Assembly (NCBI RefSeq): GCF_038070105.1
Contig: NZ_JBBPBZ010000001.1
Location: 295,680-359,679 of the forward strand
Direction: 5' to 3'
DNA: 64,000 nt
DNA from: Methylocystis sp. IM3
Lineage (GTDB): Bacteria; Pseudomonadota; Alphaproteobacteria; Rhizobiales; Beijerinckiaceae
Shown here: positions 1 to 64,000 of the stretch, piece by piece
How the letters are laid out: each line of letters begins with the position of its first letter
Numbering within the stretch: position 1 is the first letter of the stretch
Program-made: the position numbers and the translations under genes
Notes under the pieces: generated by a model
What the model saw: only the letters and a program-made list of their open reading frames with translations
Told to the model about the DNA's origin: nothing
Databases searched by the model: none

Positions 1-946
1 ACATCGATAGGTAAACCATTCCCGCAAGGGATGCGGTATAGCCCATGAGCAGCTGCAGCTGAAAGACGAATACCGACAATAGCCCCTGGATGATCAGGAA
101 TCCGAAAACGGAGCAGAAGGTCGCAATCGCATAGTTGCGATTCCCGAACAAGCGCAAGTCAAGCACGGGATTGCGCTCGCCGAGCTCCCATATCACAAAT
201 GCCGGCACCGCGATTTCAACAGCGATTAGCGCCGTCACAAGGATCGGCGAGGCGAACCAGTCAAAATCGTTACCCATGTTAAACACCGTCTGAGCGCCGT
301 AGACGATGACGGTAAGCAGGGCGACGCCTACGAAGTCGAAGCGCACGATCCTCACATTGAAACCACGGCCATAGAGCAGCGCGCCCACAAGGGCGGCCAC
401 AAGCACGCCGACGACAACGTCGGTGTAAAACAACCAGCGCCAACCTAAAAATTCGGCGTACCATCCACCGAGAAACACGCCGATCGTTAAGGGCGTCATG
501 CTCAATACCCCCCACAATCCGACGGCCCAGGTGCGCCGGCGCTCGGGAAACTCTTTAAGCGTCAGCGATTGTGCGAGCGGGAGGGTCACACCGCCTACGA
601 AGCCAAGCGCAATGCGGGCCGGCAGAAACATCCAAAGGGTTTCGCTCGCCGCACAAACCGATGCGGCGCAGGCGTAAAGGACGAACGCCACGACATAGAC
701 GCGATAGTCGCCGAAGCGGCCCGAGAACCAACGCGCAAACGGCAGCCCAAGCGCCAGGCCAACCATATGGTCGGTCGTCCCCCACGTGCCGAAACTCGGG
801 GTGACGCCGCCGAGACTGCCGGCGACATAGGGAACGGTTATCGTGTAACCGGGGACGTTGGAGAGGACAACAATCGTACCAAGCGCTAGCGTGGCGGTGA
901 ACAGCCACAGACGCCAGCCGCGTAATGGCCTGTTGTCAACGACCAT
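1..946 (-). CDS. MFS drug-efflux-type transporter (partial, runs off window start)
   Basis: An open frame runs from an ATG at 946 to the window edge, so the C-terminal half is missing. The translation is a run of hydrophobic helices with major-facilitator features: a loop reading FSGRFGDYRVY after the second helix (the GxxxDR-type signature position) and LPLAQSLTLKEFPERRRTWA before the next helices. The pattern resembles the 14-helix DHA2 (EmrB-like) multidrug exporters, which use the proton gradient in the inner membrane. The gene is divergent from a LysR regulator whose product probably controls it. The substrate cannot be read from the sequence. Confidence 0.85.
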   Translation of the reverse strand, partial: MVVDNRPLRGWRLWLFTATLALGTIVVLSNVPGYTITVPYVAGSLGGVTPSFGTWGTTDHMVGLALGLPFARWFSGRFGDYRVYVVAFVLYACAASVCAASETLWMFLPARIALGFVGGVTLPLAQSLTLKEFPERRRTWAVGLWGVLSMTPLTIGVFLGGWYAEFLGWRWLFYTDVVVGVLVAALVGALLYGRGFNVRIVRFDFVGVALLTVIVYGAQTVFNMGNDFDWFASPILVTALIAVEIAVPAFVIWELGERNPVLDLRLFGNRNYAIATFCSVFGFLIIQGLLSVFVFQLQLLMGYTASLAGMVYLSM

Positions 947-1067
947 GGTGCGTTCCAAGACCGGCGCGCTCGGGAAATGGCGACTGATGGGACAACAATC
1001 TCTGCAGCATGGCGCTCGCACGAACAGTTTCGGCCTCCGCAAGGGGCGCCGGTCGGAAACAGGTTCG

Positions 1068-1092
1068 CATTTGATTTACGAACAGACAAATG
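1068..1092. promoter_or_regulatory. Dyad in the divergent MFS/LysR intergenic region
   Basis: Perfect 6-bp arms, CATTTG at 1068-1073 and CAAATG at 1087-1092, separated by 13 bp, lie in the 187-bp gap between the two divergent start codons. This is where a LysR-type regulator would normally bind to control its neighbour and itself. The dyad is short, so it is only a candidate operator. Confidence 0.3.
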
Positions 1093-1133
1093 TGTTTTAT
1101 TGATTTTAATATCGAACTTTTTCATACTAACTC

Positions 1134-2045
1134 ATGGACATCAACCTTGCTCGGACCTTTCTGGTAGTGGCTGAAAGCGGAAGCTTCATTGCGGCCGCAG
1201 AGCGCCTGCACCTGACCCAAACCGCCGTCAGCGCTCGAATTCGAGCGCTGGAAATGGAACTCGACCGGGTGCTTTTCATTCGAAACAAGGCAGGCGCCCG
1301 GCTGACGCCAGCTGGTGAACGCTTCAAGCGCTATGCCGAGACGCTTGTGCAGATATGGGAGAGGGCCCGGCAACAGGTCGCTCTTCCCGCCAACAAAGCC
1401 GACAAAATCACCCTTGGAGGCGAACTGAGCCTTTGGCATCCGTTACTTGCGGATTGGCTAATTTGGATGCGCCTGGAGTGTCCTGACATCGCGGTCCGAG
1501 CGGAAGTCGACGCTGCGACGCGCCTCGTCGAACGAGTCGAAGAGGGATCTCTAGACTTGGCGGTCGTCTATAGCCCGCCTCAGCGGTCTGGCCTCGTTTG
1601 CGAGTTGCTCATGGAAGAAAAACTCGTCCAGGTGACGAGTTCGCCTGACGGAAGCGTCGATCCAAGCAGTTACATTTTCGTAGATTGGGGCAACGCCTTC
1701 CAAGCTAATCATCAGGCGGCCTTCCCTGAGCTTGGCAGTCCCGCTACGTCGATCTCGCTTGGGCCCCTTGCTTTGACCTTCCTCCTGTCGGTCGGCGGTT
1801 CTGGCTACTTCCGCATTGGCACGGCGCAACCCTTCATCGACGATGGACGATTGCGTCGGGTGCGAGGAGCTCCTGAATTCTCCTACTCCACTCACGCCGT
1901 CTACGCCGCCGGCCGAGCCGATGAGGCGCTTGCGCGCGTCAGAGAAGGCCTGAGATTCGCGGCCTCCGGCCGCGAAAAGCCAAGCCTCTCGACAGTCATT
2001 GAATCACGGAAACGCCTAAACAAACGATCCACCGCGTCCCGATAG
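1134..2045 (+). CDS. LysR-family transcriptional regulator
   Basis: A 303-residue protein of standard LysR length. Residues about 1-60 form the winged helix-turn-helix (FLVVAESGSFIAAAERLHLT then QTAVSARIRALE). The rest is the periplasmic-binding-protein-like effector domain. It is divergent from the MFS exporter, the classic arrangement for a LysR activator of the adjacent gene. The effector is unknown. Confidence 0.9.
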   Translation: MDINLARTFLVVAESGSFIAAAERLHLTQTAVSARIRALEMELDRVLFIRNKAGARLTPAGERFKRYAETLVQIWERARQQVALPANKADKITLGGELSLWHPLLADWLIWMRLECPDIAVRAEVDAATRLVERVEEGSLDLAVVYSPPQRSGLVCELLMEEKLVQVTSSPDGSVDPSSYIFVDWGNAFQANHQAAFPELGSPATSISLGPLALTFLLSVGGSGYFRIGTAQPFIDDGRLRRVRGAPEFSYSTHAVYAAGRADEALARVREGLRFAASGREKPSLSTVIESRKRLNKRSTASR

Positions 2046-2132
2046 CGCGCAAGGCGGCGACGATGGCCGGCAGCAGAACGCCCAAATCCTCTGCGCTCGC
2101 GTTTCCGCTGAAGTCCCCGCTTCAAATGCCGC

Positions 2133-2161
2133 TTGACCAAATTACATAGGTGTCCTATGTA
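2133..2161 (+). promoter_or_regulatory. Promoter with embedded palindromic operator for the MarR gene
   Basis: TTGACC at 2133-2138 and TATGTA at 2156-2161 are spaced 17 bp, a good sigma-70-like pair. Between and over them lies a perfect inverted repeat, TACATAGG (2143-2150), TGT spacer, CCTATGTA (2154-2161). Transcription would begin about 6-7 nt after the -10 box, at or next to the ATG at 2168. The likely reading is an autorepressed, leaderless transcript in which bound repressor occludes the -10 element. The sequence motifs are seen directly. The leaderless start and autoregulation are inferred. Confidence 0.6.
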
Positions 2162-2167
2162 TGTGGC

Positions 2168-2926
2168 ATGACCTGCGTTCCGTCAGATCCCGACTTGACC
2201 CGCCGGATTCGCGATGGCCTCGATCGCATTTGCGCCGTTATGCGCGCGGATCAATGGGCGATCGCAGGGACGGCTGGGCTTAATCCGACGCAGTCGCATG
2301 TTCTGATTTTTATAGCCGGCCGAGCGGAAAAAGGCGTACGCGTCGGCGCGATCGCCGCGCAGCTTGGCGTGTCTCAGCCTACGGCGACGGACTCGATCGC
2401 GGCGCTGGTTCGCAAAGGCTTGCTGACAAAGACGTCTGACCCAGAAGATGCTCGTGCCGTAACCATGCGCATCACCCAAGCCGGACGCGACATCGTGCGC
2501 GGGATCGGTCTCGTCGTAACCGCGACCGAGCGCGCCCTTGAAACATTGTCAAATCAGGAACAAACCGAGTTACTGCAACTGGTCATCAAAACGATCCGCG
2601 CGCTTCAAATCGCCGGGGCTCTTTCGCCGCAACGCATGTGCGTCACCTGCCGATATTTCCGTCCCAATGTGCATAAAGAACCGACGGCGCCCCACCATTG
2701 CGATTATGTCGGAGCGGCTTTCGGACCTCAGAGTCTGCGTCTCGATTGCCGCGACCATGATGCATCATCTCTATCCGACGCAGAGGTTCTCTGGAGAAGC
2801 TACACGACAACGCTCCCAGAACTTAGCACAGGATATGACGCAATGGATTTTGCGTCTGGCTCAAATATTCAGCCGCTCGAAGAGAGTCGCCTTTCCTCAA
2901 CAGGCGACGCACGCAAGAAGGAGTGA
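2168..2926 (+). CDS. MarR-family regulator with Cys/His-rich C-terminal extension
   Basis: The MarR winged-helix core spans roughly residues 40-145 (IAAQLGVSQPTATDSIAALV is the recognition helix region). After it comes an extension uncommon in MarR proteins, with CVTC (C158, C161), HHC (about C178) and LDCRDHD (C194), which could bind zinc or sense thiol/metal stress. An in-frame GTG at 2150 lies inside the operator palindrome, so the ATG at 2168 is preferred. There is no Shine-Dalgarno sequence, which fits a leaderless mRNA. The next gene, a CxxC thioredoxin-fold protein, follows after 6 nt and is probably co-transcribed, hinting at redox control. Confidence 0.85.
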   Translation: MTCVPSDPDLTRRIRDGLDRICAVMRADQWAIAGTAGLNPTQSHVLIFIAGRAEKGVRVGAIAAQLGVSQPTATDSIAALVRKGLLTKTSDPEDARAVTMRITQAGRDIVRGIGLVVTATERALETLSNQEQTELLQLVIKTIRALQIAGALSPQRMCVTCRYFRPNVHKEPTAPHHCDYVGAAFGPQSLRLDCRDHDASSLSDAEVLWRSYTTTLPELSTGYDAMDFASGSNIQPLEESRLSSTGDARKKE

Positions 2927-2932
2927 AGTGCT

Positions 2933-3169
2933 ATGACCCGCAAAGCGATTTTCTATCACGCTGGCTGCCCAGTCTGCGTCGACGCGGAGCGTCAGTTCGC
3001 CGAGAAACTCGATCCGAATCAATACAAGATTGAGATCGTTCACCTCGGCCAAACGAAAAATCGGATAGCCGAGGCGGAAGCGGCGGGCGTGAAGTCAGTT
3101 CCAGCCTTCGTCATCGACGGTCAGGCGTATCACATCAATTTCGGAGCCGATCTGGCCGCCCTTAAATAA
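2933..3169 (+). CDS. Small thioredoxin/glutaredoxin-fold protein
   Basis: A 78-residue protein with an N-terminal beta strand followed by CPVC (C12, C15), a redox-active CxxC at the position used by thioredoxins and glutaredoxins, and a SVPAFVIDG segment carrying the cis-proline loop. A strong ribosome site (AAGGAG) precedes the ATG. It lies 6 nt after the MarR gene and probably forms an operon with it. The likely role is thiol-disulfide exchange in the cytoplasm. The partner is unknown. Confidence 0.85.
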   Translation: MTRKAIFYHAGCPVCVDAERQFAEKLDPNQYKIEIVHLGQTKNRIAEAEAAGVKSVPAFVIDGQAYHINFGADLAALK

Positions 3170-3188
3170 AGTGAGCGTCCCTACTGCG

Positions 3189-3213
3189 CGCGGGCCTCGC
3201 TTAATGGCCCGCG
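3189..3213 (+). terminator. GC hairpin after the MarR/thioredoxin operon
   Basis: CGCGGGCC (3189-3196) and GGCCCGCG (3206-3213) form a perfect 8-bp stem with a 9-nt loop, 20 nt after the stop codon. No T-tract follows, so it may be an mRNA 3'-end stabiliser or a weak terminator. Confidence 0.45.
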
Positions 3214-3322
3214 TTGCAATAAACCTGAAAGCAACGACATTGACTGCAGTGGAGAATCTAGCGCGATGGGAGGCGATTACACGGAGCCTGTCCTCCGTTA
3301 AAATCCTTACCGGGGTTAGGCC

Positions 3323-5113
3323 GTGAATATATCAGTTCGCATTTTCACAGTGACGCTATTCGCATTGCTTCCTACTCTCGCTGTGCAGGGGATAAACGAA
3401 ATTTTGCGAAACAACGCGCGAGAGCAGGAGATTCGCGCCTCGGCCCTGTCGACAGCCGAACATCGAAACGCCGAGCTAGATGGAATTGTGAACGGCATCG
3501 AACGCCTATTGGGAGCCGTCGCTGAACTACCGATCTCCAAATCGGAAAACCCTGCAGAGTGTACGGAAACCCTCGGAGAACTTGCCAGGCAGTATCGAAA
3601 AGATCTGGTGCTCGCCGTCGCCGACCGCGACGGCGCGATCCTGTGCGCCAGCGTACCCGGCTTTTCGGGAGCTATGATCGGCGATCGCAGCTTTTTTGCC
3701 GAGGCGCTGAAATCGGGAACGTTTTCAACCGGCGATTTCACCATAAGCCGAATCAACAATGAAAAGACGATCCCGTTCGCCTATCCGATTCGGAATGACA
3801 AAGCCGAAACGATAGCGATCGCTGTCGCCTATCTCAGCTTGGACTGGCTCGCCGGTAATTTGCGTCGGGTTCCATTCCAACCCGGCGAGTCCCTTTTAAT
3901 CACGGATCGGCACGGGACAATCTTGGCCGAGCTGCCCAACAGCGCCGGCCGCGTCGGAAAGAACGCGACTCCCGAACAGCTGGCGATGATCCGCGCCGAT
4001 TCGCCCGCAACCGCGGAGCTAAAGGACGAGCACGGCAAAGATGTCATTTACGGCTATGTTCCCATCACGGTGCCGCCGCCGGATCTCTACATCCTTTTTG
4101 GAGTCGATCGCGAGCACGCATTTGCCCCGCTCTACGCCGAACAATGGCGGAGCTTTGCGCTTGGCCTCCTGAGCCTTAGCGCCGCCTTGGCGCTCGCGTG
4201 GGTGGTAGGCGCGAACGCCATCCGACGGCCCATCGAGAGGCTGCTAAAGGTGATCAGAGGGTGGCAGCGGGATGATTACCAAGTCTATGTCCCGCGAGCC
4301 CTCGAAGCCCCCGAGTTCCGCGAGCTCGGCGAGTCGTTTAACCAGCTGATGAATGCCCTACACGCGCACGAGAAAGAACTCTCCGACGCCAATCGATTTA
4401 AGGGCTTGATCCTTGCTATCGCCGGGCACGACTTGAGACAGCCGCTGCAGATACTCATGGCTGTGTCCAGGTTACGCAGCCGGGCGCAGGATAAGGAGGA
4501 CGAAAATCGATATTTGGCGGCGGCTGACGAAGCGGTCGAACGCCTGAACAGCCAGCTTGAGGCCCTGGTTACCGCGACGCGGCTCGACGAAGGGCCTCGC
4601 GAGCGCCAACCAGTCTCGATCGGACCCTTGCTCCGATCTGTCGTGGATCAGTGGGCCTCGAAGGCTGATCAGAAAGGCCTAAGAATTCGGTTACGGTCAT
4701 GCGAAGCGGACGTCTTAAGCGACCCTGTTCTTCTTGAGGCGATCATCCGCAATCTGATTGGCAACGCGATCAACTACACGGTTAAAGGCGGAATTTTAAT
4801 CTCCTGCCGACGACGCACCGGCCGCGTTTGGATCGAGATTTACGACACCGGGATCGGAATTCCAAAGGATAAAATCGAGACGGTATTCGGAAAATTCCGC
4901 CGCCTAAATTCCGACACCAGCGGCCTCGGTCTTGGTCTGTGGATCGCGAGAATTGCGGCTGATACGCTCGGCCACGAGCTATCCGCTTGCTCCGTTCCTG
5001 ATCACGGGTCGCGCTTCAGGGTCGAGGCGCCGCTCGCGTCTTCTAACATCGTAATTCAGTCCTTTCCGGGAGAGCCTGCTAGTCGCACGCACTCGCATGG
5101 CGGAAAAGCCTGA
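3323..5113 (+). CDS. Membrane sensor histidine kinase with cache-type periplasmic domain
   Basis: A 596-residue protein. TM1 is at about 5-25, a periplasmic double-cache-like sensor at 30-270, TM2 at 278-298, a HAMP-like linker at 300-350, and the kinase core at 360-575. H-box GHDLRQPLQ gives the phosphoacceptor His369. The N-box is NLIGNAINYT, the G1 box DTGIGIP and the G2 box GLGLGLW. The start is GTG at 3323. No response regulator is adjacent, so it is an orphan kinase in this window. The HDLRQPLQ H-box resembles kinases that often act with NarL- or FixJ-like partners. The ligand is unknown, although cache domains commonly bind small organic acids or amino acids. Confidence 0.9.
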   Translation: MNISVRIFTVTLFALLPTLAVQGINEILRNNAREQEIRASALSTAEHRNAELDGIVNGIERLLGAVAELPISKSENPAECTETLGELARQYRKDLVLAVADRDGAILCASVPGFSGAMIGDRSFFAEALKSGTFSTGDFTISRINNEKTIPFAYPIRNDKAETIAIAVAYLSLDWLAGNLRRVPFQPGESLLITDRHGTILAELPNSAGRVGKNATPEQLAMIRADSPATAELKDEHGKDVIYGYVPITVPPPDLYILFGVDREHAFAPLYAEQWRSFALGLLSLSAALALAWVVGANAIRRPIERLLKVIRGWQRDDYQVYVPRALEAPEFRELGESFNQLMNALHAHEKELSDANRFKGLILAIAGHDLRQPLQILMAVSRLRSRAQDKEDENRYLAAADEAVERLNSQLEALVTATRLDEGPRERQPVSIGPLLRSVVDQWASKADQKGLRIRLRSCEADVLSDPVLLEAIIRNLIGNAINYTVKGGILISCRRRTGRVWIEIYDTGIGIPKDKIETVFGKFRRLNSDTSGLGLGLWIARIAADTLGHELSACSVPDHGSRFRVEAPLASSNIVIQSFPGEPASRTHSHGGKA

Positions 5114-5552
5114 AGTAACTTTCAACCTTTTCTCGTAGGGGCTCCCTAAGGCAAGGGCTTGCGGGAAGCGTCGATCAACGTGTCAATCATTTTTTCTTGT
5201 CACGACCGCGAGCCGATCAAGCCGGCATCTAGCTCGTCTAAGGCCGATACTCGACGACGCAACAATTACGCATCTGCCATCGAAGCACCGCCTGGCTTGC
5301 ACTTCTCGATCGTCGGCAGGTTTCCAAGAGCTATCGTCGCGCCGATGAGTAGGGCGAAGCAGGATTCGTTAAAAAACATATCCTGGCATCATAAACTAAG
5401 ATCCTCGTGGATCGATGATCTTCCATAAATCTCCAATATAATTTTGCCAGTCGCAACCTCCGTTCCCGTCGTTCGAGACGTGAATAGGGACGAGGGTTTG
5501 CAGGTAAAGCAAGCCAAATTCGTGTTTGGCCGCGAAGCACACAGGCATTCAA
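5114..5552. other. Intergenic region without a convincing gene
   Basis: 439 bp between the kinase and the carbonic anhydrase gene. An 89-codon open frame beginning near 5159 has no ribosome site and no recognisable family features, and I do not call it. The promoter of the carbonic anhydrase operon must lie here, but I see no clear consensus. Confidence 0.5.
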
Positions 5553-6209
5553 ATGAAATCGCACGAGAAGCTTCTCCTTGAAAACAAGGCTTGGGCCGAA
5601 GAGAAGAAGCGCCATAAGCCCGAGTTTTTCGAAAAGCTGGTACACGGACAGCAGCCCGAATTCCTTTGGATCGGTTGCGCCGACAGCCGCGTCCCGGCGG
5701 ATATCATCGTCAACGCCGATCCCGGCCTGATTTTCGCGCACCGCAATATCGCCAATCAAGTCATCGCGACGGATCTTAATTGCCTCAGCGTCGTGCAATA
5801 TGCTGTTCAGATTTTAAAAGTGAAACACATCATCGTGTGCGGCCATTACAATTGTGGCGGCGTGAAAGCGGCGTTGTCGCGCCAGCAATCGGGTTTCACG
5901 CTGCTGAACAAATGGCTGGCACATGTGAAAAATGTTTATCGCTTGCATCGCGGTGAGCTCGACGCGATTAATTGCGTCGACGCCAAGACCAACCGGCTCG
6001 TCGAGCTTAACGTCATCGAGCAGGTTAACAACCTCGTCTTTTCGTCGCTCGTTCAAGACGAATGGCGAAGCGAGCAACGCCCCATGGTTCATGGGTGGGT
6101 CTATGCGCTCGATGACGGGCTTTTGAAACAGCTCATCTCGCTGGGGCCAGAGAGCGAAATAGACGCAATCTACCGATGGGATGATGAACCCGCACAGCCA
6201 GCGCACTAA
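5553..6209 (+). CDS. can: Beta-class carbonic anhydrase
   Basis: A 218-residue protein, the usual length for bacterial Can. The zinc ligands and catalytic dyad are all visible: CADSR (C42, D44, R46) and HYNCGG (H98, C101). It interconverts CO2 and bicarbonate in the cytoplasm. The ATG at 5553 gives the normal N-terminus. An upstream in-frame TTG at 5526 would add nine residues without family support. A SulP transporter follows after 15 nt, so the pair probably forms a bicarbonate uptake and conversion operon. Confidence 0.95.
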   Translation: MKSHEKLLLENKAWAEEKKRHKPEFFEKLVHGQQPEFLWIGCADSRVPADIIVNADPGLIFAHRNIANQVIATDLNCLSVVQYAVQILKVKHIIVCGHYNCGGVKAALSRQQSGFTLLNKWLAHVKNVYRLHRGELDAINCVDAKTNRLVELNVIEQVNNLVFSSLVQDEWRSEQRPMVHGWVYALDDGLLKQLISLGPESEIDAIYRWDDEPAQPAH

Positions 6210-6224
6210 ACGATCAAACAGGAG

Positions 6225-7799
6225 ATGTCGGACATCATGCGTAAGCATCTCGACTATTACACGCGTTATCTGGACCACGATATCCCCGCGGGGGTGGTCG
6301 TGTTTCTCGTGGCGCTGCCGCTCTGCCTCGGCATCGCGGTCGCCTCCGGAGCGCCGCCGTTTTCCGGCGTTATCGCCGGCATTGTCGGCGGTCTCGTCGT
6401 TTCCGTCGTCAGCGGTTCGCAACTCAGCGTTTCCGGCCCGGCTGCGGGCCTCACCGTCATCGTCGCGGCGGCGGTGGAGAAATTTGGTCTCGGCGGCACC
6501 GTGCTGGCAGTCGCGCTCTCCGGCCTCTTCCAGATCGGCATGGGCTATGCCCGCGCGGGCGTGATCGGCGCCTATTTTCCTTCCGCCGTCATCAAGGGCA
6601 TGCTGGCCGCAATCGGCCTGATCCTGATCGTAAAGCAGTTGCCCCATGCGATCGGCTATGACGCAGACGCAGACCGCGATCTGTCCTTCCTCGAAGGCGG
6701 GGCCAATGCGACGTTTTCCTTTGTCTGGTCGTCGCGGAACTCCATCTCGCCCGGCTCCACAATCGTCGCTTTGGTCTCGCTCGCAATCTTGCTGCTATGG
6801 GACACGGACAGGATACGGGGAAACCGAATCCTCGCCCTTGTGCCGGGCCCGCTCGTCGCGGTGATCTTCGGCATTCTCTTCAACCTGGCCGCGCAGGCCG
6901 TGGCGCCTTTCTTCGCGATTTCCCCACAGCACCTTGTGACGCTGCCGCAAATCTTCGGGCCCCTTCAGTTCGCGGGACAGATCCGCTTGCCGGATCTTCG
7001 ATTGCTGACGGACTACCATATCTACGTGACGGCGGCGACCCTTGCCCTTGTCGGTAGTCTCGAGACGTTGCTCAGTCTCGAGGCAGTCGACAAGCTCGAT
7101 CCACTCAAGCGCACGGCCCCCACCAATCAGGAGCTCAAGGCGCAAGGCGTTGGCAATTTCGTAAGCGGTATGATGGGTGGTCTGCCTATAACAGCGGTAA
7201 TCGTGCGTAGCTCCGCCAGCATCAACGCCGGGGCGCACACCAAGGTTGCTTGCCTTGTGCATGGAGTGCTTTTGCTTTTGAGCGTCATGTTCCTCGCCAG
7301 TGTCCTGAACATGATCCCGCTCGCTTGCCTTGCGGCAGTGCTTCTGCTCACCGGTTACAAGCTGGCCAAGCCGAAACTCGTGGCTGAACAGTTCGAAAAG
7401 GGCTTCGAGCAATTTGCGCCTTTCGCAGTCACAATCGCGGCCATCCTTTTGACTGACCTGCTCAAGGGGATGGCGATCGGCATGGCGGTCGGTCTGTTCT
7501 TCGTGCTTCGCACGAATTACCATTCGGCATTCACGCTTACCCGGGACGGCAACCATTACCTGTTGCGGCTGCAGAAAGATGTCTCGTTTCTCAACAAGGC
7601 GCCTCTACGCACTATTCTCGAGGAGATAGACGGAGACAGTTTCGTCGTCATCGACGGAACCCGGGCGACATTTATCGATCGCGACATCATGGAAACCCTC
7701 GAGGATTTCATGAAAGCCGCAAGCGACAACAACATCCGTGTCATCTTGAAGGACTTGCCGAGATTCGAGAAGACTGCGGCGCTGGCGGTGGTCGCCTGA
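6225..7799 (+). CDS. SulP-family anion (probably bicarbonate) transporter
   Basis: A 524-residue protein with the SulP signature near the N-terminus (DIPAGVVVFLVALPLCLGIA), about 10-12 hydrophobic segments and a short C-terminal STAS-like part (about 440-520, FVVIDGTRATFIDRDIMETL). Its position directly after a beta-carbonic anhydrase matches the known BicA-like/CA pairs, so bicarbonate is a more likely substrate than sulfate (inference from context). The AGGAG at 6220-6224 abuts the ATG at 6225. The ATG at 6237 lies 12 nt downstream and could be the true start. Confidence 0.9.
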   Translation: MSDIMRKHLDYYTRYLDHDIPAGVVVFLVALPLCLGIAVASGAPPFSGVIAGIVGGLVVSVVSGSQLSVSGPAAGLTVIVAAAVEKFGLGGTVLAVALSGLFQIGMGYARAGVIGAYFPSAVIKGMLAAIGLILIVKQLPHAIGYDADADRDLSFLEGGANATFSFVWSSRNSISPGSTIVALVSLAILLLWDTDRIRGNRILALVPGPLVAVIFGILFNLAAQAVAPFFAISPQHLVTLPQIFGPLQFAGQIRLPDLRLLTDYHIYVTAATLALVGSLETLLSLEAVDKLDPLKRTAPTNQELKAQGVGNFVSGMMGGLPITAVIVRSSASINAGAHTKVACLVHGVLLLLSVMFLASVLNMIPLACLAAVLLLTGYKLAKPKLVAEQFEKGFEQFAPFAVTIAAILLTDLLKGMAIGMAVGLFFVLRTNYHSAFTLTRDGNHYLLRLQKDVSFLNKAPLRTILEEIDGDSFVVIDGTRATFIDRDIMETLEDFMKAASDNNIRVILKDLPRFEKTAALAVVA

Positions 7800-8167
7800 A
7801 TGAAGGGCGCTGTTGGGGGTTTGGTGGGGGTCGGACGCTCTGTCTTGCGACGAAAAGGAGCTCAAAAAAGGCTTGGCGAGGTCGTTCGGGGCTCGGATTT
7901 CATACCGCCGCTCCTCTCAACCCCTGGGCGCGCCAACTGGAGGGCCTGATGGCCAGCGAGACCTCCGCCTTTCCGAAATTCCAGCGGATGACGCGACTCG
8001 CTAAGGCTCCATTGCTGGTGACGCCTTGACCTTTGCCAGTGAACGGCAATCCGGCCGACATCACAACTGGGAGGCGCGAGCGAGACGCCCCTCGATCTCG
8101 CCTGTATTGCAGCCTGGTCGGCGGCACGCCATTCTGAAACGCTCCATGACCCTAAGCGAGGCGAATC
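7800..8167. other. Intergenic region, nothing recognised
   Basis: 368 bp between the SulP gene and NnrS. Open frames here are short and lack ribosome sites or family features. No FNR/NNR-type palindrome was found by eye upstream of NnrS. Confidence 0.5.
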
Positions 8168-9376
8168 ATGCCCCCCATTCCGCGCTACCGCGCCCAACAG
8201 AGCCAAGCCTTCCTCGCAACTTTCCTCTCGGCAGGGTTCCGCCCCTTTTTTCTCTTCGCGGCGCTCTGGGCCGCCGTCGCGCTGCCCCTTTCGATCGCTT
8301 ATTTCGAGATGGCCGCTGAACTGCCGACGCGATTCTCACCCAGCATCTGGCACCCGCACGAGATGGCCTTCGGTTTCGGTGGCGCGGTTGTGGCGGGATT
8401 TCTACTCACGGCGATCCCCAATTGGACAGGGCGAATGCCCTTGCAAGGCGCGCCGCTCGCGGGTCTTGTCGCGCTATGGCTTCTCGGCCGCATTGCCGTC
8501 TTCTTCTCCGCGAGTGCGCCGGCGCCCGTCGCGGCAGTGCTCGATCTCGCTTTTCCGGCCGCGTTCTTCGTCGTCGTCGCGCGCGAGATTGTGACCGGGC
8601 GGAACTGGCGCAACCTTCCCATGGTGGTCGCGCTCGCCCTTCTCTTTGTCGGCAATATGCTCACGCATCTCGATGCGATGGATGTCGCTGAGACGGGCGC
8701 CCTTGGAGTGCGGTTGGGTATAGCGACACTCGCCATGCTCGTTGCGCTCGTCGGGGGACGCATCACGCCGAGCTTCACCCGCAACTGGCTGGCGAGAGCC
8801 TTGCCCGGCGCCGGCGTGCCCGCCCCTTTCGGCGCGCTCGACCGCGTCGCGCTCGCGGCGACGCTCGTGGCGCTCATCGCCTGGGTGGCGCTCCCGGACA
8901 CCACGCCGACCGCTGTTCTTCAAATCCTCGCTGGCGCCGCGCTGCTTCTGCGGCTGGCGCGCTGGCGCGGCGCCCGCACGGGAGCGGAGCCGCTCCTCTT
9001 TGTGCTGCATCTGGGCTATGGCTGGCTTGCGCTGGGCCTGTTGTTCATGGGCGTCAACAAACTTTTCCCTCTCACGGATGCGACGACGTCGCTGCATACG
9101 CTTACTGCCGGCGCCATTGGGACCATGACGCTCGCCGTGATGACCCGCGCAACGCGTGGCCACACTGGCCGCCCGCTCGTCGCGGATCGTGGAACGGTGG
9201 CCATCTACATCGCCGTGACGCTCGCGGCGGCCCTTCGCGTCGGCGCGCCTTTTACGGGCGAATATTACTTTGTCGCCCTCGCGGTCGCAGCTGGGCTTTG
9301 GAGTCTAGCTTATGGGCTCTTCGTGCTGCTGTATTTCGGGATGCTGACGGGACCACGCGCGCGGGCCGACGCATAG
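8168..9376 (+). CDS. nnrS: NnrS-family haem-copper membrane protein
   Basis: A 402-residue integral membrane protein with about 12 hydrophobic helices and the NnrS hallmarks: an N-terminal FRPFFLFAALWA segment, WHPHEMAFGFGGAVVAGFLL with conserved histidines, and a later GNMLTHLDAMD. NnrS proteins bind haem and copper and protect against nitric oxide or nitrosative stress, often next to denitrification genes. No denitrification genes are present here. Length and motifs are complete. Confidence 0.9.
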   Translation: MPPIPRYRAQQSQAFLATFLSAGFRPFFLFAALWAAVALPLSIAYFEMAAELPTRFSPSIWHPHEMAFGFGGAVVAGFLLTAIPNWTGRMPLQGAPLAGLVALWLLGRIAVFFSASAPAPVAAVLDLAFPAAFFVVVAREIVTGRNWRNLPMVVALALLFVGNMLTHLDAMDVAETGALGVRLGIATLAMLVALVGGRITPSFTRNWLARALPGAGVPAPFGALDRVALAATLVALIAWVALPDTTPTAVLQILAGAALLLRLARWRGARTGAEPLLFVLHLGYGWLALGLLFMGVNKLFPLTDATTSLHTLTAGAIGTMTLAVMTRATRGHTGRPLVADRGTVAIYIAVTLAAALRVGAPFTGEYYFVALAVAAGLWSLAYGLFVLLYFGMLTGPRARADA

Positions 9377-9677
9377 GCGCCGGCGTCATGTCCGTCTCGG
9401 CGTGGAGGCGCTCAAAACGCCCGATGCCGCTGCTCAGCGCAGCCGCCAAGGACAAACGCGTCAGAATCATCGGCGGAACCTATCGCCTCGCGCTCCGATG
9501 GCTTGGGATCGATGGAGCCGCTTGCAATCGCGGTCGAATTGGTGACGGAAATTCTGTGCAACCTTTCGAATTCTGGATCCGCCTCCCGGGGCATCGTCTC
9601 GAAACCCGCGCATGACGCCGACATTCAATCATCGAGACAAATATCCGGCATTTTTCATGTAGCTGAGAGTTCTCTAG

Positions 9678-10982
9678 CAGGCCGTTGAAAAAGGGGTCTG
9701 CGTCGGCTTCATTCCGCTTCGCGCGGTGTTTTCAGGTCATGTCCGAGCCGGCTTACCTGGCTCGGAGGCGCGGGGCGCGCTTCCTCTCGTCCTCTTGCCT
9801 CACGCCGCGGCGAGCAGCTTTGGCAGCCGGATCAGATTATAGGCGGCGGCCGCGAAGGTGAAAGCGAAGCCCACTCGGTCGCATCCCCGAAACTTCGTCT
9901 TCTCCTGCCCGGCGACCGTCTTGATCCAGCCGAACCCCTCCTCGATTCGCTTGCGGATGCGCTGGCTGAGCCCGTAACCCTCGTGCCGCGTCGTGCGTCC
10001 ATCGATGGCCGACGATCGGCCGCTGATGTTTTGCGCCACATGCGGCGTCACCCGCATCGAGCGCAGTTCGTTGACGAAGTCCTTGGCGTCATAGCCCTTG
10101 TCGGCCGCGAGGGTGATCCGCGTCGCGCGGTCGGCGCGCGGCTCGATCATGTGCAGCGCGGCGACGCGTTCGGCCTGGCCGTCGGCTTTGGTCAGGCACG
10201 CGTCGACGAACAGCGCGTTACGGTTCTCCATCAGCGCATGGCCGATAAAACACAGCTTCGCCTCCTTGCCGGCGCCCTTGCGGTAAAGCCGCGCCTCCGG
10301 GTCGCTCGTCGAGGCGTGCGTCTCGTTCGAACGCTTCTCGCCATGGAAATCCGCTTCGCGGTTGCGCCCGCCGCTGCCTGGAGGCGGATCGTCCGTCCCG
10401 TCCTTCGAGCTTTCGCCGGCGTCTTTCGGCGTGAAGCTCTTCATCGACGCCCAGGCTTCGATCAGCGTGCCGTCGACTGAGAAATGATCGTTGCTCAGGA
10501 GTCGCTTCACGCGCGGCTGCGCCAGCACGGCGGAAAGAAATTTCGCCGCGACGTCGCCGTCGAGCAGCCGGTCGCGATTCTTCGAGAATGTCGAATGATC
10601 CCAGACGGGATCGTCCACCCCGAGCCCCACGAACCAGCGAAACAAAAGGTCGAAATCCAGCCGCTCCATGAGCTGGCGCTCGGAGCGGATTGAATAGAAG
10701 GCTTGCAGCAGCATGGCGCGCAGCAGCTTCTCCGGCGGGATGGAGGGCCGCCCGGTCGCGGCGTAAAGCGCCGAAAACTCCCCGGCCAAAGCAGCCAGAG
10801 CCTCGTTCGCCAGATCGCGGATGACCCGTAGCGGATGCGCTTTCGAAACGCGCGACTCCAGGTCCACGTAGCTGAACAACGCCCCCGAGCGCGCGTCCTC
10901 ACCCCGCATCCCAAGCCTCCCCTGTCCAAAAACAAGGGAATCATATCAGCGACGCTCAGGCGAGGGGTTTTTCAACAGCCTG
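9678..10982 (-). mobile_element. IS5-family insertion sequence, copy 1 (complete)
   Basis: Terminal inverted repeats begin CAGGCCGTTGAAAAA on the left and CAGGCTGTTGAAAAA on the right (reverse complement). The element is 1305 bp and is flanked by direct repeats CTAG at 9674-9677 and 10983-10986, matching the CTAR target preference of the IS5 group. One transposase gene lies on the minus strand. It sits in a noncoding stretch downstream of nnrS. A second, diverged copy is at 19350-20656. Confidence 0.9.
9800..10909 (-). CDS. IS5-family transposase
   Basis: 369 residues with a DUF772-like N-terminal domain and a DDE catalytic domain. Likely catalytic residues are the Asp in FSVDGTLIEA, the Asp in LAADKGYD and the Glu in RIEEGFGWIKT. 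It is the only gene of the element and appears intact. The copy at 19423-20535 is closely similar but differs at scattered residues and by one residue in length, so the two copies are not a very recent duplication. Confidence 0.95.
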   Translation of the reverse strand: MRGEDARSGALFSYVDLESRVSKAHPLRVIRDLANEALAALAGEFSALYAATGRPSIPPEKLLRAMLLQAFYSIRSERQLMERLDFDLLFRWFVGLGVDDPVWDHSTFSKNRDRLLDGDVAAKFLSAVLAQPRVKRLLSNDHFSVDGTLIEAWASMKSFTPKDAGESSKDGTDDPPPGSGGRNREADFHGEKRSNETHASTSDPEARLYRKGAGKEAKLCFIGHALMENRNALFVDACLTKADGQAERVAALHMIEPRADRATRITLAADKGYDAKDFVNELRSMRVTPHVAQNISGRSSAIDGRTTRHEGYGLSQRIRKRIEEGFGWIKTVAGQEKTKFRGCDRVGFAFTFAAAAYNLIRLPKLLAAA

Positions 10983-10986
10983 CTAG

Positions 10987-11323
10987 CCCTCTCTGTGCCC
11001 ATCTGGCCGGCCGAGAAAAGCTGCGGAGTAGCGGAAGATCCATTTTTTCCTGGAGGTCCGCCGTTCGAACGGAATCGTAGCGCTGGCTCCGGCAAACCCG
11101 TCGCCGCAGTCATCTAAAAGTTTCATGGGTGCGCCAACACCGCTCCAAATGGAGGGAGCAGTTCGCGCAAGCCGCTGCGCAAGAGCCGCGCCGCGTCGAA
11201 CGGCTGGAAATAGAACTCGTGTCTCTGTCTTCTCCTGGACAGCCCCTGGCAGATCAGATGGCGGGAGAACAGCGGCTTGAGGCTGCTCTCCCCAATGATA
11301 AGGCAGCCGTAATGCCCGGCCAC
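10987..11323. other. Intergenic region, nothing recognised
   Basis: 337 bp between the IS5 target duplication and the SmbP-like gene's stop codon. No gene, repeat or RNA could be supported. Confidence 0.5.
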
Positions 11324-11662
11324 TTATTTCTTGGCGGCCTCAAGATGCGTCAGCGCTTCCTCGGCATGCTTCGTCGCGCTAGCGGCGTCCTTCTTCTTGC
11401 CCTCGGAAATGGCGGCGTTCAGGTGCGTGATGCCTTCCTTCGTGTGAGGGTTGGCCTTCTCTTTTTCCGCGGCGTCGGCGTGAGTAAGCGCCGCCTCGGC
11501 GTGCGTCACCAGTACGTCAGCGTGGCCTGCCTTGCCATGTTCGATCGCTTCCTTCGTATGCTTGATCGCTTCCCCAAGATGGTCTTCCGCGAGAGCCAAG
11601 CGTGGAGCAAAAAACGCAGCGAGGCCCAGGCCCAGCACGAGAATGAAAATTCTACGAGTCAT
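11324..11662 (-). CDS. SmbP-like small periplasmic metal-binding protein
   Basis: A 112-residue protein with a clear signal peptide (hydrophobic 5-22, likely cleavage after ALA at about 25) and a helical mature part rich in Ala, Glu, Lys and regularly spaced His (EAIKHTKEAIEHGKAGHAD, THAEAALTHADAAEKEK, KHAEEALTHLEAAKK). This pattern matches the small metal-binding protein SmbP of ammonia oxidisers, which binds copper and other divalent metals. A strong ribosome site (GGGGAGG) lies 6 nt before the ATG at 11662. Its role here is probably metal buffering in the periplasm. Confidence 0.85.
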   Translation of the reverse strand: MTRRIFILVLGLGLAAFFAPRLALAEDHLGEAIKHTKEAIEHGKAGHADVLVTHAEAALTHADAAEKEKANPHTKEGITHLNAAISEGKKKDAASATKHAEEALTHLEAAKK

Positions 11663-12010
11663 TGAAATCCTCCCCGATGACGAGTCTCCCTCCCCTTTTA
11701 GAGGAGCGCATCTGGAGCATGAGCTAGTTCACGCTGGCTGGCAAGAAGCGGGGTTAAAACAAAACCGACGACGCGCAATAAGCGAAGCCGCTACTTTTGT
11801 TCCAAGTCTGGCATCCAGATAATCGCCGCCATGGTTAAGTCGCGGTTCATTGCTTCTGCTAACCGACCTCGCATCGGCAGACGGCGCAGGATCGCCCAAA
11901 CGCACGTTTAGATACATTAGCACTACTTTGGCAGATTTTTGAGAGGTCCTGCACTTTTGGGATTGAACGAAGCCGCTATCGCGGCGGGAGGGGCGAGGTC
12001 GCGTGATTGG

Positions 12011-12059
12011 CCTCCTGTCTGAGAGGATTTGGGCGTTGCAACCCACCTCAGACAGGAGG
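12011..12059 (+). promoter_or_regulatory. Hairpin that buries the integrase ribosome site
   Basis: CCTCCTGTCTGAG (12011-12023) is perfectly complementary to CTCAGACAGGAGG (12047-12059), with a further TGGG/CCCA inner pairing in the 23-nt loop. The right arm contains AGGAGG, the Shine-Dalgarno sequence of the ATG at 12067. A transcript entering from outside would fold and block translation, a common guard against read-through expression in mobile elements. Confidence 0.55.
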
Positions 12060-12066
12060 TTTCCAG

Positions 12067-12917
12067 ATGGCCGAGATCAGCCCTCTGCGTCGTCGCATGA
12101 TCGAAGACATGACGGTCCGCAATCTTTCGCCGGCGACCCAGCAATCCTACATCCACGCCGTCGCGAGGTTCAGCCAATATTTCGGGCGTTCCCCTGATCG
12201 CCTCGGGCTGGAGGACGTCCGCGCCTACCAGGTGCATTTGATCTCGAAGAGCATATCCTGGGCGTCGCTCAACCAGATCGTCTGCGCGCTCCGCTTTTTC
12301 TACGGGGTGACGCTCGGCTGCGACGATCCCGGAGCGGATCGCCTATGCCCGCGAGCCGCGCAAGCTCCCGTCCGTGCTGAGCACCGACGAAGTGGTCCGT
12401 TTTCTCGAATCCGTCTCCAGCCTCAAAGCGCGCATCGCGCTCACCACAGCCTATGCCGCGGGACTGCGCGTGTCGGAGGTGATCGGCCTGAGGGTAGCCG
12501 ACATCGACAGCGACCGCATGGTCATCCGGATCGAGCGCGGCAAGGGCGGCAAACGTCATGCTGTCTGAGCAATTGCTCAGCATTCTGCGCAGCTATTGGC
12601 GTCTCGCGCGGCCAGAGAGCTTCTTGTTTCCCGGTCGCGACAAGAATAAGCCGATCGAGCAAACCGTCCTGCACGCCGCCTGCCGTTCGGCGCGTGCGGC
12701 GGCTGGCATCGACAAGCGCGTGAGCGTCCATATCCTGCGACACAGCTTCGCGACGCATCTCCTGGAGAGCGGCGTCGACATTCGCATCATCCAGGTGCTG
12801 CTCGGCCACGAGCATCTGTCGACGACGGCGCGCAACACGCAGGTCTCGACGCATCTGATCAGCGGGACGAAGAGCCCCCTGGACCGCCTTTCCCTGGAGG
12901 TGACGCCGCCCGAGTGA
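12067..12917 (+). pseudogene. Tyrosine recombinase (IS91-associated), frameshifted
   Basis: The three reading frames in series give one phage-integrase-type protein. First comes the N-terminal SAM-like domain (MAEISPLRRRMIEDMTVRNL). The frame is broken near 12322, and the catalytic domain part [20 protein letters not shown] follows. A second break lies near 12555, before the C-terminal box [18 protein letters not shown] and [15 protein letters not shown]. The catalytic Arg and the HxxR box survive, but the final tyrosine position reads Asn (ARNTQ instead of ARYTQ). Two frameshifts and this substitution indicate an inactive gene. Such recombinases normally sit just upstream of IS91-type transposases, as here. 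Confidence 0.85.
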
Positions 12918-12923
12918 CCGGGC

Positions 12924-14108
12924 GTGGAGAGGCCGGCGATCGAGCTCGCCGACATCTTCCGCCGCCATGGCGATGCCTATCGTCGCGATCACGCCGGGCG
13001 TCTCGGCCGCGGCGAGCGACGCGTCATGGGCGCGATCGCGGCGTGCCGGACGGCGGCGCTCGGCGGCCATGTCGAGCAATGCGGCGATTGCGGCGCCAGA
13101 CGCATCGCCTACAACTCCTGCCGGAACCGGCATTGCCCAAAATGCCAGGGCGCGGCGCGCGCCGCCTGGCTCGACGCGCGCAAGGCCGAGCTGCTGCCGG
13201 CGCCTTATTTCCATCTTGTCTTCACCCTGCCGCCGGCGGCGGCCGAGGTCGCCTTCCAGAACAAGAGGCTTCTCTACGCCGCGCTGATGCGCGCCGCCGC
13301 CGAGGCGACCATGACCCTCGCCGCAAATCCGAAGCGGCTCGGCGCCAGGATCGGCCTGCTCGCGGTTCTCCACACCTGGGGGCAGACGCTCACCCATCAT
13401 CCCCATGTCCATTGCGTCGTCCCCGGCGGCGGCGTCTCGCTCGACGGCGAGCGCTGGATCGTTTGCAAGCCGGGCTTCTTCCTGCCGGTGAAGGCGCTGG
13501 CGCGCTTGTTCCGCCGATTGTTCCTCGCCACCCTGGAGGCGGCGTTCGACAAAGGCGAGCTTGGCTTTTTCGGCGAGTTGGCGCCGCTTTGCGATCCACG
13601 CGCTTTCGCCGAGCGCATCGTTGCGCTGCGCAAGACCGATTGGATCGTCTACGCCAAGCCGCCTTTCGGCGGCCCTGAGCAGGTGCTCGCCTATCTCGCG
13701 CGCTACACTCACCGCGCAGCGATCGCCAATTCGAGGCTGGTCGCAGCTGGCGACGACAACGTCGCTTTCTCTTACAAGGACTATCGCCGCCAGGGGCGCC
13801 GTCGGATCATGCGCCTTTCGCCCGACGAGTTTATTCGCCGCTTTCTGCTGCATGTGCTCCCCGACGGCTTTCACCGCATCCGCCATTATGGCCTTCTGGC
13901 CAGGGGCGACCGCGAGGAGCGGCTCGCGCTCTGTCGTCGGCTCGCCGCCGCCGAACATCCGGTCGAGCCGAAGGTCGGCACCCGCGAGGATCCGGCGACC
14001 ACCGCAATTGGCGCCGCCTTCCCATGCCCCGACTGCGGCGGACTCATGCGCCGCATCGGCGTCGTTCCGCCCGCGAGGCCTCGACCGTTCCGATGCGACA
14101 CGTCATGA
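12924..14108 (+). CDS. IS91-family transposase
   Basis: A 394-residue protein. The N-terminal zinc ribbon is CGDCGARRIAYNSC followed by RNRHCPKC. The HUH motif is HHPHVHCVVPGGG, and a C-terminal second zinc-type CPDCGG is also present. IS91 transposases are Y1/Y2 HUH enzymes thought to move by rolling-circle replication. The start is GTG at 12924, 7 nt after the recombinase frame ends. It looks full length, though the partner recombinase is broken. Confidence 0.9.
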   Translation: MERPAIELADIFRRHGDAYRRDHAGRLGRGERRVMGAIAACRTAALGGHVEQCGDCGARRIAYNSCRNRHCPKCQGAARAAWLDARKAELLPAPYFHLVFTLPPAAAEVAFQNKRLLYAALMRAAAEATMTLAANPKRLGARIGLLAVLHTWGQTLTHHPHVHCVVPGGGVSLDGERWIVCKPGFFLPVKALARLFRRLFLATLEAAFDKGELGFFGELAPLCDPRAFAERIVALRKTDWIVYAKPPFGGPEQVLAYLARYTHRAAIANSRLVAAGDDNVAFSYKDYRRQGRRRIMRLSPDEFIRRFLLHVLPDGFHRIRHYGLLARGDREERLALCRRLAAAEHPVEPKVGTREDPATTAIGAAFPCPDCGGLMRRIGVVPPARPRPFRCDTS

Positions 14109-14707
14109 GCCCGGCCATCACCCCCGCTCGGAACCCGGCACAACTCCCCCGTTTCGCTCATCGCACGATGCGCCGACGGGGCGCCGCCTCGCGCCGCGAG
14201 CGCGAAAATCTTCATCCACATGCCGCCGATACCGCGACAGACGGCCACGAATGTCGGCCCGCTCGAGCGCTTCCCGCCCATGCGCGGACTTCTCGTCTCC
14301 CGCCGCAAGCACCGGCGCCCACCGCGGCCCTGCTACCAACGACAACGAGACGCGCTTTCCCCATAGTGGCTAACGACCCGCGCCTTCGTTCAATCCGGCT
14401 CACATGGGGAGGTTCGCGTCAAGGGGGTTAGATTTAGTGGCGCATAAGTAAGACTCCTATTGCGGTTTCGGTATCCAAGGTCTGAGCCAGCTTCCGCGAC
14501 CTGGTTTTTCCTCGCCAGATCAAACTCACATTCGGTCGCCGTTCGTGACGGCTGCGCCAATATCCCGCTTGCGGCGGGTGGGCTCAGGAAGACGAGACCA
14601 TTCTTAAGTTCGGCGGTTCAGGCCATGCCGGATTTCGGTTCGTCTGCCCGGATCCGCCAGGACTGATCAGATTCCTGGACGATTGAGGATTTGGCTGGTG
14701 TACGTCA
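14109..14707. other. Non-coding part of the nested IS region
   Basis: About 600 bp between the IS91-type and IS110-type transposases. It should contain the IS91 right end and one IS110 end, but no diagnostic boundary could be fixed by eye. Open frames present look like shadows. Confidence 0.4.
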
Positions 14708-15877
14708 TCAGGCGGCTTTCATCACGGCTCCCTCAATGACGACGCCGGAGGTCACACATTTCCACAGCGCCACCAGCAGTTTTCGCGCCAATGCCACGAT
14801 AGTCGTTTTTTTGAGGCGGCCACTGTTGCGCCTGACCCGCTCTTTGAACCACACGGCCAGCGCCGAATATGGCTGATGCCGAAGCCATAGCCAGGACAAC
14901 TGAATGAGCGTTGTTCGCAATCGCGGATTGCCGGCTTTAGACACGCCTTGTTCGTGATCGACCGATCCACTCTGCCAGGGTGTCGGCGCTAAGCCCGCAT
15001 AAGAAGCGACCTGGCGTCGATTGTCGAAATGCCGGAATAGCCCTTCCGACCAGAGGACGGCGGCGAACTCTGGACCGATACCTTTGATGGTGAGCAACAT
15101 TGCCGCCGGTTCTGGCGCCGCGACTCGTTTTTGCGTGGCAAGCAGCGTATCCCGCTCGGTCTCCACCGCCTTGATCTGCTCAAGCAGGAGCTCGAGCCGA
15201 TCAAGTTCACGAGTGATTTGAGCCTTGAGATGCGGCGGCAATGGACGGCCATCGCCCGTCTTCAGCTCTTCGACCCGTCGTCGTCGATCGCGACGCAGCG
15301 GCTCGTAACCGGATACGCCCTGCGAGAACAGCAATCCTTTGATCCTGTTGATGTGCGAAACGCGCTCGTTGGTTAGCACCTTGCGCTCGCGACAAAGACG
15401 TCGGCGGTCTTCGTCCTCGGGGGTCGGCGCGTTGATCATCGCGCACACCCGAGGCTCGCCGCGCTTGTGCGCCAGCAGCGCGCGAAGCGGCGCCTCGCCA
15501 TCGATCCTGTCGGTTTTCGCCCGTCGGCGCCGACGTGATGTCGCGATCGAGGCCGGATCGACGACATGGCTTTCAATCCCTTCTCTCTCCAGCACTCGAT
15601 GAATCCAGAAGCCGTCCAACCCGGCTTCCTGAATGACGACGATCGGGAAGGATTTTCCAGTTCGCGCCGGCGCCTTCTGTCTGAGGTCCGAAAAGCGCGC
15701 CAACAGCGCGACGATGTCCCCAGCAGGCACAGCGTGCTTCGACATCTTCTCGTCACTGCCCGGCGACAGCGATGTGATCAACCAGGTTGAACGGCTCAAT
15801 TCCATTGAGATGAAAATCGCGCCAATATCGATGCGGATAGCGTTCGGCGTTTCGTGTCGATTAGCTCCAACTTGCAT
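14708..15877 (-). CDS. IS110-family DEDD/serine transposase
   Basis: 389 residues from the ATG at 15877. Upstream in-frame codons run to 15985 but are not family-like. The N-terminal RuvC-like DEDD domain shows RIDIGAIF, VVIQEAGLDG and KTDRIDGEAPLRALL. The C-terminal Transposase_20 part shows KGIGPEFAAVLWSEG and ASYAGLAPTPWQSGS with the serine used for recombination. IS110 enzymes are guided by a structured RNA encoded in the element's non-coding end. It appears intact. Confidence 0.9.
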   Translation of the reverse strand: MQVGANRHETPNAIRIDIGAIFISMELSRSTWLITSLSPGSDEKMSKHAVPAGDIVALLARFSDLRQKAPARTGKSFPIVVIQEAGLDGFWIHRVLEREGIESHVVDPASIATSRRRRRAKTDRIDGEAPLRALLAHKRGEPRVCAMINAPTPEDEDRRRLCRERKVLTNERVSHINRIKGLLFSQGVSGYEPLRRDRRRRVEELKTGDGRPLPPHLKAQITRELDRLELLLEQIKAVETERDTLLATQKRVAAPEPAAMLLTIKGIGPEFAAVLWSEGLFRHFDNRRQVASYAGLAPTPWQSGSVDHEQGVSKAGNPRLRTTLIQLSWLWLRHQPYSALAVWFKERVRRNSGRLKKTTIVALARKLLVALWKCVTSGVVIEGAVMKAA

Positions 15878-15951
15878 GGTCGTCTCCAGAGTCGGTGTTC
15901 GCAACCTCACTCTGCCAGAGCGCCGGTCGCTCTCCACCTCCCCATGGGATC

Positions 15952-16006
15952 TTATGTGAGGTCCGCATCTCGCAAGTCGCAGCATCGCGCCCCGGACCTC
16001 ACATAA
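15952..16006. ncRNA. Long hairpin in the IS110 leader, candidate bridge-RNA region
   Basis: TTATGTGAGGTCC (15952-15964) and GGACCTCACATAA (15994-16006) are perfectly complementary with a 29-nt spacer. It lies 75 nt upstream of the IS110 start codon, in the non-coding end where IS110-group elements encode their bridge RNA. The hairpin is visible. Its identity as bridge RNA is inference, and it could also be an element end or target palindrome. Confidence 0.35.
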
Positions 16007-16071
16007 CCCTCCAGATTCCCTAGGATCGTTTTGCGTGATTCATGAGTGGTCGGCGTTTTGGAGGGCCGACC

Positions 16072-17412
16072 ATGGACGAGAGCTGGAAGTCCGATCTCGA
16101 GCGGTGGCTCGCGCCTTTCATCGGCGCATTTCGGCACAAGACGCGGGCGCGCATGTGCCCGGTCTATGTTGCGGGGTTGATCGGCGCGGGTGATCGCAAG
16201 AGCGTGCAGCCCATGGCGGCGCGGGACGGCGACGTCGGCTATGACCAGCTCCATCACTTCATCGCCAGCGGCGTATGGGACGCAGAACCGCTGGAAAAGG
16301 CGCTGCTCGCCGAAGCCGACAGGATGGTCGGCGGCCCAGATGCATGGCTGATCGTCGATGATACGGCTTTGCCGAAAAAGGGCGCGCACTCGGTTGGCGT
16401 GGCGCCACAATACGCCTCGTCCCTCGGAAAGACGGCCAACTGTCAGTCATTGGTCTCGCTTACCCTAGCGTCGCGCGAAGTTCCGGTAATGGTGGGACTG
16501 CGGCTCTTCCTGCCCGAAAGCTGGACAAGCGATCCCCAGCGCATGGCGCAGGCGCGCATTCCGGAGAACAGGCAGGTCGCCCTGAGCAAGCCGGAAATTG
16601 CGATCGAGGAGATCGACCGCGTCATCGCCTCTGGGGTGCGCTTCGGCTGCGTCCTTGCAGATTCAGGTTACGGCTCTAGCGGGTCGTTTCGTCAGGCGCT
16701 GAGCGCGCGCGGTCTGCTGTGGGCGGTGGGGCTGTCACGGCGCCAGAACGTCTACCCGGCAGATGTCACGCTGGCCTTTCCTGTCGCAAAAACGGGGAAG
16801 CCGCGTAAATACCACATCCCTGAACAGCCGCCTGTCTCTGCTGAAGCCGCTTTGGGTGACGCGAATTGGCAAAAGGCCAGTTGGCGGCGGGGCACGAAAG
16901 GCCGCTTGACGTGTCTCTTCGCGGCTCGCCGCGTTCGCGTCGCCGATGGCCATAAGCACCGCATGCGCGACAATCGCGTGCAGTGCATGCCGGGCGACGA
17001 GGTCTGGCTTGTCGGCGAACGCCGATCGACGGGCGAGCAAAAATATTATGTGTCGAACTTACCAGCCAACGCGAGTCTGAGACAGCTCGCCGCCACAATC
17101 AAAGCCAGATGGGTCTGTGAGCAGGCCCATCAGCAGCTCAAGGAAGAACTCGGCCTCGATCACTTTGAAGGTCGGTCCTGGATTTGCTTACATCGACACG
17201 CCTTGATGACGATGATCGCCTACGCCTTCCTTCAATCCCGCCGCCTCAAGGCTGTGGGACGGAAAAAAAGAGTCGGAGGACCGCCGCCACAACCGTCCAT
17301 GCCGGCCATTCGGCAAGCCATCCTTGACCTCTTCGCTCGGCAACCAACCACGCGATGTCCTCATTGCAATTGGCTACTCACCCAAACCGTCAAACCTAAA
17401 CTGCCAAAGTAG
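16072..17412 (+). CDS. IS701-family transposase
   Basis: 446 residues. It contains LIVDDTALPKKGAHSVGVA (first catalytic Asp region), VLADSGYG (second) and a C-terminal WVCEQAHQQLKEELGLDHFEGRS region with the catalytic Glu, the pattern of IS701 DDE transposases. The ATG at 16072 has GGAGGG 6 nt upstream. An earlier in-frame ATG at 16042 lacks a ribosome site. The stop codon overlaps the right inverted repeat. It is apparently intact and could still mobilise the nest. Confidence 0.9.
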   Translation: MDESWKSDLERWLAPFIGAFRHKTRARMCPVYVAGLIGAGDRKSVQPMAARDGDVGYDQLHHFIASGVWDAEPLEKALLAEADRMVGGPDAWLIVDDTALPKKGAHSVGVAPQYASSLGKTANCQSLVSLTLASREVPVMVGLRLFLPESWTSDPQRMAQARIPENRQVALSKPEIAIEEIDRVIASGVRFGCVLADSGYGSSGSFRQALSARGLLWAVGLSRRQNVYPADVTLAFPVAKTGKPRKYHIPEQPPVSAEAALGDANWQKASWRRGTKGRLTCLFAARRVRVADGHKHRMRDNRVQCMPGDEVWLVGERRSTGEQKYYVSNLPANASLRQLAATIKARWVCEQAHQQLKEELGLDHFEGRSWICLHRHALMTMIAYAFLQSRRLKAVGRKKRVGGPPPQPSMPAIRQAILDLFARQPTTRCPHCNWLLTQTVKPKLPK

Positions 17413-17980
17413 TGTTAGCGCCCGCTCCATCGCGATTTCGGCGCGATGAATCACCGCTTTTCCGTGGAGATTCGACGGAGTGAAACTGGCGTCGTCGGCC
17501 AGGAACTCGCAAAGTAATTTAGTTTGCGAGGCGAGGCGCGTGGCAAGCGGATCGTTCGGAAGAAGATTCGTCAGTTCGTCTCGAAAAACGGAGACACAGC
17601 TTGGCTCCAACCCAATCACCGGTATGCCTGCTTCTATATCGTTCTCAATGGACTTCAGGGTTTTGCATAACACCTCTTTGGCCTGATCGAGAAGGCCGGA
17701 CTCGTAGAGGGGTCGACCACAACACAATCTTTCCGTCGGGATTTCCACTTCATAGCCGGCGGCTTCGAGCACACGCACCGCTGCTTGAGCGGTTTGTGGC
17801 GCGAAATAATTGCTGAGCGTGTCGGGCCACAGTAAGACGCGCCGATTTGCTCCTCTCACGGTAGGTTTACGCCTCTTAAACCAGGCCTCGAACGAAGCGG
17901 GCGCCAGCTTTGGAAGCGTGGCTTTGGCGTGAAACCGGGCAATAACATTCACAAGGCGCCTGAGAGTCGGTCCGGAGACT

Positions 17981-18859
17981 TCATGATTGATTACAGAGCC
18001 TTCTGAGCATGAGGCGAATGGAGGCGAGGTGCAAGAAAGCGAGCGCCTTTCGATTGAGATTTTCCCAATCCTTGGCCAATCGGCGGCAGCGGCCCAGCCA
18101 GGATAAAGTTCGCTCAACAACCCAACGCCTGGGCAAGATCTCGAATCCTTTGGCTCTATCAGAACGCTTGACGATTTCTGTCACAAGACCCGGCAAGGCT
18201 TTCTTCTGCGCCTCGCGAAATTGTGGACCCTGATAGCCGCCATCGGCGAACATCTTTTGAAGAAATGGAAATTTTCCAAATAACGTGCTCAAGACGAGAA
18301 TGCCGCCATCGCGGTCTTGAATGTCCGCGCTGTGAACGACGGCGTGAAGCAGCAAGCCTATCGTATCGACGAGAATATGCCGCTTTTTGCCTTTGACCTT
18401 CTTGCCCGCATCATAGCCATGCGGATCGATATAGCTCCCCCTTTTTCAGCGCTCTTCACGCTTTGGCTGTCGATGACCGCGGCAGTCGGACTGGCTTCGC
18501 GCCCTTCTGCTTCCCGACACCTGACGTAAAGCGCGTGGTGGATACGCTCCAACGTTCCGTCATATGTCCAGAGATCAAAATAGCCGTAAACTGTGCTTCT
18601 CGGTGGGAAGTCCTTCGGGATCGCGCGCCACTGACAGCCGGTTGATAGGACATACATCAGGCCATTGACCACCTCGCGTATGTTCACCGTGCGCTTGCCG
18701 CCGCCACGCCTTGCAGGCGGTATCAGAGGTCTGACAAATCGCCATTCCGCGTCCGTCAGATCGCTAGGATAGCGCAATTTGCTACGATCATAACGGCAGC
18801 GAGTTTCGTGCGTCCACATTCGGCGATCCCCAAAGAATCAGATCGCCTTTTGAATCATA
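17981..18859 (-). mobile_element. IS5-family (IS427-like) element with two-frame transposase
   Basis: About 870 bp. The transposase starts at 18819 on the minus strand (LRYPSDLTDAEWRFVRPLIP, GCQWRAIPKDFPPRSTVYGY, AVIDSQSVKSAEKGG). It continues in the -1 frame (FADGGYQGPQFREAQ, WVVERTLSWLGRCRRLAKDW) to about 17981. The switch falls near an A5G5 run at about 18427-18436, so it may be the programmed frameshift common in this IS group or a mutation. Ends are placed approximately from weak TGATT-type inverted repeats. No clear target duplication was seen. It interrupts the oxidoreductase pseudogene. Confidence 0.75.
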
Positions 18860-19349
18860 ACCGACTCATTCGACTCAACTTTTCTCCGGACGGACACTGA
18901 GGCCGGGCGCCTGCGTCGCAAAATTCAGGATTGGCGCTAGGGGTGACGCATAGGGCGCCCCAACGATGCACATAGCCAGCGAAATAAGCGGCGCGCGGGC
19001 GCCAATTCGCCTCGTAATAGTGAGAAAGGAATTCCGCCTTGTAGGTCGCCATGTCAACCTTTGCGGGACAATCTCCCTTGCAGCCTTTGCATTGCAAACA
19101 GAGATCCAGAGCTTCTTTCACATTGTTGTTGAACCAACCGCCGCCGAGCGCGCCGGCTCGGAAGAGCTCGAACAACAAATGGGCGCGCCCCCTGGTGGTA
19201 TGTCTTTCATCGCGCGTCGCGATAAAGCTCGGGCACATGGTCCGCTTGTCCGATAGGCTTCGGCAGAGTCCGACGCCAAAGCAGCGCTCGACCGCTTGTG
19301 CGATGGAGCCTGCATCCTCTGGAAAGGCGAAATGCGTCTTCAGCTCTAA

Positions 19350-20656
19350 CAGGCTGTTGAAAAACCCCTCGCACTGACGACGCTGTTGTGATTCCCTTCG
19401 CTTCAGGCAAGGGGGGCTTGGAATGCGCGGCGGGGACGAGCGGTCTGGGGCGCTATTCAGCTATGTGGACATGGAGGCGCGCGTTCCGCAAGCGCATCCC
19501 TTGCGAGTCATCCGCGACCTAGCGAACCAGGCACTCGCCGCTCTTGCCGGGGAATTTTCGGCGCTCTACGCCTCGACAGGCCGGCCCTCCATCCCGCCGG
19601 AGAAGCTGCTGCGCGCGATGCTGCTGCAAGCCTTCTACTCGATCCGCTCGGAGCGCCAGCTCATGGAGCGGCTCGATTTCGACTTATTGTTTCGCTGGTT
19701 CGTGGGGCTCGGGATCGACGATTCCGTCTGGGATCATTCGACCTTCTCCAAGAATCGCGACCGGCTGCTCGATGGCGACATCGCGGCGAAGTTTCTTGCC
19801 GCCGTGCTGGCGCAGCCGCGTGTGAAGCGGCTTTTGAGCAACGATCATTTCTCTGTCGATGGCACGCTGATCGAGGCTTGGGCGTCCATGAAGAGCTTCA
19901 CGCCGAAGAGCGCGGGCGAAGGCGAGGCGAACCAAACGGACGATCCACCTTCGGGCGACGGCGGATCGCGCAACCGCGAAGCGGATTTCCATGGCGAGAA
20001 GCGTTCGAACGACACACATGCTTCAACGAGCGATCCGGACGCACGGCTTTATCGCAAGGGCGCTGGCAAGGAGGCGAAGCTGTGTTTCATCGGTCATGCG
20101 CTGATGGAGAACCGTAACGCTCTTTTCGTCGATGCCTGCCTGACGAAAGCCGACGGCCACGCCGAACGCGTCGCTGCGCTGCATATGATCGAGCCGCGGG
20201 CCGACCGGCCGAGGCGGATCACACTCGCGGCCGACAAGGGCTACGACGCCGAGGACTTCGTCAACGAGTTGCGCTCGATGCGGGTTACGCCGCATGTGGC
20301 GCAGAATGTGAGCGGCCGGTCATCTGCGATCGATGGGCGCACGACGCGGCATGGCGGCTACGGGCTCAGCCAGCGCATCCGCAAGCAGATTGAGGAGGGC
20401 TTCGGCTGGATCAAGACAGTCGCCGGGCAGGAGAAAACCAAGTTTCGAGGCTGCGACAGGGTGGGCTTCGCTTTCACCTTCGCGGCAGCCGCCTATAATC
20501 TGGTCAGGCTACCGAAGCTGCTCGCCGCAGCGTGAGATGAGAGACCGAAGCGCGCAAAGCGCGCGCGCTTCCGAGCCCTATCAACCGCGCCCACCTCCCC
20601 CCGAAAATCCGCTCCAGAGCGGAAGGCGGCGAGTAGCCCCTTTTTTCAACAGCCTG
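19350..20656 (+). mobile_element. IS5-family insertion sequence, copy 2 (complete)
   Basis: A 1307-bp element with ends CAGGCTGTTGAAAAA. It is flanked by CTAA duplications at 19346-19349 and 20657-20660. Removing the element and one CTAA restores an uninterrupted reading of the oxidoreductase (DYQPLELKTHFAFPED), which proves the insertion point. It is the same family as the element at 9678-10982. Confidence 0.95.
19423..20535 (+). CDS. IS5-family transposase
   Basis: 370 residues, full length, with the same catalytic Asp, Asp and Glu motifs as the transposase at 9800-10909 (FSVDGTLIEA, LAADKGYD, IEEGFGWIKT). It differs from that copy at scattered positions, mostly in the linker around residues 165-185. 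It is inserted antisense to the disrupted oxidoreductase. Confidence 0.95.
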   Translation: MRGGDERSGALFSYVDMEARVPQAHPLRVIRDLANQALAALAGEFSALYASTGRPSIPPEKLLRAMLLQAFYSIRSERQLMERLDFDLLFRWFVGLGIDDSVWDHSTFSKNRDRLLDGDIAAKFLAAVLAQPRVKRLLSNDHFSVDGTLIEAWASMKSFTPKSAGEGEANQTDDPPSGDGGSRNREADFHGEKRSNDTHASTSDPDARLYRKGAGKEAKLCFIGHALMENRNALFVDACLTKADGHAERVAALHMIEPRADRPRRITLAADKGYDAEDFVNELRSMRVTPHVAQNVSGRSSAIDGRTTRHGGYGLSQRIRKQIEEGFGWIKTVAGQEKTKFRGCDRVGFAFTFAAAAYNLVRLPKLLAAA

Positions 20657-22508
20657 CTAAGGGTTGGTAATCGGGGCCCGTGCGGAGATTGTCATCGAGC
20701 GGATAAGGATCCACAACTTTGCCGGGGTTGAGTTTCCAATCAGGGTCCCAGATCGCTTTGAAGTCTCGGAACGCCTGCAAAAGGTCCGGCCCATACATTC
20801 GATCAAGGAGTTCCGCTTTTAATTGGCCGTCGCCATGCTCCCCGGACAGCGAACCGCCATAGGCCGAAACGAGATCGGCTCCGTCCTGCATGAACCGACG
20901 AAACTTCGCAACGCCCGGCTCGCTCTTCAGATCAAAGTTGAATCTCGTGTGAACGCAGCCTTGCCCGAAATGGCCGTACAGCGTGCATCGATACTGATAG
21001 CGATTGATCAGTTTTTGGAAGTCTCTCAGATAGGCTCCAAGCTTTTCAACGGAGACCGCCGTATCTTCCCAAGAAGGCCACGTATCTTCCTTCCCCGGCA
21101 GGCGGCTCGCGCCGAGGTCTGCTTCGCGAATGATCCAGATCGCTCGTTGGTCGGCGGGATCGCTGAAGGCGCGCATGTCCGCTTTGTCGCTGCCTCTCTT
21201 CAGCTCGCCCAGCGCAGCATGGGCCCGGGCTGTCGCCTCACCTTGGGTTTCTCCGCCAAACTCGGCAAGCAGCTTCAGCCTGCCCTCGGGCAGCAGCCTG
21301 CGTCCCGGAGGATCCTCGTCTTTGCGCTTGAGATTTTCGAGAACCCTGATATCGAACCCTTCGAGCGCAATTGGCCCGGTTTGCAGAATTTCGGGTGCGT
21401 GGTCTCCCGCCGTGCCCCAATCCGGGTAGCCGATGAGCAGCAACGCCCGAAAACCGGGATTTGGTAAAAGCCTTAGGGTGGCTTCGAGAGTTAAGGCGCA
21501 GGTGCCTTCCGATCCAACCAGGGCCCGAGCGACGTGGAAACCATTCTCGGGGATTTGAGGGTATTGCTGTCTGACCTACTCGGACACGGCATCTATCAGA
21601 GCCTTGAGTTTCGCGTAGATCTCGCTCTTTCGGCCGCCAGCGCGGACGATTTGGGCAAATGCATCCTGAGCCGTTTCTCCAACCCTTAGCCGTTCGCCGC
21701 CATAGGTTATGATTTCAAGCTCGCAGGTGTTATCGACGGTTTTGCCGCCCATGACCGAGTGGGCTCCGCAGCTGTTATTTCCGATCATCCCGCCCAGCGT
21801 GCAATATTCGTGGGTGGCTGGATCCGGCGCGAATGTCAGACCGTGCTGTTCGGCGGCGTTGCGGAGATCATCGAGAATAACCCCCGGCTCAACCCGCGCC
21901 GTGCGACTGTGCGGGTCAATATCAAGCACCCTGTTCATATATTTCGAAAAGTCGATGACAACGGCGACATTGCAGGCTTGGCCGGATAGGCTGGTGCCGC
22001 AGCCGCGGCCGAGGATCGGAACGTCATGTTCGTGGCATGCGTCAACAGTCGCAACCACATCATCCTTATGCCGAGGGATCACCACCCCGACCGGCACATG
22101 GCGATAAATGGAAAGGTCGTGTGTGTAGAGCGCGCGACTTGCATCGTCAAATAGCACTTCTCCTTCGACGGAAGATTGCAAGCGGTGGGCAAGCTCCCGC
22201 ACACTGCCACGGCTGATTGCGCGTGAAACGTCGGCAGCTTTCACTCTCTCCTCCTGCGACTCGTCATGGCTGAGGAATTAGCCAAATTAGTTAGGGGATG
22301 GAGACGCTCAAAGAAGCGCCGCACGGACATCCATGCAATTAACGTAACGGCGCCTTGAGTAGTGATCGTATGCCGGTTTTGAACCTTGCATGGCTTTGAC
22401 CACGCATTGTCGGTGGACCCTACCCCAAACTGGAACCGGGCTCGGGGATCGTCCGTTATCTTTTGGCAGGTCAAAGGGACGTCAATGAAAGCGGTCGCAC
22501 GGACGCTC

Positions 22509-24623
22509 TCATGATATAGGGTCAAAGGACTCGCCCAGAGCCGCCCAACCCGCATCTGGGGCAAACCGAGAGCCGTGCTTTTGCGATAATCCTTGCAAAG
22601 CGGTGACAACGGCCTCTGCACCGCGTGTTTTGGCATAGTGCAAAGGCCCGCCTCGGAAAGGCGCAAAGCCAGTTGCAAAGATCATCGCCACGTCGATGAG
22701 ATCCTGATCAGCTACGATTCCCTTTCGAAGACACTCGACGCAAGCATTCACAAGAGGCAAAACGAGCCGGTCGGTCATGGCGTCGTCGGGCTCTGGCGCG
22801 GCGTCGCGCTTTTTCGGCTTGCCGGCCGAATATTCGTAAAGGCCCTTGCCAGATTTGAGCCCGAGCTCGCCTTTTTTTACCTTGTCGCGCAACCAGGTCG
22901 GGACCTCCGGCAAGAGATCAACGGACTCTTTCAGTCTGTCGGCGACCTCGAGACAAATATCCAGTCCGACACGGTCGGCGACCTCGGCTGGCCCCATGGG
23001 CATGCCGAAACGCAAGGCGGCTTCGTCGATGGTTTCAGGCCATACGTCTTCGTCTAACATGGTGAGCGCCTCGAGAAGGTAGGGTGTGAGCGCACGGTTG
23101 ACGAGAAAACCGGGCGCGCTCGCAACCGACGCCGGGAGGCGGTCGATGCGCCCGCAGAAAGACCGTGCTCTAGCGACCGCGTCGTCGCTCGATTGATCGT
23201 GGCGGACAAGTTCAACCAGTTCGAGGCTGGCGACCGGATTGAAGAAATGCAGACCGACCAAGCGGTCGGGCCGCTGGAGCCCTTGCCGCAGTTCCTCGAG
23301 AGGAATGCTCGACGTGTTCGTCGCTAATACCGCCTCGCGCCTCATGCGCGGCTCCATGGCCCGGAACACATCATGCTTGATGTCGAGACGCTCTGGCACG
23401 GCCTCGATGACGATATCGGCGCGCTCTACTCCAAGATTATTGAAATCAAGGATGAGACGATCAAGCGCGTGCCGTCTCTCGGCGGGGGCGTCGAGCTTGC
23501 GCGAGAAAAGGTCGCTCGCTCGCTTGGCGATCTTGGCGAGACCAGTATGATCCAGGTCGCTGATCGAAACTTCTAATCCTTTCAGCGCGCACCATGCGGC
23601 GATATCGCCCCCCATCACGCCGGCTCCGATGACGTGCACATGACGCAAATCAGAGTGGTCTGCCGCAAGCTTCTTCAGTTTCTCGTGCAAGAAAAAAACG
23701 CGGATGAGATTTTGTGCGGTATCGCCAACGAGGAGATCGGCAAATGATTCGCGCTCCTTTTGGAACAGATCCGCCGCTCCGCCGTGCCGCGCCCAGAGAT
23801 CGATGAGCGCGTAAGGCGCGGGATAGTGCTCCTGCCGCGCTTTCTCTTGAGTTTTGGCGCGCATCTTTTCAGCGGCGTATTTTCGGACTGGCGCCAATGA
23901 AAGCGCACGCGCTCTCAATCCTCCGCCCGACCGTTTGATTTTGCCGGCGACCGCCGCCCGCGCGGCCGCCAGGATGTGACGCTCCTCGGTGACGAGATCA
24001 ACGAGCCCGACCGCTTTCGCCTTGGGGGGTGAGATCGATCTGCCCGTGAGCATCATCGTCATCGCTTCCAAAGGATCGATCAACCGCGTGAGGCGCGCCG
24101 TGCCGCCAAGGCCTGGGTGAAGGCCGAGCTTGATTTCCGGAAATACGAAGGATGCTCCCCTCAGGGCCAGGCGATAGTCGCAGGCGAGCGCGAGCTCCAG
24201 TCCGCCGCCTAGGCAAAACCCATGGATCACGGCGACGGTCGGAAATGCGAGGGCGTCCAGCCTGTTGACGACAGCTGCGGCCCGATTGAGGCGGACCTTT
24301 ATTTTCTTCGCGTCTCGCATCCCACGTAAATCAGCGATGTCGGCGCCGGCGATGAAGCCGGAGCGCTTGCCAGATCGCAAGACAAGCCCCTTAGCTGGCC
24401 GGGCCTCGAGCTGGCCGAGACATTCATCGAGTTCCGACAGGACGGCCTCGGAGAGCGTGTTTACGCTCTCCCCCGCGCGGTCCAAGATCAGCCAGGCGAC
24501 GTCGTCCGCGTCTCGCTTCAACAGCCAGTTCTTGCCTTTCCAGGACGGCGCGATCCCCGGCCCCATCTCCAATTCTCGCCCTTGAAGCGCAGACCAGACC
24601 GTGCCAGCCATCGGTTTCTCCAT
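22509..24623 (-). CDS. fadJ: Fatty-acid oxidation multienzyme: enoyl-CoA hydratase / 3-hydroxyacyl-CoA dehydrogenase
   Basis: 704 residues. The N-terminal crotonase domain (about 30-215) has the oxyanion-hole segments SGFIAGADIADL and FCLGGGLELALACDYRLA. The NAD-binding domain starts near 325 with HVIGAGVMGGDIA. The hydroxyacyl-CoA dehydrogenase C-terminal repeats follow (GFLVNRALTPYLLEAL, KSGKGLYEY). It catalyses hydration and then oxidation of acyl-CoA in beta-oxidation. It starts 1 nt after the thiolase stop codon, as the last gene of the fadE-fadI-fadJ operon. Confidence 0.95.
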   Translation of the reverse strand: MEKPMAGTVWSALQGRELEMGPGIAPSWKGKNWLLKRDADDVAWLILDRAGESVNTLSEAVLSELDECLGQLEARPAKGLVLRSGKRSGFIAGADIADLRGMRDAKKIKVRLNRAAAVVNRLDALAFPTVAVIHGFCLGGGLELALACDYRLALRGASFVFPEIKLGLHPGLGGTARLTRLIDPLEAMTMMLTGRSISPPKAKAVGLVDLVTEERHILAAARAAVAGKIKRSGGGLRARALSLAPVRKYAAEKMRAKTQEKARQEHYPAPYALIDLWARHGGAADLFQKERESFADLLVGDTAQNLIRVFFLHEKLKKLAADHSDLRHVHVIGAGVMGGDIAAWCALKGLEVSISDLDHTGLAKIAKRASDLFSRKLDAPAERRHALDRLILDFNNLGVERADIVIEAVPERLDIKHDVFRAMEPRMRREAVLATNTSSIPLEELRQGLQRPDRLVGLHFFNPVASLELVELVRHDQSSDDAVARARSFCGRIDRLPASVASAPGFLVNRALTPYLLEALTMLDEDVWPETIDEAALRFGMPMGPAEVADRVGLDICLEVADRLKESVDLLPEVPTWLRDKVKKGELGLKSGKGLYEYSAGKPKKRDAAPEPDDAMTDRLVLPLVNACVECLRKGIVADQDLIDVAMIFATGFAPFRGGPLHYAKTRGAEAVVTALQGLSQKHGSRFAPDAGWAALGESFDPIS

Positions 24624-24624
24624 C

Positions 24625-25947
24625 TCAGGCTGCTTCGAGCAACATGGCTCCCCCCTGCCCGCCGCCGATGCACTCCGTCGCGAGCCCGCGCCTGAAGTTG
24701 AGGCGCTTCAGCGCTTTGGCGAGGTGCAGCGTGATGCGGTTGCCGCTGGCGCCAACAGGGTGACCGAGGCTGATGGCTCCGCCGTCGACATTGAGACGGT
24801 CGCACTCGATCCGGCCGAAGGTCGTTTGGAGGCCCAGCACGGTTTTGCAGTAGCTCTCGTCTTCCCATGCGGCGAGGCAGGCGAGGATCTGCGCCGCAAA
24901 CGCCTCATTGATCTCCCAGAGGTCGACATCTTCGCGGGCGAGACCGTTGCGTTCGAGAAGCGCAGTCGCGCAGAGCGTCGGCGCCAGTCCCATGATCGAC
25001 GGGTCGAGCGCGGACCATTCGGAATCGACGATGCGCGCCAGCGCATCGAGCTTGTGCTCCGCGACTGCCGTCTCGGAGGCAAGGATTATCCAGGAGGCGC
25101 CATCGGTAATCTGCGAGCTATTGCCAGGAGTGACCTTTCCGTACGGCTTCTCAAACGCTGGCGAAAGCCCGGCCAGCTTCTCGACCGAGGTGTCGGGACG
25201 CACGCCGTCGTCCTTCTCGTAGAGCTTCCCGTCCCTGTCCGCCATCGGGACGACCTCCCCCATGAGCAGGCCGGCCTCCTGGGCATGCGCCAAGCGCCTG
25301 TGGCTCTCGACCGCGTAGCGATCCGCGTCTTGGCGCGAGATGGCGAATAGATGCGCGAGAAGCTCAGCCGTCTGCCCCATATTCAAACCCACGATCGGAT
25401 CGGTCAGCCCTCGCTCTAGCCCAATGATGGGCTTCATAAAACGTGGCCGCAGCTCGCCGAGCCGCTTGGCCTTGTCCCAGATCGTTTTTGCCGCCGAAAA
25501 TCGACCGAACCATTCGACAGCCTCCCGCCGCAGGACCAGCGGCGAATGCGAGAGGGCTTCGGCGCCTCCAGCAAGAATGACGTCGGCGGCCCCGTCCTGG
25601 ATGTAGCGATAGGCCGTGTCGATCGATTGCATGCCAGAGCCGCAGTTGATCTGCACCGTGAACGCGACCATGTCTTCGCCGAGGCCAAGACGCAGCGCGG
25701 CGACGCGGGCCGGGTTCACTTCCTCGGCGATCACGTTAACGCACCCGAGGATGACCAAGTCGATGGCCGCTGCCACGGACGGGTGGCGCAACAGCAACGG
25801 CCGGCCGCATTGCACTGCGAGATCGACGGGCGTGAACGGCCCGGGCCGCCCGCGCGCCTTGATAAAGGGCGTGCGCGCGCCGTCGATGATATAGACCGGC
25901 CGCTTCACGCCATTTTTGCGCTGGAAGCGCTGTGCCGCCCCCGCCAT
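24625..25947 (-). CDS. fadI: Acetyl-CoA acyltransferase (thiolase)
   Basis: 440 residues with the thiolase motifs: nucleophilic Cys in INCGSGMQS (about C102), NEAFAAQ, GHPVGASGNR with the catalytic His, and CIGGGQGGA with the second Cys. It cleaves 3-ketoacyl-CoA to acetyl-CoA plus a shortened acyl-CoA and forms the trifunctional set with the next gene. The ATG at 25947 has an AAGGA ribosome site and overlaps fadE by 43 nt. A GTG at 25908 overlapping the fadE stop as GTGA would give the more usual KRPVYIIDG start, so either is possible. Confidence 0.95.
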   Translation of the reverse strand: MAGAAQRFQRKNGVKRPVYIIDGARTPFIKARGRPGPFTPVDLAVQCGRPLLLRHPSVAAAIDLVILGCVNVIAEEVNPARVAALRLGLGEDMVAFTVQINCGSGMQSIDTAYRYIQDGAADVILAGGAEALSHSPLVLRREAVEWFGRFSAAKTIWDKAKRLGELRPRFMKPIIGLERGLTDPIVGLNMGQTAELLAHLFAISRQDADRYAVESHRRLAHAQEAGLLMGEVVPMADRDGKLYEKDDGVRPDTSVEKLAGLSPAFEKPYGKVTPGNSSQITDGASWIILASETAVAEHKLDALARIVDSEWSALDPSIMGLAPTLCATALLERNGLAREDVDLWEINEAFAAQILACLAAWEDESYCKTVLGLQTTFGRIECDRLNVDGGAISLGHPVGASGNRITLHLAKALKRLNFRRGLATECIGGGQGGAMLLEAA

Positions 25948-28148
25948 TGCAGTTCGTCCTTTTCTGCGAGCAGAGCGAGCTCACGAGGATCGAAATCATC
26001 AACCGCGATCACAGAAGAAACCTCGGCGTCTGTTGCGCGTAGCCTCTCCGCCTCGCTTATGCCGATCACGCTTTGTCGCAGGCCCTCCTCAGTAGAATCG
26101 ATCTTTGCCTCGCGCAGCCGACGACGCAGCGGCGCCGTTTCGACGGTGAGGCCGAAGGCCCGCTCCAGTTGCGCGACCGCATCATTGCTACACCCCCGGA
26201 AAACATCGGCCGTGAGCCGATCGCGCGCCTCGCCTGGTTGCACCAAGATCGCCGCACAGCGCCGCGCCAGTTCGTCCGACGGTCCGATTTGTCTCCGGCC
26301 AAATGGCTGGATAATCGCCCCGGCGATTAGCGCCACGATCCTATTTGGAAAATTAGCGAGCGTTTCGGCGAAAAGCGTTTCGATCCGACGGAGTCCTGCC
26401 GCAACGCAGTAGTCGACGAGCGGCTCGTCGGATTCATTCCGACCTTCGTCTTCGAAGCGTTTGAGCACAGCCGAAAGAAAATAGAGCTCGGATAGAACAT
26501 CGCCCAACCGCGCCGATATCATTTCTCTCCGTTTGAGCTGGCCGCCGAGCGTGATCAGCGCCAAATCGGCAATCAGCGCGAAAGACGCCGCATCGCGCGA
26601 CAGTTGCTTGTAATACGCCGCCATCGGGCCTGCCTTGGGCGAGGGGCCAATACGGCCGCCACTCCAATTTCGGACAAAGGCGCGGCCGAGATTGGCGAAG
26701 AAGTGGCCGACGTGGCGCCAGAGCGCCCGATCGAATTGTTCTATCCCTTTGTCAGGGTCGGCCAGCGCGCCCATTTCCTCGAGGAGATAGGGATGGCAAC
26801 GGATTGCGCCCTGCCCGAAGATGATGAGGCAGCGGGTCAATAAGTTTGCGCCTTCGACAGTGACGGCGATGGGTGTTGTTCGATGTAAATTGCCCAAATA
26901 ATTTCGCGGTCCATCCATGACCGCTTTCCCACCATGGAGATCCATCGCCTCCTCCACCGCCTCGCGCATGCGCTCGGTGGCGTCGGACTTCATGATGGCC
27001 GATATGACGGCTGGCTTATAACCCTGATCCAAAGCGGCGCAGGTCAATCGTCGTGCCGCGTCGATGCGGTACGTCGTCGCGGCAAGATGGCCGAGGCGAT
27101 CTTGCACGCCTTCGAGGTCGCCAATGGGGATGCCGAACTGTTCGCGAATTCGCGCATAAGCGCCAGTTGAGCGCGCGCTGAAAGCGGTGGCGGCGCCCGC
27201 GAGGCTTGGTAGAGAAATTCCCCGCCCAGCGGCCAGCGCGCTCATCGTCATCTTCCAACCGGCGCCGATTTGCTCTCTTCCGCCAACGACCCAATCGAGC
27301 GGCGCGAACACGTCGCGTCCTTGGTTTGGGCCATTCTGAAACGCCTGAGACGCCGGCAGGTGGCGTCTGCCGATTTCGACGCCCGGGGCGTTGGCCGGCA
27401 CAAGCGCAACAGTGATGCCGAGGTCTTCCTCGCCGCCGATGAAGGCAAGCCCGAGCACCGTGGCTATCGGACCAAGCGTGATGTAGCGTTTGCGCCAATT
27501 AAGCCGCAGGCCGAGCGCGCGCGCGCCATTATGGTCCGCGTAGCAAACGACCCCGCTATCTGTCATGGAGGCGGCGTCCGAGCCTGCTTCCGGGCTGGTA
27601 AGGCAAAAACACGGGATTTCGCGGCCGTCCGCCAAGCGGGGAAGCCAATAGGCTTTTTGTTCGTCGGTCCCGAATTGGACCAGCAACTCTCCCGGACCGA
27701 GGGAATTGGGGACCATGACAGTGACGGCGGCGGTCACGCTACGGGTGCTGATCTTACGGATCACTTGCGAATGCGCGTAGGCTGAAAACCCCAAGCCGCC
27801 ATACTCGGTTGGGATAATCATTCCGAAGAATTTGTGCCGCTTCAGGAAGTCCCAGACGTTAGCGGGAAGATCTCGCCATTCGAACTGGATTTTCCAATCA
27901 TCGAGCATCCCGCACAGTTCCTCCACGGGCCCGAGGAGGAACGCCTGCTCAGCAGGGCCCAAGCGCGCCGGCGGCGTGTCGAGAAGCTTTTTCCAATCTG
28001 GGTCGCCGGTGAACAGCTCCGCGTCCCACCATACGTCACCCGCCTCGATCGCCTCGCGCTCGGTAGCGGACATTTGTGGCAGAGCGCCACGGGCCCATCT
28101 GTAAATGGGCTCTGAGAGTAGTTTCCGCCTGATGTGTTCTAAGCTCAA
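25905..28148 (-). CDS. fadE: Long-chain acyl-CoA dehydrogenase, FadE type
   Basis: 747 residues, in the range of the FadE branch of acyl-CoA dehydrogenases rather than the 380-residue short form. It shows FFGMIIPTEYGGLGFSAYAH, CFCLTSPEAGSDAASMTDSG (flavin/substrate loop), and GRGISLPSLAGAATAFSARS with the catalytic-domain arginine region. A FadE-type C-terminal extension follows. It introduces the trans-2 double bond in acyl-CoA, passing electrons to ETF. It is the first gene of a three-gene operon with overlapping or near-touching junctions. Confidence 0.95.
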   Translation of the reverse strand: MSLEHIRRKLLSEPIYRWARGALPQMSATEREAIEAGDVWWDAELFTGDPDWKKLLDTPPARLGPAEQAFLLGPVEELCGMLDDWKIQFEWRDLPANVWDFLKRHKFFGMIIPTEYGGLGFSAYAHSQVIRKISTRSVTAAVTVMVPNSLGPGELLVQFGTDEQKAYWLPRLADGREIPCFCLTSPEAGSDAASMTDSGVVCYADHNGARALGLRLNWRKRYITLGPIATVLGLAFIGGEEDLGITVALVPANAPGVEIGRRHLPASQAFQNGPNQGRDVFAPLDWVVGGREQIGAGWKMTMSALAAGRGISLPSLAGAATAFSARSTGAYARIREQFGIPIGDLEGVQDRLGHLAATTYRIDAARRLTCAALDQGYKPAVISAIMKSDATERMREAVEEAMDLHGGKAVMDGPRNYLGNLHRTTPIAVTVEGANLLTRCLIIFGQGAIRCHPYLLEEMGALADPDKGIEQFDRALWRHVGHFFANLGRAFVRNWSGGRIGPSPKAGPMAAYYKQLSRDAASFALIADLALITLGGQLKRREMISARLGDVLSELYFLSAVLKRFEDEGRNESDEPLVDYCVAAGLRRIETLFAETLANFPNRIVALIAGAIIQPFGRRQIGPSDELARRCAAILVQPGEARDRLTADVFRGCSNDAVAQLERAFGLTVETAPLRRRLREAKIDSTEEGLRQSVIGISEAERLRATDAEVSSVIAVDDFDPRELALLAEKDELQWRGRHSASSAKMA

Positions 28149-28329
28149 GCGTTTCGTCCCATCAGATTGGAATGCCCGATTGTGTATTATTCCGCCCCGA
28201 GCGCAGCCGCGACAACCCGGGCATCGCGTTATGGTAGACTTAGGGCGATCACCAAAAAGCTGCCACGCAAAACCAGCGCGTTCTATGGCAACGCGGGCAG
28301 AACCTTTTCCTCGAACTTACGGAGCGCGA

Positions 28330-28580
28330 GCTCAGATCAAAGCCACTGACGTTTTCATTCTGCTGTCCTCTGAGACACAACTGCCGAGGAAAACCGTCTT
28401 TGTTCCTTCAGGTTAGCGCAGCCAGCTTCCCTGGCGCCTTCACACCACTGGGCGGGGCAGCCAAGAGAAGGGCTACGACGGGCGCACTATCATGCGGGAC
28501 GCCTGGAACCGCGTCCGTGGCGCGAAGCGCCTCGGCAGCGCGCGCTGCTTGCCTACGGCATAGCAGGCAACGAACATAAC
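28330..28580 (+). repeat. Dispersed repeat, copy 1 (partner at 47591-47830)
   Basis: About 240 bp is clearly similar to 47591-47830 in the same orientation. On the minus strand it begins with the first codons of the secreted glycine-zipper gene found whole at 47371-47610 (MKTSVAL), here followed at once by a stop codon. Its plus strand carries an open frame in both copies ending in GRTIM-DA-RVR-AKRLGSARCL. Substitutions do not clearly favour coding, so I do not call a gene. Confidence 0.6.
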
Positions 28581-28630
28581 GCGAGCAAGCTACGCCGGGT
28601 CTCTACGGACCTTCCGGCGTGCGCGGGGAC

Positions 28631-28652
28631 GTCCCTTGTCTTTTTGAGGGAT
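28631..28652 (+). promoter_or_regulatory. Small hairpin upstream of the 39-residue peptide gene, copy 1
   Basis: TCCCTT, GTCTTTTT loop, GAGGGA. It lies 46 nt before the peptide's ATG. The copy at 48651-48672 has the outer T-A pair replaced by C-G, a compensatory change that supports an RNA stem under selection. The function is unknown, with translational control the likeliest. Confidence 0.45.
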
Positions 28653-28698
28653 TCTATCATGTGATATTTTGACGGGGGGCCGAGGGAACCCTTCAACC

Positions 28699-28818
28699 AT
28701 GCATCCCTTCGGCCAGATCATATTGAACGCCATGGGCGTAGCTATCGTTATGCTGTTCGGTCTCAGGATAGCAAAGGTGTTAATTGCGGTCGCCGCAGCG
28801 GCGTTCGCCACCAACTAG
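28699..28818 (+). CDS. 39-residue membrane peptide, copy 1
   Basis: This small gene is below normal calling length. The peptide begins MHPFGQIILNAMGVAIVMLF and ends AVAAAAFATN, with one hydrophobic helix over most of its length and a central Arg/Lys. A paralogue of identical length is at 48717-48836. Between the two, five residues differ conservatively while about nine codons differ silently, the signature of a translated gene under purifying selection. A purine-rich ribosome site (GAGGGAA) precedes the ATG. The function is unknown. It may be a single-pass regulator of a membrane complex. Confidence 0.65.
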   Translation: MHPFGQIILNAMGVAIVMLFGLRIAKVLIAVAAAAFATN

Positions 28819-28856
28819 CGAAGCTATCTGCTAACCGACTTTGCTCGCCGTCGGCC

Positions 28857-29798
28857 GTGCCGCGCGAGGAAATGGCGCACCGGAACGGGATACTTAGCGC
28901 TGCAAGTCTTATGGTCGGGGCCCCGGCGGCGGAAGACGCCGTCAGACGGGCTCAGGCGCTGCCGCGACTCGCCATCGGGCTTCATGTCGTCCTGGTGGAT
29001 GGGGTCCCGACGCTTCCGCCCCACGAAATCCCAGATCTGGTCGACGAAAGAGGCCAGCTTCGCAACGATCTCGCGAAGCTCGGCCTTGACATCGCTTTCC
29101 GGCCGAAGGTGCGATCGCAGTTGAGACAGGAGATCCGAGCGCAGTTTGAGGCCTTTACCGCGAGCGGCATGGCGCTCAGCCACGTCGATGTTCACAAGCA
29201 CTATCACCTGCATCCAGACGTAGCCGCCGACATCATTTCGATTGGGCGAGAGTTTGGCATGCGATCGCTGCGGGCGCCATCCGAACCGCGGAGCGTTCTC
29301 GAGGCAATCGACAAACAGGACATTCGTTCGTCCTGGATGCTCGCTCCCTCGGTGGCGTTTTTGAAGCGACAGGCGCGTCGGGCAGGGCTAATGACCGCTG
29401 ACGCCGTCTTCGGCTGGGCGTGGTCTGGCGCCTTGAACGAAAGGCGCATGATTGGGCTTCTCTCTCAGATCCCGAGACCGGCGTTGACCGAGATATATTG
29501 CCATCCTGCAATAAGGGATGATTTCCGAGGACACGCGCGGGGGTACGGCTATCGAATCGAACTCGACGCCCTTTTGTCGGCCAGGGTGGCGGCGGCGCTC
29601 GGAGAAAGCGGCTTTACGCTATGCACATACAACGACGTTTGCAGGCCGGACACACAGGGGCGCCATTCTGTACCTGACACGCTAACGCGGTCACGCTACT
29701 CTTTATGGCATCAAATCGAGGCCCCAGACTGGTCCGAAGTCGCCATCGCGCCAGTAGGCGGCGCCAAGGATGAGAGCAGAAGTTTTGGATGCTGCTGA
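28857..29798 (+). pseudogene. Truncated hpnK/YdjC-type carbohydrate deacetylase, old copy
   Basis: From about 28869 the product matches the protein at 62644-63534 (EMAHRNGILSAASLMVGAPA, SHVDVHKHYHLHP) over most of its length. The first 22 residues are missing, including the ITADDFG motif with the metal-binding aspartates. The sequence before the junction belongs to the small-peptide repeat. The C-terminus also diverges after about residue 255. Without the ADD motif the enzyme cannot be active in the normal way, so it is probably a decaying duplicate. Confidence 0.8.
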
Positions 29799-29848
29799 TC
29801 GAATGAGAGCGAGGCTAATCGGCGAGATCGATCCCTGGAAACATTCAT

Positions 29849-31138
29849 TCATTCACCCTCAGATTGCTCTTGCTTTTTGGTGACATTTCCTTCCTGCGCA
29901 GGGAGCGGGGAAAACTGGTAATTCGCCAATGGGACTGTCAGGCAGACGCTTTGGGCTGGCAGCACCTCCCGCCAGTCTTTAATCAGTTGCTTATAGGCCT
30001 TTCCGACGGCTCGAGGTTTGCGTTCGAGGTCATAGAGGCCAAGAGGGTTGGTGCGTCCATGGTCCTCACGCAAAGCAATGTCCCAGTCAACCTGATCTGT
30101 TAGGGAATACCATGTGAAGCCGACCACCGGCATCCCGCTATTGCGAACTCTGAGAACATTCGCCCATTCTTTGCGGAGCCAACGAACCGCCTCATCGCCT
30201 TGCGGCCCCTCCCACGTGTTTGTCTCCGTATGCATGACTGGCAGACGGTAGCGTTCATAATATTGGCGGGTGATTTCGTTATAGCCGAAGATCTCACCGG
30301 AAGATGCGGTTCTCCCGTCTGCATCGACGTTATGTTCGCTCGTCTCGTAATAGTCATTTCCCATGATGCAATGACTTTTCAGATGCTCGCTCATGAAAAA
30401 ATCATATTCCCGAGGCGTCATGCCATTGTCCATAAGGAACCGGTACATTTCCGAGTTGACGCGCCGGCCGTAATTCAGGTCTAGAGAAAGGAACCGACGC
30501 TCGTTTAAAATCTCGGCAGGCCCGATCGCTTTTGGATTATTGGCATGAAAATATTCCGAGGACTCGCTTTGGACGAAAATTGCATCTGGTCGAATGGTCA
30601 AGATCTCGTGCATCGCGAGGATATTCGCTTTGACCATGTGCTTCAGCGCGGTTACAAATCCGATATCGCTTCGCAACTGTTCGTTCCACCAGCCGTAGGC
30701 GGCCGAAAAGGTTGCGCAGACGTACATCTCATTTACCGGCGTATAAAGCTGCACCCAAGGAAATCGTTCCGCAAATGCTCTCGCATACGATGCAAAGAGT
30801 CTGGGGAAGTCAGGGTTTTGAAAATTCCCGATCCAGTCCGGTACGCCGAAATGACACAAATCGACGATAGGGACTATTCTCCGCGCCTTGATGTCGCCGA
30901 ATGCCAAATCGGTAAAATCCCAATCGAAGTGGTTCGGTCCCAGAAAGGTCTTATAGAGTGGCGGCCCATAGCGAAGGGTCCGGATCGTCAGGTCCTCTTG
31001 AACGAGAGCAAAATCCTCACGCCAGAAGTCGTAGTGTCTGCACGTCGCCATCTCATCGATACGCTTGCGGCCATTTTCGATGGTCGGGCTGCTGTTTTCT
31101 ATACCCGTGCTAAACATGAATCGCGACACTCGCCCCAC
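29849..31138 (-). CDS. GH1-like glycoside hydrolase, copy A
   Basis: 429 residues with a clan GH-A barrel pattern. The acid/base Glu is in LYTPVNEMYV (E137) and the nucleophile Glu in VMHTETNTWEG (E305), the places of the NEP and TENG motifs of family 1. The motifs are divergent, and DWDFTDLAF, CHFGVPDWIG and GFTWYSLTDQVDWD fit the family. There is no signal peptide, so it is probably cytoplasmic. It is close to copy B (61027-62322) along its full length and has stayed open while its hpnK and mgtC neighbours decayed. The substrate is unknown. Confidence 0.8.
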   Translation of the reverse strand: MGRVSRFMFSTGIENSSPTIENGRKRIDEMATCRHYDFWREDFALVQEDLTIRTLRYGPPLYKTFLGPNHFDWDFTDLAFGDIKARRIVPIVDLCHFGVPDWIGNFQNPDFPRLFASYARAFAERFPWVQLYTPVNEMYVCATFSAAYGWWNEQLRSDIGFVTALKHMVKANILAMHEILTIRPDAIFVQSESSEYFHANNPKAIGPAEILNERRFLSLDLNYGRRVNSEMYRFLMDNGMTPREYDFFMSEHLKSHCIMGNDYYETSEHNVDADGRTASSGEIFGYNEITRQYYERYRLPVMHTETNTWEGPQGDEAVRWLRKEWANVLRVRNSGMPVVGFTWYSLTDQVDWDIALREDHGRTNPLGLYDLERKPRAVGKAYKQLIKDWREVLPAQSVCLTVPLANYQFSPLPAQEGNVTKKQEQSEGE

Positions 31139-31498
31139 TCCGCGATAGGCCCTCGTACAGAATTACCTATGAAGCGCCAGCCCGATTTACAGGTGTTGGC
31201 GGAGAACTTCGCTTGTCGACGAAGGTTATTTTTTATTCTGTCTGTGCTCGTTCGGAAACGCTAAATGTGTTGCGAGGTTGCTAACAACACCCCCGTTCCC
31301 CTGGGGAGGGTCATATCTGACCCGGCGGTTTATGGGACGAGGGCTGCCGCCATGAGGAGGTAAATGCGATCCCGTACCAAGCGTCACTGCTGGATCCGGA
31401 ATCGTCTGGAGGGCGAGGGTTCCGTTGCTTTCAGAACAACAAGAGATGCCCGCGCTCCTGAGCGGCAGCGCGGGCAGTCGGCCAAGTTTCGGTGATCA
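31139..31498. other. Intergenic region, nothing recognised
   Basis: 360 bp between the GH1-like gene and the six-TM gene's stop codon. It probably contains the promoter of the GH1-like gene. No gene or clear repeat was found. Confidence 0.4.
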
Positions 31499-32164
31499 TC
31501 ACGCCGAACGCATGAAGCCAAGGACGGTCGCGGCAAGGCCGCCGCCCGTTAATACGATCGTGGAGCCAAGAGCCAGCAACGCGACCAGATTCAGGGTAAG
31601 ATCGGCTTCCCCCGCCACTGCGAGAACCCCAAGAACGATCGCGGTTAGCCCGGCCAGTGCTTGCATGCCCGCCGAACCTGAGGCAATCTCACTCGCGAGA
31701 ATCTCGCTGCCGCTATACTGACCCTCGCTCTTTACCGACCGCCTCAGCATGTAGAGGCGCCAGACAGCATTGCTGCTCAACACCAAAGCGGTGCCAAAAA
31801 CAATTGTCGCAATCGGCGTCAACACTGTCGGGTTGATCCCTAGCAGAGCAAGGACGCCGAGGACAATGCCGGCGGCGCCGCCCATGAACACGGCGGTCAG
31901 GCTAGTGGCGCCGAATTCGTCAACTGTATCTGCCTTCGACTCGGACGGGAAGACGATTTGAGCAAACTCCGACACCATCGTGCCGCCTTGGATTAGAAGC
32001 GCGACGCCGAACACGATGGTTGCGATCGCCACCATCAACTGCACATGAACGCCTGCCAAGCCGACGATAGTGAGCACGATAGTGGCTATTCCGCCGATTG
32101 CGTCAATCAGACCGCCGTAGGCGGCGCTTTCGCGATAAGTGGCCTCTCGTGACATCAGCGACAT
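31499..32164 (-). CDS. Six-TM membrane protein with three helical-hairpin repeats, module copy A
   Basis: 221 residues almost entirely hydrophobic. The sequence falls into three similar two-helix units: GGIATIVLTIVGLAGV, then IATIVFGVALLIQGG; GIVLGVLALLGINP, then IATIVFGTALVLSSN; and LTAIVLGVLAVAGE, then ALLALGSTIVLTGGG. The architecture recalls DUF308/HdeD acid-resistance proteins, though assignment to that family is inference. Four paralogues occur in the window (38471, 39179, 39891 and 60197). It lies upstream of, and in the same direction as, the GH1-like gene. Confidence 0.75.
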   Translation of the reverse strand: MSLMSREATYRESAAYGGLIDAIGGIATIVLTIVGLAGVHVQLMVAIATIVFGVALLIQGGTMVSEFAQIVFPSESKADTVDEFGATSLTAVFMGGAAGIVLGVLALLGINPTVLTPIATIVFGTALVLSSNAVWRLYMLRRSVKSEGQYSGSEILASEIASGSAGMQALAGLTAIVLGVLAVAGEADLTLNLVALLALGSTIVLTGGGLAATVLGFMRSA

Positions 32165-32459
32165 TCGGATCTCCTATTATGCGTGGCCCCCGTTGCTTGC
32201 TCAATTAGAGGTGAATCAAAATCAACAAGTCCCACGTCGGGCCAACGACGTAGGGATCTCGAAAATTGTTCGCGAAGCGGTTGTATGCCTGCTTCAGAAA
32301 ACAGATGGTAAACTGTTTGAAGCACAAGCCTACAAGACGTCGATTTCAGGAGAGTCGTTGGCGTCAAGGATCCGTTCACCGAATCCTCGATCCGATGCGA
32401 CGAATTGCCTCGAAAATAGGGGACTATGAACCACAAGCGGATTCAAGGGAGGGGCAGCG

Positions 32460-32604
32460 ATGCCGATGATCCTAAATCTCCATTGGACGGACGTGGTTCT
32501 CCGCTTGCTCATCACAGTCCTTGCCAGCCTGCTGCTTGGTTTCAACCTAAGCAACACGGGAAGGCAGCTGCAATGAGCACGACGCTTCTGGTCAGCCTAG
32601 CTGT
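32460..32604 (+). pseudogene. mgtC fragment
   Basis: The start MPMILNLHWTDVVLRLLITV is near-identical to the MgtC protein at 59334-60008. A one-base deletion near 32555 shifts the frame (MSTTLLVSLAV continues in another frame). Homology ends near 32604, where IS481/IS630 debris begins. A good ribosome site (GGAGGGG) remains. This is the fourth gene of the decayed inverted module. Confidence 0.85.
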
Positions 32605-32681
32605 GGTCTCTGAGGAGGGTTCACCCGAGCTGAAGGCTTGAGAGTCGTGGTTGCCACACGATGCACTCGGGACTTCTTCGG

Positions 32682-32763
32682 ATGAACAACCCCCATAAGA
32701 ATGCGCGAATGACGCCGCTTGGTCGAGCGGAAATGGTTCGGCGGATGCAGGAAGGCCAACATA
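32682..32763 (+). pseudogene. IS481-family transposase N-terminal fragment
   Basis: The frame starting at 32682 reads MNNPHKNARMTPLGRAEMVR, the typical start of IS481 transposases. It is cut after about 27 codons by the IS630 remnant whose inverted repeat begins at 32764. Confidence 0.65.
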
Positions 32764-33651
32764 AGAGTGTCCCGACTCTTAATTGGCGACCAATAACTCA
32801 TGAGGCTTCTGCTTTCCTGAGAGCCTTGCGGGCGCGGCTGACTTTTTCGAGGGATGGCCTCGCTTTTTGCGGTCCATTTATAGGGCTGGGGATTGGCGTT
32901 GCGTTCGGCGAGATAGGCGTTGATGTCGTCAACCAGCTTCTTTACCGAGGCAAAGCTGCCCGATCGGATGACATCCTCGGTCAGATCGACGAAGAACCGT
33001 TCTACCAAATTGAGCCACGATGATGATGTCGGGGTGAAGTGCATATCGAAGCGCGGGCGCTTGGCGAGCCATGTCTTCACCTTTGGATGCTTGTGGGTCG
33101 CGTAGTTGTCAGCGATCAGGTGCAATTCGAAGCTCTTTGGTGTCTCCCGGTCTATCTGCTTGAGAAAGCGCAACCATTCGACATGCGTGTGGCGTTGCTC
33201 GGTGCCTGCAGATAGTCGAGCGCCGCGAACAGCGTGGTTGTGCCGTGGCGTCTATAGCCATGCGTGATAGTGCGCGGATGGCCGGGACCGAGCGGCAAAC
33301 TGGGTTGTGAGCGCTCCAGCGCTTGGCATTGGCTTTTCTCGTCACAACACAGCACCAGTGCATTCGTCGGCGGTTCGAGATAGAGGCCGATCACGTCCCA
33401 GAACTTCTTCTCGAAGTCCGTGTCGGTCGACAGCTTGAACGTCCTGGTGACGTGCGGCTTCAAGTCGTTCTTCGTCCAGATGCGCTGCACTGTGCTATGG
33501 GAGACGCCGGCATGGCGGCCATGCTGCGCACGCTCCAGCGTTTGCGTCCCTTCGGCGGCTGCGTGACTTGATTGGTCGTGCCATCTCAGTAAGACTTCCG
33601 GCAAATCACTCGCAGGACAATAATAGTCGATATTTCAGAGACGGGACACTC
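32764..33651 (-). pseudogene. IS630-family element, internally deleted and frameshifted
   Basis: AGAGTGTCCCG at the left end and CGGGACACTC at the right end are inverted, flanked by TA at 32762-32763 and 33652-33653, the IS630 target. The minus-strand transposase is in two frames: [20 protein letters not shown] and [18 protein letters not shown] first, then HLIADNYATHKHPKVKTWLA and FTPTSSSWLNLVERFFVDL after a shift near 33165. The N-terminal DNA-binding part is missing. It is inactive and is inserted in the IS481 fragment. Confidence 0.8.
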
Positions 33652-33765
33652 TAGAAGTGGCGATAGGTCTGGCCTAGCCTTTCTCCTAGAATGGCGAAAG
33701 GAAGCGCCTATGATTCCCGCATCGTCCAGAAATGACCTTTTCACTGGGGCACCGTTCTCGTCGCA

Positions 33766-34146
33766 ATGTTGCTTGTCTTTATCGGAGACGTGCGACGGAT
33801 CATGAACGCGGACGCGAGCGCGCTGATGGTGCTGACGGTCCTGGCCTTGGGCACGTTCACCGCGGGCCTGAATGGCGTGTGGCGAATGTGTCTAATCGGC
33901 GCCCCTCTGGCGCTGGGCGTCCCCCTCATCGCCTGGATCGACGAGGCGACGTTGCTCTATATTATATTGTTGCTGGCGGTGGCCCTAATCGTATATCCGA
34001 CGATGCTTTTGGTCAACCGCACGCGAACGGCCAAAAAAAAGCGGGCTGACAGGGTCGCGACGCGCGGTGCGTCGCCCGAGCTCGAAGATGGATGCGGCCT
34101 CGCTGGGATGCCCGTTGCCTCGATTTTCCTCTTGACGTCGCGATGA
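33766..34146 (+). CDS. Small hypothetical membrane protein
   Basis: 126 residues with three hydrophobic segments (about 17-35, 40-58 and 61-83) followed by a basic stretch (RTRTAKKKRADR) and a soluble tail. There is no clear ribosome site before the ATG, and I recognise no family. It stands isolated between IS remnants. It could be genuine or a fragment of a former membrane gene. Confidence 0.4.
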   Translation: MLLVFIGDVRRIMNADASALMVLTVLALGTFTAGLNGVWRMCLIGAPLALGVPLIAWIDEATLLYIILLLAVALIVYPTMLLVNRTRTAKKKRADRVATRGASPELEDGCGLAGMPVASIFLLTSR

Positions 34147-34310
34147 TAAGAATCGTTGATAAGCTAAGTGCGCGCTTCGCCTCTTTTCGTCGGGTTTTGG
34201 TGTGGCGCCATTGGTCGCCTCATGGGTGGATCTTCCTTTATTTCGTATAACGAGTATGGTTTTTGGAGTTCATCGCTATTCCCCTTCTTCCACAACTCGG
34301 TTGGGGAATG

Positions 34311-34349
34311 AAAAGCCGTCCGGTTACCCCGTAGCTGGGCGGCTTTTTT
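34311..34349. terminator. Rho-independent terminator
   Basis: AAAAGCCG (34311-34318) pairs with CGGCTTTT (34340-34347), closed by a GC-rich interior, with T6 at 34344-34349 on the plus strand. The A-run on the other side makes it potentially bidirectional, serving the minus-strand recombinase remnant too. Confidence 0.7.
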
Positions 34350-34367
34350 GTTTCTGTTGAGTTAGTT

Positions 34368-34601
34368 TCATTCCGGTTTGGTCCGGCGCGCCACTGTCCC
34401 GCTCGCCGACCGGCCGAGATCATCGTCTATAATTTCGACATCGACGAAGCCGCGCTGGCGGGCGACATCGACCAGATCATACTGGCGCCGCTTGCCCTCC
34501 AGGCTGCTCATGACCTGAGATTGCGTCGACTGACGCACATACATGACGGCCTTCCTCTTGAGGACGGCTGCCGGAATCAGCTCACCGCTCGTCATCTTCA
34601 A
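34368..34601 (-). pseudogene. Large serine recombinase, N-terminal fragment
   Basis: 77 residues with the resolvase start AVMYVRQSTQSQVMSSLEGK (catalytic Ser in the RQST motif) and VEIIDDDLGRSASGT. The frame then ends after TVARRTKPE, where a full recombinase would continue for several hundred residues. It is a truncated remnant of a mobile unit. Confidence 0.8.
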
Positions 34602-35056
34602 GCTCCGCGACGCTGAGACCCGCGGCCTGCATGAGGATTTGTGCGAGTGTCGTGGCGACTTTGTCCCGTTCGGGGGATTGCAGGCCGTCCAACTTGTTGT
34701 CTTCCAATGACAAACTCATCTGCCGGCCCATTGCTGCCGACGGCGTCTCGAGAGACTACATTGTTTTCCTCCGGAACGATTGCGACATCGCTCCGGGAGT
34801 CTGCGGCCTTGACCGCGCCTTTCAACCGACGTTGCAGCTCAACGAGCGCGGCCACGTCAACGCGCGGCGCTCCGATCACCATGCCGGCGCAAACCACGGG
34901 ATCAAGCATCCAGCCGGCGATAGATATCACGACGCCGCTCGGCCCTCGTGCTTGAAGGAATAAGCCAGTTGCGCGCTGCTCAACCCGACGAACCAAAACC
35001 TTGCTGCCACAATATGGATGAAAATCGGTAGTGGACTTCCAATTGCTGACCGACAT
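34598..35056 (-). CDS. Recombinase-associated small protein (DUF5372-like)
   Basis: 152 residues beginning MSVSNWKSTTDFHPYCGSKV with a later GVVISIAGWMLDPVVCAG. The TDFHP...G start and AGWM-D segment resemble small proteins found just upstream of serine recombinases in rhizobial IS-like units, and it overlaps the recombinase fragment by 4 nt. The family assignment is by memory and moderate. Because the partner is truncated, this is probably a leftover. Confidence 0.45.
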   Translation of the reverse strand: MSVSNWKSTTDFHPYCGSKVLVRRVEQRATGLFLQARGPSGVVISIAGWMLDPVVCAGMVIGAPRVDVAALVELQRRLKGAVKAADSRSDVAIVPEENNVVSRDAVGSNGPADEFVIGRQQVGRPAIPRTGQSRHDTRTNPHAGRGSQRRGA

Positions 35057-35074
35057 GGGCAGAATGAACGGGTG

Positions 35075-35290
35075 ATGGCCCTCGGGCGCAAGAACTACCT
35101 CTTCGCCGGCTCCGATGAAGGCGGCCGCCGCGCCGCAATCATCTACACACTCATCGAAACCGCGCGCCTCAACGACATCGACCCGGAAGCCTGGCTCGCC
35201 GACGTCATCGCCGATCACCCAATCAACCGGATCGATGATCTGCCGCCGTGGAAATTGGTGCGCGCGGCTACGAAAGCCATCGCCGCATAG
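35075..35290 (+). pseudogene. IS66 transposase (TnpC) C-terminal fragment
   Basis: ALGRKNYLFAGSDEGGRRAA, then YTLIETARLNDIDPEAWLAD and DHPINRIDDLPPW, match the C-terminal end of IS66 transposases. Nothing of the N-terminal domains is present. Confidence 0.85.
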
Positions 35291-35408
35291 CGATCCGTGG
35301 TCATCAGATCACGCTTACTCTGTTCATGCGTCAAGTCGATATCCTCGTGGAGTGCACCCTGTTTTGACCGGACAGGCGGCATAGCCGATAAGGCATAGGC
35401 GTAAGCCT

Positions 35409-36065
35409 ATGAATGCGACTATGAGCAACGCCCCGGACACCTCCACCGCACGCGTAGAAGTGATCACTGCAATTCAGCGGCGTCGACGCTGTTCAGCCGC
35501 CGAGAAAGTCCGTCTCGTCGAGGAAGCCTCGCGCCCCGGGATGAGCGTATCTTTCGTCGCGCGCCGGGCTGGGATCGTGCCCTCGCAGCTTTTCGCCTGG
35601 AAGCGCCGCATGGCCGAAGGCGGCCAGACCGCCGTGGGGGCGGACGAGGATGTCGTCGGCGCGCCTCGAAGCTTCGCGACCTCGAGAAGAACGTCCGCGA
35701 GCTGGAGCGGTTACTCGGCAAAAAGACGATGGAGGTCGAAATCCTTCGGGAGGCCCTCGACGCGGCGCGCACAAAAAAATCGATCTTGCGGCTCGTGTCG
35801 TAGAACGAGGAGACTTCCCGATGAGCGCCGTCGCCAGAATCCTAGGCGTCGCGCGCTCCAATCTCGCCGAACGCAAGAAGAGCCGGACGAAGCCTCGCGG
35901 ACGATACCGCAAAGAGGAGGATGCGGCGCTTTTGCCACTGATCCGCGCTCTCGTCGACGAGCGCCCGAGCTAAGGTTATCGGCGCATTTGCGCGTGCTGG
36001 CGAACCCGCCGGCCGCGCGCCGACGGCAATCCGCTGATCAACATGAAACGCGTTCTGCCGGAGAG
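35409..36065 (+). pseudogene. IS3-family element remnant (orfA frameshifted, orfB truncated)
   Basis: OrfA opens with an HTH region (RRRCSAAEKVRLVEEASRPG, VARRAGIVPSQLFAWKRRMA). It shifts frame near 35660, where LEKNVRELERLLGKKTMEVE (the leucine zipper) continues to a stop near 35803. An orfB start, MSAVARILGVARSNLAERKK, follows at 35821 and decays by 36065 after remnants of the YGYRRI box. The catalytic domain is absent. Confidence 0.75.
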
Positions 36066-36074
36066 ACATCGGAC

Positions 36075-37138
36075 TCATCCTCCCGGCGTATCGTCGCGCA
36101 ACACGGCGATCGAGGTCTTGATGGTCAGGGCCAAGGGAGCCGCGAGGATAATCCCCGGAACGCCAAAAAGCGTTCCACCCACCAGGAAACAGAAAATAAT
36201 CACCACCGGACTGAGCGTCGCGGCGGCGCCGAGCACCAATGGGCCAAGCAGCTGGTCGATCGTCAGTCGCAGGAAAATCACATAGACGGCATAGGCGACC
36301 ACGGGGCCAAGTCCTGTTGCGTTTTGGATGGCGACAAGACCGCCGATGAGCGCCGATGCGCCCGGCCCTAGGACGGGGATCATCTCGAGGAAACCAGTGA
36401 GCAAGACGAGAAAGAGGGCGTGCCTCAAGCCGAGCACGAGTCCGAGTCCGACGTAAGCGGCGAGTGTCGTAAAAGCGACGACAATAAGGACGCCAAGGAC
36501 ATACCTCCAGAGCAACGGCCCAAGCCGGGACCAGACTCGCTCGATCATCAGTCGCTTCTCCGGCGGCGCGAGCCAGAGAACGCCCCGCACGATTTCCGGC
36601 CCTTGCGCCAGCAGGTAAAATAAGAGCACCAGGACGAGAATTCCTCCGAAAAGGGCGGCGAAGCTCATTGTGGCCAATTCAGTGCGCGGCCGGTTTGGCC
36701 AACCCAGTCGCGCAGACTGCTCGTCGCGGACTCTGCAATCTGCGCCGCATCCATGTTTTCTCCCAAAATCACCACCGTCCGGTCGTCGACAAGGCTATGC
36801 GCGAGACTCTCCAGTATCGACCGCAGGTCGGTAACGAGGCGCCCGAGCTCGCGCCAAAGCGGCGGAAAGCCCAGCCACCCTGCCGCAAACACGATCGCCA
36901 AAAGCGCAACGAAGACGGCGACCGCCGCTCGGAGCCTCGAGAACCCAAATGTGGAGGAAATCCAGTCGACAAACGGATTGCAGAGATAGGCCAACAGGCC
37001 AGCGAGGACGAAAGGCAGAAGCGCCCATCGCAACTCATGGAAGACAATCACAGAAATTGCAAAGGCAACGATGAACGCCGCGCCGCTCGCATTCCCTTGC
37101 GCCGGGAGTCCAAAAAGCCCGCTTCTTTTCTGTGTCAT
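36075..37138 (-). pseudogene. AI-2E-family (PerM-like) permease split by a frameshift
   Basis: The first frame, from the ATG at 37138, encodes 157 residues with two N-terminal helices and the periplasmic-type segment, and stops at 36665. The second frame (36677 to 36075, 200 residues) continues with the remaining helices (FLEMIPVLGPGASALIGGLV is the AI-2E signature). Together they equal one normal 357-residue permease, and the frames overlap by 13 nt with a -1 offset. The start overlaps the glycosyltransferase stop as ATGA. It is either a recent single-base mutation, a sequencing error or a true split gene. The substrate is unknown. Confidence 0.75.
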
Positions 37139-38292
37139 CGATAGACCCGGTCTTTCCAGATAATCCCGCCATTAATCCACCACTGTAGGCTTTGTGCCGC
37201 GATCCAGGCGCCGAGCGAATACCCGAGCGGAAAAAGAAGCCCGTACCACAGGGGAATACCCAAGAAGCGGGCCCCGGTGAGGTGGCGTCCGAATGCGGCC
37301 GCGGAGGCCGCGAGCGCAAGGCCGAATGCGCCGCAGGCGAACGGCGCCTGCTGCGCGCATGCGGAAGCGTCTATAAGTGGAACGATGAACGCCGCCCAGG
37401 CAAGAAGGAGGGGCCCAATCGCGGTGCAAATTGTGCGGACAGGGCCCCCAAATGTTTCGACGAGATTCTTGGCGAGACCTGCGCTCAGCGCAGCCCAGTT
37501 GCGATACATGCGCACGGAGAGCAGCTCGCGCCCGTCAAGAAGGGCGACGCGCCCGCCGTGCCGCTTCAGCCTCCGGGCAAGCGCGACATCCTCGCAGATG
37601 GCGCTGGAGACGGCTCGGTGCCCGCCAATCGCAAAATACGCTTCGGCCCGGACGAGGAGAAACTGGCCGGTGACAGCTGTGTCCTCGCACTGTTCCGATT
37701 GCAGTCTCTTCATGTCCTGACAAAAGGCCAGGCAATAAAGCCCGCAGGGCAGCACAAGTCTCTCCGTCCATGTTCCCAAAATTTGCTTCGGCGTGAGCGA
37801 GAGGAGATCCAGCGATCGCGCCTCGGCCTGCTTGACCGCAGTGGCCAACAGCCCGGGCTCCGCCACGACGTCGGCGTCGATAAAACATATCCATTCCGGC
37901 GATTGCGGGATATCCTGCGTCGCGCCGATCCAGCATGCGTGCGATTTCCCAACCCAGCGCGGTGGCAGCGGCGGACTGGCAAAAGCGCAAAAGCCTTCGT
38001 GTCGAGACGTCACCGCGTGCGCGATACGCCAAGTGTCGTCGCTCGAATGGTCGTCGATGACTCGAACGAAAAGGCGCGATCTGGGATAGGTCTGGCGCGA
38101 TAGCCCATCGATGCAGGCAGCGATATTGAGGGACTCGTTTCGCGCCGGCACGACGACGAGAACGCTCGCATCCGACGGCGGCGGCGACGATACATTTCCG
38201 CGCGCGTCCGGAAGGAGCTGGCGTTGCGCTATCGCTCGGCAGATCAAAACGGCGACGGCGGCCGCCCAAATGCAGGTAATGACAAGCTCCAT
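37135..38292 (-). CDS. Family 2 glycosyltransferase, membrane-bound (HpnB/CrtQ-like)
   Basis: 385 residues from the ATG at 38292, which has AGGAAG 5-6 nt upstream. An in-frame extension to 38364 has no support. An N-terminal TM helix is followed by a GT-A domain: VVVPARNESLNIAACIDGL, VIDDHSSDDT, FIDADVVAEPG (DxD-type) and CEDVALARRLKRHGG. Three to four C-terminal helices complete it. The pattern resembles hopene-associated HpnB and carotenoid CrtQ transferases, so a lipid or isoprenoid acceptor is possible. It is coupled to the following AI-2E permease by an ATGA overlap. Confidence 0.8.
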   Translation of the reverse strand: MELVITCIWAAAVAVLICRAIAQRQLLPDARGNVSSPPPSDASVLVVVPARNESLNIAACIDGLSRQTYPRSRLFVRVIDDHSSDDTWRIAHAVTSRHEGFCAFASPPLPPRWVGKSHACWIGATQDIPQSPEWICFIDADVVAEPGLLATAVKQAEARSLDLLSLTPKQILGTWTERLVLPCGLYCLAFCQDMKRLQSEQCEDTAVTGQFLLVRAEAYFAIGGHRAVSSAICEDVALARRLKRHGGRVALLDGRELLSVRMYRNWAALSAGLAKNLVETFGGPVRTICTAIGPLLLAWAAFIVPLIDASACAQQAPFACGAFGLALAASAAAFGRHLTGARFLGIPLWYGLLFPLGYSLGAWIAAQSLQWWINGGIIWKDRVYR

Positions 38293-38470
38293 TCCGCTTC
38301 CTCGTTCGGACAAAGAGTGAAAGCATCCATCGCAATTCATGCGAGTTGAGGACAACGAGCCCAAAGGCGTTTTCGGTCGCCGCGGCGCTCGATGTCCCCT
38401 GCTAATATCGCCTCGTTCGCCATCGATGGGGCCGAGCGGCGCGGCCCGAAAAAAATGATCGCGCGAACGA

Positions 38471-39139
38471 TCAGCGCTGTATCGCGCCGAGGATCATCGC
38501 CGTCAGCGCGCCGCCCGTGACGACCAGCGTTGCTCCGAGTTCCAGCAGCGTCACGAGAATAAGCGCTGGGTGATTAAGGCCGGCCAGCACGAGGATTCCG
38601 AGCACAATCGCCGCGAGGCCCGCGAGCGACTGGCCAACAGCCGATCCGGTCGCGATCTGCGACACGAGAATGTCGCTACCCGCGAAACCGCGTGCACCGA
38701 GAACTCTCGCCTGCGCGGTGTGTCGCATCGCATGGAGTTGGGGAAGCAAGCTGCTTCCAAGGATCATGGCGACCCCATAGGCGATCACGGCGGCGGGGAG
38801 CATGGAGCCGGCGCCGATGCCCAGCAGAGCGAGAATGCCAAGCACGATCCCTGCCGCGCCAATAAGAAGAACGGCGGCTACATTGCCGCCCGGCTCCATT
38901 GCAAAGGAGCTGCCGCTGGCTGTCGCGATTTGCGTGAATGCCGCCACGCAGGCGCTAGCCTGGAGGAGCAAGGCCACGCCGAACACGATCGTCGCCGCGG
39001 CGACCATGACCGGCGGATTGATATTCACCAGGCCACAGATCGCCAGGACCGCGGTGGCGAGTCCACCAATGGCGTCGACCAATCCACCGAGAGCGACCGT
39101 AGTATTTTCTTGCATGGGAGTTTCAGGTGCGATTGACAT
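38471..39139 (-). CDS. Six-TM three-hairpin membrane protein (tandem paralogue 3)
   Basis: 222 residues with the same three hairpin units as the gene at 31499. Motifs include GGLVDAIGGLATAVLAICGL, ATIVFGVALLLQAS, AAGIVLGILALLGIGAG and LAAIVLGILVLAGLN. It is third in a unidirectional set with 39 nt between it and the preceding gene. A polar N-terminal tail (MSIAPETPMQENTT) precedes the first helix. Function unknown. Confidence 0.75.
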   Translation of the reverse strand: MSIAPETPMQENTTVALGGLVDAIGGLATAVLAICGLVNINPPVMVAAATIVFGVALLLQASACVAAFTQIATASGSSFAMEPGGNVAAVLLIGAAGIVLGILALLGIGAGSMLPAAVIAYGVAMILGSSLLPQLHAMRHTAQARVLGARGFAGSDILVSQIATGSAVGQSLAGLAAIVLGILVLAGLNHPALILVTLLELGATLVVTGGALTAMILGAIQR

Positions 39140-39178
39140 TTCTTCGATCCTTCCAGCATTTTCCGACCCGGAACACAG

Positions 39179-39880
39179 CTAACGCAGTCCGTCGTCCCGC
39201 CAAAGCTTACGCGCAACTGACGCACGATTACCCATGAGCGAAATTGGACGCGCGAGCAGCGCCATCACGGTCACCGCGATCCGGCTCCCCAAAGCGAGCG
39301 TGAACGCCGCGACCACAATAGCGATGAGATTGAGCGCAAGATCATTTGGCCCGCCGGCCATGGCGATAGCGCCAAGCGCGCCCGAGGCAAGTCCGGAGAG
39401 CGCCACTCCGGCCGCATAATTGCCGATCGAATTGAAGGCGCCGCGTCGCCGCAATCGTTCGGCGCCGTGCGTCGCGCCGACGAGTCTGAGCGAGGAGAGC
39501 TCCCAGGCGATATTGCTCTTCAAAACGACGCCCGCGCCAAAAATCACGCTTGCGAGAGGCGTCAGGACCGCGGGATCGGCGCCAAAGAGCGCAAAAATCG
39601 CGAGCGCCGCGCCCATGACACCGGCGACGAGAACCGAGAAGCGCAGCGGGCCGCTCGAGGCCCCAACGCCATCGGCGATAATTTGATCGTAATCGCGCAG
39701 GTTTCTCGCGCCATTCGCCGCTAGCGCCACGCCGAACACGATGGTGGCGACTGCGGCCATGATTGGCGCATAAATTCCGACGAGTCCGCAGATCGCTAAC
39801 ACGGCCGCGCCGAGGCTCGCGATCGCTTCGAAGATTTCCGAGGCGACGCCTCCTGGCGCATCATCAAGAGAAGGCCGCAT
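39179..39880 (-). CDS. Six-TM three-hairpin membrane protein (tandem paralogue 2)
   Basis: 233 residues, the most divergent of the set. It keeps LGAAVLAICGLVGIYAPIMA, ATIVFGVALAANGA and a central LAIFALFGADPAVLTPLASV unit, but has a longer, more basic C-terminal tail (SVARKLWRDDGLR). Only 10 nt separate it from the preceding paralogue, so they are surely co-transcribed. Function unknown. Confidence 0.7.
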   Translation of the reverse strand: MRPSLDDAPGGVASEIFEAIASLGAAVLAICGLVGIYAPIMAAVATIVFGVALAANGARNLRDYDQIIADGVGASSGPLRFSVLVAGVMGAALAIFALFGADPAVLTPLASVIFGAGVVLKSNIAWELSSLRLVGATHGAERLRRRGAFNSIGNYAAGVALSGLASGALGAIAMAGGPNDLALNLIAIVVAAFTLALGSRIAVTVMALLARPISLMGNRASVARKLWRDDGLR

Positions 39881-39890
39881 TTATGCCCCC

Positions 39891-40532
39891 TTATGCCCTC
39901 GGCCGCGTCAGGCTTTGCATCATCAGCCCGAGGCCGCCGCCCGAGACCATGGCGCCGGCGCCGAGAATGAGCAGCGCCACGAGAATGAGCGAGAGGCTGC
40001 TCGCCATCTTGTCCATCTGCACGAGCGCCAGAACGCCGAGCACGAGCGACGCTAGTCCGGCGATCGCCGGCACGCTTTCCTCAGAGGCAGCCCCTTCCGC
40101 CGAACCCGCGTCGAGCAGAAGCGAACCGCTGCCGTTGCTCAAAACGAAGGCGACGCCGAAGGCGATGACGGCGACCGCCGCCGAAATTTGCGGGGCAATG
40201 CCGAGAAGCGCGAGAATCCCGAGGGTGACGCCCCCGAAGCCAGCCAGCAACAGCGCCGCGAGGCCGCCGCCATATTCGCTCACTAGGGCGAGATCCGCAT
40301 TGGGGTCCCTGGCCGCCAAGGAAATGCCCGATATGATCATCCCGGAGCGGGCGACCAGCTCCACGCCCAACACTACCACGGCGGCTGACGTCAGTATCGG
40401 CGGATAAACGCCCGCAAGGCCGCAGATCGCAAGGACCACCGTCGCAACGCCGGCCGCTGCGTCCAACAGCCCGACCCCAGCCGCTCCCTTATATGATCGG
40501 GTTTCGCGGAAGGTGATAGACATAGGCTTCAC
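39891..40532 (-). CDS. Six-TM three-hairpin membrane protein (tandem paralogue 1)
   Basis: 213 residues. It shows GLLDAAAGVATVVLAICGLA, VVVLGVELVARSGM, FGGVTLGILALLGIAPQ and LASLVLGVLALVQMD. Its N-terminal SITFRETRSYKGAA resembles the ATYRESAAYGG start of the module copies, linking the tandem set to those at 31499 and 60197. It is first of the three-gene operon and divergent from an AI-2E permease. Function unknown. Confidence 0.75.
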   Translation of the reverse strand: MKPMSITFRETRSYKGAAGVGLLDAAAGVATVVLAICGLAGVYPPILTSAAVVVLGVELVARSGMIISGISLAARDPNADLALVSEYGGGLAALLLAGFGGVTLGILALLGIAPQISAAVAVIAFGVAFVLSNGSGSLLLDAGSAEGAASEESVPAIAGLASLVLGVLALVQMDKMASSLSLILVALLILGAGAMVSGGGLGLMMQSLTRPRA

Positions 40533-40788
40533 TCCATTGCCAATGGGCGCGACGCCGGCCCATCGTGGAACGGCTGATCACTAGTGTGGGACCATGAATC
40601 CCACTGGCAAGCGAGGCGGCGGGTGGAAAATATTGGTTCCAATTGCGCAGTCTGCCTACACGACCCCGAGCAGCGCTCTTGACGTTCGGCAACGTTCGCG
40701 CGCAGCGGTGCGCGTGGAACCGGCCCGCGACGAAAAGGTTCACAGCAAGTGGCGGGCCGCGAACAAGTCAGAGCATCAGGCTGCTGGG

Positions 40789-41808
40789 ATGACGACGACG
40801 GCCACAGAATTTAAAAAACGCGCGGCGATATTCATCTGCCTGGCGCTTGCGCCGGTTCTGGTCTGGTATCTCTTCGACGTGATTTTGATCACGGTTGGCG
40901 CCTTGCTGGTCGCCACACTGTTGAGCTTGGGCGCGGCTCCGTTCCGCAAGATAAAGCTCCCGTACAGCCTCGCGCTCATGCTCTCCGGACTGCTGATCGT
41001 CAGCGTCATTGGCGGCGCCGGCTATCTGTTCGGCTCCGGCGTGATCTCTGATCTCGACGTGGTGCTCGGCCGGATCGAGGACGCGAGGCACAGCGCCGTG
41101 GCGGCAATGCAAGGGTCGCCTTTCGGCCAGACGATCATGCGTCATCTTGAAAATGCAAATGTTCCGGTCGGCCAGCTTGTCGGCGGCGTTTTTCGCGTCA
41201 GCGCGACGTTTTTCCTGGCGATTCTGGTGACGATTTTCGCTGGCGTCTATCTCGCCGCGCAGCCCTCGCTCTATCGCGCGGGAATATTCAAGCTCTCTCC
41301 CCATGGCTGGCGGAACCAAATGAACGACATCCTCGATCACCTCGGGGACGGGCTGCGCCTCTGGCTACTTGGCCAGCTCGTTCAAATGTTCATTATCGGC
41401 GCTCTTACCGGCACGGCCGTTCTGCTCATCGGGCTTCCCTCCCCGCTCGCGCTCGGCGTAATTGCCGGCGTCCTGGAGTTCATTCCTTATCTCGGCCCGA
41501 TCCTCTCGGCGTTGCCGGCCATACTGGTCGCGGTCACGGTGAATGTTCCCGCAGTCATCTGGACGATCGTCGCCTATCTTCTCATCCACCAGGCCGAAGG
41601 CCAGCTGGTCATGCCCCTGATCCAGAGGCAAATGACCTATATCCCCCCTGCCGTGATGCTGCTGAGCATTGCAACGATAACGGCGCTGTTCGGGTGGATC
41701 GGCGCAATCTTCGCGGCGCCGATCACCGTGATCCTCTTCGTGCTCGTCAGTAAGCTTTACGTGCGCGACATGCTCGGAGAGCGGACGTCGCTTCCCGGCG
41801 AAAAATGA
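40789..41808 (+). CDS. AI-2E-family (PerM-like) permease
   Basis: 339 residues from the ATG at 40789. The frame is open upstream to 40594 but that part is polar and atypical. Helix pairs flank a large polar segment, and the C-terminal half carries the family signature LEFIPYLGPILSALPAILVA and HQAEGQLVMPLIQRQMTYIP. These proteins export autoinducer-2 or act as Na+/H+ antiporters in different bacteria, so the substrate is open. It is divergent from the six-TM trio. A second, split member of the family lies 3.6 kb away. Confidence 0.85.
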   Translation: MTTTATEFKKRAAIFICLALAPVLVWYLFDVILITVGALLVATLLSLGAAPFRKIKLPYSLALMLSGLLIVSVIGGAGYLFGSGVISDLDVVLGRIEDARHSAVAAMQGSPFGQTIMRHLENANVPVGQLVGGVFRVSATFFLAILVTIFAGVYLAAQPSLYRAGIFKLSPHGWRNQMNDILDHLGDGLRLWLLGQLVQMFIIGALTGTAVLLIGLPSPLALGVIAGVLEFIPYLGPILSALPAILVAVTVNVPAVIWTIVAYLLIHQAEGQLVMPLIQRQMTYIPPAVMLLSIATITALFGWIGAIFAAPITVILFVLVSKLYVRDMLGERTSLPGEK

Positions 41809-42144
41809 CGTAGCCTCATCGGGAGGCGCGCGGTTTCTTGTGATGATGACGCGTCCAGCGGCTGGTCCTTGGATGGGTTTGGGTCGCAACGGCGCGCGAC
41901 TTTCTACCGCGGCTTTTTCCGCGGCTGTCCAACACAAGCGTCAACGGTGTCGATTTCAGGATACGATTCGATTGGACTTTCAATTTATTTTGTGGCCGAC
42001 CTTCGTCGTATCGTCGTTGCGCGCGCCGTTACCAAATAGGGCTGTTTTGCGCCATAATCATTCACGCCTTAACGAGCAAGCGAATGTTAAAGCTCGCGTG
42101 ATTTTAGCCTCGAAGGGTGGAGGCATATAGCGGCTGGCTGTCAA
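41809..42144. other. Intergenic region, nothing recognised
   Basis: 336 bp between the convergent AI-2E permease and the phosphosulfolactate-synthase-like gene. The part from 41960 to 42110 is more AT-rich than its surroundings. No gene or hairpin terminator could be supported. Confidence 0.4.
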
Positions 42145-42969
42145 TCAGACAAGCCCAATATTCTGGATCCGCCCCCAGGTGCTTTTGGTTCCCCATATCC
42201 CGGACCGAAGCGCCTCGAGCTGGACGATCTGACTGTGGTCCACGAAGAGATTCACCTCATTGCCGTAGTTCTTGACGTACCACTCGAAGACAGGCGGATC
42301 TGCGGCTTCGAACATCACCTTATCGAGTCCGAGTTGCTCGATGATCGCGGCCGCCACGCCCGTGCGCCAAGCTGTAACGCTCTCGGTGATGCCTTCGCTC
42401 TCGATCATGAGGATGTCCGCGCCCGCGGCGAGCAGCGCTCTGCCCTGGGCGATCAGCCAGCCGACGTCTTTCGTCCCCTCGGCTTCAAGTTCGGCCGCCG
42501 CGGTCGCGCCGCCCGCGCCGAACTGAATCCCGAGTTCCGGCTTCGCTTTCAATCCGGCCTTCTTGACCGCCTCGACGAGCCGCAACATGCTGTCCATTGG
42601 CAGGCTGATGAAGCCCGCCGAGATTTCAATTATGTCAAAGCCAAGTGTCTTCGCCTCTTCGATGTAGTGGGCGACTGCCTCCGGCCCGAAACGCAGGACA
42701 TTCTCGATCCATCCCCCGCTCGAGACGTAGACTTCGTGATCATGGGCGACCTTGTTGATCGCCTTTACGGCCTCAGGGGGCATGAGCGCGAACGAGCCGC
42801 CCGCATATTTGACGCCGTCGACCCAAGCGCCCATGGTCTCGAGCACATCGGCGAGATGGCGCGGCCCATAGGCGCTGTAGTAAGGCCCGCGAATTTCCGT
42901 CAGGCCAGTTTTCCGGGGTTTTTCGGAGCGGGCGGCGCGCGGAATGAAGGAGAAGGTCGTTTCCGTCAT
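42145..42969 (-). CDS. Phosphosulfolactate synthase-like (ComA family) protein
   Basis: 274 residues with a TIM-barrel pattern and the ComA-type stretches GLTEIRGPYYSAYGPRHLAD, GAWVDGVKYAGGSFALMP, FDIIEISAGFISLP and ILMIESEGITESV. In archaea ComA adds sulfite to phosphoenolpyruvate in coenzyme M synthesis. In bacteria the relatives are of uncertain role, and a hydro-lyase acting on another acid is possible. The ATG overlaps the stop of the MmgE/PrpD gene by 4 nt (ATGA), so the two are translationally coupled. Confidence 0.8.
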   Translation of the reverse strand: MTETTFSFIPRAARSEKPRKTGLTEIRGPYYSAYGPRHLADVLETMGAWVDGVKYAGGSFALMPPEAVKAINKVAHDHEVYVSSGGWIENVLRFGPEAVAHYIEEAKTLGFDIIEISAGFISLPMDSMLRLVEAVKKAGLKAKPELGIQFGAGGATAAAELEAEGTKDVGWLIAQGRALLAAGADILMIESEGITESVTAWRTGVAAAIIEQLGLDKVMFEAADPPVFEWYVKNYGNEVNLFVDHSQIVQLEALRSGIWGTKSTWGRIQNIGLV

Positions 42970-44360
42970 GATGGCTCACCATTTTGCGGGAGGGTGGCCG
43001 CGCCAGCGCAGGCCAGGAGCTTCGTGAGATCGTCGAGGGGCCGCTCGTCGAGGCCATGAACGACACCGACGACTTCTTCCGCCCATTGTGGTGGAGCGAA
43101 CGGTTTCACCAGGAAATCGAACTTTGCGCGCGCGTCGGCCCAGTCGAAGGGATCGGTGTTGTAACCGCGATAATCGTCGCGCGACGCGCGCAGCCTCGCG
43201 CCGTCCGCGAATTCGATCTCAAGCCGGGCGGGAAGCCTTGCGGGAAACAGGGCCGACAAGGCGGGAACGGGCGTCACGGTCACCTTGCGCAGCAGCCGTT
43301 GCACATCCGGCGCGACGATGCGCGTCCGCTCAAACTGCTCTGGCTGCACCCTACCGTCGATGAGCGCGACAGCGAGCAGATAGGGGAGACTATGGTCGGC
43401 CTCCTCCTTCGTGCCGACGGCATGCCGGTCGCCCTCCTCGCCACCGCCGATGATCTGATAGGCGACGGCGAAGGTTTCGAGCCTTACGGCTTTTATGGCG
43501 TCTGCGTGGAAGCCGGGCGGGGCGCGAAGGTCGAGCACCGCCTCGATGGCGGTTTGCGCATGGATCTCGGCGTTGTGCTTCTTCAGCGCCGTTTGTCTGA
43601 CGTTTTCGAGATCTTCCTCGAGCCAACGGATCTCGAAGGGTCCGCTGATCGTCTCCTTGAAGCCCTTGTTTCCTTCGAAGACAGCCCGCGGCCCGGTGAC
43701 GCCATGGGCCGCGAGGAGCGCGGCGTGGGTCGCCGCCATGGCCATGTTCGGATAAGCGAGCCCCTTCCAATTCGACAAGGCCCCGGTACGCGTGACTCTG
43801 AGAGCAATATTGGCTGCGCCGCTGATGGCGATAGCGTTCGCAATTTGATTGCGCGGCAGACGCAACGCCTTGGCGACCCCTGCCGCCGCCGCATAGGCGC
43901 CTTGCGTCGTATGGTCGAAGCCTTTCTGACGCACCGGGGCCACGTCGCTCAGGCGTGTTTGAATTTGGTAGGCGATCGCCAGCGCGGTCAGAAATTCGGC
44001 GCCGCTTGCGCGCGCCATTTCGCCGGCGGCCATCACAGCCGCGAGATTATCCGACGGATGGCAGGTTTCGCCTCTGGCGATGTAGCTGTCCATGAAATCG
44101 AGATAGCGGCTGAGCGCGCCGTTGTAGAAAGCCGCTCGGTCGGGCGCCGTCATCCCGCCGCCGATCAGCGTCGCAAGCGGCGAACCGCCAAGCTTGTCGG
44201 TCAAGTCGCGGATCGCCCGCAAGGGCGCCGCGCCGAGCGCCCCGACAGCAACGCCGACGGTGTCGAGGACGCGTATCTTGAGCTGCGCGATTGCCTTATT
44301 GCTAAGGTCGCTGAATTGCGCGCGTTCGACGAAGGCTGCAAGTTCGCCAGCTTCGGTCAC
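42966..44360 (-). CDS. MmgE/PrpD-family protein
   Basis: 464 residues, the usual family length. It has the all-helical first domain with DTVGVAVGALGA and YNGALSRYLDFMDSYIARGE, then CHPSDNLAAVMAAGEMA and YAAAAGVAKALRLPRNQI. The second domain has AVALIDGRVQPEQF. Family members include 2-methylcitrate dehydratase and cis-aconitate decarboxylase. The specific reaction cannot be read here. It forms an operon with the ComA-like gene, suggesting a shared acid substrate, and is divergent from phaC. Confidence 0.85.
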   Translation of the reverse strand: MTEAGELAAFVERAQFSDLSNKAIAQLKIRVLDTVGVAVGALGAAPLRAIRDLTDKLGGSPLATLIGGGMTAPDRAAFYNGALSRYLDFMDSYIARGETCHPSDNLAAVMAAGEMARASGAEFLTALAIAYQIQTRLSDVAPVRQKGFDHTTQGAYAAAAGVAKALRLPRNQIANAIAISGAANIALRVTRTGALSNWKGLAYPNMAMAATHAALLAAHGVTGPRAVFEGNKGFKETISGPFEIRWLEEDLENVRQTALKKHNAEIHAQTAIEAVLDLRAPPGFHADAIKAVRLETFAVAYQIIGGGEEGDRHAVGTKEEADHSLPYLLAVALIDGRVQPEQFERTRIVAPDVQRLLRKVTVTPVPALSALFPARLPARLEIEFADGARLRASRDDYRGYNTDPFDWADARAKFDFLVKPFAPPQWAEEVVGVVHGLDERPLDDLTKLLACAGAATLPQNGEPS

Positions 44361-44537
44361 CGACGGACACCTCCCAGGCTGATAAAATGGCTTTGAGCTT
44401 GTCCACTCGCATGGATGGGACGCTATTTAGGACGGCGAGGGGCGTGTTCTAGCGAGCAGTGCTTGGAAGATATCTCTCCACGCGACGAGTCACCCTCCAG
44501 TTAAGCAAAAACCGAATGTGAAGCCGGAGCATGGATC

Positions 44538-46403
44538 GTGCCGCATCGAAGCGATGAAATCGGGGTCGGCGAAAACGTTGGAATAAATTCTTCCGTGACG
44601 GCCCAAGACATGCGCCGCCCTTCGTCCTGGGAATTAAAGGAGGCAAAGAGGCGTTTGCCGTCGAGCCAGGTTGCATTGCGCTCCGAGCAGCGCAAGCCTT
44701 TCTCCTTCGATCGACCTTTTCACGCGGCCATCGCGCAATCGACCATGGGCATATCGCCCGCCGCGCTCATCCAAACCTATACCGACTGGGCGTTGCACCT
44801 CTTGCTCTCGCCGGACAAGCAGGTCGAGTTGAGCGAAAGAGCCTTACGGCAATGGATTCGATTGAGCGAATATTGCCTGCGCGCCTCGATCGACCCGGGC
44901 GCCGCGTTCTGCATCGATCCCTTGCCACAGGACCGACGATTCGCCGGCGAAGGCTGGCGACATTGGCCGTTCAACCTGTTCCAGCAAAGCTTTTTGCTGA
45001 CCCAGCAGTGGTGGCATAAGGCAATGACGAACGTCTACGGCGTCTCCGAGCATCACGAGGACGTCCTTTCTTTCCTCGCGCGCCAGATCCTGGACGTGAT
45101 GTCGCCGACGAACTTTCCCTTCGCGAACCCTGACGTCATCGACGCGACGATCCATCATGGCGGGAGCAACTTCTGGCGCGGCGCGCTGAATTTCTTGGAG
45201 GACGCCAGGAGCTTCGCCGCCGGAGACAAGCCGGCCGGGTCCGAGGCGTTCGAGGTTGGACGCGATGTCGCCGTGACGCCGGGGAAGGTGATTTACCGCA
45301 ACCGGCTTATCGAACTGATCCAATATGCGCCGATGACGGAGGAAGTCCATCCCGAACCCATCTTGATCGTGCCGGCATGGATCATGAAATATTACATTCT
45401 GGACCTCTCGCCCGAAAACTCTCTTGTCCGATATCTCGTCTCGCACGGATATACCGTGTTTATGATTTCCTGGAAAAACCCCGGGAAAGAAGACCGCGAT
45501 CTAGGGCTCGACGACTACCGGCGCCTGGGGCTGATGGCTGCGATGAAGGCGATTGGGGAGATCACTCCCGCGCGGGTCCATTGCGTCGGCTATTGTCTTG
45601 GCGGAACCTTGCTCGCGCTTGCGGCGGCGGCGATGGCGCGGACGGGCGACCGTCGCATCCGCAGCATCACCCTCTTTGCCGCGCAGGTGGATTTCACGGA
45701 GGCGGGCGAGCTCATGTTGTTCATTGACGAGGCGCAAGTCAGCCTCCTTGAAGACATGATGGCCGAGAACGGCTACCTAGACACCAAGCAGCTTGCTGGC
45801 GCCTTTCAGTTTCTCCGATCAAACGACCTGATTTGGTCTGCGATCATTCGGAGCTACATGCTGGGCGAGCGGCCGGGCATGGTCGACTTAATGGCTTGGA
45901 ACGCCGATCCGACGCGCCTGCCCTATCGAATGCACTCGGAGTATCTACGCAATCTCTTCCTCGATAATGACCTCGCCGAGGGTCGCTTCGTGATCGAAGG
46001 CCATCCAATCTCTCTGCGCGACATTCGCACGCCAATCTTCGCAGTGAGCACCGTGTCTGATCACATCGCACCCTGGCGTTCCGTTTATAAAATACAAATG
46101 CTTACGGACGCCGACGTAACGTTTGTCTTGTCGAATGGCGGTCACAACGCCGGCATCGTCAGTCCGCCCGGCCACCCTCGACGGCATTACCAAATTGCGA
46201 CCCATAAGGAGCGGCAAAACTATATCGATCCGGATGCGTGGCAGGAGGCCGCCGCGACGAGAGAGGGCGCCTGGTGGCCTGAATGGGTGGATTGGCTCGG
46301 AAAGCTATCAGCCCCGGTGACCGTGCCGCCGCCCATGGGCGCGCCCAATAAGGGGTATGCTGCGCCATGGGACGCGCCTGGCAGCTATGTGATGGAACCC
46401 TGA
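44538..46403 (+). CDS. phaC: Class I poly(3-hydroxyalkanoate) synthase
   Basis: 621 residues. The alpha/beta-hydrolase core carries the PHA synthase lipase-like box GYCLGGT with Cys353 and the probable triad partners Asp508 (VSDHIAPW) and His536 (NGGHNAG). The N-terminal NFPFANPDVIDATI and WMMKY-like WIMKYYILDL segments are class I features. It polymerises 3-hydroxyacyl-CoA into storage granules. The start is GTG at 44538 with GGAG upstream. An ATG at 44610 would give 597 residues, nearer the class average. No phaA, phaB or phasin gene is adjacent. Confidence 0.9.
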   Translation: MPHRSDEIGVGENVGINSSVTAQDMRRPSSWELKEAKRRLPSSQVALRSEQRKPFSFDRPFHAAIAQSTMGISPAALIQTYTDWALHLLLSPDKQVELSERALRQWIRLSEYCLRASIDPGAAFCIDPLPQDRRFAGEGWRHWPFNLFQQSFLLTQQWWHKAMTNVYGVSEHHEDVLSFLARQILDVMSPTNFPFANPDVIDATIHHGGSNFWRGALNFLEDARSFAAGDKPAGSEAFEVGRDVAVTPGKVIYRNRLIELIQYAPMTEEVHPEPILIVPAWIMKYYILDLSPENSLVRYLVSHGYTVFMISWKNPGKEDRDLGLDDYRRLGLMAAMKAIGEITPARVHCVGYCLGGTLLALAAAAMARTGDRRIRSITLFAAQVDFTEAGELMLFIDEAQVSLLEDMMAENGYLDTKQLAGAFQFLRSNDLIWSAIIRSYMLGERPGMVDLMAWNADPTRLPYRMHSEYLRNLFLDNDLAEGRFVIEGHPISLRDIRTPIFAVSTVSDHIAPWRSVYKIQMLTDADVTFVLSNGGHNAGIVSPPGHPRRHYQIATHKERQNYIDPDAWQEAAATREGAWWPEWVDWLGKLSAPVTVPPPMGAPNKGYAAPWDAPGSYVMEP

Positions 46404-47370
46404 ATAAGCCTCTCGGAACAACTGCTATTCGGTTCGGCGTTCTGCATTGCAGCATGGCTCTCGTAATTTCCACAGGTTTCTCCTCCGGAGGACGCAGGTA
46501 TCCTCAATTGGCGCGACACTGGGAGTATCTGATGCGGAATTCAAAAAACGAGCCTGTGTCGGCCGAGACGCGGGATTCGGGCCGACCCGTGAGAATGCTA
46601 AGTTCTTACCTCTGCAATATCCACCGCGGACATCAGAACGTCCGGTGCATGATTATGGGTGACATCCGGAGATTTTCAGAGCTGGGGGCTGATGAGTATG
46701 TCTCCGATCTAGTGACGACTCTGCGCCTGTTTGACAAGGCTTGTGCGGAGGCGCCCTAAAGCTGAACACTGCCCCGTGTTTTGTAATGAACCCGCGTTGT
46801 CGCGTGAGCTTGCGCATCATCTGCCGTTCAGCGCCGGGTAAGGAACGCACACCCGTTAGCAAAGGTATGGCCCCCAGCCCCCAAACCTCGCCGACACAGT
46901 TAAGCAACGATCGACGGCACAATTGTTTTAGATCATCAAAAACGGGGTCAAGATGACCGGGATGCAGCATTTGGGTTGTTACATAGCGACGAGGACATCT
47001 GGAATGTTGTCGGCTTCGTCCGAGGCCTGTCACAAATTTCAGCAAAAAGATTCCAGGCTATGGAGAATGAATTCAAGCGTCACGGCCTGCAGCAAGAGGA
47101 CGTAGCGCATCACCATTGATGCCCAACCGTGTGTCTGAGCGCTGGAGGAAATGCGGCGGCAAAGCACTTTTCTTGAACTGGAGGGTGCGCGCCGTTAAAG
47201 CAGCAGAAGAAACAATGTCCCGCCTTTGATTTCAGGAGCGCACGACAGCCCTTGCATTCGCACGGTTATGTCGTAATCCAACGCATCGAGGATCCTGCCG
47301 GGTTAGACGGCCGCACTTTCCGAGTACGGGAGATCTTGCTACCCGAGAGAGGGAGGGCCGGTTCCCGCCC
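46404..47370. other. Long gene-poor stretch
   Basis: Almost 970 bp downstream of phaC. A 75-codon frame from an ATG at 46532 (ends KACAEAP at 46759) has no ribosome site or family features and is not called. No repeat, RNA or IS fragment was recognised in 46760-47370. Confidence 0.4.
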
Positions 47371-47610
47371 TCAGGTCCAGCCGCGCCCATAGTGGTAGGG
47401 AACAGGTGAATGTCGTTTGGCGGTGCGCTGGTGTGCAAGATGACGACCATATAGGCAGCCGCCTACTGCACCCAGGATTCCGTGGTGGCCCGCGTAGTGA
47501 CCGGCAATGCCGCCGACGATTGCCCCTTTGACACATCCTTTTGCGATAGCCGCTTCGCTTGGCACTAAGACGCTTAGTGAGATGCAGAATAAAGCCACTG
47601 ATGTTTTCAT
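47371..47610 (-). CDS. Secreted glycine-zipper-type small protein
   Basis: 79 residues with a signal peptide (MKTSVALFCISLSVLVPSEA) and a short mature part built on VGGIAGHYAGHHGILGAVGG, a Gly-rich helix pattern of small outer-membrane or envelope proteins, ending in a basic His-rich tail. Its first codons recur at 28349 in the dispersed repeat, where the frame stops at once. No function can be assigned. Confidence 0.6.
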   Translation of the reverse strand: MKTSVALFCISLSVLVPSEAAIAKGCVKGAIVGGIAGHYAGHHGILGAVGGCLYGRHLAHQRTAKRHSPVPYHYGRGWT

Positions 47611-47830
47611 CGTGCGTTCCTCTGACTCACAACTGGCAAGGAAAACCGTTTGTTCCTCCAGGCTGAAGCCAGCTTCCCTGGCGCCTTCAAACCACTACGC
47701 GGGGCAGACCACGAGCAAGGGCTTCGACGGCCGCACTATCATGCAAGACGCCTACAAACGCGTCCGTGACGCGAAGCGCCTCGGCAGCGCCCGCTGCTTG
47801 TCCATAGCATAGCAGCCGACGAAGATAACA
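47591..47830 (+). repeat. Dispersed repeat, copy 2 (partner at 28330-28580)
   Basis: It matches copy 1 in the same orientation, starting over the 5' end of the minus-strand glycine-zipper gene and ending just after GGCAGCGC-CGCTGCTTG. In both places the 39-residue peptide gene lies downstream (120 nt away in copy 1, about 900 nt in copy 2). So a larger block was duplicated and copy 2 was later split by other DNA. Confidence 0.6.
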
Positions 47831-48238
47831 CGACCTTTCATAATGGTCTCCTCGTTGCCAAGTCCTCGCATCAACTTTACCAACACGCGTGATCCGCCTT
47901 GTGATCGCCACCGCCCGCTCTTGCGGTCTCACCGGCCTCCATCGTGCCAGCGACGGGACCTCGGATGAAACGGCGTCAATGGCAGGAAGGGGCCCGCACT
48001 CCGGCCTCGTATAGGTGTGGTGGGGATCGTTGGCTGGCGCGCATAGATGAACAGAGGAGCCTGGTCCTGCCGCTCATCGAGAAAAGCTGCAGCCGACCCC
48101 GAAGGAGCTTCAGGCACGAGTCGCCGAGCGGGCCATCGACTGAGCATGGGCCCATTTTGACGCTTATTCGCTCGCCATATGATCACGCGGAAAGAAGACT
48201 ACACATGCGAGCGAGCAAGACCACCCTGACGTCCTGAA

Positions 48239-48498
48239 GCGCCGCCAAGCGTGGCTCGACGGACAGCCACAAGGGCCGTGATCGAGCCCGCAGGCGCGAC
48301 GCTGTTTTACCTGCCACCCTACAGCGCTGACCTCAGCTCAATAGAAAAGCCTTCTCAAAGCTCAAGGCGCTTTTCTGCAAAGCCGCTACGTCGACCTCGG
48401 GGCTTCCTGAGACGAGGATCCAAGAGATCGACGCCGCCAGCAAAAAGCCAACCCCTCAGTTCACGGCCGCCTATAATCAGCACGGGAAAATCTTGTGA
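48239..48498 (+). pseudogene. IS630-family transposase C-terminal fragment
   Basis: EPAGATLFYLPPYSADLSSI is the C-terminal DDE region typical of IS630 transposases. After a frameshift near 48340, AFSKLKALFCKAA and the C-terminal FTAAYNQHGKIL continue to 48498. The rest of the element is missing. It separates the repeat at 47591-47830 from the small-peptide gene. Confidence 0.7.
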
Positions 48499-48650
48499 AG
48501 ATCGTCATTACAGCCGTTATCGCAAGCTCTTCATTCTCGCAAACGCCCTCTTACGGAATAATCGAACCCAGGAGTCAAAAAAATTGGTTGATTACGGGTA
48601 CTGTAGCTGCGCCGACGGTCTCTGAACTCCTTGAGGCGGTGGCCGGGAAC

Positions 48651-48672
48651 GCCCCTTGTCTTTTTGAGGGGT
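48651..48672 (+). promoter_or_regulatory. Small hairpin upstream of the 39-residue peptide gene, copy 2
   Basis: CCCCTT, GTCTTTTT loop, GAGGGG. It is identical to copy 1 except that the outer pair is C-G instead of T-A, so pairing is preserved. Confidence 0.45.
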
Positions 48673-48716
48673 TCTTTCAAGTGATATTGGCAGGGCGTCG
48701 AAGGAACCCTTCAACT

Positions 48717-48836
48717 ATGCATCCTATCGGCCAGATCATGCTGAACGCCATGGGCGTAGCTATCATCATGCTGTTCGGCCTACGAATAGCAAAGGTGTTA
48801 ATCGCAGTCGCCGCATCGGCCCTCGCCACGAACTAA
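48717..48836 (+). CDS. 39-residue membrane peptide, copy 2
   Basis: It begins MHPIGQIMLNAMGVAIIMLF and ends AVAASALATN. It has the same length and the same single hydrophobic helix as the peptide at 28699-28818, with AAGGAA as ribosome site. The frame is open further upstream to 48495, but homology to copy 1 starts exactly at this ATG. Function unknown. Confidence 0.65.
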   Translation: MHPIGQIMLNAMGVAIIMLFGLRIAKVLIAVAASALATN

Positions 48837-48950
48837 CGAAGGTCTCTGCCAACCGTCTTTAAACGTCGCCCGCCGCTCCGGGTAAGTCTCAACCATTTGC
48901 AAGCGCAAACGCCTGTCTTGTCTTGCATGAACAAAAAGCCCGCGTAAACA

Positions 48951-49316
48951 TTAGTGGCCCGTCTCGCCGGCACGACCGCGAAGGAGAGCATCTCTGTCAG
49001 GGTTGCTATCTTCGACCCTGCCCAATTCGACAATGGTGCGGCCTTCGCTCAGGAGGGCCTGCTTCGTTCGATGCCAAAGATCCTTGCGATCCACCAGACT
49101 GTCAGGACCAAGCGCGTCGAAGCGCGAAACCGAGTCATGAATGATCTGGAGCGTCACTCCAGCGATCTTGGCAGCCTCGTTGCGCGTTGCGCCCTCGTAG
49201 ATCGCCAAAAAAGCTAGGAGCCGGCGCGCTTGTGGCCCCTCTTTCGTGCTTGGCAAGAGCCCGAGCAATCTTTGCGTTGATGTCTTGCGATATCCGATAG
49301 CGGCCGCCATGGCAAA
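48951..49316 (-). pseudogene. IS630-type N-terminal (helix-turn-helix) fragment
   Basis: ARRLLAFLAIYEGATRNEAA and KIAGVTLQIIHDSVSRFDAL, followed by GPDSLVDRK, match the HTH start of IS630 transposases. The remainder is lost. The orientation is opposite to the C-terminal fragment at 48239. Confidence 0.7.
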
Positions 49317-49518
49317 CTTCCTCCCTTCGCAAGTTCGAACCCGAAGCCGACTGCTCCGGGGAGTCAACTGCGCGAGTCTGCCTCAGCGCAGAATTGATAT
49401 TCCTAGACGTCCCCGGAAAGGAACATCTATTCTGCCTGAGAGGTTTCTTATGCGCGGAACAATTTTGCGGCCGCTTTCCCTACGCCGCCGAGGGTTCCTA
49501 CATCTCAGGGAGCCTGCG

Positions 49519-50196
49519 ATGCGCAAGTCAAGGACGCTTCTCATAATAGGCTTATTAGCCGGTGTCGGTTTTGGAGCTCGTGGCAACGCGGCGGTCCTTC
49601 CCTGCGATCCGAGCAACGGTCGTGTAACTTCCCGAATCGCGTGTTTGGCCAAGATTAATCAACTATTCAACGAGCAACTGGAATCGCTAAAAGCACAATT
49701 GGCGAGATCCTCCACCGAAACCGACAAAGCCAGATCTTCAGAACTTTCCGAGCTGAACCAACGAATTGCCTCCTTCCAAACTGATTTGGCGCAATATGCA
49801 AAGACAAGCGATCTCCAAAACTTCGTGAGAGGTTCGGATTTTCGTGACCAACTGTCGTCTCTCAAAACCGAATTGGCTAAGTCTGCGACACAAACGGACT
49901 TATCAGCCTATGCAAAGGTTGCAGATGTGAACCAGCGAATGGCTTCTTTGCAATCTGATCTCCATCAATTCGCGAAGGCGAGTGACCTCAACAAATACGC
50001 AACGACCTCCGACTTATTCGTACAGCTAACGGCCCTTAAATCTGAACTCATTAGACGTCCCAGGTGGGAAGACTTTTACCGGCTAGAAAGTAATCTGCAG
50101 TCGCAGCCGCCCCTCGGGGGCAAGGGCATCGATACATATGGCTCGGCTTCGAAACAGCCTACAACTGACGCAAGCACGGTCCCTGACGCCGACTAG
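49519..50196 (+). CDS. Secreted coiled-coil repeat protein
   Basis: 225 residues from the ATG at 49519, with AGGGAG just upstream. A signal peptide (hydrophobic 6-18, ARGNAA cleavage region) is followed by a helical mature part. Residues 80-121 and 138-179 are a tandem 42-residue repeat (NQRIASFQTDLAQYAKTSDL and NQRMASLQSDLHQFAKASDL are the first halves). The repeats are joined by a 16-residue linker that also carries an AYAKVADV unit. Base composition is AT-richer than neighbouring genes, which suggests transfer. It is probably a periplasmic or surface fibrous protein. Function unknown. Confidence 0.75.
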   Translation: MRKSRTLLIIGLLAGVGFGARGNAAVLPCDPSNGRVTSRIACLAKINQLFNEQLESLKAQLARSSTETDKARSSELSELNQRIASFQTDLAQYAKTSDLQNFVRGSDFRDQLSSLKTELAKSATQTDLSAYAKVADVNQRMASLQSDLHQFAKASDLNKYATTSDLFVQLTALKSELIRRPRWEDFYRLESNLQSQPPLGGKGIDTYGSASKQPTTDASTVPDAD

Positions 50197-50216
50197 CGGA
50201 ATATATTAGACGCGCT

Positions 50217-50760
50217 GTTTGTGTCGGGAGCGCCGCCGCCGCACCTGCATCGTGGAAGGCGCAAGCGCGCCGATATCCCGCGCCAGCGCAAAGACGCGAT
50301 CGAGCCAGATCCTAATGCGCCAGGCTACGAAGCCCTCGCCAGTCTCGTCGGCGAGGCGCGCCTTGCGCTTCAAATGCGTCAGCCAGGTCTACTGCCGCGT
50401 GGCGTGCCCTTGCTGCGCCCTGTAGCGGTCGGACGTCCAGATTTCGGGGCGATGCCCGGCCACCGTCTCGTGCACAACGATGGCGCCGCGCGTGAAGGCG
50501 GCACCATGGACGACAGCTTGCGCACAATGAAAGACCCAACGGTAGGCGTTGACGCCCTCGATGCGGACGCCTGTCTCGTCGCTCGCCAAAAAGCGCGCCT
50601 CCCGAGGCGCCGCCAACACCTGCTCCCGGCGCGCAGCAAAGGCCGCCGCGGAACGCCGGAACATATCGCGCCCTCGCTGAGGGCAAGGCCGCAGACATCC
50701 GTGAGGAAGCGCCGCAGCCGTTCGTAGGAAAACAGTTGCGTCTCTTTTAGGTAAATCGCC
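50217..50760 (-). pseudogene. IS66-family transposase central fragment
   Basis: LASDETGVRIEGVNAYRWVF, then EIWTSDRYRAQQGHATRQ, then LAHLKRKARLADETGEG in another frame, are the central DDE region of IS66-like transposases. Frameshifts and missing ends make it non-functional. Confidence 0.75.
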
Positions 50761-50788
50761 AGGGCGTGGATGTTGGAACCGAAAGGCG

Positions 50789-51076
50789 TTAGATTGGCGA
50801 CGCCGACGCCAAGGCAATGGTCGCACGCACGAATCCGGATTGCCGAATCATTGACCCATTCGATGCGCTTTTTTCAATAGTTGTGTATTCGGCTATGATG
50901 TAAAGGACAATGCAGACGAGAGATAAGACGGAGGCGAGAATCACAAATTGCTTCATAGCGTCGGGGGAAATAGCCGCCCGTTCTCTTTGGGGACGTAGCA
51001 CTACGAGCGCCGCGACAACCGCGAGAAATGCGCCGACTGAAGCGATCAGAAAAAGCGAAACCGCAGCCACTTCCAT
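50789..51076 (-). CDS. Small two-TM membrane protein
   Basis: 95 residues from the ATG at 51076, with GGAGAA 6-7 nt upstream. The first helix is MEVAAVSLFLIASVGAFLAV, a short basic loop (RPQRERAA) follows, and the second helix is FVILASVLSLVCIVLYIIAE. The last 20 residues may come from read-through into the IS66 debris, so the natural C-terminus may be lost. No family recognised. Confidence 0.5.
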   Translation of the reverse strand: MEVAAVSLFLIASVGAFLAVVAALVVLRPQRERAAISPDAMKQFVILASVLSLVCIVLYIIAEYTTIEKSASNGSMIRQSGFVRATIALASASPI

Positions 51077-51428
51077 CGAGCTTCTCCACGCCAAGCGATG
51101 GAACCACGTGGGGTTAGAGCCGTAGGGCCAACCCAGGACTCCCGCCAACGATTTGCCCTTCTAACTCCCGCGATTAGCCACTAGTTCCTATATTCGTCGC
51201 TGTTTGCTATGCGGCCTGGGAGGAATGGTTCATTCCCAGAGAAAATAGCGCATGATTCGAGGGCACGTAACAAGAGGACTCTTTCGGCCGCCAATTAGCC
51301 AACTGGGGAACTGCCTATAGCTGTGTCGAGCGGACTGCGACGGGTTTGTCCTTGCTGAGGGCCGCAATAATCTCGGGCCCGAGATTGAGATGAGCGTCGA
51401 TCAGTTCTGGTGGCGTCAACGCCATCCA

Positions 51429-52481
51429 CTAATTCAAGGAAACATCGGCAAAATACGAACTCCTAAAAATCTCCAAAAATCGCAACGGTTCATCGCCGAG
51501 ATTCTCCACATAGTGACCCATGGCGAAGGGCACATATCCCACATCGCCAGCTCGATAATCGAAAGTCCGCGCCTTGCCGCTCGAGGCGAATACCGTCATG
51601 CGTCCGCGTCCGCCGATGTAATATTGCCATTCATCGGCGTTTGGGTGCCAATGCAGCTCACGCATCCCACCAGGGTCCAGTTCGACCAACGCCGCAGCGA
51701 TTGTGCTCGCAGCGGGAAAATTGCGAGAGTCGACGATTCGCACCTGCCCCCCAGCCGTTTTGAGGGGCGCCTGCGCCTGTAGCCGGTAGCTATACTGGAG
51801 TGGCGCTGGACCGGCAGGCGATGCGACTTTGTCCGAGGTCAGCGGCCCCGGGATTTTCCCTTGGAAAATCCACCTTGCTCGCGCGATGTCGATCGGGATA
51901 TTGGCGAAAGCGTTTTCGGGAACCCCGAAGTTCTTCGCCAGCACCCCGCGCGGCGTATGCGCAAACCAATCGGAGATCAAGAAGGTTTCATTTTCCGAGA
52001 AGTTGCCGTCGTCGAAGGCCAAGAGAAACTCGCAGCCTTCTGCGAGGCCCTGGATCGAGTGGGGTATGCCCGGAGGAAAATTCCACAGATCGCCAACGTT
52101 TACGTCATCCACAAAATTGCGGCCTTGTGGATCGACGGCCGTTATCCTCGCGCTGCCGGCCAGCATAAAGCCCCACTCGGCCTGCTTGTGCCAATGCAAT
52201 TCACGGATACCGGCGGGGTTCAAAGCCATGTTTACGCCAGCGATTGTTGTCGCGATCGGCAACTCGCGTTCCGTAATCTCACGCGCCCACCCCCCTTTGG
52301 TCACTCGGTTGTGAGCCGCGGAAAAAGAGAACTTCAGATTAGGAACAGTTCCCGCGTCAGTTGAGGGCGACCTTAGAAGGTCTGGATTTTGAGCCTCCAG
52401 CGCGTCATTGCGTGGCCCCATTATAGCGACGCTTTGAAGTGGATCATCGCGAAGTTCTCGTTTCTTACGCATCGTTCTCAC
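51429..52481 (-). CDS. Oxalate decarboxylase-type bicupin
   Basis: 350 residues with two cupin domains. Domain 1 manganese ligands: [13 protein letters not shown] (H96, H98, E102) and IPHSIQ (H141). Domain 2: [12 protein letters not shown] (H277, H279, E284) and MGHYVENLG (H323). Between them lies the active-site lid SENE (162-165), whose Glu163 corresponds to the proton donor of the SENS lid of Bacillus OxdC. This points to decarboxylase rather than oxidase activity on oxalate, giving formate and CO2. There is no signal peptide. It lies between IS66 debris and the disrupted oxidoreductase. Confidence 0.85.
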
Positions 52482-53283
52482 TTTCTATCTCCGGCGCGCT
52501 TCGCCGGCATCCGGATTTTCGGGACGCAGAGCGATTAAAGGCCAAGGGCGAGCGCCTCTGCGAAATGTAAGGAGACTCGGCCCGTATGCTGCGCAATCTG
52601 ATGATGGCATGAAAAGCCACTCGCGATCACGAGCGTGTCGGAATCGGCTTCTCGAACCGCCGGAAAAAGCGCTCTTTCGCCGATCTTCTCTGACAGCTCC
52701 GGATGCTGAAGGCCAAACGAGCCTGCCATGCCGCAGCAGCCTGTTTCGAGCGTCTCGCTCTTCAAGCCGGCGCGCTGTAGGATATCGGCCTCGGAAGCCC
52801 CCTTTCAGCACCGCTTTCTGGTGGCAATGGACGTGGATGATCGCCTTCCCGTGGAGGCTTGGAGGGGTATAATTCGGCTCGTCGCCGAGGAACTCGCAAA
52901 GCAGTTTCGTTTGCGAAGCAAGCCGCTTGGCGTAGGCGTCGTCAGGGAAGAGGTTCGTGAGTTCATCTCGGAACACCGAGACGCAACTTGGCTCTAAGCC
53001 TACTACGGGTGTGCCCGCGTCCATATGCTCCTCGAGCGAATGCATAATTTTCTGCAGCCCTCTTTTCGCCTCGTCAAGAAAACCGAACTCGTAGAGGGGC
53101 CGCCCGCAGCATAACCGTTCGTTTGGGATTTTGACCTCGTAGCCAGCGGCTTCGAGTACCCGCACGGCCGCTTGTGCAACCTCCGGCCTGAAGTAATTGC
53201 TGAAGGTGTCAGGCCATAATAGCACGGGGATCCCTACCCGCGCGGGGCGTCGGCGTTTGTTGAACCAATCGACGAAAGGGCTA

Positions 53284-54406
53284 GTACCCACTATCGCTGA
53301 TTGATGAGTCATGATTCAAGGCTGCATGAGCAGCCAGTTGAAAGCGACGCCAATTGAATTGACAGATGAAGAGCGGATCGAGCTCGAGGGCTTGGCGCGC
53401 TCGACCAGAACGGAGCATCGCACGCGTCTGAAGGCGAAAATCGTGCTCATGGCGGCCGAGGGCGCCGCTACCCGGGCGATTGGCCGCGCGCTCGGATGCA
53501 CCACCGGCACGGCGTCGAAATGGCGCGTGCGCTACGCCGAGGATCGGCTTGCCGGTTTTTCGGAAGTCGGCGAGCGCGGCGCGGCGCCTAAATACGACGA
53601 GGAGACCGACCGGCGCATCCTGGCCTTGCTCAATCGCAAACCCCCGGAAGGCTACGCCAACTGGACGGGACCGCTCGTCGCCAAAGCGCTTGGCGACGTC
53701 AATGTCCAATATGTCTGGCGCTTCCTGCGCACGCACAAGATCGACCTGTCGGGCCGCAAGTCCTGGTGCGTCAGCAACGACCCTGAGTTCGCGGCCAAGG
53801 CCGCTGAGATAGTCGGGCTCTACATGGCGCCGCCCGAGAACGCCATCGTGCTCGCAGTGGACGAAAAACCGTCGATCCAGGCACTGGAACGCTCGCAGGG
53901 TTATTTGAAGCTGCCGAACGGACGCGCCCTGATCGGTCAATCGCACGATTACAAAAGGCACGGAACGACAACACTTTTCGCAGCGCTCGATCTCGAGAGC
54001 GGCAAGGTCGTCGGCAAACATTACAAGCGCCGCCGTCGCGTCGAGTTCCTCGACTTCATGAACAAGGTCGTCGCCGCTCATCCCGACAAGGAAATCCATG
54101 TCGTTCTGGATAATCTCGCTACCCACAAGCCCCGGCGCGACATGTGGCTCAAACGCCACAAGAACGTGCATTTCCACTTCACGCCGACGCACGCCTCTTG
54201 GCTCAATCAAGTCGAAATCTGGTTCTCGATCCTCTCGGGCAAATCGCTGAACGGAGCCTCGTTCCAAAGCGTCCCCGAACTCATCGCCCATATCGAGGCG
54301 TTCATCGAAAGCTACAATGAAACCGCAAGGCCGTTCGTCTGGACCAAAAGCGAAGTCCACCAAAAACGCCTCAAACCTTGTTTCGCGGAACAGTGATTCT
54401 GGGTAC
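53284..54406 (+). mobile_element. IS630-family insertion sequence (complete)
   Basis: 1123 bp with ends GTACCCACTATCGCTG and (right, complement) GTACCCAGAATCACTG, flanked by TA at 53282-53283 and 54407-54408. Excision restores the host frame as LPKITSSPFVDWFNKR, which fixes the boundaries. Confidence 0.9.
53311..54396 (+). CDS. IS630-family transposase
   Basis: 361 residues. The N-terminal HTH domains include AAEGAATRAIGRALGCTTGT. The DDE domain shows IVLAVDEKPSIQALERSQGY, VVLDNLATHKP and FHFTPTHASWLNQVEIWFSI with the catalytic Asp, Asp and Glu. It looks intact and potentially active. It is inserted antisense to the disrupted oxidoreductase. Confidence 0.95.
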   Translation: MIQGCMSSQLKATPIELTDEERIELEGLARSTRTEHRTRLKAKIVLMAAEGAATRAIGRALGCTTGTASKWRVRYAEDRLAGFSEVGERGAAPKYDEETDRRILALLNRKPPEGYANWTGPLVAKALGDVNVQYVWRFLRTHKIDLSGRKSWCVSNDPEFAAKAAEIVGLYMAPPENAIVLAVDEKPSIQALERSQGYLKLPNGRALIGQSHDYKRHGTTTLFAALDLESGKVVGKHYKRRRRVEFLDFMNKVVAAHPDKEIHVVLDNLATHKPRRDMWLKRHKNVHFHFTPTHASWLNQVEIWFSILSGKSLNGASFQSVPELIAHIEAFIESYNETARPFVWTKSEVHQKRLKPCFAEQ

Positions 54407-56137
54407 TAGACGTTATTTTCGGGAGCGCCACTCCGTATTGGAATCCGGCGATCATATTGGCGACCTGTCTAAGCCCGGTGGTCTGCGTTGCGACATTGAA
54501 AACTGGAGCGAGGCGGGACGCATACGGGGCCCAGCGGTGCACATAGCCTGCGGCGTAGGCCGAACGCGGGCGCTGACAATGCTCATAATAATGCGACAGA
54601 AATTCAGCCTTGTAAGTCGCCATGTCCACCTTTACAGGGCAGTCTCCCTTACAGCCTTTGCATTGGGGGCAGAGATCCAGAGCGTCCTTCACAGCTTTAT
54701 TACGCCAACCATCGCCGAGGCTGTCGCCTCGAAAGAGCTCGAACAACAAATGCGCGCGCCCACGGGTAGTGTGGCGTTCATCCCGGGTCGCAGCGAAACT
54801 CGGGCACATCGTCCGCTTGTCTGAAAGGCTCCGGCAAAGGCCAACGCCAAAACAACGCTCGGCCGCTTGCGCGATTGATCCGCCGTCTTCCGGAAATTGA
54901 AAATGCGTCTGCGGCCTCCACGGCCTGTAATCCGGTCCGGTGCGCAAATTGTCGTCAAGCGGATAAGGGTCGACGATTTTTCCCGGATTAGGTTTCCAGT
55001 CGGGGTCCCAGATTGCCTTGAACTCCCTGAAGGCGCTCAGCAGCGCGGGGCCGTACATCCGCCCGAGTAGTTCCGCCTTTGCTTGCCCGTCGCCATGCTC
55101 CCCCGGTAGCGAGCCCCCGTATTCGGCCACAAGATCGGCTCCTGCTTCCAAAAAGCGCCGGAATTTCCTGACGCCTGGCTCGCTCTTCAGATCGAAATCG
55201 AAGCGTGTGTGCAGGCAGCCTTGGCCAAAGTGGCCGAACATGGTGCAATTGTATTGGTAGCGGCTGATGAGTTTCTGGAAATCCCTGAGATAGTCGCCGA
55301 GCCTCTCGACGGAGACCGCGGTGTCTTCCCATGAGGGCCAGCTATCCTCCCTCCCTGGAACCCGACTGGCGCCGACCCCCGCTTCGCGGATCGACCAAAT
55401 GGCCTTCTGATCGGCCGGCTCGCCAATCACGCGCATTTCTGTTTCGCCGACTTTACCTTTAAGGGCCTTCAACGCGGCATCGGCTCGCCCAGTGGCCTCC
55501 GCCTGGCTTTCCCCACCGAATTCGGCGAGCAGCCAAAGCCGGCCCTCGGGCAGCTGCTTACGCCCCGCTGGCTCTTCACCCTTGCGCTGCATGTTTTCGA
55601 GAACATGTACATCGAACCCTTCCAGCGCGATTGGCTTCTGCTGAACTATTGCAGGCGCGTGATCGCCAGCTGTACCCCAATCGCCGTAGCCCATGAGCAG
55701 TAACGCCCTATACGGGGGGCTGGGCGTGAGGTTCAAGGTCGCTTCAAGCGTCAGGGCGCATGTCCCCTCGGAGCCGACCAAGGCTCGCGCAACATGGAAG
55801 TCATTCTCCGGAAGGAGCTGGTCCAGATTGTAGCCGGACACTCGTCGCGGGATGCGCGGGTATTCCTGCCTGACGTGGTCGCCAGAACGATCGATCAGCG
55901 ATTTGAGTTTGGCGTAAAGATCGCCTTTACGACCACCTGCCCCGATGATGCGCTGAAGCTCATCCCGCGGCGTCCTACCGACCGTCATGCGTTCGCCGTC
56001 ATAGGTCAAGATTTCAAGCTCGCAGGTGTTATCGACTGTTTTTCCGCCCATGACGGAATGAGCCCCGCAACTGTTGTTGCCGATCATTCCACCGAGGGTG
56101 CAATATTTGAGCTGCTGCCGGTTTCGTGGACACCGAG

Positions 56138-57001
56138 TTAAGTTACCCCCACCTTCTTCTCGAACTCAACCGGGCTAATGTAGCCGATCGTCGAATGCCT
56201 GCGGACGGGGTTGTAGAACCGTTCGACGTAATCGAAGACATCTGCCCGGGCGTCGTTACGCGTGCGGTAGACTTTTTTGCCGATCCGCTCGGTTTTCAGC
56301 GAGGAGAAGAAGCTCTCCATCGCGGCGTTGTCCCAGACATTGCCGGACCGGCTCATCGAGCAAACGACGCCATTGTCGGCCATCAGGCGCTGGAATTGCT
56401 CGCTCGTATATTGGCTGCCCCTGTCAGAGTGATGCAGCAAGGCGTCAGGCTTGCCGCGGCGCCAGATCGCCATCATCAACGCGTCGGTGACGAGCTGCGC
56501 GGTCATCTCGGCCTTCATCGACCAGCCGACGACCCTCCGGGAGAAGAGGTCGATGACGGCGGCGACATACAGCCAGCCCTCCGCTGTCCAGATATAGGTG
56601 AAGTCCGCGATCCATTTCCGGTTCGGCGCTTCCGCCGCGAATTGCCGGTCAAGGACATTCGGCGCAACGACCATTGATCTCTGCCCCTCGTCCTTCGGAA
56701 GGCCGCGGCGACGTGGCCGCGCCCTTAAAGCGTTCGCCCGCATCAGCCGCTCGATTTTGTGGAGGCCGCAGGAAACACCCTCCGCGAGGACGTCCCGCCA
56801 GACGCGGCGGGCGCCATAGGTTCGGGCGCTGCCCACGAAGCTCACGCGGATTTTCCTTGTCAGCTCCTCGTCGGCGATCGACCGGGGGCTCGGCCCGCGA
56901 CGCAGCCAGGCGTGAAAGCCCGATCGGGAGACGTCCAGCGCTTCGCAGAGCCACGCCACCGGCCAGACATTCCGGTGCTTCGCGACGAAGGCGAATCTCA
57001 T
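56138..57001 (-). CDS. IS3-family transposase orfB (DDE integrase domain)
   Basis: 287 residues with an HTH_21-like start (FAFVAKHRNVWPVAWLCEAL) and the integrase core: WIADFTYIWTAEGWLYVAAV (Asp), LLHHSDRGSQYTS (Asp) and GNVWDNAAMESFFSSLKTER (Glu). Its ATG overlaps the orfA stop by 4 nt. In vivo it is probably made mainly as the OrfAB fusion through the frameshift site in orfA. Confidence 0.95.
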   Translation of the reverse strand: MRFAFVAKHRNVWPVAWLCEALDVSRSGFHAWLRRGPSPRSIADEELTRKIRVSFVGSARTYGARRVWRDVLAEGVSCGLHKIERLMRANALRARPRRRGLPKDEGQRSMVVAPNVLDRQFAAEAPNRKWIADFTYIWTAEGWLYVAAVIDLFSRRVVGWSMKAEMTAQLVTDALMMAIWRRGKPDALLHHSDRGSQYTSEQFQRLMADNGVVCSMSRSGNVWDNAAMESFFSSLKTERIGKKVYRTRNDARADVFDYVERFYNPVRRHSTIGYISPVEFEKKVGVT

Positions 57002-57294
57002 TTCGCTTCCCTCGCAAAGAAGGCTGCGGCCTTTTTTAGGATGTCGCGCTCCGCCCGCAGTTTGGCGACTTCACGGCGCAGTCGCTCGAGTTCCTGTTGC
57101 TCCGGCTTCTGCTGGCCGTGGCCGGGGAAGGCCTGCGCGGGATCCACCGTCAATTCCCGAATCCAGCGCCGCAACACGTTCTCGTGCACGTCCAGATCGC
57201 GGCAGGCCTGCGCGACCGTGACGCCGCGCTCCTTCACTAACCGAACCGCCTCGACCTTAAACTCTCGACTGAATATCCGTCTCGCCATAACCAA
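56998..57294 (-). CDS. IS3-family transposase orfA
   Basis: 98 residues with a helix-turn-helix (FKVEAVRLVKERGVTVAQAC) and a C-terminal leucine-zipper region (QELERLRREVAKLRAERDIL). Near its end the codons CTA AAA AAG (minus strand, 57031-57037) form a canonical A AAA AAG slippery heptamer in the right phase. The -1 frame is open through to orfB, so an OrfAB fusion by programmed frameshifting is expected. Confidence 0.9.
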   Translation of the reverse strand: MVMARRIFSREFKVEAVRLVKERGVTVAQACRDLDVHENVLRRWIRELTVDPAQAFPGHGQQKPEQQELERLRREVAKLRAERDILKKAAAFFAREAK

Positions 57295-57788
57295 CCTCCG
57301 GCCTCATGAAACACCGTTTCTCGGTGTCCACGAAACCGGCAGCAGCTCAATTCGTGGGTCGCTGGATCTGGGGCGAAGGTTAGCCCATGCTTCTCGGCCG
57401 CGCCGCGCAGCTGGTCGAAAACGACGCCAGGTTGAACTCGCGCCATGCGGTGATCCGGATCAATTAGAAGGACAGTATTCATATATTTGGAGAGATCGAT
57501 CACTACCGCGACATTGCACGTTTGGCCGGACAGACTAGTCCCACAGCCGCGACCGAAAATGGGAGTCCCACGCTGCCGGCATTCGGCAACCGCTGCAATC
57601 ACATCGTCTTTATGGCGGGGGATCACCACTCCGAGCGGGACATGGCGGTAAATGGAGAGGTCATGCGCGTAGAGCGCGCAGCTCCCCTTATCGAACAGGA
57701 CCTCCCCTTCCAGGCGGGCGCTTAAGACATGAGCCACGTCCCGCACGCTGTCTTGGCTGATCGACTGCGACACATCGGCAGCTCTCAT

Positions 57789-58350
57789 AGCAGCCTCCAG
57801 TTCGGTCGCTAAGCAACGATCCAGCGAGCTTCTTGCTGGGGCCGCGAACCGCAACCTGACTCCACTTGTTTTTTCTATAGGCGCCGTCGCCAAAGGCAAG
57901 GAGGCCCTAATCAATAAAGAAGTCGTAAACGAGAACCTATCTAGGTCCCAAAGAGGTTAGCTCCGCCGTTCCCCGCTGTGGTTTTCGTTTCCGCGGACAA
58001 TTAGAGGCAAACCCTTCTTCGCGGTGAGGCGCGACAGCAAGCTCTTGAGCTTTACGCCCCATTTCATCGCTAGACGCAAATTGCCCTTCGTTCGTAAAAA
58101 TTATGACATCAGTCCGCGATTACATCCCGAGGAAGGCGTCGCCGTTGTACCGATCCCTGGCCGTGAGCGATCGACAGCCCAACAGCAAGTGAGTGCCAAG
58201 GGGTCTGTTTTGAGGCGCGTTATCCGCCATCCGCCATTCCGCGCTATTTGCACCTCAACCCATCTCTCTTCTCCGGATGAGACACAGCAGAAGCGCAATC
58301 GAGCTAGGCGCAGGCTCTATCCAGAAGGTGGCAGACAAAGGCCTGATTGG
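57789..58350. other. Intergenic region upstream of two divergent genes
   Basis: About 560 bp between the oxidoreductase start (minus strand) and the hydrolase ATG at 58351. The hydrolase frame is open back to 58024, but that stretch is compositionally unlike a protein domain, so I treat it as non-coding. No operator or repeat was recognised. Confidence 0.4.
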
Positions 58351-59145
58351 ATGCTTAAGCCGCTCTTCCACAAAATCGGGGTCGCCCTCTCCAACTATCT
58401 CATGCAGGAAGTCGGAAGCGCTCCTTTAACGACGCCGACCGACATGGCAGAGCTAAAGAGGTGCGTGAAACCCGGCGATGTGATCCTGATAGAAGGCTCT
58501 ACGCGCGTGTCCGGACCGATCAAATATCTTACCCAATCGTCTTGGTCGCATGCTGCATTGTTTGTCGGTCCGGTTAAGGACAATCAGGAAGCTAGCGGGG
58601 AGCCGCATGTACTCGTTGAGGCCGATCTGATTGCCGGAGTTCGATCGTCGCCTTTATCCAAGTACGCAGAGGCATCTACCCGCATCTGCCGCCCATTCAA
58701 CCTGCGCGACGAAGATCTGGTCGCGCTCATCGCCTTTGCTATTGACCGCATTGGTTGCCACTATGACCTGCATAACCTTTTCGATTTGTTGCGCTACCTT
58801 ATGCCAACCCCACCAATCCCCTCCCGCCTGCGTCGCCGGTTCATTTCAATTGGCGCGGCGTCGCCCAGTCAGGCCTTATGTTCAACATTGTTGGCACAAG
58901 CATTCCAGGCTATTAATTACCCCATCCTGCCAACCGTCGAATTCATCGACGACGAAAAAGCATCATCGCGTGCGCATCGCCGCGTCGTTCATGAGATTCT
59001 CCATATCCGAAACTCGGCGCTTTATGTTCCCCGCGATTTTGATATTTCGCCCTATTTCGAGATCATAAAGCCCACGATTGAAAAGGGGTTCGACTATAAG
59101 CATCTGACGTGGCAGCAGGGCACGCGGACCCACGGAATGCAATAG
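58351..59145 (+). CDS. YiiX/YebB-like NlpC/P60-type cysteine hydrolase
   Basis: 264 residues from the ATG at 58351. Permuted-papain features: KPGDVILIEGSTRVSG, YLTQSSWSHAALFVG with the catalytic His, VEADLIAGVRSS, then IGCHYDLHNLFDLLRYL and ALCSTLLAQAFQAINYPILP with the catalytic Cys late in the chain, as expected for the circularly permuted group. Such proteins act on lipid amides, thioesters or peptidoglycan-like amides. There is no signal peptide. It stands alone between the disrupted oxidoreductase and the MgtC gene. Confidence 0.75.
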   Translation: MLKPLFHKIGVALSNYLMQEVGSAPLTTPTDMAELKRCVKPGDVILIEGSTRVSGPIKYLTQSSWSHAALFVGPVKDNQEASGEPHVLVEADLIAGVRSSPLSKYAEASTRICRPFNLRDEDLVALIAFAIDRIGCHYDLHNLFDLLRYLMPTPPIPSRLRRRFISIGAASPSQALCSTLLAQAFQAINYPILPTVEFIDDEKASSRAHRRVVHEILHIRNSALYVPRDFDISPYFEIIKPTIEKGFDYKHLTWQQGTRTHGMQ

Positions 59146-59333
59146 GGCAACCGCCAGCTCTCCATCCGCTTGTAGAATAGGTTCGGCGCGGCGCGTCCTT
59201 AACACGCACACACATTTCGCGGCAAGGACGCAAACAGTTGGTCACGTAAGGGAGGAAAGCGCTCCTTCGCCTGCGCGAGGCTATTTGTGGTAGGCAGCAG
59301 CCAGCGCCTAAATACACGGCCGCCACCTGAGCT

Positions 59334-60008
59334 TTAAAACACCCCCTCCCGAGCTAGTTTTTGGACGAAATCGGGAATCTGCGTCGTGTCTGGGCGTCGG
59401 AGCTCGATTAAATCAAATTCAATCATTCGCCGGGTAGCTGACAGCAACGCACCGCTTCTCCCAATCGAAACGTCCGCGTCCGATATGCGGCGACGGATTT
59501 CCGTCTCACTCGGGCCGCTTTCTTCAAGTTCCATAGAAAGGCGAACGGCGTGTTCGCTTTTGAACTGTCTTTCGAACCTCTTAACTCCCCAAAGAACGAA
59601 CAATCCCAGCGCGGTTGCCGAAAACCCAAGTAGGATTTGTCCGCCGCCCATGGTCAAGCCCATTACAGTGGCGAGCCACAACGTCGCAGCCGTTGTGACG
59701 CCGAGGACTATCTCTCTGCGCCGCAAAATTGCGCCGGCTCCGATGAATCCGACGCCTGTCAGGATTCCGAGCGGAAGCCGCATCAGATCGTTCATAACGA
59801 AAGAGTCTGGTTGTCGACCGGCGGTCGGCAACAGAAAATTGACCAGAATCATTGCAACGCAGGCAGCCAAGCCGACTAAAAGGGTTGTGCTCATGCCAGC
59901 GGCCTTGCCATGCTGGCTTCGGTTGAAACCTAGCAGCAGGCTCGCAAGGACGGTGAGGAGGAGGCGGAGAGCCACGTCTGTCCAGTGGATATTTACGATC
60001 ATCGGCAT
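59334..60008 (-). CDS. mgtC: MgtC/SapB-family membrane protein
   Basis: 224 residues from the ATG at 60008, supported by AGGGG 6-7 nt upstream and by the matching start of the 32460 fragment. Four to five N-terminal helices carry the MgtC signature (LLGFNRSQHGKAAGMSTTLL, RLPLGILTGVGFIGAGAILR, VTTAATLWLATVMGL). A cytoplasmic ACT-like C-terminal domain follows. MgtC proteins are linked to growth at low magnesium and modulate ATP synthase. It is divergent from the six-TM gene of the module. Confidence 0.9.
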   Translation of the reverse strand: MPMIVNIHWTDVALRLLLTVLASLLLGFNRSQHGKAAGMSTTLLVGLAACVAMILVNFLLPTAGRQPDSFVMNDLMRLPLGILTGVGFIGAGAILRRREIVLGVTTAATLWLATVMGLTMGGGQILLGFSATALGLFVLWGVKRFERQFKSEHAVRLSMELEESGPSETEIRRRISDADVSIGRSGALLSATRRMIEFDLIELRRPDTTQIPDFVQKLAREGVF

Positions 60009-60196
60009 CGCCATCCCCTTTCATGCTCCCCGCATAGTCTAATTAACTATCTTCATCCTCAACGCGTGAGGGATATCCCTTCAGAAAGCCAACAGGCATG
60101 CAGCCGCTGATCTCGCCAACGCACTTGATGTGGCGCTTGCTATTTCTACGTCTCGTCTACTTAAGCGACCAGGGGGCGCCGCAATCGGAGATGCAC

Positions 60197-60850
60197 ATGT
60201 CTATAACGTCACGCGGGGCGACCTATCATGAGAGCGCAGCCTATCGCGGCTTGATAGATGCCGTCGGCGGAATAGCCACTATCGTGCTTGCCATCGTCGG
60301 CCTGGCGAGCGTGCATGCGCAGTTAATGGTCGCCATCGCGACCATTGTCTTCGGAGTCGCGCTTCTAATCCAGGGGGGCGCGATGTTGTCGGAGTTCGCT
60401 GAAGTCATCTCGCCTACCGGGTCGGCCGTCGCCACAGTTGACGAGTTCGGTGGCACCGACTTCATGGCAGTGTTTATGGGCGGCGCGGCCGGAATTGTGC
60501 TCGGTGTCCTTGCTCTGCTAGGGATCAACCCAACTGTCCTAGCCCCGATCGCGGCGATTGTATTTGGGACGGCTCTGGTGTTGAGCAGCAATGCCATCTG
60601 GCGCATCTCCATGTTGAGACGGTCGGCAGCCAGCGACACCCGTGACATCCTCACGAGTGAAATCGCTTCCGGTTCCGCAAGCATTCAGGCGCTCGCTGGG
60701 CTAGCCGCTATCGTTCTCGGCGTTCTCGCTGTAGCGGGAGAAGCAGATCTTACCCTCAATCTGGTCACGTTGCTCGTCCTCGGCTCGACAATCGTGTTGA
60801 CGGGCAGCAGCCTAGCCGCGACGCTCCTTAACGCTATGCGTTCGGCGTGA
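60197..60850 (+). CDS. Six-TM three-hairpin membrane protein, module copy B
   Basis: 217 residues from the ATG at 60197, with GGAG 6 nt upstream. The frame is open to 60098 but homology to the copy at 31499-32164 starts here. It has the same three units (GGIATIVLAIVGLASVH, AAGIVLGVLALLGINP, LAAIVLGVLAVAGEADLTLN). It is co-directional with and 176 nt upstream of the GH1-like gene, as in copy A. Confidence 0.8.
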   Translation: MSITSRGATYHESAAYRGLIDAVGGIATIVLAIVGLASVHAQLMVAIATIVFGVALLIQGGAMLSEFAEVISPTGSAVATVDEFGGTDFMAVFMGGAAGIVLGVLALLGINPTVLAPIAAIVFGTALVLSSNAIWRISMLRRSAASDTRDILTSEIASGSASIQALAGLAAIVLGVLAVAGEADLTLNLVTLLVLGSTIVLTGSSLAATLLNAMRSA

Positions 60851-61026
60851 AATCCCGATTGCCGGCGCCGCTGCTCTGCTCGGCGGCGCTGGCGGCGCAT
60901 GCCGAACCTAACGCTGCAGATGTTTTGGAGATCGGCGACATAAGAGGACGGGTCATTTCACTCGCGCTGTATGTAATTTCGATTGACGCTTTATAGCTAG
61001 CGGGTCTAGCGGGTAATGAGGCGACC

Positions 61027-62322
61027 GTGGAGTTTGAGTGGATGTCACGCTTCATGTTCAGCACAGGTATTGAAAACAGTAGCCCGACCATCGAAAATGG
61101 GCGCAAGCGGATCGATGAGATGTCGGTCTGCAAGCACTATGATTTCTGGCGCGAAGATTTCGCTCTCGTTCAAGAGGATCTAAGGGTGAGGACCCTTCGC
61201 TACGGAGTGCCGCTTTATAAGACATTCCTTGGCCCGGGCCGCTTCGATTGGGAATTTACCGATATGGCTTTCCGCGACCTAAAGACGCGAAAGATAATTC
61301 CTATAGCCGACCTTTGCCACTTTGGCGTTCCGGATTGGGTCGGCGACTTCCAAAATCCTGACTTCCCCGAGCTCTTCGCCTCCTATGCGCGCGCTTTCGC
61401 TGAACGATTCCCTTGGGTGCAGCTATATACGCCGGTCAACGAGATGTATGTCTGCGCGACCTACTCGGCCGCCTACGGCTGGTGGAACGAGCAGCTACGT
61501 TCCGATAAGGGATTCGTTACGGCTCTGAAACATATTGTCAAAGCCAATATCCTTGGGATGCACGAGATTTTGTCGGTGCGACCGGACGCCATTTTTGTTC
61601 AAAGCGAGTCTTCGGAATACAATCACGCGGACAACCCAAAAGCGATCGCGCCAGCCGAATATCTCAACGAGCGCCGATTTCTATCGCTGGATCTGAATTA
61701 TGGCAACCGCGTCAATTCGCAAATGTATCGATTCCTAAGAGACAACGGCATGACTGATAAGGAATATGATTTTTTCATGCGTGAACACTTGAAAAGCCAC
61801 TGCATTATGGGGAACGACTACTATGAAAGGAACGAACATAGCGTCAACGAAGATGGAGCGATTGCGTCTTCTGGAGAAATATTCGGCTACAACGAGATCA
61901 CCCGACAATATTACGAGCGCTATCGCCTGCCCGTCATGCATACGGAAACGAACACGTGCGAAGGTCCGAAGGGCGATGAGGCGGTAAAGTGGCTGCGCAA
62001 GGAATGGGCAAATGTTCTCCGCGTGCGTAATAGTGGCGTGCCTATCGTTGGTTTCACTTGGTATTCCCTAACGGATCAAGTCGACTGGGACAGCGCCTTG
62101 CGTGAAGACAGCGGGCACATCAACCCACTTGGCCTTTACGACCTCGATCGCAAACCGCGCCCCGTCGGGACGGCCTATAAGCAATTGATCAAAGACTGGC
62201 GCGAGGTGCTGCCGGCTCAGAGCGTCTGCCTGACAGTTCCCCTGGCGGAATATGTGCCTCCCGCTCAAAACAGCGGCGACAACGACGACAGCGAAACGCA
62301 GGAACAGTCCGAAGGCACGTGA
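61027..62322 (+). CDS. GH1-like glycoside hydrolase, copy B
   Basis: 431 residues, near-identical in layout to 29849-31138. The acid/base Glu is in LYTPVNEMYV (E139) and the nucleophile Glu in VMHTETNTCEG (E307). The start is GTG at 61027 or ATG at 61042. The GH1 barrel pattern is complete and no signal peptide is seen. It lies between the six-TM gene and the hpnK gene. A role in trimming a sugar from a hopanoid or other glycolipid is possible but is inferred only from proximity. Confidence 0.8.
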   Translation: MEFEWMSRFMFSTGIENSSPTIENGRKRIDEMSVCKHYDFWREDFALVQEDLRVRTLRYGVPLYKTFLGPGRFDWEFTDMAFRDLKTRKIIPIADLCHFGVPDWVGDFQNPDFPELFASYARAFAERFPWVQLYTPVNEMYVCATYSAAYGWWNEQLRSDKGFVTALKHIVKANILGMHEILSVRPDAIFVQSESSEYNHADNPKAIAPAEYLNERRFLSLDLNYGNRVNSQMYRFLRDNGMTDKEYDFFMREHLKSHCIMGNDYYERNEHSVNEDGAIASSGEIFGYNEITRQYYERYRLPVMHTETNTCEGPKGDEAVKWLRKEWANVLRVRNSGVPIVGFTWYSLTDQVDWDSALREDSGHINPLGLYDLDRKPRPVGTAYKQLIKDWREVLPAQSVCLTVPLAEYVPPAQNSGDNDDSETQEQSEGT

Positions 62323-62359
62323 TTGTCGCAACGCGTGTGTTGATGGCGCCGGGCGCCGC

Positions 62360-62599
62360 CTAATCCGGCCCGATGACGGCTTCAGACCAATCAGTCGTTT
62401 CAATACGCTCAAGAAGGAGCGACGTAAGATAAATCCGTTGATCCAAACACCCCTGCTCGGTAACGACGATATAGTATGAGCCGCTCTGCGCCAGCTCAGC
62501 AATGCGGGCTCTTAGAAAGGCAAAGACAGATTCCTGCGTTGCGAAACCGGCCGAGAGGTGGCGGACGCCAAGTCCGTTGTAAGAGGAAACGAGATACAT
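62360..62599 (-). CDS. Small conserved hypothetical protein
   Basis: 79 residues (SVFAFLRARIAELAQSGSYY, then IETTDWSEAVIGPD at the C-terminus). A similar tail, IEAPDWSEVAIAP, occurs at the corresponding place in module copy A (about 29715-29760), fused in frame to the truncated hpnK. That cross-copy similarity is the main support. There is no good ribosome site and no family is known. Confidence 0.45.
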   Translation of the reverse strand: MYLVSSYNGLGVRHLSAGFATQESVFAFLRARIAELAQSGSYYIVVTEQGCLDQRIYLTSLLLERIETTDWSEAVIGPD

Positions 62600-62643
62600 C
62601 TAGCAAGTCGGGGTTGTTTGGGCCATACCATGCCTCGTAACTG

Positions 62644-63534
62644 TTACTTCGCCTCCGCATCGGGGCACAAACTGTCATCCTGCGTCTCACGCCGCAAAGC
62701 GCGCTCGTAATTGCTTAGCCTAAATCCACTCGCATTGAGCGCCATCGCTACCTTAGTCGATAAAAGCGCCTCCAGTTCTCCGCGATACCCATAGCCAGGC
62801 GCATGCCCTTCGAAGTCGTCGCTTATTGCAGGATGGCAATATATCTCGGTCAACCCCTCCGGCCGAGCCTGAGACACAAGCCCGACCATGCGCATTTCAT
62901 TCAAGGCGCCCGACCAACTCCAGCCGAAAACCGCATCGGCGGTGAGGAGACCTGCGCAATGCGCCTGCCATTTCAAAAGCGCCACCAAGGGAGCAAGCAT
63001 CGAGCACGAGCGTATATCCTGCTTGTCGATCGATTTGAGAATGCGTCTTGGCTCGTATGGCACCCTCACTGACCGGATGCCAAACTCGCGTCCGATTGAA
63101 ATAATGTCGGCGGCCACGATTGGATGGAGGTGATAGTGTTTGTGCACATCAACATGGCTGAGCGCGAGGCCACTGGCGGCAAAAGCCTCAAACTGCGCGC
63201 GGATTTCCTTTCTCAGCTGAGAATGTACCTTCGGTCGAACAGCAATGTCCAGGCCAAGCTTTGCGAGATCATTGCGGAGCAGGCCCCGTTTATCGAGAAG
63301 ATCTGGGATGTCGTCGGGGGGAAGCGTCGGCGCGCCATCGACTAGTACGACATGAAGCCCGACTGCGAGTCGAGGCAGCGTTCGCGCCCGCCTGACGGCA
63401 TCATCCGCCGCTGGGGCTCCGACCATCAGACTCGCGGCGCTTAGTATCCCGTTCCTGTGCGCCATCTCCACCGCGATGTTAACATCCACCGCAAGTCCGA
63501 AATCGTCCGCTGTGATCACAAGGTGAGTCAACAT
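62644..63534 (-). CDS. hpnK: Hopanoid-type carbohydrate deacetylase (ChbG/HpnK family)
   Basis: 296 residues, full length. The metal site is present: ITADDFG (D10, D11) near the N-terminus and SHVDVHKHYHLHP in the middle, plus GLHVVLVDGAP. HpnK-type enzymes remove an acetyl group from the N-acetylglucosaminyl hopanoid made by HpnI on the way to the cyclitol ether head group. The ATG overlaps the end of the upstream hpnI-like gene by 7 nt. That coupling is the reason for choosing hpnK over a chitin-oligosaccharide deacetylase. Confidence 0.8.
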   Translation of the reverse strand: MLTHLVITADDFGLAVDVNIAVEMAHRNGILSAASLMVGAPAADDAVRRARTLPRLAVGLHVVLVDGAPTLPPDDIPDLLDKRGLLRNDLAKLGLDIAVRPKVHSQLRKEIRAQFEAFAASGLALSHVDVHKHYHLHPIVAADIISIGREFGIRSVRVPYEPRRILKSIDKQDIRSCSMLAPLVALLKWQAHCAGLLTADAVFGWSWSGALNEMRMVGLVSQARPEGLTEIYCHPAISDDFEGHAPGYGYRGELEALLSTKVAMALNASGFRLSNYERALRRETQDDSLCPDAEAK

Positions 63535-64000
63535 CGCTTGTTCTTCAGATTCGTCCGCTCTCTATCGCGACACTCAACCGATTTCAGCTCACCGCCGGTC
63601 GTGACCATAAATTCTACTCCTCGCCATTCTATTCTGGGGACAATGAAGCTCCCCCAAAAAGCCAGGAAGGAGATCATCTCGTTGGCCAACAGAAGCGTGT
63701 ATGGTTGGCGCGGCAGCGCGAAAGCCTTTTCGACCACCATGCACAGTAGCGCGCGCAAGCTTAGTGCGCAGGCCGCTAATGCAAGGGCGCTGGAGCCGTA
63801 GGCGAAGGCCCCCGCCAACGCCAAAGGGAAGGGATGGGTTATGAAGGCTCCAGCATATCCTAGAGGGTCGATACTTCTTACTGTTCTTGCCGCCCGCAGC
63901 TCCCGCGCCAAAAGCGACCTAAAACTATCTGAAAAACAATGATGTCCAACTGTAAATCCAGGTATCGCAACTTTATATCCAGCCTGGCGCACAGATTTTC
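63528..64000 (-). CDS. hpnI: Hopanoid glycosyltransferase HpnI-like, C-terminal part (cut by window end)
   Basis: The frame is open to the window edge, so the catalytic GT2 domain lies outside. The visible part begins with the end of the catalytic domain and the segment VGHHCFSDSFRSLLARELRA, then ARTVRSIDPLGYAGAFITHP and C-terminal helices, as in ceramide-glucosyltransferase-like HpnI. It would transfer N-acetylglucosamine to a hopanoid, feeding HpnK. The assignment rests on this C-terminal pattern and on the hpnK neighbour. Confidence 0.65.
   Translation of the reverse strand, partial: KSVRQAGYKVAIPGFTVGHHCFSDSFRSLLARELRAARTVRSIDPLGYAGAFITHPFPLALAGAFAYGSSALALAACALSLRALLCMVVEKAFALPRQPYTLLLANEMISFLAFWGSFIVPRIEWRGVEFMVTTGGELKSVECRDRERTNLKNKRC

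Follow-up and report, generated by a model that had tools for sequence, protein, structure and literature searches.

We report two diverged paralogous genes for an FAD/Fe-S dehydrogenase on a plasmid of the methanotroph Methylocystis sp. IM3, both of them pseudogenes and both interrupted by insertion sequences. The best reading, to which we assign a probability of about 0.78, is that active insertion sequences recently degraded plasmid genes that had become dispensable, and that the two genes are what remains of a single accessory function.

The window (the whole 64,000-nucleotide stretch analyzed here) forms the right end of contig C1, covering positions 295680 to 359679 of its 359,679 bp; the assembly totals 4.9 Mb in six contigs. 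A RepC match at C1:65311-65883 (216.7 bits) marks C1 as a repABC replicon, and RepC is also present on each of contigs C3 to C6. No overlap exists between the first 12 kb of C1 and its final 12 kb, which lie in the window.

Both copies survive in pieces

We placed both copies with tblastn, using as the query a homologue (P0001) with an open frame of 960 residues that carries all four domains in question: FAD_binding_4, FAD-oxidase_C, Fer4 dicluster, and CCG. P0001 is one of the intact homologues found elsewhere and is 77 to 81% identical to the window copies. Both copies map as minus-strand pieces, with the four Pfam domains following in that order on separate pieces, and neither retains an open frame for the whole protein (Table 1).

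Copy 1 runs leftwards from position 22244, with P0001 residues 1 to 541 at 22244-20661, residues 545 to 671 at 19340-18960, residues 672 to 691 at 18958-18899, and a last piece (residues about 692 to 862) that ends at 17446; tblastn found no trace of residues 863 to 960 within the window. Its codons specify the same residue as P0001 at 684 of 845 comparable positions (81%). In copy 2, all 960 residues are represented: residues 1 to 146 at 57788-57351, 146 to 713 at 56108-54405, 712 to 873 at 53285-52800, and, after a frame change, 872 to 960 at 52804-52538, with an identical residue in 722 of 960 codons.

Table 1. Features of the window, with coordinates counted from its first nucleotide
Feature	Coordinates	Strand	Evidence
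Copy 1, FAD/Fe-S dehydrogenase pseudogene	17446..22244	-	tblastn with P0001; Pfam FAD_binding_4, FAD-oxidase_C, Fer4_8, CCG on separate pieces
In-frame TAG in copy 1	21576..21578	-	
39-bp (13-residue) deletion in copy 1	21548..21549	-	13-residue gap versus P0001
IS5-family element in copy 1, 1307 bp	19350..20656	+	target duplication CTAA at 19346-19349 and 20657-20660
Frameshift at G run, copy 1	18958..18960	-	frame change between residues 671 and 672
IS5-family element (model IS5_3, IS427-type) in copy 1, 934 bp	17964..18897	-	target duplication TGA
IS701 element at 3' end of copy 1, left end missing	16014..17418	+	NCBIfam IS701, 405.9 bits
IS110-family transposase gene beside missing IS701 left end	14708..15985	-	NCBIfam IS110, 223.4 bits
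fadE-fadI-fadJ-like genes, apparently intact, directly upstream of copy 1	22509..28148	-	NCBIfam, nearly whole profiles
ydjC-like, GH1-like, unnamed ORF, mgtC fragment	28868..32603		inverted paralogue of 59864-63469, self-blastn 76-82%
Bicupin oxalate decarboxylase-family gene, apparently intact, directly downstream of copy 2	51429..52481	-	TIGR03404, 531.7 bits (cut-off, 254.2)
Copy 2, FAD/Fe-S dehydrogenase pseudogene	52538..57788	-	tblastn with P0001; Pfam domains on separate pieces
Frameshift at G run, copy 2	52800..52804	-	
IS630 element in copy 2, 1117 bp	53287..54403	+	target duplication TA
IS3 element in copy 2, 1242 bp	56108..57349	-	target duplication ATT
Partner segment of inverted diverged duplication	59864..63469		self-blastn; Pfam MgtC, GH1, YdjC

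The two copies were damaged by separate events

No lesion is common to copy 1 and copy 2. All four of the elements that lie inside the copies retain both ends and are flanked by target duplications within the gene, and the elements in this region match the transposase models IS5_4, IS5_3, IS3, IS630, IS701, and IS110. A first-pass annotation of this DNA had recognized the two paralogous dehydrogenases as genes destroyed by five insertion sequences in separate events at differing sites. Our mapping agrees that both are pseudogenes and that the events were separate, and it reproduces the reported target duplications (CTAA, ATT, and TA) while adding the TGA of the IS427-type element, which had been missed. 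The stop codon, the 39-bp deletion, the insertions, and the frameshifts of that annotation were likewise all located, although each of the two frameshifts alters the length of a G run by a single base and may be a read error.

As to the fifth element, IS701, the evidence stops short of the original claim: the element borders the lost 3' end of copy 1 and may have caused that loss. It is 86 to 87% identical to plasmid copies of Methylocystis rosea (M. rosea) and MJC1 and keeps its right end, but its left inverted repeat is absent, though both relatives carry it about 50 bp further out. The 27 bp between IS701 and copy 1 (17419-17445) matched, by eye, neither the expected gene nor the ends of IS701.

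One-base changes at G runs are a frequent read error. Part of the damage could thus in principle be an artefact of sequencing or assembly, as the two frameshifts would suggest, but we regard this as very improbable: the four elements with both ends have flanking target duplications, with the gene resuming on either side, and no homopolymer error can account for the stop codon, the 39-bp deletion, or the missing 3' end.

Two of the elements have second copies on the same contig, each with its own flanking duplication. The IS5 element of copy 1 recurs with 100% identity at C1:38927-40233 (flanked by CTAG), and the IS3 element of copy 2 recurs with 99.84% identity at C1:67628-68868 (flanked by GAT), which is evidence of recent element movement. 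Searches of this genome, each scoring 40 of 104 to 124 candidates, turned up no near-identical second copy of the IS427-type, IS630, or IS701 element; the IS630 element is matched at 99% in G021, a congeneric genome. The transposase of the IS427-type element, a label that comes from the first-pass annotation (the matching model is IS5_3), is split over two overlapping frames. Elsewhere in the window, another IS5-family element (9675-10986) shares 85% identity with its counterpart in copy 1, and an integrase N-terminal domain (Phage_int_SAM_4) at 12007-12723 possibly belongs to a broken integrase.

Long divergence under purifying selection preceded a probably recent loss

Copy 1 and copy 2 agree in residue at 622 of 845 comparable codons (74% amino acid identity) and share 70 to 76% nucleotide identity by self-blastn. 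Differences between them fall mostly in third codon positions (463, versus 155 first and 121 second, over the 845 codons), with a dN of 0.175 and a dS of 2.39 (NG86; dS is saturated, and the stretch of residues 692 to 862 gave none). Among residues invariant in a 16-sequence alignment, copy 1 keeps 221 of the 227 that can be read and copy 2 keeps 243 of 246; the changes number six in copy 1 and three in copy 2, two of these to proline. In a tree of 96 rows (residues about 246 to 541), whose bootstrap was still unsettled, copy 1 and P0001 form a pair (99/91) that copy 2 joins in turn (100/100).

The two copies thus diverged under purifying selection: the dN/dS values, the invariant residues, and the tree together indicate that they parted long before the damage and that both were kept functional. 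Because the copies diverged under selection and nearly all family-invariant residues are still in place, the loss is probably recent. With dS saturated or, for residues 692 to 862, unavailable, its timing rests on the retained residues and on the identity of the elements.

An accessory gene without a close third copy

The suggestion that a third copy might exist elsewhere was not borne out, in that a search of the whole genome found no close paralogue, the best other matches being GlcD-like proteins at 25 to 30% identity. FAD_binding_4 has eight matches in the genome: three are pieces of the two copies, and of the five others, three are closest to GlcD and below the cut-off, one is MurB, and one lies beside a GlcD gene.

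Within a genus sample of 39 genomes (30 of good quality), a match of the full type at E ≤ 1e-60 exists in the present genome only; full-length matches at this threshold are absent from all 38 congeners, including G062, which belongs to the same species. Seven of these congeners match only within residues 548 to 957, at 37 to 40% identity, through proteins of 464 to 550 residues. Given the lack of such matches in congeners, the dehydrogenase is an accessory gene. We also searched 11 congeners, including G062, with the window DNA (27 of roughly 95 to 132 candidates scored per genome): the strong matches were to the GH1-like gene, a C92-type gene at 58.3 to 59.1 kb, short pieces, and elements, with the dehydrogenase not among them. 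The comparison of related strains at both loci that the first-pass annotation had proposed thus found no strain with the same loci among the 38 congeners (full length, E ≤ 1e-60), and the lesions therefore cannot be dated or ordered.

In a sample of 397 genomes of the family, 126 (the present genome included) match at E ≤ 1e-120. The 127 listed rows from the other 125 genomes have no internal stop, and all except those of G104, G163, and G165 are nearly full length; ten are at 49 to 51% identity, and the rest are at 36 to 41%. As a control for gene integrity, this comparison is weak because the homologues are distant, two candidates were scored per genome, and the 1e-120 limit disfavors broken genes.

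Probable function of the enzyme

From its domains and from knowledge of the family, we infer that the intact enzyme was a respiratory 2-hydroxyacid dehydrogenase, which probably moved electrons from a D-2-hydroxyacid to FAD and through Fe-S clusters to a respiratory acceptor. Solved structures offer nine sequences of 464 to 658 residues, each aligned over the flavin part only. The label D-2-hydroxyacid dehydrogenase given in the first-pass annotation holds insofar as a substrate of this class is likely, but D-2-hydroxyglutarate as that substrate is doubtful. Two observations lead to this doubt: P0001 scores 493 bits against its best NCBIfam match, the YdiJ model NF049975, whose equivalog cut-off is 1350 (306 and 90 bits for pieces of copy 2), and the closest tree rows with neighbors on record have a thiamine-pyrophosphate enzyme rather than DUF1338 beside them. 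YdiJ of Escherichia coli and Pantoea ananatis resembles P0001 in that a single chain carries both the FAD and the Fe-S part; P0001 nevertheless lies far under the YdiJ cut-off, and both window copies are broken. According to PMC9504171, D-2-hydroxyglutarate was the sole substrate, of those assayed there, on which YdiJ showed activity, and the E. coli enzyme had none on D-lactate.

At least two groups can be distinguished among the gene neighborhoods in other genomes. Within 1.5 kb of the dehydrogenase in 80 named loci, we count a thiamine-pyrophosphate enzyme at least 26 times, an enolase-superfamily gene at least 17 times, and DUF1338 at least 8 times; these are lower bounds (L061 has both markers yet falls outside them), and 4 of the 26 thiamine-enzyme matches are weak (27 to 28%) and on the other strand. 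Nearly all DUF1338-linked dehydrogenases fall in a clade separate from the window copies (21 rows, 100/99): it holds 9 of the 10 such rows, L125 being placed elsewhere, and we saw no DUF1338 gene beside the window copies. According to PMC7286885, a DUF1338-family member of Pseudomonas putida makes D-2-hydroxyglutarate. Homologues on Paraburkholderia/Burkholderia plasmids (NC_018696 and CP000617), at 48 to 49% identity, are plasmid-borne like the window copies and belong to the 21-row clade; the dehydrogenase adjoins a DUF1338 gene in one record, and the neighbor in the same place is annotated "conserved hypothetical" in the other.

The other group consists of thiamine-enzyme-linked FAD/(Fe-S) dehydrogenases, often with an enolase-superfamily gene, as in Rhizobium sp. 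Q54 (LR606152), L052, L056, and L094. The tree rows with known neighbors that are nearest to the window copies are L052 and L056, followed by L094 and L100, and a thiamine enzyme adjoins each; 10 of the 12 sister rows are without known neighbors. By analogy, the hydroxyacid would be oxidized to an oxoacid and then decarboxylated by the thiamine enzyme, with D-lactate as one candidate substrate. No thiamine enzyme is annotated among the window ORFs scanned, and the nearest in the genome is on contig C2 (44% identity). In L094, a Solirubrobacteraceae MAG, an oxalate decarboxylase-family gene lies 713 bp downstream of the dehydrogenase (62% over 280 residues), as it does in copy 2, which may hint at a shared pathway; such a gene was matched in 2 of the 80 named loci (L094 and L114), in one of them within 1.5 kb. 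For the fad genes, the same loci yielded one weak match to fadJ, with none at 1e-15, and none to fadI or fadE.

Decay in the surrounding region

An inverted, diverged duplication links two further segments of the window (Table 1). The mgtC partner near 32.5 kb keeps only bases 4 to 151 of 681, beside a transposase remnant, and decay is thus not confined to the dehydrogenase. It is also uneven, in that the fad and oxalate decarboxylase-family genes look intact.

Several other observations concern this region. The fadE-fadI-fadJ-like cluster has short, weak matches only in the 11 congeners searched (27 of roughly 95 to 132 candidates scored per genome). A repeat of ~510 bp pairs 28333-28842 with 47585-47833 plus 48605-48860, the latter split by about 770 bp; the intervening DNA, at 47.8 to 48.6 kb, gives a weak DDE_3 transposase signal of 21.3 bits, which is under the cut-off. 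A ComA-like phosphosulfolactate synthase, an MmgE/PrpD-family gene, and a PHA synthase are adjacent at 42145-46403, and an AI-2E transporter piece of 157 aa (36665-37138), with a fuller one at 40594-41808, is perhaps a decayed duplicate.

Tolerated, selected, or targeted loss

Four of 10 hand-counted elements and remnants in the window interrupt the dehydrogenase copies, whose share of the element-free DNA is 10.4% (about 5.45 kb of 52.5 kb; P = 0.0145, or P = 0.0019 when the bordering IS701 is included as a fifth insertion), in a post hoc test with hand-drawn coordinates. Because we settled on this test only once the pattern was known, and because a dead gene can absorb additional insertions, the excess establishes neither selection nor a hot spot. 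It does weakly suggest the insertion hot spot raised in the first-pass annotation, in which the gene or its DNA would attract several unrelated element families. We find this quite unlikely: the four internal insertions belong to four element types that made different duplications (CTAA, TGA, ATT, and TA) at four different sites, and the family rows described above, a weak control (36 to 51% identity, 2 candidates per genome, 1e-120), contain no internal stop.

That annotation further proposed that loss had been tolerated or selected. Tolerance fits the neutral decay of a dispensable gene; selection is the less likely of the two. Selected loss would mean that the enzyme turned harmful, perhaps because it drained a 2-hydroxyacid or let electrons escape to oxygen, and that the copies were knocked out successively. 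Consistent with this are the breakage of both long-conserved paralogues by separate events, the overrepresentation of insertions in them, and the apparently intact flanking metabolic genes. We nonetheless judge it unlikely, as there is a single genome, neutral decay after a first hit also yields several hits per copy, and the neighboring duplicated mgtC is broken too.

Ordinary gene decay on a plasmid therefore remains the most likely account. The copies split long ago, both under purifying selection, and a plasmid fusion or an old duplication, proposed because the region also holds the diverged inverted paralogous block, may have brought them together. The function would then have become dispensable, after which small lesions and insertions of four element types built up separately in each copy, such that neither would now yield a whole protein.

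Implications

The neighborhoods in other genomes make D-2-hydroxyglutarate dehydrogenase an unsafe default label, and this family should not be named so by default. Were the enzyme harmful in a methanotroph background, the loss of the same activity twice on one plasmid would represent convergent, selected transposon knock-out, though this is improbable. More broadly, the case shows a plasmid metabolic gene family in the course of being lost, each copy dying separately after a long functional history.
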